Positions 1 through 31,613 of a stretch of DNA of 31,613 bases are shown piece by piece. The first letter of the stretch is position 1. Each line of letters starts with the position of its first letter. Origin of the DNA: a virus; IMG/VR virus record IMGVR_UViG_3300008259_002412, positions 1 through 31,613 of that record. One strand, 5' to 3'. The translations under genes were made by a program, and so were the position numbers. The notes beneath the pieces were generated by a model that made no database searches, was not told where the DNA came from, and saw nothing but the letters and a program-made list of their open reading frames with translations.

Positions 1-2598
1 AATTCCTTATCTAACCATGTGTTAGGATCAACAACACAAAATACTGTACTGCGTATGCTAGTGTGGTCTATTAGGGCAGGATTCTTAAGTAATACCTTCT
101 CACATTATTCATCATTGATTACGATAGGTGCTGAAACTATTCCTGTATTAGGTGATAGTAAGCCACCGGAGTATTTACGCACGGCATCACTAAATCCTTA
201 TCCAAATTCAGTGCCATATACAAGTGAGTACACTAGTTTTGGTTGGCTACGTATCATACCGTTACAAGCACATTATGAATTTTATATAAACAACGGATCA
301 TATACTGATTTCTTGTTTACGTTTAATATGGCTCATGGATTTATTGGTCAGTCAAACAAAGCAATTGATGCAATGAATGCATCAGATACTTACCTTGACG
401 GTGCGTATAGTAACATGAACGACCTAATAACTGCTGATTTTTCGGGAGTTACTTTGGCATTATTCTTTTGGGGGCAAGACTTAATTGCATCCGGTAGAAG
501 TATTGATTTACACAATATCGATAAGTTTGGTAGCCCCGTAGTACTATTAAGAACATTATTTAAAACTAAATCACTTACCAAAGCAGTAAATTTAGCATTA
601 TTAGCTGCCGGCTTTTCTTCAGATGAAATAGATTCTCTTGTTGCAGGAACAGAACCTAGTATTGACCAGCAGAAAAAACTATATAGTGCATACTGTATTG
701 TCATGGGCATAGACCTTGTTGAAGTTATGATAGGTTTGAATTGCCAAACTAAGGGGGTAAGAACACTTGCTGACTTATTGGATCCAAAGTACTTGTTTCC
801 AAATAGCTATGCCACACTAACGGCACCTACATACAATGGTGTACCGGGCCCTACTAATAGCAAAACGTACTACCTAATATATACTTCCGGAGAAGTAACT
901 TCTTACATAGTAAACAACTATGGTGAGAACTTAAAAATAATTTTACCTGCCGCATTAGCTTCTGCATGTGATGCATTTTCTACTACGATGTTGCAAATTA
1001 AAAACATCAAGTCAATGGACATTGAAAGATTTAGTCAAGTAGTACAAAATTTAGAAACAGTAACTGATCTAGGAGTTAATGGTACAAATGTCCCTGCAAA
1101 CCAACCTATTAGAAATAGTACACTTCCACGTATTGCATTGGGCAACGGAGATAAGGGTAGATATACTACGTGTGATTTTTTTGGTGCAATGTCCGGACTC
1201 TCGTATGATTGGTCTATCCTGCAGGGATATATTACTAGTTTACAAACTGCATTCTTGTTTAGAGTATACCATGAGTTGTACCTAGCTATTACGTGGGCAC
1301 CCGGTACGGGTTCAGTTCAGATTAGCAAATCTTATATAAAAACGGCAGATGAAGTTATTGATCCTGAAACTTCAGCAACAATAAGTCCGGCGTTGTATAC
1401 ATTAACATACAGTATTACAGGATTAACTATTATTTTACCGGGCGGTGGCTACAGTAGAGGTCTAGCCCCACCTCCCCTCACTCAATTTTATGAACCATCA
1501 GCTATTGGTTCCCCCTCAGGTGCAGCCGCACAGACAACAGTTAATTCAAGTGATGCAAGTGGCCCATCTGGGCCCGGCACTTTTGGTCAATTGATAGGAT
1601 TAAGTTTGACTAATCCTGGTAGTCAAGTTATATACGGTCTAAATGTGCCAGCAAGTAACGGACGTTCCGGACCCCCTCCAATGGGAAATCCTATTGTAGA
1701 AATACGTATTGAATGTCCTCCTACTGCAATGTTACCAGTAACAGTAAATAGTTATTCAGCTGGTCAAAACACACCTTATAATACATCTGGTTGGTCAGGA
1801 ATGAACGGCCCGTGCATGGGATATATTACTCAAGCTAATACTGAAATTGCATCTATTGCAAATAATAATCCTGCATTAAAAATTATAACTAATAAATTGT
1901 ACAATGTCTTTGGTAGACATATGACATTAGAACAGAATGCTAGAAGTTTAGGCCTTAGAGCAGAGAAATATCTACCCGATCTAGATACTATCGTCACTGA
2001 AATATACGGATTCATGGAAAGTTTGAATAGTTATGCCATGCAGACAGAAAAATGGGGTCCTGTACAAAACTTAGAAGCCATAACTGACACTTCTAAAGTA
2101 GGTGGTAACAGTATGATTGGTAGTATGCGTGAAGTACGTAATGCACATCGACTGGGGTTAACCGGAGCCGAACAAGACAATGAAGTAGGAATCGAAAAAT
2201 TATCATTGCCTAGAGTTAATGGAGCAGTACCAACAACTACTAAAATAGATCCTGTGACAGGTAATACGATCACAGTACCATTAATCACTACTAGCCCTCT
2301 CATTGGTGTACCTATCGTAACGGGCGGTCCCGGCCCAGTTGGTCCACCATATGGCGATGTTGTTACACCAAGTTCAAACAATACTGAAACAACACCAAAT
2401 TCAGATATTGTTTCACCGTATCCGGTTATCAACCCAAATACAGGGAATCCGAATACATCGCCGTGGACTACTCTAGTCCCACCCTCGATAGATTTAATTA
2501 ATATTACTGATATCGTAAAACCGTCAATTATTACGCCGTCGCAAGCAATCGATGAAGTTGTACTATGCAACTGCGATTGCTGGGACGATATAATGTAA
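1..2598 (+). CDS. Probable phage virion structural protein, 5' end outside window
   Basis: The reading frame is open to the left edge, so this is the C-terminal 865 residues of a longer protein; a GTG at 19 lies in frame but nothing marks it as a start. I recognise no domain. The first 450 residues look globular and mixed. From about residue 480 there are Gly/Pro/Ser-rich stretches (for example GGGYSRGLAPPP), and the last 130 residues are low-complexity Thr/Pro/Asn (GPGPVGPPYGD), ending in a cysteine-rich tail, CNCDCWDDIM. Very long Asn/Thr/Gly-rich proteins of this kind in phage genomes are usually virion or tail proteins, which is the basis for the call. No signal peptide can be judged. It ends 11 nt before the -35 box of the next gene, so that gene is transcribed separately. 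The product call is inference; the coding frame is certain. Confidence 0.7.
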   Translation, partial: NSLSNHVLGSTTQNTVLRMLVWSIRAGFLSNTFSHYSSLITIGAETIPVLGDSKPPEYLRTASLNPYPNSVPYTSEYTSFGWLRIIPLQAHYEFYINNGSYTDFLFTFNMAHGFIGQSNKAIDAMNASDTYLDGAYSNMNDLITADFSGVTLALFFWGQDLIASGRSIDLHNIDKFGSPVVLLRTLFKTKSLTKAVNLALLAAGFSSDEIDSLVAGTEPSIDQQKKLYSAYCIVMGIDLVEVMIGLNCQTKGVRTLADLLDPKYLFPNSYATLTAPTYNGVPGPTNSKTYYLIYTSGEVTSYIVNNYGENLKIILPAALASACDAFSTTMLQIKNIKSMDIERFSQVVQNLETVTDLGVNGTNVPANQPIRNSTLPRIALGNGDKGRYTTCDFFGAMSGLSYDWSILQGYITSLQTAFLFRVYHELYLAITWAPGTGSVQISKSYIKTADEVIDPETSATISPALYTLTYSITGLTIILPGGGYSRGLAPPPLTQFYEPSAIGSPSGAAAQTTVNSSDASGPSGPGTFGQLIGLSLTNPGSQVIYGLNVPASNGRSGPPPMGNPIVEIRIECPPTAMLPVTVNSYSAGQNTPYNTSGWSGMNGPCMGYITQANTEIASIANNNPALKIITNKLYNVFGRHMTLEQNARSLGLRAEKYLPDLDTIVTEIYGFMESLNSYAMQTEKWGPVQNLEAITDTSKVGGNSMIGSMREVRNAHRLGLTGAEQDNEVGIEKLSLPRVNGAVPTTTKIDPVTGNTITVPLITTSPLIGVPIVTGGPGPVGPPYGDVVTPSSNNTETTPNSDIVSPYPVINPNTGNPNTSPWTTLVPPSIDLINITDIVKPSIITPSQAIDEVVLCNCDCWDDIM

Positions 2599-2608
2599 TC
2601 CGAAATAA

Positions 2609-2637
2609 TTGACATTAGCCCCTGCATAGTCTATACT
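2609..2637 (+). promoter_or_regulatory. Consensus sigma70-type promoter for the cell-wall hydrolase gene
   Basis: TTGACA (2609-2614), a 17-nt spacer and TATACT (2632-2637) lie just after the stop of the virion gene. Predicted initiation is near 2643-2645, which rules out the ATG at 2638 as start of the next gene and favours the one at 2659. Confidence 0.8.
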
Positions 2638-2658
2638 ATGTACAGAAAAGGAGTATAT

Positions 2659-3270
2659 ATGAAAAATATAGCCTTAAATGCCACTAAAATATTTTCAATA
2701 TTATTGGTTGTATTTACACTTATTGTAGTGCTTACTAACACAAGCACAGAACCAGAAGAAGTAGAAGAAGTAGAAGAAGTTGTAGAAGCCAAACCAGTTG
2801 ATAATAAACAACTAAAATGTTTAGCTGAAAATATATTTTATGAAGCCCGAGGTGAAAGTATTACTGGCAAGGCAGCGGTAGCTAGAGTTGTGATGAATAG
2901 AGTAAATCACGGTTTCGCTAGCACCCCTTGCAATGTAATATATCAAGTAACAACAGTAACCAAGATTAATGAAGAAACATTAGATGAGTACAAAGTTAGA
3001 CTGTGCCAGTTTAGTTGGGTATGCGAGAACAGACAAAAAATAAACGTCAATGACCCTAAGTATATACAAGCAATGGATATTGCTTATCAAGTGTTGGCAT
3101 ATGATGCATACCATGATGTATTGCCACGTAGTGCATTGTTCTTTCATAACTTAACAGTCGATCCGTTTTGGCCATATAAACAAGTAGCACGTATAGGCAA
3201 TCACATATTTTATAGTAAACAGAAAGTAAAGAGTAATGATAAGAAGAAGTCCACAGAGGGGAACATTTAG
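2659..3270 (+). CDS. SleB-like cell-wall hydrolase, membrane-anchored
   Basis: The 203-residue protein has one hydrophobic segment at about residues 9-25 (FSILLVVFTLIVVL), an acidic Glu/Val repeat linker (EEVEEVEEVVE), then a cell-wall hydrolase domain of the SleB/Hydrolase_2 type. The hallmark start is LAENIFYEARGES, with the family's glutamates, followed by GKAAVARVVMNRV, CQFSW and the C-terminal ALFFHN segment. Family members cleave peptidoglycan, and here it would act in the periplasm, anchored in the inner membrane, in lysis or wall remodelling. I chose ATG 2659 rather than the in-frame ATG 2638 because AAAGGAG (2647-2653) sits just upstream of it and the promoter's initiation point falls between the two. 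Its own sigma70-type promoter suggests expression independent of the late-type operons downstream. Endolysin or spanin partners are not visible in this window. Confidence 0.88.
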   Translation: MKNIALNATKIFSILLVVFTLIVVLTNTSTEPEEVEEVEEVVEAKPVDNKQLKCLAENIFYEARGESITGKAAVARVVMNRVNHGFASTPCNVIYQVTTVTKINEETLDEYKVRLCQFSWVCENRQKINVNDPKYIQAMDIAYQVLAYDAYHDVLPRSALFFHNLTVDPFWPYKQVARIGNHIFYSKQKVKSNDKKKSTEGNI

Positions 3271-3271
3271 T

Positions 3272-3802
3272 ATGGAACGTTATGAAAAAATACTAGAAGA
3301 TGATCCACGGGATGAAACTGCAATGTCTATGATTGACTTTTTTAAAAGTTCAAAACAACAAAAGCTGGAGCTAGAAGAAACTGACGAATGGCAAACTGAC
3401 AATATGGAATATGATTTGCGCACTAGTGAACTTATCATAGAGAAATGCAAAGATAACATCTATGCGCAACATCTATATGCCGCAATGTGTAATAATGAAT
3501 TCACTAAGAATGATGTATGGCCTATATTAACAGAGAAAAAATGGAGTTGTAGTTGGCGTTATGCAGGTGGAATAGTCGCTGATATACGACAAGAGGGCGA
3601 CTACATCGACTGGTACTGTAGTGGTATACGTAACACAGAAGACTTAACCGACGAAGACCTTAACCAACTCAGTAGAGAAGAACAAGAAATATATTTAGAA
3701 ACTAAAGCCAGTGTATCTGAAAGCGTAGTGACCGATGAGATACGTAAAGATTTATTGTCAATTGGGTGGCTTGTAGCTGAATCGGATAACCAAGATTACT
3801 AA
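3272..3802 (+). CDS. Conserved-looking phage protein of unknown function
   Basis: The 176-residue protein is acidic, with no signal peptide or membrane segment. The middle part holds an aromatic-rich block, WSCSWRYAGGIVADIR followed by GDYIDWYCSG, typical of a compact folded domain seen in small proteins of large phages; I cannot assign a function. The C-terminal part is helical and Glu-rich. The frame is open upstream to an ATG at 3236, inside the hydrolase gene, but the ATG at 3272 follows GAGGGG (3256-3261) and starts directly after the upstream stop at 3270, so I take 3272. It is probably co-transcribed with the hydrolase gene. Function is unknown. Confidence 0.8.
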   Translation: MERYEKILEDDPRDETAMSMIDFFKSSKQQKLELEETDEWQTDNMEYDLRTSELIIEKCKDNIYAQHLYAAMCNNEFTKNDVWPILTEKKWSCSWRYAGGIVADIRQEGDYIDWYCSGIRNTEDLTDEDLNQLSREEQEIYLETKASVSESVVTDEIRKDLLSIGWLVAESDNQDY

Positions 3803-3836
3803 ATACATGTCAACAAGACCGTTATCTAAAACGTTA

Positions 3837-3844
3837 TATAAGTA
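3837..3844 (+). promoter_or_regulatory. Late-promoter-like box TATAAGTA
   Basis: TATAAGTA differs at one position from the T4 late box TATAAATA. It is followed by a Shine-Dalgarno AGGAG (3850-3854) and the ATG at 3861, so a transcript from here would have a short normal leader. Weak evidence on its own. Confidence 0.35.
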
Positions 3845-3860
3845 TGACTAGGAGAATATT

Positions 3861-4163
3861 ATGAAAAAATTTGTGTTTGCATTGTTATTATTGGCTAGCG
3901 TTCCCGCTTTTGCCCAACATCATTTTCGTTATCATGGTCACGGACATGGTCATCAGCGTGGTGGCTGGGGTCTTGGCCCAGTCGTTGGTGGTGCTATAGT
4001 GGGTGCAGTAATTTATGATATTTATAATAGACCAGTCGTAGTTCAACAACCACAAGTAGTTATTCAGCAACAACCTGTATTACAAAGTCAAAACTGTACT
4101 CCATGGACTGAAACTCAGCATTCAGATGGTACTATTACCCGTACTAGAACTTGCCAACAATAA
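3861..4163 (+). CDS. Small exported Gly/His-rich protein
   Basis: This 100-residue protein has a clear Sec signal peptide: MKK, a hydrophobic core FALLLLASVP and an AFA cleavage motif after residue 18. The mature part begins with a His/Gly run (HHFRYHGHGHGH) that could bind metal, then a Gly-zipper-like hydrophobic segment VVGGAIVGAVIYDIY, a Gln/Val-rich stretch (VVVQQPQVVIQQQ) and a C-terminal end with two cysteines (NCTPW and RTCQQ). It is therefore likely periplasmic or outer-membrane associated in the host. AGGAG lies 6 nt before the start. Similar small glycine-zipper proteins are common in bacterial envelopes and less expected on a phage. Its position next to the SleB-like hydrolase suggests an envelope role, but the function is unknown. 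Confidence 0.8.
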   Translation: MKKFVFALLLLASVPAFAQHHFRYHGHGHGHQRGGWGLGPVVGGAIVGAVIYDIYNRPVVVQQPQVVIQQQPVLQSQNCTPWTETQHSDGTITRTRTCQQ

Positions 4164-4171
4164 ATATTTTG

Positions 4172-4202
4172 GTTACTGTATTTTACTATAAATTATAGTA
4201 AC
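4172..4202 (+). repeat. Inverted repeat between two genes, overlapping a late-like box
   Basis: GTTACTGTA (4172-4180) pairs with TATAGTAAC (4194-4202) over 9 bp including one G-T wobble, with a 13-nt loop. It contains TATAAATT (4187-4194), close to the late box, and lies before GAGAG (4204-4208) and the ATG at 4217. It could be a weak terminator for the upstream gene or a control site for the methyltransferase operon. Confidence 0.4.
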
Positions 4203-4216
4203 TGAGAGATTTTTTA

Positions 4217-5071
4217 ATGTTAACCATAGAAGAAGAAATTCAAGAAACCATCGATTCAATGAAGGATACTCTACTACTTACTGATAGTAGATTGGGTACC
4301 TTTTTGGTATATAAAAACGATACTGTAATAAGTAAGTCAATTGACATGTACGGAGAATACTGTCAAGCAGAAGTTAATATACTTAAGGAATACTTATCAA
4401 ACGATTTTAGCCAATACGTAGATATAGGTACTAATATTGGATATCACCTAGTAGCAGTACACAAAGAAACAAATTGCAATGTGTTAGGGTTTGAACCTAA
4501 TCCTAAACATTTTGCAGTAGCATCATATAACAGCAAAGACTATCCTAAAATTCAAATTATCAATGCCGGTGCCAGCAATAAAAAATCTGAACGTGTTTTA
4601 AAAGATTTTGACCCCACACAAAATACTAACTACGGTGACATTCATATTACCGGTGATGAGGGAATTACTGTTAAAATGATTTCCCTAGACAATATTGATC
4701 TTGCTACATGTAATGTTATCAAAATTGATGTGGAAGGACATGAGTTTGAAGCACTACAGGGATGTGTTAAGACTATCAGTAAGCATAGACCTGTTATATT
4801 CTATGAAGCAATGGAATGGGATGTGTGGAATAATTGTCAAAAGTTTTTAGAAGCAAGAAAATACAAACAGTATTGGGTAGCTTGTAGAACTAAGCCAATT
4901 GCTGAAACGTTTAAACCCAGTGATGAGAACCCATTTAAAGATAGTACAGTATCTAATATACTAGCAGTGCCAGCTGAATTCCCACAACCGGATCATTTAG
5001 TTGAAGTTATCCCGGGTGAGGGATTTACAACATGTTTTCAACGCTATAAGAAACTTAAGCTATTGTTTTAA
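4217..5071 (+). CDS. FkbM family SAM-dependent methyltransferase
   Basis: The 284-residue protein has a class I methyltransferase core. Motif I is VDIGTNIGYHLVAV (about residues 72-85), the acidic end of strand 2 is GFEPNPKHF, and the FkbM hallmark is IKIDVEGHEFEALQG near residues 172-187, followed by KHRPVIFYEA. FkbM relatives methylate hydroxyls on sugars or polyketides, so glycan or small-molecule O-methylation is plausible. GAGAGA at 4204-4209 is the likely ribosome site. It is the first gene of a four-gene operon (4217-8188) with another methyltransferase-like protein and two radical SAM proteins; the next start lies 1 nt after its stop. The substrate cannot be read from the sequence. 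Confidence 0.88.
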   Translation: MLTIEEEIQETIDSMKDTLLLTDSRLGTFLVYKNDTVISKSIDMYGEYCQAEVNILKEYLSNDFSQYVDIGTNIGYHLVAVHKETNCNVLGFEPNPKHFAVASYNSKDYPKIQIINAGASNKKSERVLKDFDPTQNTNYGDIHITGDEGITVKMISLDNIDLATCNVIKIDVEGHEFEALQGCVKTISKHRPVIFYEAMEWDVWNNCQKFLEARKYKQYWVACRTKPIAETFKPSDENPFKDSTVSNILAVPAEFPQPDHLVEVIPGEGFTTCFQRYKKLKLLF

Positions 5072-5072
5072 T

Positions 5073-5699
5073 ATGGTAGCTACTATGAGAATAGACACAG
5101 ACCATTTACATCATTGGATGAGAGCTATTCGTGGTAGTAAAGATCCCCTAAGAACATTGGATGCATTTTGGAACGGTCAAATAAAAAGCAAAGAGTGGTT
5201 AATAGATAGTTTAGATTTTGTTGTTCGTCCCTATATCAATAAAACACTACTGTCAGTAGACATTCACGGTGGCTGGGTTGGAGTACTAGCCAGCATGTTG
5301 TTTCAAAGTAACTTACACATATCAACTATTCGTAGTATTGACATTGACCCTGATTGTCAAGATATAGCCCACACTATGAATCAGATAGAAACTCATGCAG
5401 GAAAATTTCGTGCTATTACCAGTGACATGTGTGTAATTAGGTCAGATGCAGATATTGTCATAAACACTAGCTGTGAACATATATCACAAGATGATTACGA
5501 ATTATGGTTGTCTGGAATTAGGAACGATAGTTTAATAGTTTTGCAAAGTAATAATTACTCAATACCAGAACATGTTCGTATTGCTAATAACTTAGAAGAA
5601 TTTAAGAGTCAGTCGTGCATAGAAAATATATTATATGCGGGTGAACTTGATCTACCCTTATATAAACGATTTATGATTATTGGAAAACGTTATGTTTAA
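5073..5699 (+). CDS. Methyltransferase-like protein (class I, Rossmann)
   Basis: The 208-residue protein contains LLSVDIHGGWVGVLASMLF, a motif I-like strand-loop-helix; IRSIDIDPDCQDIAH, where an aspartate follows strand 2 as in SAM-binding proteins; and DIVINTSCEHI, resembling motif IV. This is the layout of class I SAM methyltransferases found in large phages. The open frame extends upstream to 5001, but those codons lie inside the FkbM gene; the ATG at 5073 starts 1 nt after its stop, and an ATG at 5085 is an alternative. The gene overlaps the next by 8 nt. I see no conserved substrate-binding feature. The methyltransferase fold is likely; activity and target are inference. Confidence 0.72.
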   Translation: MVATMRIDTDHLHHWMRAIRGSKDPLRTLDAFWNGQIKSKEWLIDSLDFVVRPYINKTLLSVDIHGGWVGVLASMLFQSNLHISTIRSIDIDPDCQDIAHTMNQIETHAGKFRAITSDMCVIRSDADIVINTSCEHISQDDYELWLSGIRNDSLIVLQSNNYSIPEHVRIANNLEEFKSQSCIENILYAGELDLPLYKRFMIIGKRYV

Positions 5700-6783
5700 G
5701 TTTTCTGAGCTAAAAACCTTACATATAGAGCTAACATCACGTTGTCAAGCTAGTTGCCCTATGTGTGCAAGAAATTATCATTCGGGGCAAGAAAATAAAA
5801 ACTTACCATTAGATGAAATTTCTGTAGATGATTTTAAAAGTATAGTTAATGCAGAAGTGCTTTCTCAAATCGAATACATTTATTTTTGTGGTAACTATGG
5901 AGACCCTATAATATCTAATAACTTACTAGAGATAGTTTCTTATTGCAAAAGTAAAAAAGAAAACATCAAGTTAGGCATACACACTAACGGTAGTGCTAGA
6001 ACACCAGATTGGTGGAGTAAATTGGCAACGGCACTGCCAACGGAACACAGTGTTCATTTTGCATTAGACGGACTTGCTGACACACATCACTTATACAGAG
6101 TGGGTACTAACTTTGATAAAATTTTAGAAAACGCTAAGGCATTTATATCTGCAGGTGGACGTGCTGAATGGGTTTTCTTATCTTTTAAGCACAACGAACA
6201 TCAAGTTGAAACAGCTAGACAGATGGCAAAAGATTTAGGATTTGAAAAATTTACTCATAAAGCAACTAGTAGATTTTTAGAAAAGCCGTGGCTAGATGTT
6301 ATGAATGCACAGGGTGAAGTATTACATAAAATCGAACCACCATCTGAGCATAAGATAACCTTCATACACCCTGATATTATTAAGTCTTATAAAAAGGTGG
6401 TCGAGACAGCATCCATCAACTGCAAAGCAGTAAATACTAAATCATTGTACATTGATGCATTTAAGAATTTATGGCCCTGTTGCTGGATAGGAATGATACC
6501 GTATACTTATAGTAAGCCTACAGACATTGTCCATGAATACCAAACTGAACAGTCTACTGTTATCAATGAATTAGTAACATCTATTGGTGGTTACGATTCA
6601 ATTGACCTTCTTAAGTATTCGGTCAAGGCAATTTTAGAAAACCCTGATTGGTCAACCGTGTGGGAGAAGTATTGGAATACGCATAGTCTGGCAACATGTG
6701 CTAAGATATGTGGTACATTCCCAGAAAAAATAATTACACAATATGACGAACAATTTATCAAAGTAGAATCATTCAATGAGTAA
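5692..6783 (+). CDS. Radical SAM protein with SPASM-like C-terminus
   Basis: The 363-residue protein opens with LHIELTSRCQASCPMC. The cysteines C18, C22 and C25 form the CX3CX2C site for the SAM-cleaving [4Fe-4S] cluster. Instead of the usual GGEP the second motif reads CGNYGDPIIS, a variant seen in some SPASM-type enzymes. The C-terminal part has a cysteine-rich region (NCKAV, WPCCW and, near the end, CAKICG) that could hold an auxiliary cluster as in SPASM or twitch domains. ATG 5692 overlaps the upstream stop by 8 nt and its own end overlaps the next radical SAM gene by 8 nt. SPASM enzymes typically modify peptides or proteins, so a peptide substrate is possible but not shown. Confidence 0.88.
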   Translation: MFKFSELKTLHIELTSRCQASCPMCARNYHSGQENKNLPLDEISVDDFKSIVNAEVLSQIEYIYFCGNYGDPIISNNLLEIVSYCKSKKENIKLGIHTNGSARTPDWWSKLATALPTEHSVHFALDGLADTHHLYRVGTNFDKILENAKAFISAGGRAEWVFLSFKHNEHQVETARQMAKDLGFEKFTHKATSRFLEKPWLDVMNAQGEVLHKIEPPSEHKITFIHPDIIKSYKKVVETASINCKAVNTKSLYIDAFKNLWPCCWIGMIPYTYSKPTDIVHEYQTEQSTVINELVTSIGGYDSIDLLKYSVKAILENPDWSTVWEKYWNTHSLATCAKICGTFPEKIITQYDEQFIKVESFNE

Positions 6784-8188
6784 AATATATTGGCTACAAC
6801 CAGAAGATAACCTATTAGGTAAATGGCAACGCAAAGTCGCTGATATTTCAGGCAGTGATACCTTTTGTATCTTACCCTGGATACATTTTGCTACACGACC
6901 TAACGGCGACATGAGGTTGTGCTGTGGTTCTAATTCTAGTGGTGCAGGGTCAGACCATGAGATTGGATTAGTAAAGAATGAGACCGGATCTCCTGCTAAC
7001 TTTGGTAGCGAGACTCCTATGAGTGCATGGAACAATAGCTATATGCGCTCGGTTAGAACTACAATGCTTAACGGTGAGATACCTAGAAGCTGTAGCAAAT
7101 GCTTTGATGAAGAATCAAACGGTGTGGCTAGTAAGAGAATGTGGGAGTCTGGTACATGGATACAAGATGGACTAGACGTTAAAGAACTTATCAAGCAAAC
7201 CGAAGAAGACGGGACAGTTCCTGAAAAGCTATTGTACCTAGACTTAAGATTGGGTCATAACTGTAATATCAAATGTATTATGTGTAGCCCACATGATTCA
7301 AGTAGATGGGTACAAGATTACAAAAAAGTGTTTCCTATACTTAAGTCACCCGAAATCAAATCTCAGCTAAGTTGGAATGAAGAATCGTTCAATAACAAAT
7401 GGCACGAAAATCCAGACTTCTGGAAAGAGATGTATGCACAAATTCCTAATCTAAAGCAAGTATACTTTGCGGGCGGAGAGCCTCTAATGATTAAAGAGCA
7501 TAAACTATTCTTAGAAGAAATTGTTCGTCAAGGTTATGCCAACAAGATATTAATTAGATACAACTCAAATGGTTTGTTACTTGATGATAGTATCATTAAA
7601 TTGTGGGAGAAGTTTAGAAAAGTTAAGTTTGCATGTAGTCAAGATATGTTTGGAGACAGAAATCACTATATCAGATACCCAACAGAGTGGGACATAGTGG
7701 AAGAAAAGCTAGAGATACTAGATAACACACAAGACAACATTGAAGTAAGCATTGCTACTGCTATTCAAATTTTAAACGTTAAGAAACTACCTGAGTTTGC
7801 TAAGTGGAAGATTCAAAAGAACTATAAGAAAATCAACAAAGCAACAGTCATGGACGAGTCTGATGCAGGCGGGGGAATCTTTAACATGCATTTTGTTTAT
7901 ATCCCTACGTTTCTAAGTGTCAAAATATTACCCGAAAAAGACAAGCAAGAAGTAAGAGAAATTTATAGAGAGTTTAAGACTTGGTTATGGGACAACTATA
8001 GACAGGATGATAACTTTTGGCATCACAACCCGTACGGGTGGAAACGTTGGCAAGCTATATTAGACTTCATGGACAGTGAAGACCATACACATTTACTGCC
8101 TGCATTCAAAGAGTATATAGAGACTATGGATAATGTTAGGGGGACTAGTTTCAAAGAAACGTTCCCTGAGTTAAGTCACTTGATTTAA
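6776..8188 (+). CDS. Radical SAM protein with N-terminal twitch-type cysteine domain
   Basis: In the 470-residue protein the N-terminal domain has FCILPWIHFATRPNGD and a CC pair at 49-50, then CSKC at 106-109, the pattern of radical SAM proteins in which the auxiliary-cluster (twitch-type) domain precedes the core. The core follows with CNIKCIMC (C163, C167, C170) and the SAM-binding motif FAGGEPLM near residue 236. Later parts include a typical substrate barrel. It is the last gene of the 4217-8188 operon, overlapping the previous gene by 8 nt, and its 3' end overlaps the convergent gene by 18 nt. Similar domain order recurs in the genes at 9066, 27526 and 28698, which suggests repeated duplication. 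The substrate is unknown. Confidence 0.9.
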   Translation: MSKIYWLQPEDNLLGKWQRKVADISGSDTFCILPWIHFATRPNGDMRLCCGSNSSGAGSDHEIGLVKNETGSPANFGSETPMSAWNNSYMRSVRTTMLNGEIPRSCSKCFDEESNGVASKRMWESGTWIQDGLDVKELIKQTEEDGTVPEKLLYLDLRLGHNCNIKCIMCSPHDSSRWVQDYKKVFPILKSPEIKSQLSWNEESFNNKWHENPDFWKEMYAQIPNLKQVYFAGGEPLMIKEHKLFLEEIVRQGYANKILIRYNSNGLLLDDSIIKLWEKFRKVKFACSQDMFGDRNHYIRYPTEWDIVEEKLEILDNTQDNIEVSIATAIQILNVKKLPEFAKWKIQKNYKKINKATVMDESDAGGGIFNMHFVYIPTFLSVKILPEKDKQEVREIYREFKTWLWDNYRQDDNFWHHNPYGWKRWQAILDFMDSEDHTHLLPAFKEYIETMDNVRGTSFKETFPELSHLI

Positions 8189-9073
8189 CTTTGTCAATGG
8201 TATATCTGCCGCACACGTACAGTAATTTCTATCGCAGATAACGGGACTGGTGGGTACAACGAACGAGTTGGTATATATATTTCCTAATGTTCCACCAACT
8301 CTACACGTAGCCCGATGTACGTCACCGTCCCAGTTAATCATTAAACTTTCTAACCCTGCATTGCATTGCCAATCTTTATATTGATTTAAATGCTTTTTAA
8401 TCACATCATTGGCATGCATCATTAGTTCACGATCCTTGTATATAATAACTGTATTTGGTTGTACTGTACTACTCTTGCTCAGTATCCAATCTAAATCGTT
8501 CTGGTCATACTTCATATCGTCAAACAAATCGTGGTCACCCTCAGTCCAACGTATTCTACGTATGCCGTGATTAATGTTATGATGCTCTAATAAGCCCGCT
8601 GCCGTCTTTACTTCTCGCATATGATTATGATGAGCCATAACGTTAACTAATACGTGAGTGTGCATAACAGTTTCATGCACAGCTTTGATAGTGTATAATA
8701 CATTTAACCAATCGTACTCAAAGTGTAGTGAGAATACCCATTGGTCTACTTGCTGAGATGTATACCAACTATCCTTTCTAGTTCCATTAGTAGTAATACT
8801 AAGCCAAAATCCTTTGCTCTTAATATATGATATGAGTTCTTCTATACGAGGATGTACGCATGGTTCACCACCAGTTAAACTTAAACGAATAGGCTTTTCT
8901 AAGTCACATAATCTATCTACAGTTGCCTTAAGTATTTCAATATCGGTGTGGGGACTACTGTTATCATGTATAACTGAAGGACAGTAACTACAATCATAGT
9001 TACAGCGTTTTCCTATATTCCATTCAATCTTAATACTATCCTGATGATTCCAGCGACTTTTAACTTTATGCAT
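8171..9073 (-). CDS. Radical SAM protein with SPASM-like C-terminus
   Basis: In the 300-residue protein C24, C28 and C31 (RCNYDCSYC) form the cluster site, and LSLTGGEPCVHP is the SAM-amino-group motif. The C-terminus has spaced cysteines (WQCNAG, ATCRVGG, VICDRNYCTC) consistent with an auxiliary cluster. The closest relative in this window is the gene at 23032, which shares W..G.xCNYxCSYC, GGEP and the C-terminal order of C-N-x-G, G-x-L and C-x4-C. It is the last gene of the minus-strand operon 11010-8171; its ATG overlaps the upstream stop by 8 nt. It converges with the 6776 gene with an 18-nt overlap of coding ends and no room for a terminator. The reaction is unknown. Confidence 0.9.
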   Translation of the reverse strand: MHKVKSRWNHQDSIKIEWNIGKRCNYDCSYCPSVIHDNSSPHTDIEILKATVDRLCDLEKPIRLSLTGGEPCVHPRIEELISYIKSKGFWLSITTNGTRKDSWYTSQQVDQWVFSLHFEYDWLNVLYTIKAVHETVMHTHVLVNVMAHHNHMREVKTAAGLLEHHNINHGIRRIRWTEGDHDLFDDMKYDQNDLDWILSKSSTVQPNTVIIYKDRELMMHANDVIKKHLNQYKDWQCNAGLESLMINWDGDVHRATCRVGGTLGNIYTNSFVVPTSPVICDRNYCTCAADIPLTKLNQVT

Positions 9074-10370
9074 AAGTCTTAAACTCTGGGATTACTGTTA
9101 ATAAACTTTGGTTGCGAGTACTGTCTAATGCATAGTTAAATGATAGAAAATCTTGCCACAAGTTATGTTGATCCTTTGCACGTAAGTAATTGATATTGTC
9201 CTTTATCTGCTGTTGTGTTACCTTTTCTAGTATAGGATGTTTAACAACATTACTAAATGTGTGGACTTTTTTACTGATTGTCTCAAGACGTTGTATAGCC
9301 AACTCTTTGAGTTCATGTGGTAATACTTGTGCTGAAAGACAATTGGGATAGCTAACACGATGACTATAGAACACAATATTCATTTTGTTGATAAAATAGT
9401 CGATACATTCAGCAGCCTGTAGTATATTGCCTGCTTGTGCGGTAAACGCACCTACTACACGACTTACGTTGGGTATTGTTTGAATTTCTTTTATGTTTCT
9501 TTCAACTTCACTAAAGTCACCGTTGCCCCTTATATAATTATATACATCGTTGATTCCATCAAGGCTAACGTTAACTGCAATGCTTCTAAAGTATGGCCAG
9601 TAATCATGTATTGTACGTCCCTTGCTGATACCAAGTGTAGTTCCATTAGTAGCATACTTGAGTTCAATGTTCTTCCCATATGGTTTCAGCATGTCTAGTA
9701 TCTTATAATGTTGTGGGTCCATTAATGGCTCACCACCTGCAAACTCTACACGCCTAAAGTGTGGTAATAATTTTTCAAAACTCGCCCACCAGTTGTCAGT
9801 ATCATCAAATGCACCTATGTACTTGCCCGGCTTATTTACCAATGATTCAATTGTGGGAACTAAAAAGTTGTTTTCTTTTTTATAAAACGGTACAACTTTA
9901 TCCCAATCTGTCCAATTAGTGCTGTCTAATGGATTGCACATGCGGCACTTTAAGTTGCATAGATTGTTGAGTTTGATTTCCATAGTAGGAAATGTGAAGG
10001 GTAGTATTTCTTGTAGTGGTGTATCTGGATACAAGTTGATACGTGCTTCGGGTATCACTCCGTTAATATGTCGTTGACGTAGACTTTCTACTCCCTGATC
10101 TTCTAAATCAAAGCAAGGCTTACATACTTCAGGTCGTTCCCCGGATAACACTTGCCTACGTACAAGTTGCATTGTGTCATTATTCCAAATTTCTTCTAAC
10201 GTATTGTCTTGAATATGACCAATTGGCGCACTACGACAACAGACTTTAACTGCCCCATCTTCACGTGTAGCTAGCCCGGTAAAAGGATGCATACAAAACG
10301 TTTTACTTTGATTGTTCAATTGCCCACTCTCTTTCTTTACACCAAAAACACGTGTTACATAACGGAACAT
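9066..10370 (-). CDS. Radical SAM protein with N-terminal twitch-type cysteine domain
   Basis: The 434-residue protein has N-terminal FCMHPFTGLATREDG, a CC pair at 44-45 and CKPC at 83-86, then the radical SAM core with CNLKCRMC (C138, C142, C145) and EFAGGEPLMD. LEEIWNND after the CC pair matches the conserved LxxIWNxD segment common near auxiliary cysteine domains. The architecture parallels the 6776 gene. The ATG at 10370 overlaps the PP-loop gene by 68 nt, unusually long for this genome; AGGA lies upstream. An internal TTG giving MNNQSK just before FCMHPF is an alternative start that would shorten the overlap to about 15 nt. Middle gene of the three-gene operon 11010-8171. Confidence 0.88.
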   Translation of the reverse strand: MFRYVTRVFGVKKESGQLNNQSKTFCMHPFTGLATREDGAVKVCCRSAPIGHIQDNTLEEIWNNDTMQLVRRQVLSGERPEVCKPCFDLEDQGVESLRQRHINGVIPEARINLYPDTPLQEILPFTFPTMEIKLNNLCNLKCRMCNPLDSTNWTDWDKVVPFYKKENNFLVPTIESLVNKPGKYIGAFDDTDNWWASFEKLLPHFRRVEFAGGEPLMDPQHYKILDMLKPYGKNIELKYATNGTTLGISKGRTIHDYWPYFRSIAVNVSLDGINDVYNYIRGNGDFSEVERNIKEIQTIPNVSRVVGAFTAQAGNILQAAECIDYFINKMNIVFYSHRVSYPNCLSAQVLPHELKELAIQRLETISKKVHTFSNVVKHPILEKVTQQQIKDNINYLRAKDQHNLWQDFLSFNYALDSTRNQSLLTVIPEFKTYA

Positions 10371-11010
10371 ATTGTCCTGTTATGTAATTTTTATAATTTA
10401 AATTGTCAAACACACCCTCACAACTTCTAGTCAGTTCAAACAGTTCTAGTAAGTTTTGTTTTCTATACTCTAACAGTATTTCTTTCTTTTCTAAGAATCT
10501 AAAAGGATGAATAGCAGCCTTACCCATATGCGTAGTATACTCTAGATGCTTGTTAGACTCACTAGGATCAATGTCTCTAGTATACATCCCGGCAAATTCC
10601 ACTGCTTTCGGGTTACGTGTTACTGCGTTATAATATACATCGATATCATGTGAATAGCATATGTATTCAGCAAAAGACCGTAACTCAATATTGTCACCGC
10701 TGACACTTTTTCCATACTCATCAGTTAGAATGGGTCCTAATTCTCCCCACTCCATTTCAGGTGGAATAAAGTTCTCATGTCTAAACATCTTAACATTAGG
10801 AAACTTAATCTGTAACCAATTATATACACCAAGAGCATCATTTCTTTGCCAGGGCTTTGTTTTCCAGCATCTAACATGTGATATTATATGCAGTTCTTGG
10901 TGTGTAATTTGCTGACATATAAGAAATGCTAGCAATGCACTGTCGGCTCCACCACTTAGACTAATAGATATCTTTTTCCAACTATCATCAAAGTGAATAT
11001 TCATGTACAT
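10303..11010 (-). CDS. QueC-like PP-loop ATPase
   Basis: The 235-residue protein has the P-loop variant ISLSGGADSALLAF with SGGADS at 19-24, the adenylating PP-loop of the N-type ATP pyrophosphatase superfamily. The C-terminus carries CEG...CNTCFWCKERE, a four-cysteine zinc-type motif as in QueC/ExsB (7-cyano-7-deazaguanine synthase). The middle is diverged from canonical QueC, and no queD, queE or folE partner is in the window, so I call it QueC-like. Such enzymes activate a carboxylate or carbonyl with ATP. The late-type box upstream overlaps ATG 11010 and ends 5 nt before the in-frame ATG at 11004 (M3), so 11004 is the likelier start. First gene of the operon with the radical SAM genes at 9066 and 8171. 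Confidence 0.82.
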   Translation of the reverse strand: MYMNIHFDDSWKKISISLSGGADSALLAFLICQQITHQELHIISHVRCWKTKPWQRNDALGVYNWLQIKFPNVKMFRHENFIPPEMEWGELGPILTDEYGKSVSGDNIELRSFAEYICYSHDIDVYYNAVTRNPKAVEFAGMYTRDIDPSESNKHLEYTTHMGKAAIHPFRFLEKKEILLEYRKQNLLELFELTRSCEGVFDNLNYKNYITGQYVPLCNTCFWCKEREWAIEQSK

Positions 11011-11017
11011 ATTTATT
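11010..11017 (-). promoter_or_regulatory. Late-type promoter box AATAAATA for the PP-loop operon
   Basis: On the minus strand AATAAATA ends 5 nt before the ATG at 11004. It matches the T4 late box TATAAATA at seven of eight positions, and lies back to back with the box at 11034-11041. Confidence 0.6.
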
Positions 11018-11033
11018 AGCTACTGGTCTGTGT

Positions 11034-11041
11034 TATAAATA
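11034..11041 (+). promoter_or_regulatory. Late-type promoter box TATAAATA
   Basis: An exact T4 late consensus. It ends 2 nt before ATG 11044 and 5 nt before ATG 11047. No Shine-Dalgarno fits between box and start, so the mRNA may be leaderless with 11047 as start. Confidence 0.75.
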
Positions 11042-11043
11042 TT

Positions 11044-11727
11044 ATGATGCTTAAAGAATTAAATCACACTGTACCAAAAGATATTCTAGACAAAGCCATG
11101 GCAGAATTTTCTTACAGTGATTTTAAGACACCCATTAACGAACCCACTGGTAATTTTTTCTATAGTCCATGGACTATTAGACCAGAGTTCAGAGACACAA
11201 TATGGGAATCTATCTTACAGACACTGCCTTATCCGATCGGAGAAGCAAGATTAATAAACTTAAAATACGGAGTCTGCTATCAAAGTCATGCAGATATAGA
11301 TGATAGATATCATTTAAACATACAGGGTGACATTTCTGCACTGATTAATTTAGACACAAACACAATGTACCCTATAACTACAGATGGTAAATGGTACGAA
11401 ATGGATGCGTCAAGTAGACACAGCGCCGCAAACTTTGGATATGTAGAAAGAATACAGTTAGTAGTTAGAAAGCTATTAAACAAAAACAATGTATCGAATC
11501 CAACAATGGTTGTTATAAAGAGTAAAACAGATAATGAATTTAGCAATAGATTTCTATTTGATAATCACCTAAGCGGACTTCTCAACATCTACAACAAAAA
11601 CAACATTATTACAGATTTCAATCCTACTAGCAAAGAAGTCAAACTCTGTATTAATTCAGATTACATTAGTGAATTAGAATCTAAAATGTCTGAAAACTTT
11701 TACATATTAAGGAATAACAATGATTAA
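11044..11727 (+). CDS. Fe(II)/2OG oxygenase-like (Asp/Asn hydroxylase type) protein
   Basis: In the 227-residue protein SHADIDDRYH gives the HxD metal pair (H82, D84), RHSAANFG the distal histidine (H126), and R136 in VERIQLVVRK is the usual 2-oxoglutarate anchor. This is the double-stranded beta-helix (jelly-roll) signature. LKYGVCYQSH before the HxD and the RHS-x2-N context recall aspartyl/asparaginyl hydroxylases. The C-terminal 80 residues (VIKSKTDNEF onward) are extra and unassigned. The late-type box suggests ATG 11047. First gene of the three-gene operon to 12959, overlapping the next by 8 nt. Hydroxylation of a protein side chain is the family expectation; the target is unknown. Confidence 0.75.
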   Translation: MMLKELNHTVPKDILDKAMAEFSYSDFKTPINEPTGNFFYSPWTIRPEFRDTIWESILQTLPYPIGEARLINLKYGVCYQSHADIDDRYHLNIQGDISALINLDTNTMYPITTDGKWYEMDASSRHSAANFGYVERIQLVVRKLLNKNNVSNPTMVVIKSKTDNEFSNRFLFDNHLSGLLNIYNKNNIITDFNPTSKEVKLCINSDYISELESKMSENFYILRNNND

Positions 11728-12406
11728 CAATGACGGATGGGAATACATTTACAAATTAACGAACGGATATCCCTGTTCTACAAATATATTATATACCCCA
11801 ACTATAAGTCCAACAAAAGATAAGATGTGCTTGCACTTTACAGTTGATTCACAAGTATATATGAATGGTAGTTGTGTAGGACGAACAACAGAGTTAATGG
11901 AAGATTTCTTTCAAAGAGAACTTAAATATCTTACACTATTTCAAGATAAGCCATGGTGTCCAAAGTTGTACGAAGTCGATTATGTCGAAAGAAAGATACT
12001 AATTGAATTTAATAAAGAGAGTTTGAACTGGCCTGTATATACTGAGGGTCGTTCATTAACTGATGAATTTCCCAATTGGGAACAAGATTTATACAACATC
12101 ATTGAAGACTTATATAATTCTGGATATATTAAGGCTTCATTATACCCCCATTGCTTTTTTTACTCTAAAGACGGTGTATTAAAAATGATAGATTATTATG
12201 CTACACTTGAACAAGGTAACACATTAATGCATAAAGACTTAATTGAACCAATTATTGGCGTAGACAGTCAAGAACGTTTTATTGAAGTTAAAGAAGGTGA
12301 TTACTATCAGATGGGAGGTCATTTTAAAAATTCATTAAAAACGTGGATTAAGTGGCCCGGTAATCCATTACCTAGGTTCTTCGATCAATTGTTTGGGGAA
12401 TCTTGA
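11720..12406 (+). CDS. Kinase-like fold protein, probably degenerate
   Basis: The 228-residue protein has a central pattern resembling a minimal protein-kinase-like lobe: FFQRELKYLTLF (an alpha-C-like helix with Glu67), KLYEVDYVERKILIEF (strands leading to a hinge), then GYIKASLYPHCFFYSKDG and LKMIDYY, which sit where the catalytic loop and DFG would be. The catalytic HxD and DFG aspartates are not both recognisable, so it may be a pseudokinase or bind a nucleotide or sugar. It is a paralogue of the protein at 17892, with matching order xxxxQREhKYLsLh, DYVxxKI and xYPHxFF/xHPSSYF. AAGGA (11707-11711) precedes the ATG. It overlaps the upstream 2OG gene by 8 nt. The kinase-fold call is inference. 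Confidence 0.6.
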   Translation: MINNDGWEYIYKLTNGYPCSTNILYTPTISPTKDKMCLHFTVDSQVYMNGSCVGRTTELMEDFFQRELKYLTLFQDKPWCPKLYEVDYVERKILIEFNKESLNWPVYTEGRSLTDEFPNWEQDLYNIIEDLYNSGYIKASLYPHCFFYSKDGVLKMIDYYATLEQGNTLMHKDLIEPIIGVDSQERFIEVKEGDYYQMGGHFKNSLKTWIKWPGNPLPRFFDQLFGES

Positions 12407-12407
12407 T

Positions 12408-12959
12408 ATGACGCCTGTTAACGCAGAATACGTAAACATTGATGTACCATTTGACTGGGCTAGTATATTAGATAGTTTAAAAGATAAAGAGGGTGTTGAC
12501 ATAACACCTGACCCTAGTATTTGGCGAATGGAAGTTCCTGCATACACTGAGATATTAAATATTTGGAACGATGCAAACTATAAACTTGATTCAGTTAAAT
12601 GGACTAACTATTACCCGGGTGAACATTATGATACGGGTGATATTGACGAAACGCTATGTAAGATACTTAATGTAAAATTAAGACGTAGTTGGATCAGTAG
12701 AATTGATCCGGGTTATTCAGCACCCTGGCATTGGGATGTTGAAGATGACCCAGAAGAAGTGGGCGATGCATTAAGATATACTGTGTTCTTGGGGGACGCT
12801 AAACTGGGGCATATCTTTATATTAGGTGAGGAAGATTACTTTTTCAATGTTAGACACGGTACAATGATTAAATGGAATAGATATGATGAGTGGCATATAG
12901 GAATGAATGCGGGATTAGTTCCTAAATACATGTATCATCTTAAAGCTAAACGTCTTTAA
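12408..12959 (+). CDS. Fe(II)/2OG oxygenase-like protein
   Basis: The 183-residue protein has SAPWHWDVEDDP (H108, D110) as metal pair and DEWHIGMN (H163) as distal histidine, with RYTVFLGDAKLGHIFILG as the connecting strands of a jelly-roll. A basic 2OG anchor is less clear; K173 in VPKYMYH is a candidate. GGGGAA (12395-12400) serves ATG 12408, which starts 1 nt after the kinase-like stop; the TTG at 12393 is a weaker alternative. Third gene of the 11044-12959 operon, and its 3' end overlaps the convergent SDR-like gene by 14 nt. Target unknown. Confidence 0.75.
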   Translation: MTPVNAEYVNIDVPFDWASILDSLKDKEGVDITPDPSIWRMEVPAYTEILNIWNDANYKLDSVKWTNYYPGEHYDTGDIDETLCKILNVKLRRSWISRIDPGYSAPWHWDVEDDPEEVGDALRYTVFLGDAKLGHIFILGEEDYFFNVRHGTMIKWNRYDEWHIGMNAGLVPKYMYHLKAKRL

Positions 12960-13497
12960 GCGTTCTCCACTTACGTAATCTGTTGTCGTTTACTTTATCT
13001 ACATAAATTAAAGGTATGTCGATATTAGACTCAATGATGAATTTAATTGTTTCAACAATATCATCCGGGTCTATTTTAACATCTTCTTCTACCCCAAATC
13101 TTTGAAACCCACTGGTTATCAAGTGTGTAGTCTTTATATGCTCACTAGCTAACTCTAAGCTAGCATTTCTTATACACAATTTCTCATCACCGGTAATTGG
13201 ATCAAGATGTTTCCACTCGTCAAATTCTAGTATAGTTCCTATACTAATGATATGCCCATTATCTAATATACTAGCAACGTCACGCAATACTCTTTCTTGA
13301 AACCCTAATTCAACCTGTGAATGATTAATAAACACATTAAATTCTTTAACTATGTTTAGGAATCTACTATATCCTTCAACTGTCTTTAAGTCATACCCCG
13401 TAGTTCTACTAATAAACACTGTGTCCGGGTAATACTTCAATAAACTTTTAGTAATCCCTCCGTGATTAGGATCACCGGTGCATATAATCTTAGTCAT
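12946..13497 (-). CDS. Short-chain dehydrogenase-like (Rossmann) protein
   Basis: The 183-residue protein begins MTKIICTGDPNHGGITKSLL, a TGxxxxGG-like dinucleotide-binding loop, followed by strand-ending VFISRTTGYDL. FNVFINHSQ stands at the position of the SDR NNAG motif, and GHIISIGT at the catalytic-serine strand. The usual YxxxK is not obvious (LCIRNASLELASEH occupies the region), so it may be catalytically altered. At 183 residues it is shorter than classic SDRs (about 250). Last gene of the six-gene minus-strand operon 17850-12946, overlapping the upstream 2OG gene by 8 nt. It may oxidise a hydroxyl placed by a neighbouring oxygenase, or reduce a sugar-like product; this is inference. 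Confidence 0.65.
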   Translation of the reverse strand: MTKIICTGDPNHGGITKSLLKYYPDTVFISRTTGYDLKTVEGYSRFLNIVKEFNVFINHSQVELGFQERVLRDVASILDNGHIISIGTILEFDEWKHLDPITGDEKLCIRNASLELASEHIKTTHLITSGFQRFGVEEDVKIDPDDIVETIKFIIESNIDIPLIYVDKVNDNRLRKWRTLKDV

Positions 13498-14014
13498 ACA
13501 ATGTAATTTGTAGTGTATATCTTACTGTATAACTGATATTAACACAGCCATGAATGCATTCAGGATCACTCCATTCAAAGATATCACCTGCTTTATAGTT
13601 AGTTGCTAGAAAGTCATCAAACATGAATATATGCCCGGGCACATAGTCTTGTAAAAACATAGAGTAACGTACAGGGTTCTTTACTCCAATTAAATGCGGA
13701 TCAATGTGCATAGTTTGCATTTGTCCCGGCAACAGCTTAATAAACCACCAGTGCATATTTGTTCTAGTCTCGGGTACTATAGGCATAGTAACTGGAAAGT
13801 CTTGCATATCTTTGCTTCTAGAATTAAACTGTTGGAAATACGGAGTGCTAGTTTCAAAGAAAGGTCTAGCAGTTTCTCTGAATGTATCTAGTGTTGGATG
13901 TCCTGTCCATCTTTCAGGTTGCCATACAGGGATAGTATCACCCTTGCTATGTTCTAAGTGATTCATTAACTCACTAGTGATCCAGGCTTTATCGTTGTTG
14001 ACGTAATTGAACAT
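13490..14014 (-). CDS. Fe(II)/2OG oxygenase-like protein
   Basis: The 174-residue protein has TMHIDPHL (H103, D105), CIHGCVNIS (H155) and R165 in VRYTLQI, a complete facial triad plus 2OG-binding arginine. It is a clear paralogue of the next upstream gene at 14014: both carry WWFxK, LQDYVxGHIF, YKAGDxFE and HGxxNIS...RYTL. ATG 14014 shares one base with the upstream stop (TAATG). Fifth gene of the operon read from 17850. The tandem duplication suggests successive or alternative hydroxylation of related substrates. Confidence 0.82.
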   Translation of the reverse strand: MFNYVNNDKAWITSELMNHLEHSKGDTIPVWQPERWTGHPTLDTFRETARPFFETSTPYFQQFNSRSKDMQDFPVTMPIVPETRTNMHWWFIKLLPGQMQTMHIDPHLIGVKNPVRYSMFLQDYVPGHIFMFDDFLATNYKAGDIFEWSDPECIHGCVNISYTVRYTLQITLYD

Positions 14015-14523
14015 TATATATAATATTGAAAATTTAGTGTGTAGCGGGGAATACCCATACTTATATTAAATGCGCCGTGTCGGTCGGATTCGTTAGTATA
14101 CTCAAACACATCACCTGCTTTATAATCTTTGATAAAATTATGTTCTATGATAAAAATATGTCCTTCAACATAGTCTTGTAACGGCATCCAAAATCGTCTG
14201 ACATTCATATCTGCTAAGTGATTCTGTGGTGCATGATCTTTGTGAAAAGGTATGAAATTACCACAACCCATCTTAACAAACCACCAATCAGTGTGTTCGC
14301 TTAATCCTAAGGGCAGTTCTAATTCGAACGGAAAGCTACGACTTTCATAACTCTCCCAAAAGGTATCTTCTAGCTTATATCCATAACCTCTTAATTTATC
14401 TAATGGATTACCAGATCCATATTCTTTTGGATCAATTCTAGGGTGTTTCTCTCCATTGTTATTACTGAGATAGTCTATCCACAGTGGATTAATCCAGTCT
14501 TTAAAATTTCCTATACATTCCAT
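14014..14523 (-). CDS. Fe(II)/2OG oxygenase-like protein
   Basis: The 169-residue protein has PFHKDHAP (H94, D96), DRHGAFNIS (H149) and R160 in IPRYTLNF. It shares DWWFVKMG, MPLQDYVEGHIFII and DYKAGDVFEYT with the 13490 protein and differs mostly in the first 70 residues, so the catalytic half was conserved after duplication while the substrate-facing N-terminus diverged. It starts on the last base of the upstream stop (TAATG at 14523). No Shine-Dalgarno is evident, so translation probably depends on coupling. Confidence 0.82.
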   Translation of the reverse strand: MECIGNFKDWINPLWIDYLSNNNGEKHPRIDPKEYGSGNPLDKLRGYGYKLEDTFWESYESRSFPFELELPLGLSEHTDWWFVKMGCGNFIPFHKDHAPQNHLADMNVRRFWMPLQDYVEGHIFIIEHNFIKDYKAGDVFEYTNESDRHGAFNISMGIPRYTLNFQYYI

Positions 14524-15326
14524 TAGTATGTCTCCAAATGATCTATGCCTAATTTTTTACGAAAATCTTCCGTAAACTTGCCATCGATTCGTAGTCCGTA
14601 ACTCTGTTCCATGATGCGCTCTCCCCCATGCCAGTCAGTGTCATTCCACCAGGCTGCACGTGTATTCAGATACGTTTTGTCTTTGTTTTCTGGATCCCAT
14701 AGATAAAACGCTTTCTTAGTGTTAGGTCGTACATGTATAAATTCATTACGATGCGGCTTTACTATATTAACGCCGTTCTTAGCATCTAAGTCTCTGTGCT
14801 CGAATGGGATACCATCATGTTCACAGTGAAAGAATATAACACGACCGATTTCTTCAAACACTGGACCAACTAAACTTTCGACCCATTTAACTACATTAGG
14901 AAAGTATTGAGCCTCTGGTGTAAGTTTACGGGGTGCTGTTCTATCATCCCATGAACCTTCTTCCCATAAATAGTAGTATATATAAGGATCATACGCACCC
15001 ATACTCATTTTTAAGTATCGTGTGAATATGTTTCGTTCTTGGAAGTTTTTAAAGTCTTTGGGCATTACTTCTAATCCTGCAATTTTAATAGGATCAGTGT
15101 CCGGCAATTTCATAAACTCTTGCATTGATTCGTAGATAGGCTTCCAATGAATTCTATAACTCATTTTTTCAAAGGTAAAGCCGGGCTCCATCCAAGTACC
15201 TTCTTTTGCAAACATTCTTGCTTCTGCAAAGCCTTTGTATATCTCTGGTTGCATTTTATCAAATGCATTCATATCTAGATATGAAGTCATATCCATATAT
15301 GGTTGATTGTTAATACCTTTAATCAT
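14523..15326 (-). CDS. Fe(II)/2OG oxygenase-like (Asp/Asn hydroxylase type) protein
   Basis: The 267-residue protein carries FFHCEHDGIPFEHRDLD with H177 and D179 as the HxD pair, DTDWHGGER with H233 as distal histidine, and R246 in YGLRIDGKF. NEFIHVRPNTKKAFYLWDPE supplies the jelly-roll strands. The longer N-terminal half (GFAEARMFAKEG, YDPYIYYYLW) is absent from the two smaller oxygenases beside it. The frame extends to a TTG at 15335, but ATG 15326 overlaps the upstream stop as ATGA, the usual coupling in this genome, so I take it. Third gene of the 17850-12946 operon. Confidence 0.78.
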   Translation of the reverse strand: MIKGINNQPYMDMTSYLDMNAFDKMQPEIYKGFAEARMFAKEGTWMEPGFTFEKMSYRIHWKPIYESMQEFMKLPDTDPIKIAGLEVMPKDFKNFQERNIFTRYLKMSMGAYDPYIYYYLWEEGSWDDRTAPRKLTPEAQYFPNVVKWVESLVGPVFEEIGRVIFFHCEHDGIPFEHRDLDAKNGVNIVKPHRNEFIHVRPNTKKAFYLWDPENKDKTYLNTRAAWWNDTDWHGGERIMEQSYGLRIDGKFTEDFRKKLGIDHLETY

Positions 15327-16789
15327 AATTTCCAACTTAATTTTTTATATTTGTAATTTGTAATGAATCTATTTACATTTTCAGACTCATCATTATACCA
15401 CCGCATCTTAATAATATCAGCAACATTGTTGGTATTGTGCTCAATAAACCCTGTCAAGAAATTAAACCCGCTACAACTAAAATTATCAGGGAATATATTA
15501 TCATAGAAATTCTGCATAATGTCAATAGCAGTTAATTGATCCATACCATCATGCTCCCAAATAGTGACTTCATCTAGTCCGGGATAAAAGCTAATGATAT
15601 CTGGTTTTTTATCTATCTTTTTCTTTCTTATACCGTACTTCTCTAAGTTTTTAGAAAACTCACTTAGATTAGACATTTGTGAATTATACTCTGGTATTTC
15701 TAAGTACCACGATGTAACACTTTGATCCTTCCAATTTTGCACACACCAGTCAATACCATCATGAAACGTTTCGGGAGTTTCTTTGGGTAATCCGCAAATA
15801 AGACTGACGGTACCACGATACATATTATGTGGTTCAAAGAAGTTTCTTGCATCAAGTAATCCTTGTTTAAGTTTGACGGGATTCATTCCCTTACCTATAA
15901 TTTTTCCAGCTTGATGATTAAATGTTTCTACTCCGTAAAAATGTCCACCAAGTCCCATAGCTAACATTTTATCCCAATGACTACGTTGATTCACTAATAG
16001 ATCGGCTCGCATAAATGCCATGAACCATGGTTGAAAATCTAAACTAGATACAGCGTCAGAATACTTTTCAATTTTCTCTACACGGTCATTGAATGTTTCG
16101 TCTGCAATAGTATAGTTTTTAACACCCCATTCATCGTAATTAAACTGTAATTCATTTTTAATATCGTCTCTGGATCTAGAAGTATCTTCCTTGACCCCTA
16201 GTATTGGGAAATTACAGAAGTCACATTTAAATTTACAACCCCTACTTGTCTCAATCGTAAGCATTTCAAACGATTCTATAAAGTCTCGCTTCTCATGTGT
16301 GTTTCTATACGTAGGCAGATTCCATGCGGGAAAGTTATGTAATGCTCTAATTACTTTTCTACCCTGATAATCTTCAAACTGTAATCCAGTGTGAAATATC
16401 AGATTTCCTGAGATATGTCTGCATAACTCTAGCATTGCAACTTCACCAAAGCTGTCTACCCAGTAGTCAATGTTTTGTGCGGGTGTAATTAAACATCCAT
16501 GACCACCTAATATTGTTGGAATATTTGGATAAGTTTCTTTTAGCCATTTAGTAAAGTTATTAGTATCTTCCGGCCACCAATTAATAAATGAACTAAATCC
16601 AAAGAATTTAGTGTTAGAATTAACTCTGCTTCTAACAAATTCTTTTAGTTCATCAAGTGTGAATTCAATAGCAAAGTCAAGCACTTCAATATCCCAGCTA
16701 CTGGCCCTTAGATAAGAAGCTATACGATGCGCACCGGTACCCCTGTGACCTCGCTCTTTTCTATAGCTAAACATTAACCCGTGATGCAT
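15323..16789 (-). CDS. B12-binding-type radical SAM protein
   Basis: In the 488-residue protein the N-terminal 130 residues have the cobalamin-domain layout (HRIASYLRASSWDIEVLDF, FFGFSSFINWWPED, PTILGGHG), though the DxHxxG cobalt-ligand motif is not visible. The radical SAM core follows with IETSRGCKFKCDFC (C185, C189, C192), ADETFNDR, GVETFN and GLPKETPETF, the pattern of the large B12-binding radical SAM (Elp3/MiaB-fold) group that includes methyltransferases and ring-forming enzymes. Without the histidine motif, true B12 binding is uncertain. ATG 16789 shares one base with the upstream stop (TAATG). Second gene of the 17850-12946 operon, before the hydroxylase trio. Confidence 0.85.
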   Translation of the reverse strand: MHHGLMFSYRKERGHRGTGAHRIASYLRASSWDIEVLDFAIEFTLDELKEFVRSRVNSNTKFFGFSSFINWWPEDTNNFTKWLKETYPNIPTILGGHGCLITPAQNIDYWVDSFGEVAMLELCRHISGNLIFHTGLQFEDYQGRKVIRALHNFPAWNLPTYRNTHEKRDFIESFEMLTIETSRGCKFKCDFCNFPILGVKEDTSRSRDDIKNELQFNYDEWGVKNYTIADETFNDRVEKIEKYSDAVSSLDFQPWFMAFMRADLLVNQRSHWDKMLAMGLGGHFYGVETFNHQAGKIIGKGMNPVKLKQGLLDARNFFEPHNMYRGTVSLICGLPKETPETFHDGIDWCVQNWKDQSVTSWYLEIPEYNSQMSNLSEFSKNLEKYGIRKKKIDKKPDIISFYPGLDEVTIWEHDGMDQLTAIDIMQNFYDNIFPDNFSCSGFNFLTGFIEHNTNNVADIIKMRWYNDESENVNRFITNYKYKKLSWKL

Positions 16790-17850
16790 TATGTTAACCT
16801 ATATTGTTCAGGCACCACATCTAATAGAGGTAATTTATTATTAACTAATCTATCACGCAATAACACTTGATGTACTAATGGAGATATTGGCATACCGGGC
16901 AACATATCAGCCCAAGACTCAGTTTGTGTTTCTACTAAATCAAGTGTTTTGATATCAGGCCACTGTATTAGTTTAACTAATACGCCGTTGATTTCTACAG
17001 GATAGTGAGCACGAATTCCCAACTCGGGACGAGGATTAAATGTCCAATTATTCTTTTCTGCTATAGCACGACTGTTTTTCACTAAGTCACTCATAAACAT
17101 CTTATCCTGTACAGGGCTTCTTCCAATCTCAGTGCCTACACGTATACGATACATTTTGCAATATTGTTTTTCTTTATTAAATTTTTGTATTTCTTCTAAA
17201 CAATATTCTAATTGGTGATATCCTTCAAGTGTATAGCTAATGTTTTTTATTGACATATTTCTAGCTTTACAATTTTCAATACCCTGCAACTGTTTTCGTC
17301 TAACAGTATGACCCTGATAATCAGGATGATTTAATCCAAACGTAAAGTGAACATTGTTAAATCCTAGAAATTCATCAATGTATTCTTCTTTACTAAGTCT
17401 AACACCGTTAGTCAAAATCATGATAGGGCGAATAGATACTTCATTGATTGCACGAATAAGATCGGGTAAGTCTTCTCTAACAGTGGGTTCAGCACCCATT
17501 AATACGGCAGCACGATTGCCGGGCCAGTTTTTAATCTGAGCTATAATGCTTTCAATACTTGGGTCTTTGCTAGTACTATCGGGCAATTGATAGCAATGGG
17601 GGCATGTTAAATTGCATCTATTTGTTATATCCAAGCATATAGCATCTAAGAATGTGTTTAATTCACGCTTTGGATATTGGTAATTTAAATAAAATTCTGA
17701 ATCAGGATCAACTAAGTGTGTCTCTCCGATATGATTTGGGCATTTCTTTTTCAAGTACACTCTACCATCTTTTTCAAATAACTCAGCAGGTATATGTTTA
17801 CTGCATGTAGTACATAAACTAGTAGTGTGGTGTATGTGATTGATTGTCAT
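16789..17850 (-). CDS. Radical SAM protein with N-terminal zinc-ribbon-like segment (Tes/MJ0619-like)
   Basis: In the 353-residue protein the first 50 residues read TSLCTTCSKHIPAELFEKDG, then VYLKKKCPNH, i.e. C13, C16, C37 and H40. This resembles the N-terminal segment of the MJ0619/tetraether-lipid-synthase group of radical SAM enzymes (C-x2-C, dGxVyLxKxCPxHG). The core has ITNRCNLTCPHC (C79, C83, C86) and LMGAEPTVREDLPDL, where GAEPTVREDLP matches the GGEPTxRxDLP motif of the same group. The C-terminal SPASM-like cysteines of longer relatives seem to be missing. Known relatives couple or methylate unactivated carbons of lipids or pterins. First gene of the six-gene operon. A late-type box ends 4 nt before its ATG. 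Confidence 0.85.
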   Translation of the reverse strand: MTINHIHHTTSLCTTCSKHIPAELFEKDGRVYLKKKCPNHIGETHLVDPDSEFYLNYQYPKRELNTFLDAICLDITNRCNLTCPHCYQLPDSTSKDPSIESIIAQIKNWPGNRAAVLMGAEPTVREDLPDLIRAINEVSIRPIMILTNGVRLSKEEYIDEFLGFNNVHFTFGLNHPDYQGHTVRRKQLQGIENCKARNMSIKNISYTLEGYHQLEYCLEEIQKFNKEKQYCKMYRIRVGTEIGRSPVQDKMFMSDLVKNSRAIAEKNNWTFNPRPELGIRAHYPVEINGVLVKLIQWPDIKTLDLVETQTESWADMLPGMPISPLVHQVLLRDRLVNNKLPLLDVVPEQYRLT

Positions 17851-17854
17851 ATAT

Positions 17855-17862
17855 TATTTATG
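17855..17862 (-). promoter_or_regulatory. Late-type promoter box CATAAATA
   Basis: On the minus strand CATAAATA matches TATAAATA at seven of eight positions and is followed by ATAT and the ATG at 17850. Gap 4 nt. It faces the box at 17878-17885. Confidence 0.62.
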
Positions 17863-17877
17863 TTGTGTGTCTAATCC

Positions 17878-17885
17878 TATAAATA
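17878..17885 (+). promoter_or_regulatory. Late-type promoter box TATAAATA
   Basis: An exact T4 late consensus, 6 nt before the ATG at 17892 (TTGTGA between). No Shine-Dalgarno. It drives the kinase-like and GNAT-like pair. Confidence 0.75.
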
Positions 17886-17891
17886 TTGTGA

Positions 17892-18575
17892 ATGAACTAT
17901 CAATATTATTATAACAACGTCCCGGGCGTTGGCCTGACTAGAAACAATTTAATTTATACCAGTTTAATTTCTGACGATAAGAAGACATTTGTACAATGGT
18001 ATTTTAATGATTCCGTGTATCATGCTGGGCAAAATGAAGTAATTGACTCAGATAAAATGGAAGAAAAATGGCAACGTGAAGTAAAGTATTTGTCTTTGAT
18101 GAGAGACAATTATCCTGAATTAGTACCCAAAATAAATGACATAGATTACGTCAATAAAAAAATATATCTAAGCATAGATGGTATTGACTTTTGGAACCGT
18201 GCTGAATGCTCAACTGATAATTATGATAGTGTATTACCTGATTGGAGAGAACAAATGCTTGAGATTTTCAACGCTCATAAAGCCTTAGGCATACACAAAT
18301 ACTCAATGCATCCTAGCAGTTACTTTATAGTAGATGGTCAACTTAAAAGTTTCAATTACTTTTTCACATATCATAATACAGAACCGTGTGTTAGTGTAAA
18401 AGATGTTCAAAGTCATATACACAGTAATAGACAAGTAGAAATGCGTAAGCATTTAGAAAGTTTGGGAATTGAATGGGATATTCCGCAACCATGGCCATTA
18501 ATGGATCAATTATGCTGGAACAGCTTTAGAACTAATTACCCTGAAGACTTTATAATGAAGGCATTAAATGTATAA
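17892..18575 (+). CDS. Kinase-like fold protein, paralogue of the 11720 product
   Basis: The 227-residue protein shows the layout of the 11720 product: MEEKWQREVKYLSLMRDNYP (helix-C-like, with the conserved QRE), VPKINDIDYVNKKIYLSI, then IHKYSMHPSSYFIVDGQLKSFNYFF at the catalytic-loop and DFG position. HPSSYF retains a histidine where HxD would be, but the aspartates are lacking, so it may be a pseudokinase or bind a ligand only. The last 60 residues differ from the paralogue. It overlaps the GNAT-like gene by 8 nt (ATGTATAA). Each of the two paralogues sits in a short plus-strand operon diverging from a radical SAM operon, which suggests a conserved partner role. Confidence 0.6.
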   Translation: MNYQYYYNNVPGVGLTRNNLIYTSLISDDKKTFVQWYFNDSVYHAGQNEVIDSDKMEEKWQREVKYLSLMRDNYPELVPKINDIDYVNKKIYLSIDGIDFWNRAECSTDNYDSVLPDWREQMLEIFNAHKALGIHKYSMHPSSYFIVDGQLKSFNYFFTYHNTEPCVSVKDVQSHIHSNRQVEMRKHLESLGIEWDIPQPWPLMDQLCWNSFRTNYPEDFIMKALNV

Positions 18576-19119
18576 TATTGTTCCTTTTTCGGACGATTTA
18601 GATTTAACAGAATTCTATATTAAAGCTCTAGCCCGAGGCTATAAAAATAACAGTAGCAAATATTGGATCAAAGACTGCTTTCGCAATGAACAGAGTAGTC
18701 AGACTTGGATACTATACTATAATGAAAAAGCTGTTGGGTCTGTCGTAGCACATACATTCCCCGAGATGGGATCGAATTCATATAGAATAGCGGCTAGAAC
18801 TTGTGTACTTACAGAGGATATACCTACACCGTCATTAAGAACAAGAAATCAAATCATCACGCATCAACATGCTACTGCACAGTTTTTAATTCCTGCATGT
18901 ATTGAGTGGGCGGGTAAAGAAAATGATTTATATATTACTTCTAACAATCTAGAAAGTGGAAGTCAAAGATTAGTACACAACATATATTTTCCCTCTATGG
19001 CTAAATCGGGGCAAGTAACAAATGTCTGTGAACTAGATTATCGTGGGTCTATGCAAACAGTTTGGAAATTACATGTAGATAGATTCTATGAAGAACTTAA
19101 CAAATACCCTAGATGGTAA
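18568..19119 (+). CDS. GNAT-like acyltransferase fold protein
   Basis: The 183-residue protein contains SQTWILYYNEKAVGSVVAHTF, typical of the beta2-beta3 hairpin before the central strand of GNAT proteins, followed by YRIAARTCVLTE as the central strand. HQHATAQFLIPACIEWAG fits the helix after the acyl-CoA loop, although the Q/RxxGxG/A pyrophosphate loop is not clearly present. DLYITSNNLESGSQRL and the C-terminal KLHVDRFYEEL fit the later strands and helix. Similar proteins occur in large marine and freshwater phages without known function. Its end abuts the convergent 2OG gene (19119/19120) with no spacer. Acetylation of a modified product is a guess. Confidence 0.6.
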   Translation: MYNIVPFSDDLDLTEFYIKALARGYKNNSSKYWIKDCFRNEQSSQTWILYYNEKAVGSVVAHTFPEMGSNSYRIAARTCVLTEDIPTPSLRTRNQIITHQHATAQFLIPACIEWAGKENDLYITSNNLESGSQRLVHNIYFPSMAKSGQVTNVCELDYRGSMQTVWKLHVDRFYEELNKYPRW

Positions 19120-19707
19120 TTAGATAGTTAAATTTAGATTGTATATATCGTCAAATTGATCGGTATCGCACACAATAATTATATGTGCTCTAGTCACATG
19201 TCCGCAATTAATAGTTCCGTGTCTTTGCTTAACATCTAGTATGTAAGCACTGCCCGGATACATATGGTCGAATCCATAGTCAGTTACCCACCAATGCGTA
19301 TCGTCTGCAATTATTGGAATATGTATTTTGATTTTGTTTTCTTGGTCAGTGTGAGGGGTTACAATAGTAGCCGGTGGTGCAATAGCTACGATGCTTCTAT
19401 GCGCTGTGGGAAATGATCCAACAGCTTTAGCCGCCCAATCTACACAGCATCCGGTGTTTTTGTATAGTTTATAATCGCCTACTGTGTTGTTTTCAAACGC
19501 ATGATATGTTCTATTAACATCCTCATATATAGTTTGTAGTCCCCAGCCATATGCTTGATGATCTGCCCACGGATTTTCACACGCACACCCTCCCATACCC
19601 ACCCACTTTTGACTTTGAAATTCACTTTCTAAACGCTTGTAGTAATCTAGTGCGGCATCAACATCAATAACAATGTTTGGTATTTTCGTAATCGTTTTTC
19701 TTTGCAT
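19120..19707 (-). CDS. Fe(II)/2OG oxygenase-like (Asp/Asn hydroxylase type) protein
   Basis: The 195-residue protein has IVTPHTDQEN (H119, D121), KQRHGTINCG (H163) and R173 in VTRAHIIIV, with KIKIHIPII and HWWVTD between, matching the aspartyl/asparaginyl beta-hydroxylase core (HxD, H, R). A cysteine cluster (GGCACENP, TGCCVDW) is unusual. I use ATG 19707, preceded by AGGATT, rather than the TTG at 19734 inside the fibre gene. It directly follows the fibre-type gene in the operon read from 20926. Side-chain hydroxylation of the co-expressed fibre is an attractive inference. Confidence 0.78.
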   Translation of the reverse strand: MQRKTITKIPNIVIDVDAALDYYKRLESEFQSQKWVGMGGCACENPWADHQAYGWGLQTIYEDVNRTYHAFENNTVGDYKLYKNTGCCVDWAAKAVGSFPTAHRSIVAIAPPATIVTPHTDQENKIKIHIPIIADDTHWWVTDYGFDHMYPGSAYILDVKQRHGTINCGHVTRAHIIIVCDTDQFDDIYNLNLTI

Positions 19708-19715
19708 GTTAAATC

Positions 19716-20273
19716 CTAATGTAAATCTACCCAAACTCCGTTAGCATAACCTTGAAATTTATGAGTATCATCATTGTACACAATCATTCCGTTTTTGGGC
19801 TCTATACTATTTATAGACAAACTGCTTTGTTCGATGCACTGAACTATTTTAGTTTCAAATCCACCGTCTTTATTGAATCTCCATCCACGATAATCGTTTA
19901 ATATCTCACCCTGTCCGTCGCCTGCTCCAACAAGGATGCTTAAACTACTTGCGGGTGCATTGTCATTTTTGTCAGCAGTTGGATCCACCCTTGAAATTAG
20001 TGATACTAGACTTTTGCTAATGTCATTGTTATTTTCGTTAGAATAAGTAGTGAAGCTCAACGTTACTCCATAGTCACCCGGGTGTAGTGTTTCAGGTTCG
20101 TCAATAGTCCCACGTACAGCATGTATCTCAACTCTAGGTTTATCACCACCTGCAACACCAACCATACGCACTACTCTATTACTATTAGACTGTAATATGA
20201 CCCCGGTCTCTGTGTTTATCGTTACATGTTGATTATTACTATTGATAATATCAGTTGATATTTCTTTTTTCAT
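19716..20273 (-). CDS. Fibre- or tail-associated virion protein, small
   Basis: The 185-residue protein ends NGMIVYNDDTHKFQGYANG and then VWVDLH. This C-terminal signature recurs in phage tail-fibre and receptor-binding proteins, with the aromatic GY-x-N-G-x-W-x-x-L ending. Earlier, DIINSNNQHVTINTETGVIL resembles short beta-repeat fibre sequence, and LSILVGAGDGQGEILNDYRGWRFN looks like a shaft-to-tip transition. No signal peptide. The gene is sandwiched between the 2OG oxygenase genes at 20270 (ATGA overlap) and 19120, so all three should be translated together. It is the only obvious structural gene in the 26-kb enzyme island. Confidence 0.72.
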   Translation of the reverse strand: MKKEISTDIINSNNQHVTINTETGVILQSNSNRVVRMVGVAGGDKPRVEIHAVRGTIDEPETLHPGDYGVTLSFTTYSNENNNDISKSLVSLISRVDPTADKNDNAPASSLSILVGAGDGQGEILNDYRGWRFNKDGGFETKIVQCIEQSSLSINSIEPKNGMIVYNDDTHKFQGYANGVWVDLH

Positions 20274-20926
20274 ACCAGTACTTCATGGTTATGGTACTTG
20301 CCAACTATATTCTGTTCTATGCAAGCCTTATCAAACTTTTCTTTCCATTCATCAGTGCAGTCTAGACGATGAATGATTAAGTGAAATCTATCTTCATTGC
20401 TATTGTTAAGTACCGAATGGGGGTAGTGTATGTTCATTACGTAGGATTTCCCGGGTTCCATAAACAATGTTTCTTTATCGCCCCATTGCCATAAACAGTC
20501 TACTGGGTTACTAAGGCTTATATTTGTGTTATCTAATAACGGTACCCTAGAATCCATATGTTCTGAGATATAACCGCCGGCCTCTACCAACATAAATCTA
20601 ACTCTACCAAACAGTTTGCTAGGGAAACGATTTTTAACAAAGTCTACAGTGATAGGACATTGCTTAGATAGTTCTGTCCAACTCATGTCCTTCACTACTT
20701 CTTCAATATCAGTGTATCCATAGTCTTTCCAATGTCCCGACTTATGTTCATCTAGTCCGTGTAATACAAGACTGCGCCAGCCTTTGTGGTCGTAACTCCC
20801 TGGCCTATGTGTCACAAAGTGCTCTTTGAGTGCAACAGCTTCAGCTAGCATACCCAAATAGTCTATATCAAAATCTAAGATAAGATACTTGGAATCAGAT
20901 ACAAAATAGTCTTTGAGTAGGGTCAT
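20270..20926 (-). CDS. Fe(II)/2OG oxygenase-like (Asp/Asn hydroxylase type) protein
   Basis: In the 218-residue protein GGYISEHMDSRVP gives H123 and D125, YPHSVLNNSNEDR gives distal H170, and R180 in DRFHLIIH is the 2OG anchor. FMEPGKSYVMNI is the strand before the distal histidine, as in aspartyl/asparaginyl hydroxylases. The open frame reaches 21055, but the first 43 codons overlap the divergent gene and its promoter, so ATG 20926 is preferred; GAGAA lies upstream. It is the only divergent start here with a normal leader. Its end overlaps the fibre gene as ATGA. Confidence 0.78.
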   Translation of the reverse strand: MTLLKDYFVSDSKYLILDFDIDYLGMLAEAVALKEHFVTHRPGSYDHKGWRSLVLHGLDEHKSGHWKDYGYTDIEEVVKDMSWTELSKQCPITVDFVKNRFPSKLFGRVRFMLVEAGGYISEHMDSRVPLLDNTNISLSNPVDCLWQWGDKETLFMEPGKSYVMNIHYPHSVLNNSNEDRFHLIIHRLDCTDEWKEKFDKACIEQNIVGKYHNHEVLV

Positions 20927-20946
20927 TAATTTTATTCTCTTTGTGA

Positions 20947-20954
20947 TATTTATT
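20947..20954 (-). promoter_or_regulatory. Late-type promoter box AATAAATA
   Basis: On the minus strand this box lies 20 nt before ATG 20926, leaving room for a short leader with GAGAA. It is the exception to the 4-6 nt spacing of the other nodes. Confidence 0.5.
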
Positions 20955-20959
20955 AAATA
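20952..20959 (+). promoter_or_regulatory. Late-type promoter box ATTAAATA
   Basis: ATTAAATA overlaps the ATG at 20959 and lies 5 nt before the in-frame ATG at 20965, the same geometry as at 11004. It is the weakest match to the consensus and overlaps the opposite-strand box. Confidence 0.45.
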
Positions 20960-22365
20960 TGCGTATGCTACAGAAAATTCACACCAGCCACACTGCAAAA
21001 TCGATATTAATTTGCATACATGATATTTTAAATGATTGTCAGTCAGACTGGTCAAAAGAGATAGCTAAAAATTTATCCGACTATATGATTAATCGTTTCT
21101 TAAAATACGGTTATGATGTATGTATAGGAACTGACGAAAATGAATTATTGCGTCATGGATTAGACCAATATAGTCATTGTGTCATTATAGCATCCGGCAC
21201 TAGCCCCAAACTGTCAGATAGATTGATAGGGGCAATAGAAGCTAAATGTAATGAAGATTTTTATATAGCCGGGCATGTATTAGACAGAAAAGAAAAATAC
21301 TTTGAACTGCATCATCAATTCTATATAGTAAATCTAAAAACTCATGCTGAGTTAGGATGTCCAATTATTGGTGATAGTTCCGATAATACACACACCTTAA
21401 TTAAACCTATATCTGATACTAATGATGACTATATTGCCCAAGTACTAAGTGCTAGTACGGAAGACGGTACATACTACGGGGTTATGCATGGCTGGAATAT
21501 CTTGCATACTGCATTAGAACATAATAAACCTGTCATTGATTTAGGTAATGACATACGAAACAATAAGAAGTATTTCTATTATGAATACGACCATGTGTTT
21601 TTAAAAGAGTCTACTTCTTTGTATTATAATCAGTATTTCTTCAATAACTTTGTAGTCCCGTTTAATAGTGACAGAATAAGCGAAAACTTAGTATTTGAAG
21701 GACCAATAGAACAATATATAACTTTAGGGACCGGTATTAATTGGGTTGAAAATCTACACAAAGTTGGCTTTACAGAATCTACGGTTGTGTATTTTACAGA
21801 TATTAATCCATTAGTTTTACAGTTTATGCAGTCTATGGTAAAAGAATGGGACGGGGAAGATTATGTAGATTTTTACATGTCAAAGAATTTCATAATCCCA
21901 AACAATATTCAGTATGATTATGATAGCTATATGGAACAAACCAGAAGTCAATGGCTTGCATTCAGAGCTAATAATCCCAATTGGTTGACTAAATGGAATA
22001 ATATACGTAGTCTTACTTTCAAGTTTATATCTATTGACTACATGAGTGAATATAACTTTGATTGGTTTGATAGCAATAAGAAAACAATCTTTAATGCTAG
22101 TGATATGTTTGACCATGTCCCGGTTGTTTTTCAACAAAGTATGAAGTATAGAATAGCGGCAGAGAATCGCTTTATTACTAGGCTTCAAGAAAAAGATCCT
22201 AACTTATACTTACTTTGGACAAGTCGAGCCTGCACTGAGTTTATGAAAACAAGTGATGCTCCTAAGTTTCAACCAATATGTGAAGTTAATGTAGTTGACA
22301 TAGAACAAATATTTCGTCCATATTGGCATAAGAGTGACTGGAACACGTTAAGACCATTGGTATAA
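20959..22365 (+). CDS. Two-part protein with C-terminal methyltransferase-like domain
   Basis: In the 468-residue protein the N-terminal half (ILICIHDILNDCQSDWSKEI, CVIIASGTSPKLSDRLIGAI, FYIAGHVLDRKEKYFELHHQ) looks like a Rossmann-type domain I cannot name; it resembles uncharacterised phage proteins found beside glycosyltransferases. The C-terminal half has YITLGTGINWVENL, a motif I-like glycine loop, and VVYFTDINPLVLQFMQSM, an acidic strand end typical of class I methyltransferases, then IFNASDMFDHVP at the motif IV position. The start is probably ATG 20965, 5 nt after the late-type box, with 20959 as alternative. It stands alone and converges with the SGNH gene 4 nt away. Function uncertain. 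Confidence 0.65.
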   Translation: MRMLQKIHTSHTAKSILICIHDILNDCQSDWSKEIAKNLSDYMINRFLKYGYDVCIGTDENELLRHGLDQYSHCVIIASGTSPKLSDRLIGAIEAKCNEDFYIAGHVLDRKEKYFELHHQFYIVNLKTHAELGCPIIGDSSDNTHTLIKPISDTNDDYIAQVLSASTEDGTYYGVMHGWNILHTALEHNKPVIDLGNDIRNNKKYFYYEYDHVFLKESTSLYYNQYFFNNFVVPFNSDRISENLVFEGPIEQYITLGTGINWVENLHKVGFTESTVVYFTDINPLVLQFMQSMVKEWDGEDYVDFYMSKNFIIPNNIQYDYDSYMEQTRSQWLAFRANNPNWLTKWNNIRSLTFKFISIDYMSEYNFDWFDSNKKTIFNASDMFDHVPVVFQQSMKYRIAAENRFITRLQEKDPNLYLLWTSRACTEFMKTSDAPKFQPICEVNVVDIEQIFRPYWHKSDWNTLRPLV

Positions 22366-22369
22366 TGTT

Positions 22370-23035
22370 TTATATTAGTGAAGCCTCAACTAAACATTCT
22401 TTAATGTCTTTTGCTATTCGTTGTTGTGTTAATGGTCCGGGGTGATCTCCGTCTAGTGCATTATCTATAAATTGATGCACACCAATATCTTTAAACGGAA
22501 TTTTAACAAAGGCGGGCTTGTAGTCTGCGATCATAGGATATTTAACAAAAACATTATAATGCGGGATATTTAAACTATCTAAGTATAAATTAGCATGATG
22601 GATTTGAAACCAAGTACGCATTTTCAAATCAGTATCATTATGTGTAAGCATCCAAATTTTAGTTAAGCTAGTCTTCATCCAATTACCAAGATGTGTTGCA
22701 TCATTGTTAGTTTCTGTTTTTTGATTGAATAATGCTCTGTTTGGAATATATTCCTTGTTAAAAATCATATCTCTATGTGGATAACTCCACATAATTACAC
22801 ATAATGAATTTGTATCAAAGTTAGTATTAAGTATCTTATGTAAGATAGCAAGATTACTACTTCCCGGATGACTGAGGTTTTTTAAATTATAGTCTAAGTC
22901 TTTTGCTAATAGTGATGGCCATGCATATTGACTATGCACTGGACCAACTTTATAATCATCACCCTGCTTTACCCAACAGTCTTCTAACCCGTGACCATAT
23001 GTAAATGAGTCTCCAAATGCAAATAATGTTTTCAT
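22370..23035 (-). CDS. SGNH/GDSL-type esterase or deacetylase
   Basis: The 221-residue protein begins MKTLFAFGDSFTYGHGL, block I, with nucleophile S10. LSHPGSSNLAI gives the block II glycine region and the C-terminal ALDGDHPG gives the block V DxxH dyad. The block III GxND motif is not clear; VIMWSYPHRDMI may take that position. Family members remove acyl groups from lipids, sugars or proteins. Cytoplasmic, no signal peptide. ATG 23035 overlaps the upstream radical SAM stop as ATGA, so it is third in the operon 25540-22370 after a glycosyltransferase-like gene and a radical SAM gene. Deacylation of a glycan is plausible. Confidence 0.8.
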   Translation of the reverse strand: MKTLFAFGDSFTYGHGLEDCWVKQGDDYKVGPVHSQYAWPSLLAKDLDYNLKNLSHPGSSNLAILHKILNTNFDTNSLCVIMWSYPHRDMIFNKEYIPNRALFNQKTETNNDATHLGNWMKTSLTKIWMLTHNDTDLKMRTWFQIHHANLYLDSLNIPHYNVFVKYPMIADYKPAFVKIPFKDIGVHQFIDNALDGDHPGPLTQQRIAKDIKECLVEASLI

Positions 23036-24039
23036 GTTTTTACTTTTGGTATTTTACTATCAGCACTAGACACACATGATGGTGTAGTACAAATTACGGG
23101 CTTGTCAAATATAGTAAAGCCCTTACTTAATGATCCTAGTGGTGTGTCGCTACAACTGTACGAACGTTTTACTTCATCACTACGTATTACTATTCCCTGA
23201 TACCCACTATTGCACATCCATCCTTCAAACTTATTGAATCCAAAGCTGTTAAAGCGTTCAGCTTGATCTAACCAATGTACCTTGTTTGTATCATCTATTA
23301 GTTTAACTTGTAGCACCGGTTCGTTGTTAGCCTGTTGTGGGAACCCGTTACGCATAATCTGTACCATCTCGTCTGTATATCCACTGACTACAAAACTAGC
23401 AGTAGGATCACTTTGTGGCTTAAGCGTAACATTGATCCCGCGTTTATGAAAACGATTCAATCGTTCGTAGCTTTCCCAAAAGAATTCAGGAACCATAACT
23501 TGATTGACTGTCACATAGACTTGTTCACCCATCAACGCTAGTATCTTATCCCCAAACTCTAGTTCCTTAGCAAACTCACTATGGTAGCTAGCAGTAAGAC
23601 TTCTACGTTGTAGTAGACTAGTAGCTTTCTCCCATCGTAGCCACCAATTGATACTAGGTGATAGATTGGTAGTCATGTGGACACTTTGATAACCTTCTAC
23701 TGGTCCCTCATCTAAGTGCTGAGTTAATTCTAGTAGATGCTTGTATGCAGTGGGTTCACCACCGCTGAAACTCCAATGAAACTTGTTAAAGCCATTTCGC
23801 CTAGCTTGTGTTTTAATGCTGTCAATACTATTCTTGTACACGGATAACTCCTGATGATCCGGCACGTTACTATTAGCATATGGCCAGCAATAGCTACAGC
23901 TATAGTTACAAAATCGTCCAAGTATCCAGCTAACAGTAAACAAGTTCATCTCAAGCATATTTGCTTGTCCAAACTTAACTATTCTATCGAACGGAATGTC
24001 ACTGAAGTTGTTTTGTATACTCATCATGTAGCCATTCAT
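23032..24039 (-). CDS. Radical SAM protein with SPASM-like C-terminus
   Basis: In the 335-residue protein LGRFCNYSCSYC (C44, C48, C51) binds the cluster and WSFSGGEPTAY is the SAM motif. The C-terminal MCNSGYQG, SYSCSDTPLG and VICTTPSC are arranged like the auxiliary-cluster region of the 8171 protein, its paralogue here. The start lies inside the upstream gene; ATGs at 24039, 24027 and 24024 are all in frame and none has a strong Shine-Dalgarno. ATG 24024 (MSIQNN) would reduce the overlap from 41 to 26 nt. Second gene of the 25540-22370 operon. Confidence 0.88.
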   Translation of the reverse strand: MNGYMMSIQNNFSDIPFDRIVKFGQANMLEMNLFTVSWILGRFCNYSCSYCWPYANSNVPDHQELSVYKNSIDSIKTQARRNGFNKFHWSFSGGEPTAYKHLLELTQHLDEGPVEGYQSVHMTTNLSPSINWWLRWEKATSLLQRRSLTASYHSEFAKELEFGDKILALMGEQVYVTVNQVMVPEFFWESYERLNRFHKRGINVTLKPQSDPTASFVVSGYTDEMVQIMRNGFPQQANNEPVLQVKLIDDTNKVHWLDQAERFNSFGFNKFEGWMCNSGYQGIVIRSDEVKRSYSCSDTPLGSLSKGFTIFDKPVICTTPSCVSSADSKIPKVKT

Positions 24040-25540
24040 AGTTATTGATTAGTTTTAGTTTGTCGGCATCGTGCATGTTTGTTTCACCGTATAGCTTACC
24101 CATCAATGCACCGCGAATCGTTTCACGACCATATTGTTCTTCAGATCCAGCACTACACCAGACAAATAATCTGTTCATTGTTTCACTTGATTGTTGCCTG
24201 TCTATAACTTGACTAGATAATTTGACGCATTCACGGAACGCAGTACGCCATGCACCAAACTCATCCGTATTGAACTTGTGTATGTTGCTTATAATGTTTA
24301 TTGGTTCATACAATGTGCTAATGCTGGTAGTCATATCTACTTTGTTAGTGCTCATGCGCATAGTAGCAAGTCGAGGAAGCAGTTTAATTCCACCGTGACC
24401 GTATACTAGTTTGTTGACAGGGTTTAATGAACGAAAGACTCTGACAGTAGGTTGTTCGTAGAATTTTACATCATTGTATACAAAGTTAAAATCATCGTGT
24501 ATGATTGCATCACCGTCTACTACCCAAAAGTAATCAGTCTGACACATCTTGGCAGCACGTATATGTGCATTGTGTATACCCTGAACCCCGCTCAGTAATT
24601 TAGCACGTGGGAAACGTTCTTTAACTTTATTGAAATTTTCTTCTGCACCTAGCTCATTGTTATGAATAAACACAATGTCATACTCCGGGGTATAGTTTAC
24701 GGGGCTACGTGTTGGGTTGGTAATACGGGTTCTGTACTCACTACTAGACCAGCCAGTTATGGCTAACCCTATGTTATCATCATTGGTCTTTTCTTTAATT
24801 AATATACCTAATACATTTACTTCTTCTAGTAGTGTTCCGGGCATTACACTTATCATGTGGTCAAACAATTTATCAAGGAATGTAAAATTCTTAATGTTAT
24901 TAGATCCGTCCCAGTTATTCACTTTGAGCATGAAGTAAGCAAGTCTTGCTCCATAGATAGAGTATAATCCGTTTTCTATGTCTTCACCAATATGCATCCA
25001 TCGCCATACTCTGTCATAGTTACGCCAGTCTATGTTGTCATCACGTGTGAGTTTTATTACTTCACGAAAACCTGCACGCCATGCTTGTAGTGGACTACTA
25101 TTGATATGTAAGTCACTACCTATGTTGTTTAGTTCTATGTACTTGTTTAACACAAAGTCAATACTATCGTCATCGCCGTTTTCGTGTGTGCGCATTTCTA
25201 TGATATGTTTAACTGGCCAGCACTTGATACCACCATTCCCATAACTAGTGCCATTGACAATGTTGTATCCTGCATAGCTTATAACATCCTCATCTGTGTA
25301 TTCAATGTCAATGTCGGTTGTATAGAAGTCATCTCTTACCCAATTGTCGCCGTCTACAATAACCACTCTGTCGGTTGTTGCTAGTTTGGCACATTCTTTA
25401 TGTGCAGTATCACTACCCTCTACCCCATGCACTCTTAATGCATTTGGGTTAAGGGTTAGTAGATGTTTGTAGTTTTCCTCACAGTTTGGTTCGTCATAAC
25501 TTAGAAACACTGTGGTATAGTCTGAAGGATTAAATCGCAT
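23999..25540 (-). CDS. Internally duplicated glycosyltransferase-like protein
   Basis: The 513-residue protein is made of two homologous halves. Residues 11-65 (VFLSYDEPNCEENY to VVIVDGD) recur at about 288-345 (VFIHNNELGAEENF to FWVVDGD), and each is followed by YGNGGIKCWP or YGHGGIKLLP and by AWRAGFREVIKL or AWRTAFRECVKL. The DGD at a strand end, after a helix with NxAH/DTAH, is the DxD-type metal and nucleotide-sugar site of GT-A glycosyltransferases. Both halves keep DGD, so both could be active. Predicted cytoplasmic. First gene of the operon with the radical SAM and SGNH genes. A late-type box ends 5 nt before its ATG. Confidence 0.75.
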   Translation of the reverse strand: MRFNPSDYTTVFLSYDEPNCEENYKHLLTLNPNALRVHGVEGSDTAHKECAKLATTDRVVIVDGDNWVRDDFYTTDIDIEYTDEDVISYAGYNIVNGTSYGNGGIKCWPVKHIIEMRTHENGDDDSIDFVLNKYIELNNIGSDLHINSSPLQAWRAGFREVIKLTRDDNIDWRNYDRVWRWMHIGEDIENGLYSIYGARLAYFMLKVNNWDGSNNIKNFTFLDKLFDHMISVMPGTLLEEVNVLGILIKEKTNDDNIGLAITGWSSSEYRTRITNPTRSPVNYTPEYDIVFIHNNELGAEENFNKVKERFPRAKLLSGVQGIHNAHIRAAKMCQTDYFWVVDGDAIIHDDFNFVYNDVKFYEQPTVRVFRSLNPVNKLVYGHGGIKLLPRLATMRMSTNKVDMTTSISTLYEPINIISNIHKFNTDEFGAWRTAFRECVKLSSQVIDRQQSSETMNRLFVWCSAGSEEQYGRETIRGALMGKLYGETNMHDADKLKLINNYEWLHDEYTKQLQ

Positions 25541-25545
25541 GACTG

Positions 25546-25553
25546 TATTTATA
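25546..25553 (-). promoter_or_regulatory. Late-type promoter box TATAAATA
   Basis: An exact consensus on the minus strand, 5 nt (CAGTC) before the ATG at 25540. No Shine-Dalgarno between. Confidence 0.75.
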
Positions 25554-25554
25554 A

Positions 25555-25562
25555 TGTAAATA
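25555..25562 (+). promoter_or_regulatory. Late-type promoter box TGTAAATA
   Basis: Seven of eight match, 4 nt (CGTC) before the ATG at 25567. Only 1 nt separates it from the opposite-strand box, so the two promoters cannot easily be occupied together. Confidence 0.55.
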
Positions 25563-25566
25563 CGTC

Positions 25567-26925
25567 ATGCTTAAGATTATTAGTTCTCCGCCATTTGACG
25601 ATTACAGTAAAAAACTGTTCTTTCAAGTGTTCGGTCAAAAGAAAAATTTGGGTTTAGATAGTGCTAGTTTCGTATATCTATGGACAGGACCGTTAACTAA
25701 TAGCAATACCTATTCATACGGCAACGCTATGTTGTCCAACAAAAACCCTACATCATTGCCCAAGTTTATTGATTTTATATTCTCTCATTCACCGATGCTA
25801 GCCGGTAAAAAAAGATTTTTTAACTCACGTGATGAAATGTTTTCTTTATATCTTGAATATGTTGGGGTAGATGTTTCACGTGAAATATTTGACCAGTACT
25901 ATTCTACCTATGTAGAAAGCATCATGGACCGTAGTACAATGGAAGATATGATTCAAGAGGCGTGCGTCAATGACATTGTAGTATTATTTGTAAAAGATCA
26001 CTTTAGGATAGATTTTAAGAATTCTTGGATCGATCCTATACCCGAACTAGTTACTTACTTTAGAAATTTGTGTGATTACTTTCCCGATAAAAAATTTATC
26101 ATTGTCACTAGCTTGGAAAACTTAGATAAAGAACTAACGTCTAGTAATTGTAAAATAGTGAATATGGGCGGTGATATAACTAATCAGATATCAAATTATA
26201 TGAATTTTACTCCTTTGATAGAGAAATCTGCAACTAAGAATTTTATATCACTGAACCGAGGAGACAGACCTCATAGGGTGTATCTAGTTTCAAATTTATA
26301 CGCTAAAAATTTACATAATTATGGGCAGATCAGTTTATTAACCCCGCAAAACCCTGATGAAAAACTCAATGAAACAATTACGTATGACTATGAAAATGAC
26401 CAAAATTATGAATTAGCAAACGTTGGTTTCAGTAAGTATTTGACTGAACATAATCATCAGACTGACGATAGCTATCATATTTACCCTCAGCGTGGTAATG
26501 ACAATTTACGAAATTTTCAAGATTCTTTACAGAGTAAGTATCTTAATAGTTATGTGGAATTTGTCTCGGAAACCAGTTACAATGAAAAGAGCTTCAACAT
26601 AACGGAAAAAACATTACATTTTATATATGGGTGCAATTATCCTATAATGATTTCCAGCCCCGGGGTAGTCAAATTTCTGCGAGAAATGGGGATAGATATG
26701 TTTGACGATATAATTGACCATTCATATGATGATATAAAAGATCCATGCGAACGCATTGTCCAAGCTATAAACAAAAATATAGAAATTTTAACTATGGATC
26801 TGGATACTCTACGGAAACAGTGGGAAAGTGATAAATACAGAATGGAGCAAAATATTAATTTTGTCCAGACCAAATTAGCTAAATTCTACCAGGATAGATT
26901 TTGGCAACAGATTAAAGGATTATAA
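25567..26925 (+). CDS. Fucosyltransferase-like (GT-B) protein
   Basis: In the 452-residue protein the C-terminal 250 residues carry KNFISLNRGDRPHRVYLVSN, EFVSETSYNEKSFNITEKTL, GCNYPIMISSPGVVKFLREMG and FDDIIDHSYDDIKDPCER. This is the pattern of phage and bacterial glycosyltransferases related to GT10 fucosyltransferases (ITEKTxxxxxxGxxPxI...G). The N-terminal half (YLWTGPLTNSNTYS, FIFSHSPMLAGKKRFF) is unassigned. No signal peptide. It starts 4 nt after a late-type box and is followed 1 nt after its stop by the sulfotransferase-like gene. A glycan or glycosylated virion protein is the likely target class; the sugar is unknown. Confidence 0.7.
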   Translation: MLKIISSPPFDDYSKKLFFQVFGQKKNLGLDSASFVYLWTGPLTNSNTYSYGNAMLSNKNPTSLPKFIDFIFSHSPMLAGKKRFFNSRDEMFSLYLEYVGVDVSREIFDQYYSTYVESIMDRSTMEDMIQEACVNDIVVLFVKDHFRIDFKNSWIDPIPELVTYFRNLCDYFPDKKFIIVTSLENLDKELTSSNCKIVNMGGDITNQISNYMNFTPLIEKSATKNFISLNRGDRPHRVYLVSNLYAKNLHNYGQISLLTPQNPDEKLNETITYDYENDQNYELANVGFSKYLTEHNHQTDDSYHIYPQRGNDNLRNFQDSLQSKYLNSYVEFVSETSYNEKSFNITEKTLHFIYGCNYPIMISSPGVVKFLREMGIDMFDDIIDHSYDDIKDPCERIVQAINKNIEILTMDLDTLRKQWESDKYRMEQNINFVQTKLAKFYQDRFWQQIKGL

Positions 26926-26926
26926 C

Positions 26927-27529
26927 ATGGTACATTACACACTACTGCAAGACGCAATTCCTTCAGTATTCAACATTGATTTTCTACAAGCATGTAGTGA
27001 AAAATTAGAGTATTTTATAGATTCAAAAACTCTATTGGGAGGAGAAGATGTTCACTCTATTAAGGAAGTAGATGAAATATTTGATTTATCAAACTCACAA
27101 GAGTTCAAAACCATTGCAATCAAAATTAATCCATTCAAGCGAGTAGTACTACACTATTTTGCATATAATAACTATCCTGCGGAAGAATACTCTGACTCTG
27201 AATATTACACTCAATTTACTGATACTGATGATTTTGATAAGTTTGTTGAATATTATTTTTCACCAGATAACCTCGAAGGACCGTTGTTAAATTCAAGTGA
27301 CTATTACTTTACCGACACCCTGTCTGTTACGTGTTTGTTAGAATTTGATACTTTTGCTACTGACATAAAACAGATTCCTGAATTCAGTACTGTAGAAAAT
27401 ACTGATTACTTTCACGTGGCTCAAGCCTTATCCGCTGATTACCGTAGCTACTACACTACGCAAGCTACAATTGATAAGGTCACTCAAGTGTATGCAAAAG
27501 ACCTTGCTAAGTACGGATATACATTCTAA
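26927..27529 (+). CDS. Sulfotransferase-like protein without visible PAPS loop
   Basis: In the 200-residue protein FKTIAIKINPFKRVVLHYFAYN resembles the 3'-phosphate-binding strand and helix (RNPxxRxxSxY) of sulfotransferases, and the end TQATIDKVTQVYAKDLAKYGYTF matches their C-terminal helix (xxxIxxVYxxDxxxFGY). CLLEFDTFATDIKQIPEF also fits. The N-terminal PAPS loop (PKTGGTS or GTxG) is not seen, so activity is doubtful unless it has diverged. AAAGGA precedes ATG 26927. Co-transcribed with the fucosyltransferase-like gene. It overlaps the convergent radical SAM gene by 4 nt. Low certainty on function. Confidence 0.5.
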   Translation: MVHYTLLQDAIPSVFNIDFLQACSEKLEYFIDSKTLLGGEDVHSIKEVDEIFDLSNSQEFKTIAIKINPFKRVVLHYFAYNNYPAEEYSDSEYYTQFTDTDDFDKFVEYYFSPDNLEGPLLNSSDYYFTDTLSVTCLLEFDTFATDIKQIPEFSTVENTDYFHVAQALSADYRSYYTTQATIDKVTQVYAKDLAKYGYTF

Positions 27530-28698
27530 TAGCAATCAACTACGTCGGGAAAAGTCTTACGCCAGTTTAATCGGCGAATCTTATCCATCTGTTCAATATA
27601 ATTGAACATGGGAGACGCATCATCATAAACCTCCATGTTACTAAACATTTTGCTTATGTCATGATCGTCTCCATACTTACGAAATACCTTTTCTCTTAAT
27701 TTGTGATTAGCAAATCTCAAATCCATTGTGCCTAAACATGCATTGGGTCTTACTATAGAACGGTTGATTCTAAATTTACTAAGCGGGATGTTGTCTTTCA
27801 GCCAGTCCTCTAAATCTTTGACATATAATACATTCAATGGACTAATCGTACAATTTACATGTAGTTGGGCAGTAGTTTCATTCATTAGTCGTTTAATGAT
27901 AGGATCACATCTATGCCATTTAAGTGGCCAGCGTAGATAGTTAAACCTTTCACCCACACCATCCAAACTTGCACCGTATACAATGAACTTATAGTCTTCC
28001 CATAGTTTAAGTACTTCATCGCTAGGGTAGATGCTTCCGTTTGATTGATACCGTATACTAACTTTACTTAGATCCGGATGAACTTCTTTTAAGTGTCTGA
28101 GCATTTTAACGTGAGATTTAGTATAAAAGGGTTCCCCTCCCATAATAAAAATAGTCTCTAGTTTGTCTAGTGGGACCGTACTTATAAGTTTACGAAACAA
28201 TACATCACTGGTATCAGTATCATCTTCAGTAAGTTTTATTTTGTAAAGACCTTCTGCTATTTTTCTTTCAAAAGAATTGTTTATATTAATTACTTTATTG
28301 GTTATACCATGTAAGTTTATGTTATGTTTCTTTTCAAACTTAGCCCATGTACTACTACAATAACTGCCACAGCTAAGACACGCGGCATTGCATTTAGTAT
28401 CAAAGCTAATCTCTAGATTGACGCAATCACCAGTCACTGAATCAGCGGATATGATATTATTTGCATTCAATCTGGGTTTTAGTATGTCTACGCTTGATTC
28501 CTCCATTGTCTTACATGAACTGCATTCAGGTAACCAACCAGTCGCATTATGTGCGTATTCCATTTCTTTCTTCAATTCTACTGTGTTCGACAGGTCAGTC
28601 TTCTTAGAATAGAAACAACACGGACTCCAAAGAAGTCTATCACCTTGAACGTTTATCTTGTATCCGTTACTAAGTTGTCTACAAAATGCATTAGCCAT
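27526..28698 (-). CDS. Radical SAM protein with N-terminal cysteine domain
   Basis: The 390-residue protein has N-terminal C6, CC at 27-28 and CSSC at 59-62 (auxiliary twitch-type domain), then ISFDTKCNAACLSC (C103, C107, C110), FIMGGEPFYTKSH and SIRYQSNGS. YLRWPLKWHRCDPIIKRL and the C-terminal WRKTFPDV are shared almost word for word with the 28698 protein (YLRWPLQWSQ, WRKVFPEI), so the two are tandem paralogues. ATG 28698 shares one base with the upstream stop (TAATG). Second of a two-gene operon from 29810. Confidence 0.88.
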   Translation of the reverse strand: MANAFCRQLSNGYKINVQGDRLLWSPCCFYSKKTDLSNTVELKKEMEYAHNATGWLPECSSCKTMEESSVDILKPRLNANNIISADSVTGDCVNLEISFDTKCNAACLSCGSYCSSTWAKFEKKHNINLHGITNKVININNSFERKIAEGLYKIKLTEDDTDTSDVLFRKLISTVPLDKLETIFIMGGEPFYTKSHVKMLRHLKEVHPDLSKVSIRYQSNGSIYPSDEVLKLWEDYKFIVYGASLDGVGERFNYLRWPLKWHRCDPIIKRLMNETTAQLHVNCTISPLNVLYVKDLEDWLKDNIPLSKFRINRSIVRPNACLGTMDLRFANHKLREKVFRKYGDDHDISKMFSNMEVYDDASPMFNYIEQMDKIRRLNWRKTFPDVVDCY

Positions 28699-29810
28699 TA
28701 TTTAAAATATCTCTCTATCTCTGGAAAAACTTTACGCCATTCTAATTTTCTATGTTTGTCATGATATTCAACATGTTTCATAAACTCATTATATGCTATT
28801 GTAGTATAATTGGGTATGCATTTGTCAACGGTGTGGTCATTTTTATTTGAGCCATAGTCCTTATATTTTTTTCTAACTATCATAGCTAATACAGGTGGCA
28901 ATGCTGCCAAGCTCATAACTCCATTAGCCATAAAAGGTTGTCTAAAAATATTCTTTGGATCGTACTTGGTATTTTTAAAGAATTCATGCGCCCATGCATC
29001 GTACCTATCATGATAGAAAATATTAAATGGTGTTAATGTATAACTACCGGTTATACCAAGATTGGATAAGTTCAACTCAACGATGTATTGTAAATTTTTC
29101 TCAACTTGTGACCATTGCAATGGCCAGCGTAGATAATTAAAGTGTTCACCTATCGCATCAAGGCTAAAGTGTAGGTTAAGATGAGCTAACTCAGACCATA
29201 ATGCTAGCTGTTCTACAGTAGGCTTTGCACTACCATTAGTAATGTATGTTACGCGGACATTCTTCAAATCTTGTACTTTTTTAACTTCTTGTAGTATTCT
29301 AAAATGAGTATCTGTTCTAAGAGGTTCACCGCCTAAAAAAGTAATATGTCTAACCTTGTCAAATTTAACTGTTTCATATATTTGCTTCAACCAAATTTCA
29401 ACATTGTCTTCATTGTTTTTGATAGAGAACGTTTTTTTGTTAATAGTTTGAGTGGTATATTGATCCCACGTAGTACTATTCCAATCCCCACATATAAGAC
29501 AAGCACCGTTGCAATCTCTATCAATTTGAAATTCTAAACTAATACCTTCCCCTTTTATCCACTCTATGGGTATAAGTCTGGGCTTGTTTGCATCATATCT
29601 AGGACTATGCATACCTTTATCTTCCCTGACCTTGCAAAAATTACATTCAGGAACCCAATCTTTGATTTCATATAATTCTTGCTTATATTTTTCAACAGCT
29701 TCTGGACCCTCCGATAAGTCCTGTGTTTTAGTATACCAGCAACATGGTTGAAGTACTCCGTATACAAATCGGTATTGGTTAGTAAGAAAATTACAAAAAT
29801 TCTGAGTCAT
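28698..29810 (-). CDS. Radical SAM protein with N-terminal cysteine domain
   Basis: The 370-residue protein has N-terminal C6, CC at 23-24 and CNFC at 56-59, then FQIDRDCNGACLIC (C100, C104, C107) and HITFLGGEPLRTD. It is the tandem paralogue of the 27526 product; shared landmarks are PCCxYxKTxDLS, PECxxCKxxE, the DCNxACLxCG core, GASLDG/HFSLDA and the WRKxFP end. A late-type box ends 4 nt before the ATG. A pair of near-identical architectures in one operon suggests a heterodimer or two sequential modifications. Confidence 0.88.
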   Translation of the reverse strand: MTQNFCNFLTNQYRFVYGVLQPCCWYTKTQDLSEGPEAVEKYKQELYEIKDWVPECNFCKVREDKGMHSPRYDANKPRLIPIEWIKGEGISLEFQIDRDCNGACLICGDWNSTTWDQYTTQTINKKTFSIKNNEDNVEIWLKQIYETVKFDKVRHITFLGGEPLRTDTHFRILQEVKKVQDLKNVRVTYITNGSAKPTVEQLALWSELAHLNLHFSLDAIGEHFNYLRWPLQWSQVEKNLQYIVELNLSNLGITGSYTLTPFNIFYHDRYDAWAHEFFKNTKYDPKNIFRQPFMANGVMSLAALPPVLAMIVRKKYKDYGSNKNDHTVDKCIPNYTTIAYNEFMKHVEYHDKHRKLEWRKVFPEIERYFK

Positions 29811-29814
29811 GCAT

Positions 29815-29822
29815 TATTTATA
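29815..29822 (-). promoter_or_regulatory. Late-type promoter box TATAAATA
   Basis: An exact consensus on the minus strand, followed by ATGC and then ATG 29810, a gap of 4 nt. No Shine-Dalgarno. Confidence 0.75.
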
Positions 29823-29838
29823 AGCTATTGGGTAACTC

Positions 29839-29846
29839 TATAAATA
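29839..29846 (+). promoter_or_regulatory. Late-type promoter box TATAAATA
   Basis: An exact consensus, 1 nt before ATG 29848 and 4 nt before ATG 29851. By comparison with the other nodes 29851 is the likelier start. Confidence 0.75.
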
Positions 29847-29847
29847 T

Positions 29848-30441
29848 ATGATGCTTAATGAACCTAGTCTAGCTATACTTATTGATTGTTGGCTCCTCCC
29901 GTATCAGTCTGATCTAGCATCAAATATTATCAATTACATAGATAGTAACCCGTTTATAAACACAGTCGCACTAGCATCATACAACTGCAAGACTGAGTTT
30001 ACTCGCAGTAAGACTTTGTGGTACACTAATTACAGAACAATGTTTAATGCTGACCCTGCTCCTAAAAAAATCAAAGATTTAAGTTACGCACATTTAATGA
30101 ACTTAGTCAAAGACAACGCATACGCTGTAGAGCAAACTGACCCATTAATACTTACGTACTGTAACACTAAAAAATTTCAAATAGCAATGCATAGGGCATG
30201 GCAACTTGAATATTATTTTTCTCTTAATCCGGGGATAAAGAATGTGTACGTGTTCGGCGCGGCATGGGAAATATGTGTCAAGATTCGAGATTTGGGTTAT
30301 GTAGCACTTACTGAAATTCAGGGCATCAATATACTTACTCGCTCTAATTGTGTAGAGACTAGTCCTGGCAAGCATCCAAAATTAGACCTTGAACCCGACT
30401 GGGTCAAGGTTGATAAAGATGTTTATAAATATATTGGGTAA
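29848..30441 (+). CDS. Isochorismatase-like (cysteine hydrolase fold) phage protein
   Basis: The 197-residue protein begins with LAILIDCWLLPYQSDLASNI, a hydrophobic strand ending in Asp as at the start of isochorismatase-fold proteins. Strand INTVALASYNC and late strand NVYVFGAAWEICVKIRDLGY would place C147 in EICVKI where the family has its nucleophile. The basic residue of the triad is not clear. Phages carry many diverged members of this fold without known activity. Start either ATG 29848 or, more likely, 29851, beside a late-type box. Single-gene unit diverging from the tandem radical SAM pair. Function uncertain. Confidence 0.6.
   Translation: MMLNEPSLAILIDCWLLPYQSDLASNIINYIDSNPFINTVALASYNCKTEFTRSKTLWYTNYRTMFNADPAPKKIKDLSYAHLMNLVKDNAYAVEQTDPLILTYCNTKKFQIAMHRAWQLEYYFSLNPGIKNVYVFGAAWEICVKIRDLGYVALTEIQGINILTRSNCVETSPGKHPKLDLEPDWVKVDKDVYKYIG
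30424..30431 (+). promoter_or_regulatory. TATAAATA inside the 3' end of a gene
   Basis: An exact late-type box lies within the last codons of the isochorismatase-like gene. It could add late transcription of the short unit and tRNA region downstream, but may be coincidental in AT-rich coding sequence. Confidence 0.35.
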
Positions 30442-30449
30442 ACAAAAGG

Positions 30450-30478
30450 TTGACACTTAATCAATTCTCTGTTATACT
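30450..30478 (+). promoter_or_regulatory. Consensus sigma70-type promoter of a short transcription unit
   Basis: TTGACA (30450-30455), a 17-nt spacer and TATACT (30473-30478), the same hexamers and spacing as at 2609-2637. Initiation is expected near 30485. Confidence 0.8.
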
Positions 30479-30555
30479 TCATGCACGAATTAAGAAAAGG
30501 TGTAATTAACATATGTTATTTGCACTAATTTACAACCAGGACTAAATAACTTACT

Positions 30556-30693
30556 ATGATGAATAAAACTTGTAACACGCTGAAACATTTGGGATTATGG
30601 CACTCAATAGCCATGGTATCCTTTACGCCAGTGTATCCAACAAGTATTCGCGGCCTAAATAATAACCAAGAGAGAAGCCCCGGGACTAGGTAA
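30556..30693 (+). CDS. Possible 45-residue small protein
   Basis: ATG at 30556 (or 30559) opens a frame beginning MMNKTCNTLKHLGLWHSI and ending NNNQERSPGTR. It is basic with a moderately hydrophobic middle (IAMVSFTPVYP) and has no recognisable motif. No good Shine-Dalgarno stands at proper distance; CCAGGA is 14 nt or more upstream. Its only support is that it nearly fills a unit with a strong promoter and terminator. Confidence 0.35.
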   Translation: MMNKTCNTLKHLGLWHSIAMVSFTPVYPTSIRGLNNNQERSPGTR

Positions 30694-30721
30694 CAAGTTA
30701 ACATCATAACTAAAATTATCT

Positions 30722-30756
30722 AACCCCTGGGAAACTAAAAAGTCTCAGGGGTTTTT
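30722..30756 (+). terminator. Intrinsic terminator
   Basis: AACCCCTGGGA (30722-30732) pairs with TCTCAGGGGTT (30743-30753) over 11 bp with one G-T wobble, loop of 10 nt, followed by TTT; the T run is TTTTT at 30752-30756. Confidence 0.88.
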
Positions 30757-30773
30757 GCTTTTACAGAAAGAAT

Positions 30774-30802
30774 TTGACAACAAATGGACAAAAAGATACA
30801 AT
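30774..30802 (+). promoter_or_regulatory. Sigma70-type promoter, probably for the tRNA region
   Basis: TTGACA (30774-30779), 17-nt spacer and TACAAT (30797-30802). It spans the start codon of the 55-codon ORF, so it more likely drives the RNA genes downstream than that ORF. Confidence 0.55.
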
Positions 30803-30951
30803 ACAAAACTTTTGAAACAAAACGTGATTGGTATTCCACTCACACATTGACAAAAGAACAATACGCACAGTTGATACAGAATAAGATCGACCGTGTAAAG
30901 TCTTATCATGAGGCTACCAAGAAAGCTAACAAGCTAGCTGGTATCACTTGA
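30784..30951 (+). CDS. Possible 55-residue basic protein
   Basis: Starting at ATG 30784 (stop in frame just upstream at 30775), the frame reads MDKKIQYKTFETKRDWY and ends KKANKLAGIT. It is Lys/Thr/Gln-rich, soluble and likely helical in the second half (EQYAQLIQNKIDRVKSYHE), looking like real protein. Against it: no clear Shine-Dalgarno, a terminator 28 nt upstream and a promoter whose initiation point (near 30808) lies after the ATG. It would need read-through of the terminator. Function unknown. Confidence 0.45.
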   Translation: MDKKIQYKTFETKRDWYSTHTLTKEQYAQLIQNKIDRVKSYHEATKKANKLAGIT

Positions 30952-31159
30952 TAGACAACGTGAATAGGCAACGAGAGCCGTAATACAGCGTTAAATGTAT
31001 AAAATGGGCGGACAGGAAACATGAATGAGTGGCGATAACACTCTTAGTAAGACTCCTGGGTAGGGTATCAACCCTATCATGTCCGGTAGTAATACTGGGC
31101 ATTCTAAAACATCCTAAGTTGATATGGACTGCAATGTCGCAAATAGTATGTTTTAGAAT
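30952..31159 (+). other. Non-coding, stem-rich stretch before the tRNAs
   Basis: No credible ORF. Several stems are visible: GGC/GCC around AACGAGA near 30967-30979, GAGTG/CACTC (31027-31043), TAGGGT/ACCCTA with loop ATCA (31061-31076) and an enclosing CGGACA (31009-31014)/TGTCCG (31080-31085), which together would form a branched structure. I do not recognise a known RNA family. It could be a pre-tRNA leader or a separate small RNA. Confidence 0.45.
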
Positions 31160-31161
31160 GC
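31099..31161 (+). repeat. Perfect 14-bp inverted repeat abutting tRNA-Arg
   Basis: GCATTCTAAAACAT (31099-31112) is the exact reverse complement of 31148-31161, with 35 nt between. The right arm includes the first two bases of the tRNA-Arg acceptor stem, so hairpin and tRNA 5' end compete. Confidence 0.75.
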
Positions 31162-31236
31162 GACCTTAGCTCAGATGGATAGAGCACCAGGCTACGAACT
31201 TGGGGGTCAGGAGTTCGACTCTCTTAGGTCGCACCA
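31160..31236 (+). tRNA. tRNA-Arg (anticodon ACG)
   Basis: Acceptor GCGACCT/AGGTCGC, D stem GCTC/GAGC, anticodon stem CCAGG/CTTGG around loop CTACGAA, T arm AGGAG-TTCGACT-CTCTT, CCA encoded. Confidence 0.93.
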
Positions 31237-31241
31237 TGCAT

Positions 31242-31316
31242 GGATGTATAGCACAGCGGTAGTGCATCTCCTTCATACGGAGCAGGTCAGTAGTTCAAAT
31301 CTACTTACATCCACCA
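31242..31316 (+). tRNA. tRNA-Met (anticodon CAT)
   Basis: Acceptor GGATGTA/TACATCC, D stem GCAC/GTGC, loop TTCATAC, T arm AGTAG-TTCAAAT-CTACT, CCA encoded. The outermost anticodon-stem pair is a T-C mismatch. A CAT anticodon could also be a lysidine-type tRNA-Ile. Confidence 0.9.
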
Positions 31317-31323
31317 AACATTT

Positions 31324-31400
31324 AGCCTCATAGCTCAGTTGGTTAGAGCATCCGCTTGATAAGCGGAAGGTCCCCTGTTCGAGTCAGGGTGAGGCTACCA
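31324..31400 (+). tRNA. tRNA-Ile (anticodon GAT)
   Basis: Acceptor AGCCTCA/TGAGGCT, anticodon stem TCCGC/GCGGA around TTGATAA, T arm CCCTG-TTCGAGT-CAGGG, CCA encoded. All stems pair. Confidence 0.94.
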
Positions 31401-31406
31401 TAATAT

Positions 31407-31482
31407 ACCTCCTTCGCCAAGCTGGTAAGGCATCGGATTTTGATTCCGACATTCGGTGGTTCGAGTCCATCAGGGGGTGCCA
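31407..31482 (+). tRNA. tRNA-Gln (anticodon TTG)
   Basis: Acceptor ACCTCCT/AGGGGGT with one T-G pair, anticodon stem TCGGA/TCCGA around TTTTGAT, T arm GGTGG-TTCGAGT-CCATC, discriminator G, CCA encoded. Confidence 0.92.
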
Positions 31483-31511
31483 GTTTTGGGATAGACGATA
31501 GGTTTGAGTCC

Positions 31512-31569
31512 CTGTCAATCTAGTCACAGTGGGGTTAACTGTGATGACACTATAGTATGATTGACGGGT
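31512..31569 (+). other. Nested stem structure after the tRNA cluster
   Basis: CCCTGTCAATC (31512-31522) pairs with GATTGACGGG (31559-31568) with one bulge, enclosing TCACAGT/ACTGTGA (around 31525-31545). No poly-T follows. It may be a processing stem, an RNA gene or the start of another structured RNA continuing past the window. Confidence 0.45.
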
Positions 31570-31613
31570 GTATAAACTTGCCTATACGAGACAATCTAGC
31601 GAGGCTTACTAAC

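Follow-up and report, generated by a model that had tools for sequence, protein, structure and literature searches.

The window analysed here is a 31,613-nucleotide stretch of the virus record IMGVR_UViG_3300008259_002412, and between positions 4217 and 30441 it holds a dense block of ~26 kb with about thirty genes, almost all of them enzyme genes, in which called genes leave 142 bp uncovered. The source virus is an uncultured T4-like phage, an assignment read from the gp23-type capsid and T4-like core genes of a syntenic relative (G002), outside the window; the capsid protein of this relative is 63-67% identical to those of T4-like jumbo phages and its NrdB 62%. Nine genes of the island, named below by their leftmost coordinate, encode radical-SAM proteins:

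5680-6783, plus strand: radical SAM (PF04055, 3.8e-12), common to Bdellovibrionota and Campylobacter phages
6776-8188, plus strand: twitch radical SAM (NF033640, 387 bits)
8171-9073, minus strand: radical SAM (PF04055, 1.8e-11)
9066-10370, minus strand: twitch radical SAM (NF033640, 314 bits; PF13186 SPASM, 2e-9)
15323-16789, minus strand: B12-binding radical SAM (PF04055, 1.7e-12; weak B12-binding domain, PF02310, 2.2e-5, below cut-off)
16789-17850, minus strand: zinc-ribbon radical SAM, distant Tes/TrsS relative (PF23545 HMPTM zinc ribbon, 8.5e-14; NF045702, 3.8e-28, below cut-off)
23032-24039, minus strand: radical SAM (PF04055, 7e-10), part of the module common to Bdellovibrionota
27526-28698, minus strand: twitch radical SAM (NF033640, 159.8 bits)
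28698-29810, minus strand: twitch radical SAM (NF033640, 175 bits)

All nine had been proposed in an earlier sequence-only reading, and the profile searches bear them out. The CX3CX2C motif is intact in each, and eight exceed the Pfam cut-off for PF04055. The ninth, 27526, scores below it (23.5 versus 29.5 bits) and comes just under the cut-off of NF033640, the NCBIfam twitch radical SAM model for which we took more than 170 bits across the full length as the criterion, its match covering model positions 5-396 of 398; 6776, 9066 and 28698 exceed that cut-off. For 16789 the best NCBIfam matches are Tes/TrsS models, with scores far under their cut-offs. NF033640 describes a subfamily to which no substrate is assigned, and this makes the step from SPASM/twitch membership to a peptide substrate weak by itself. 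The radical-SAM cluster is not a product of chance: island-bearing phage contigs carry up to 17 such genes, versus 0, 0, 0, 1 and 4 in five cultured phages (161-469 kb) whose T4-like capsid or NrdB is related.

Alongside them stand seven credible, predicted 2OG oxygenases:

11044-11727, plus strand: Asp/Asn hydroxylase-like 2OG oxygenase (PF05118, 0.014, below cut-off; invariant H82/D84/H126)
12393-12959, plus strand: 2OG-type oxygenase (invariant HxD...H)
13490-14014, minus strand: 2OG-type oxygenase (invariant HxD...H)
14014-14523, minus strand: 2OG-type oxygenase (invariant HxD...H)
14523-15335, minus strand: hallmark 2OG-type oxygenase of the island (invariant H180/D182/H236; fold match; 388 IMG/VR stretches)
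19120-19734, minus strand: Asp/Asn hydroxylase-like 2OG oxygenase (PF05118, 0.0043, below cut-off; HxD present)
20270-21055, minus strand: Asp/Asn hydroxylase 2OG oxygenase (PF05118, 4e-13; HxD present)

The same seven had been picked out by their HxD...H motifs. These ligands are invariant across relatives in five of them (H113/D115/H168 in 12393, 13490 and 14014, in the numbering of 12393), and the remaining two contain the HxD. A PF05118 score above the cut-off was obtained for 20270 only; those of 19120 and 11044 are weak, 12393, 13490, 14014 and 14523 had no Pfam match, and apart from 20270 the assignment rests on the HxD...H motifs, joined for 14523 by a fold match. The fold comparison covered 14523, whose predicted model has 2OG-type oxygenases as its best PDB matches, but at low TM-score and with a poorly modelled active-site loop; these weak matches are spread over many 2OG families, AlkB-type enzymes among them, and a profile search of the PDB with 14523 returned nothing usable.

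The remaining island genes and the two that flank it are:

19-2598, plus strand: putative virion protein of 859 aa with its start truncated by the record, C-terminal CNCDCWD; flanking
2638-3270, plus strand: SleB-like cell-wall hydrolase, endolysin (PF07486, 7e-19; PHROG endolysin); flanking
4217-5071, plus strand: FkbM-family methyltransferase (PF05050, 4.6e-16; TIGR01444 above cut-off)
5001-5699, plus strand: class I methyltransferase-like, fold inferred by eye (no Pfam or PDB match); in the module common to Bdellovibrionota
10303-11010, minus strand: PP-loop (QueC/NAD synthase-like) protein (weak profile matches; SGGADS and C-terminal CxxCxxC conserved)
11720-12406, plus strand: kinase-fold protein (profile to protein kinases, 2.7e-6)
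12946-13497, minus strand: SDR-like Rossmann protein by eye (no Pfam match), present in related islands
17892-18575, plus strand: kinase-fold protein (profile to protein kinases, 2.7e-6)
18568-19119, plus strand: GNAT-fold acyltransferase (AF2 pLDDT 88.8; best Foldseek matches are GNAT enzymes)
19716-20273, minus strand: fibre-like (by eye) non-enzyme gene, candidate substrate, between two 2OG genes
20959-22365, plus strand: two-domain protein, C-terminal part SAM methyltransferase-like (PF04672, 1e-4, below cut-off; family in 37 of 80 loci)
22370-23035, minus strand: SGNH/GDSL hydrolase-like (PF00657, 0.0017, below cut-off)
23999-25540, minus strand: tandem GT2-like protein (PF00535 exactly at cut-off; relatives in bacterial loci)
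25567-26925, plus strand: 452 aa protein (no significant match)
26927-27529, plus strand: 200 aa protein (no match)
29848-30441, plus strand: 197 aa protein, isochorismatase-like by eye (no match)

The other enzyme types named in the sequence-only reading fared unevenly. For the methyltransferase type the FkbM gene is confirmed, and for the acyltransferase type there is the GNAT fold seen by structure. The PP-loop ATPase finds support in a relationship (E 3.8e-11) to a family that passes QueC, its own profile matches being weak; the glycosyltransferase and SGNH types reach or fall under their cut-offs as listed, and a sulfotransferase gene could not be confirmed in the window. That reading had also missed 19716 and the two kinase-fold proteins, in which canonical catalytic residues are not recognisable by eye. 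PDB profile searches with 10303, 18568, 20959, 23999 and 5001 gave nothing usable, and orthologues suggest that the true start of 5001 lies near 5085. Neither RRE nor PqqD was matched in Pfam scans of the window, and neither a conserved small gene nor a precursor peptide was found in the island, so that the window lacks the precursor peptide and RRE leader-binding domain of a RiPP cluster and is still compatible with a large protein substrate. Nor does it have the NDP-sugar pathway and several glycosyltransferases of an LPS or glycan biosynthesis island: its Pfam scans yield no sugar-nucleotide enzyme and a single GT2-like gene.

Divergent transcription units often begin at T4-late-like boxes 4-5 nt ahead of the start codon, and the following stand out:

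11034-11041, plus strand: TATAAATA, T4-late-like box, 2 nt ahead of 11044
17878-17885, plus strand: TATAAATA box, 6 nt ahead of 17892
25546-25553, minus strand: TATAAATA box, 5 nt ahead of 23999-25540
29815-29846, unstranded: two opposed TATAAATA boxes between divergent genes 28698 and 29848

Among 280 distinct leading starts, 81 are preceded by a TAAATA that ends 4 or 5 nt upstream, versus 0.57 expected per position. The plain count of TATAAATA in the window (8 found versus 6.2 expected) is not above chance, and only the position before start codons carries signal. Together with the nearly all-enzyme content, these boxes support the late-infection tailoring system that the sequence-only reading had proposed, in that predicted late-type starts head its divergent units.

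The hallmark oxygenase 14523 has matches in 388 IMG/VR stretches, and the best 80 of these (75-99% identical) lie in a common, conserved gene neighbourhood made up of radical-SAM, 2OG, kinase-fold and GNAT genes. In most of the 80 loci the same families occur together and mostly in the same order, the core is free of any conserved non-enzyme gene, and identity among the core genes of divergent phages is 55-99%. Accessory content varies, and in related islands includes a tryptophan halogenase, a class III aminotransferase, TauD enzymes, a second QueC-like PP-loop protein and an amidinotransferase, the last absent from the window. A PLP-like family gave, in a PDB profile search, a hint of threonine aldolase only. 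By these comparisons the gene set is a conserved virus-borne system and not a chance cluster, and we propose that the island has been exchanged between T4-like phages. Neither of the outcomes that the sequence-only reading had named as contrary to it was encountered: profiles confirm the families, and the set co-occurs widely in related phages.

Bacterial loci, mostly of Bdellovibrionota, share a smaller module with the island, 6776-23032-5680, which 23999 and 5001 often accompany. In several twitch radical-SAM clusters of this phylum (L203, L205, L242, L252, L255 and others), one of which sits in a 936 kb contig, the orthologues of 6776, 23032 and 5680 are neighbours; unlike the island, these clusters have no detectable 14523, kinase-fold, GNAT (18568) or PP-loop (10303) gene. 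Recent capture from bacteria is not supported, since 14523 turned up in none of the GTDB genomes in a pattern scan, and phage and bacterial copies of 23032 stay apart in its tree. Some bacterial loci have GT2, PMT_2, asparagine-synthase and carbamoyltransferase genes nearby, and the bacterial relatives suggest a link with glycan genes no less than one with peptides.

We tentatively prefer, at somewhat less than even confidence, a reading in which the island is a late-expressed, virus-specific assembly line that modifies a virion surface protein, over one in which it remodels host glycans. The substrate would be an adhesin or a fibre, or the CNCDCWD protein in lineages that have it. C-H activation would fall to the radical-SAM enzymes, in the form of cross-links, epimerisation-type steps and, by the B12 enzyme, methylation. 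Side-chain hydroxylation would be the task of the 2OG enzymes, and groups would be attached and capped by the GT2-like, methyltransferase, PP-loop and GNAT enzymes. We infer the display of the product on the virion, as we do every individual reaction. In favour of virion-protein tailoring we count the enzyme families, the core conserved in the 80 loci, the late-like boxes, and an A-type Fe-S carrier encoded by 19 of the 29 island contigs versus none of five control phages. Paralogues of the twitch, TauD and 13490 enzymes stand side by side in islands, as expected if one polypeptide carries several sites. The island adjoins 19-2598, which lies upstream of it in lineages of 43-100% identity and whose CNCDCWD terminus is invariant in the relatives read, and 19716 is kept between its two 2OG genes in six contigs; neither protein, nor the fibre-like genes beside islands, had an informative PHROGs match, and 19-2598 had none in Pfam. 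Pelagimyophages, moreover, carry radical-SAM cassettes in a host-recognition cluster with tail fibres (PMC7029224). Counting against this reading, no substrate is conserved in all islands: 19716 is confined to one subgroup, and 19-2598 was rejected as a universal substrate because 27 of 34 island contigs lack it, though these contigs are fragments. By eye, 3236 is a general T4-like protein and was dropped as a candidate. The hallmark 14523 is very conserved, unlike fast-changing fibres, no RRE or precursor peptide was recognised, and a glycan context surrounds the bacterial relatives in some loci and the related amidinotransferase of cyanophage S-SCSM2R.

In the strongest rival, unlikely in our estimate but deserving weight, a host surface glycan or lipid (LPS or capsule sugars) is remodelled late in infection, for superinfection exclusion or release. 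Here the GT2-like, FkbM, SGNH, GNAT, aminotransferase and amidinotransferase enzymes would act on sugars, and the radical-SAM and 2OG enzymes would make exotic sugar changes. Asp/Asn hydroxylases and SPASM/twitch enzymes of known function act mostly on proteins, peptides or cofactors, which counts against it, as do a conserved core that has few glycosyltransferases and no NDP-sugar dehydratase or epimerase, and a timing that is late for exclusion. The constancy of the enzymes nevertheless fits a fixed substrate, the shared bacterial module has clear GT2 genes near it in some loci, the S-SCSM2R relative of the amidinotransferase lies beside KdsA, KdsB and glycosyltransferases, Campylobacter phage F379 has a nucleotide-diphospho-sugar transferase inside its radical-SAM cluster, and pelagimyophage host-recognition clusters that mix radical-SAM and glycosyltransferase genes have been read as causing O-chain changes (PMC7029224).

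It is distinctly less probable that the product is diffusible, a small molecule or cofactor (an inhibitor, metallophore or signal) such as a compact natural-product cluster would yield; the accessory halogenase, aminotransferase, TauD, second PP-loop and amidinotransferase genes would suit such a role, but nothing recognisable as a scaffold-forming enzyme, carrier protein, exporter or precursor peptide was seen and hardly any sequence lies outside called genes. Many phages use deazaguanine or thymine hypermodification, and the QueC-like genes and the AlkB-type matches of 14523 would be in keeping with hypermodification of phage DNA or tRNA by QueC-like, radical-SAM and 2OG enzymes; the late-type boxes, an enzyme number far above that of such pathways and the scatter of the 14523 fold matches make this very improbable. 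A heterogeneous cargo of unrelated auxiliary genes without a common product, in line with the varying accessory content and the hypervariable regions of T4-like phages (PMC7029224), was already disfavoured and is scarcely credible against families and order kept in most of the 80 loci and the identity of core genes across divergent phages.

More broadly, there may be, at a chance we would place at roughly one in three, a widespread and anciently viral pathway of some twenty enzymes that equips a surface molecule of the virion or envelope with a modification of a chemically new kind, its core oxygenase and kinase-fold parts having no detected cellular relatives. If so, uncultured T4-like phages own radical and oxidative chemistry rivalling the most elaborate natural-product clusters. 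Radical-SAM-rich modules have been known in T4-like phages since 2010; here the set separates into a conserved core with its near-invariant hallmark enzyme and a smaller module shared with Bdellovibrionota, and cultured phages with part of it are identified. What was an isolated curiosity becomes a defined system whose parts can be tested, one that points to new enzyme chemistry and possibly to a further, new layer at which aquatic phages modify virions or envelopes.

Among cultured phages we found no relatives of 14523, 15323, 23032 or 19-2598, and the known systems resemble the island in part. In cyanophage S-SCSM2R the amidinotransferase adjoins 2OG genes as in related islands, but within a glycan region and with only two radical-SAM genes in the genome. 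Vibrio phages K566 and K567 (254 kb, cultured) have five twitch-like radical-SAM genes, unlike the island with no 2OG core profile match in the 31 kb region read. Pelagimyophages and TARA_ERS488813_N000010 are, like the island's phage, T4-like and aquatic, with radical-SAM genes in a variable region (12 in the latter, PMC5332604, which also has the Fe-S carrier); the published descriptions, which mention these genes in passing and on which this likeness is based, describe no conserved 2OG/radical-SAM core. The Campylobacter phages CP220, CPt10 and F379 are T4-like with an interchangeable radical-SAM cluster (11 and 12 genes in CP220 and CPt10, respectively, PMC2853527; the 11 were re-found here) that includes a glycine amidinotransferase related to that of the related islands and three members matching the 5680 family (1e-25 to 1e-29). 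Unlike the island, they gave no 2OG, kinase-fold, GNAT, PP-loop or 14523 profile match in the stretches searched. Of the traits of a CP220-type module, namely an exchangeable radical-SAM cluster with an amidinotransferase in a T4-like phage, cluster and exchange are seen here and the amidinotransferase in related islands only. The density of radical-SAM genes that had struck the sequence-only reading is thus unusual against the 0-4 of the five cultured phages, but it has precedents in CP220/CPt10, the TARA T4-like genome and the pelagimyophage cassettes.

The window comprises 31,613 bases of an IMG/VR record. Its region between 4217 and 30441 contains just 142 bp outside called genes, and almost every gene in it is enzyme-like. 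The features on which the argument draws are as follows, other genes being named by their left coordinate.

19-2598, putative virion protein (859 aa) flanking the island
11720-12406 and 17892-18575, kinase-fold proteins
14523-15335 (-), hallmark 2OG-type oxygenase
19716-20273 (-), fibre-like gene (by eye)
31160-31482, four tRNA genes (Arg-ACG, Met-CAT, Ile-GAT, Gln-TTG) just past the island

The nine radical-SAM genes counted in the sequence-only reading hold up well, with CX3CX2C present in 9/9 and the Pfam cut-off exceeded by eight. Four window genes match the NCBIfam twitch profile NF033640 over its full length, three over the cut-off and one slightly under it. The seven 2OG-like genes fared less evenly: all have HxD...H, and the Asp/Asn hydroxylase profile PF05118 was passed by 20270, with 19120 scoring weakly. 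In alignments, the three HxD...H ligands are unchanged among relatives of 14523, of 12393/13490/14014 and of 11044. The predicted structure of 14523, built from 32 relatives, is of medium confidence (pLDDT 73.8); its top PDB matches are 2OG-type oxygenases, but TM-scores are low and the active-site loop is poorly modelled. A GNAT fold is predicted for 18568 (pLDDT 88.8). Profile comparison matched 11720 and 17892 to protein kinases, and the usual catalytic residues, including the catalytic Asp/Asn pair, are not recognisable in their alignment. These near-universal island proteins are possibly pseudokinases or substrate-binding adaptors.

The island gene set is not a chance cluster. Its closest large relative, the 124-kb contig G002, carries nearly the whole island with order kept, mostly at 90-99% identity. 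A gene-neighbourhood check bore out the clustering that had been noticed from sequence, the families co-occurring in 80 IMG/VR loci around 14523 in largely one order.

Gene families in the 80 loci around 14523 (20 kb each, families near locus ends being undercounted; loci partly non-independent, some coming from the same or related samples)
Kinase-fold 11720: 74/80
Kinase-fold 17892: 70/80
2OG 12393: 70/80
GNAT: 67/80
Twitch radical SAM: 65/80
16789: 60/80
11044: 58/80
13490/14014: 56/80
8171: 54/80
20270: 48/80
PLP-like family: 42/80
B12 radical SAM 15323: 41/80

Island-bearing contigs hold up to 17 radical-SAM genes each; the counts are 0, 0, 0, 1 and 4 in five cultured phages whose T4-like capsid or NrdB is related. 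On one 249-kb contig (G036; L107-L108), about ten twitch paralogues are arrayed on one strand. Related islands also encode a tryptophan halogenase, an amidinotransferase, a class III aminotransferase and TauD oxygenases (L155:4774-6351, L155:8155-9195, L168:15860-17044, L114:2976-3830), the TauD-like genes in up to four copies per locus.

The window very probably derives from a T4-like phage, because G002 encodes a T4-like NrdB and a capsid protein of gp23 type that shares 63-67% identity with those of T4-like jumbo phages, two genes that the window itself lacks. In IMG/VR, 388 stretches matched the 14523 family, identities being 75-99% among the best 80 of them; tblastn against 50,697 cultured-phage records found no member, and neither did a pattern scan of 84,980 GTDB species, which distant relatives can escape. 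Of 29 island contigs, 19 encode an A-type Fe-S carrier; none of the five control phages does, nor does Campylobacter phage CP220. This is consistent with a demand for Fe-S clusters, but a habitat trait is an alternative. G002 also bears, at ~106.7-108.6 kb (L079), an ADP-heptose-type epimerase and a heptose-kinase-like gene, both recognised by eye.

Where the gene blocks diverge, the intervening region is short and contains T4-late-like boxes. In the window these lie at 11034, 17878, 25546, 29815 and 29839, preceding 11044, 17892, 23999, 28698 and 29848. Among 280 distinct leading starts of island genes in the 80 loci (L109-L188), the end of TAAATA lies exactly 4 nt upstream of the start codon in 47 and 5 nt in 34, against a shuffled expectation of 0.57 per position; this placement is absent at internal operon starts. 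The overall count of TATAAATA within the window is not above chance. If the boxes act as a T4 late -10 element, transcription would start at the ATG or a few bases off, and their position thus suggests leaderless late mRNAs. In related contigs a few genes beyond the island, fibre-like and small ones among them, likewise have the box in front of them. One phage ribosomal protein S21 homologue, identified by eye (L086; G007 105107), has a TATAAATA box 5 nt ahead of its start.

The short divergent operons are probably turned on together, late in infection. The radical-SAM and 2OG enzymes would then carry out C-H functionalisations on a single target, to which the GT2-like, methyltransferase, PP-loop and GNAT enzymes would add groups or caps, while the kinase-fold proteins may bind or phosphorylate the substrate. 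Our tentative choice of target, held at somewhat less than even confidence, is a polypeptide on the virion, with the individual reactions predicted; we favour it because of the adjoining virion genes, the late boxes, the hydroxylase type and the side-by-side paralogues.

All conserved genes of the island core are enzyme-type. Two candidate substrates, each for part of the family, are 19716, which sits between two 2OG genes in an arrangement kept in six contigs, and 19-2598, which adjoins the island and in most lineages is followed by tailoring-type genes. The CNCDCWD C-terminus of the latter (2569-2598) is identical in all relatives whose C-terminus was read (L036-L073), down to ~30% overall identity. 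CNCDCWDD was among the patterns used to retrieve these relatives; since many of them lack this precise string, the search did not create the conservation. CNCDCWD is possibly a metal or modification site. As a universal substrate 19-2598 is unlikely, being missing in 27/34 island contigs tested, which are fragments that leave true absence unproven.

A surface glycan as the target is, in our view, somewhat less likely; the constancy of the island enzymes and the bacterial and cyanophage contexts of their relatives speak for it. Fourteen bacterial loci, almost all from Bdellovibrionota and one within a 936-kb contig, hold close together at least three members of a smaller module made up of 6776, 23032 and 5680, to which 23999 (GT2-like) and 5001 (methyltransferase-like by eye) are often added. 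GT2, PMT_2, asparagine-synthase or carbamoyltransferase genes lie near some of these and other twitch-containing loci. A single branch of the 23032 tree divides phage from bacterial copies, which therefore show no recent exchange in this sample. Bdellovibrionota twitch clusters with relatives of 23032, 5680, 23999 and 5001 occur at L203, L205, L206, L210, L213, L235, L242, L251, L252, L255, L269 and L272. A contig in a Gammaproteobacteria MED685 MAG (L197) has six twitch genes with 23032-, 5680- and SDR12946-type genes; it may belong to a phage and have entered the MAG through binning.

In the open-access literature searched, we found no description of the conserved 2OG/radical-SAM/kinase-fold/GNAT core, its virus-only distribution in the collections searched, the promoter arrangement or the module common to the island and Bdellovibrionota. 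T4-like phage modules rich in radical-SAM genes are already known: CP220 and CPt10 were reported to carry 11 and 12 such genes, in a cluster termed an interchangeable module (PMC2853527). We likewise found 11 in CP220, three of which match the 5680 family, and the CP220 amidinotransferase matches one from related islands. Twitch relatives also occur in Vibrio phage K566, and in cyanophage S-SCSM2R an amidinotransferase relative adjoins 2OG genes, KdsA/KdsB and glycosyltransferases.
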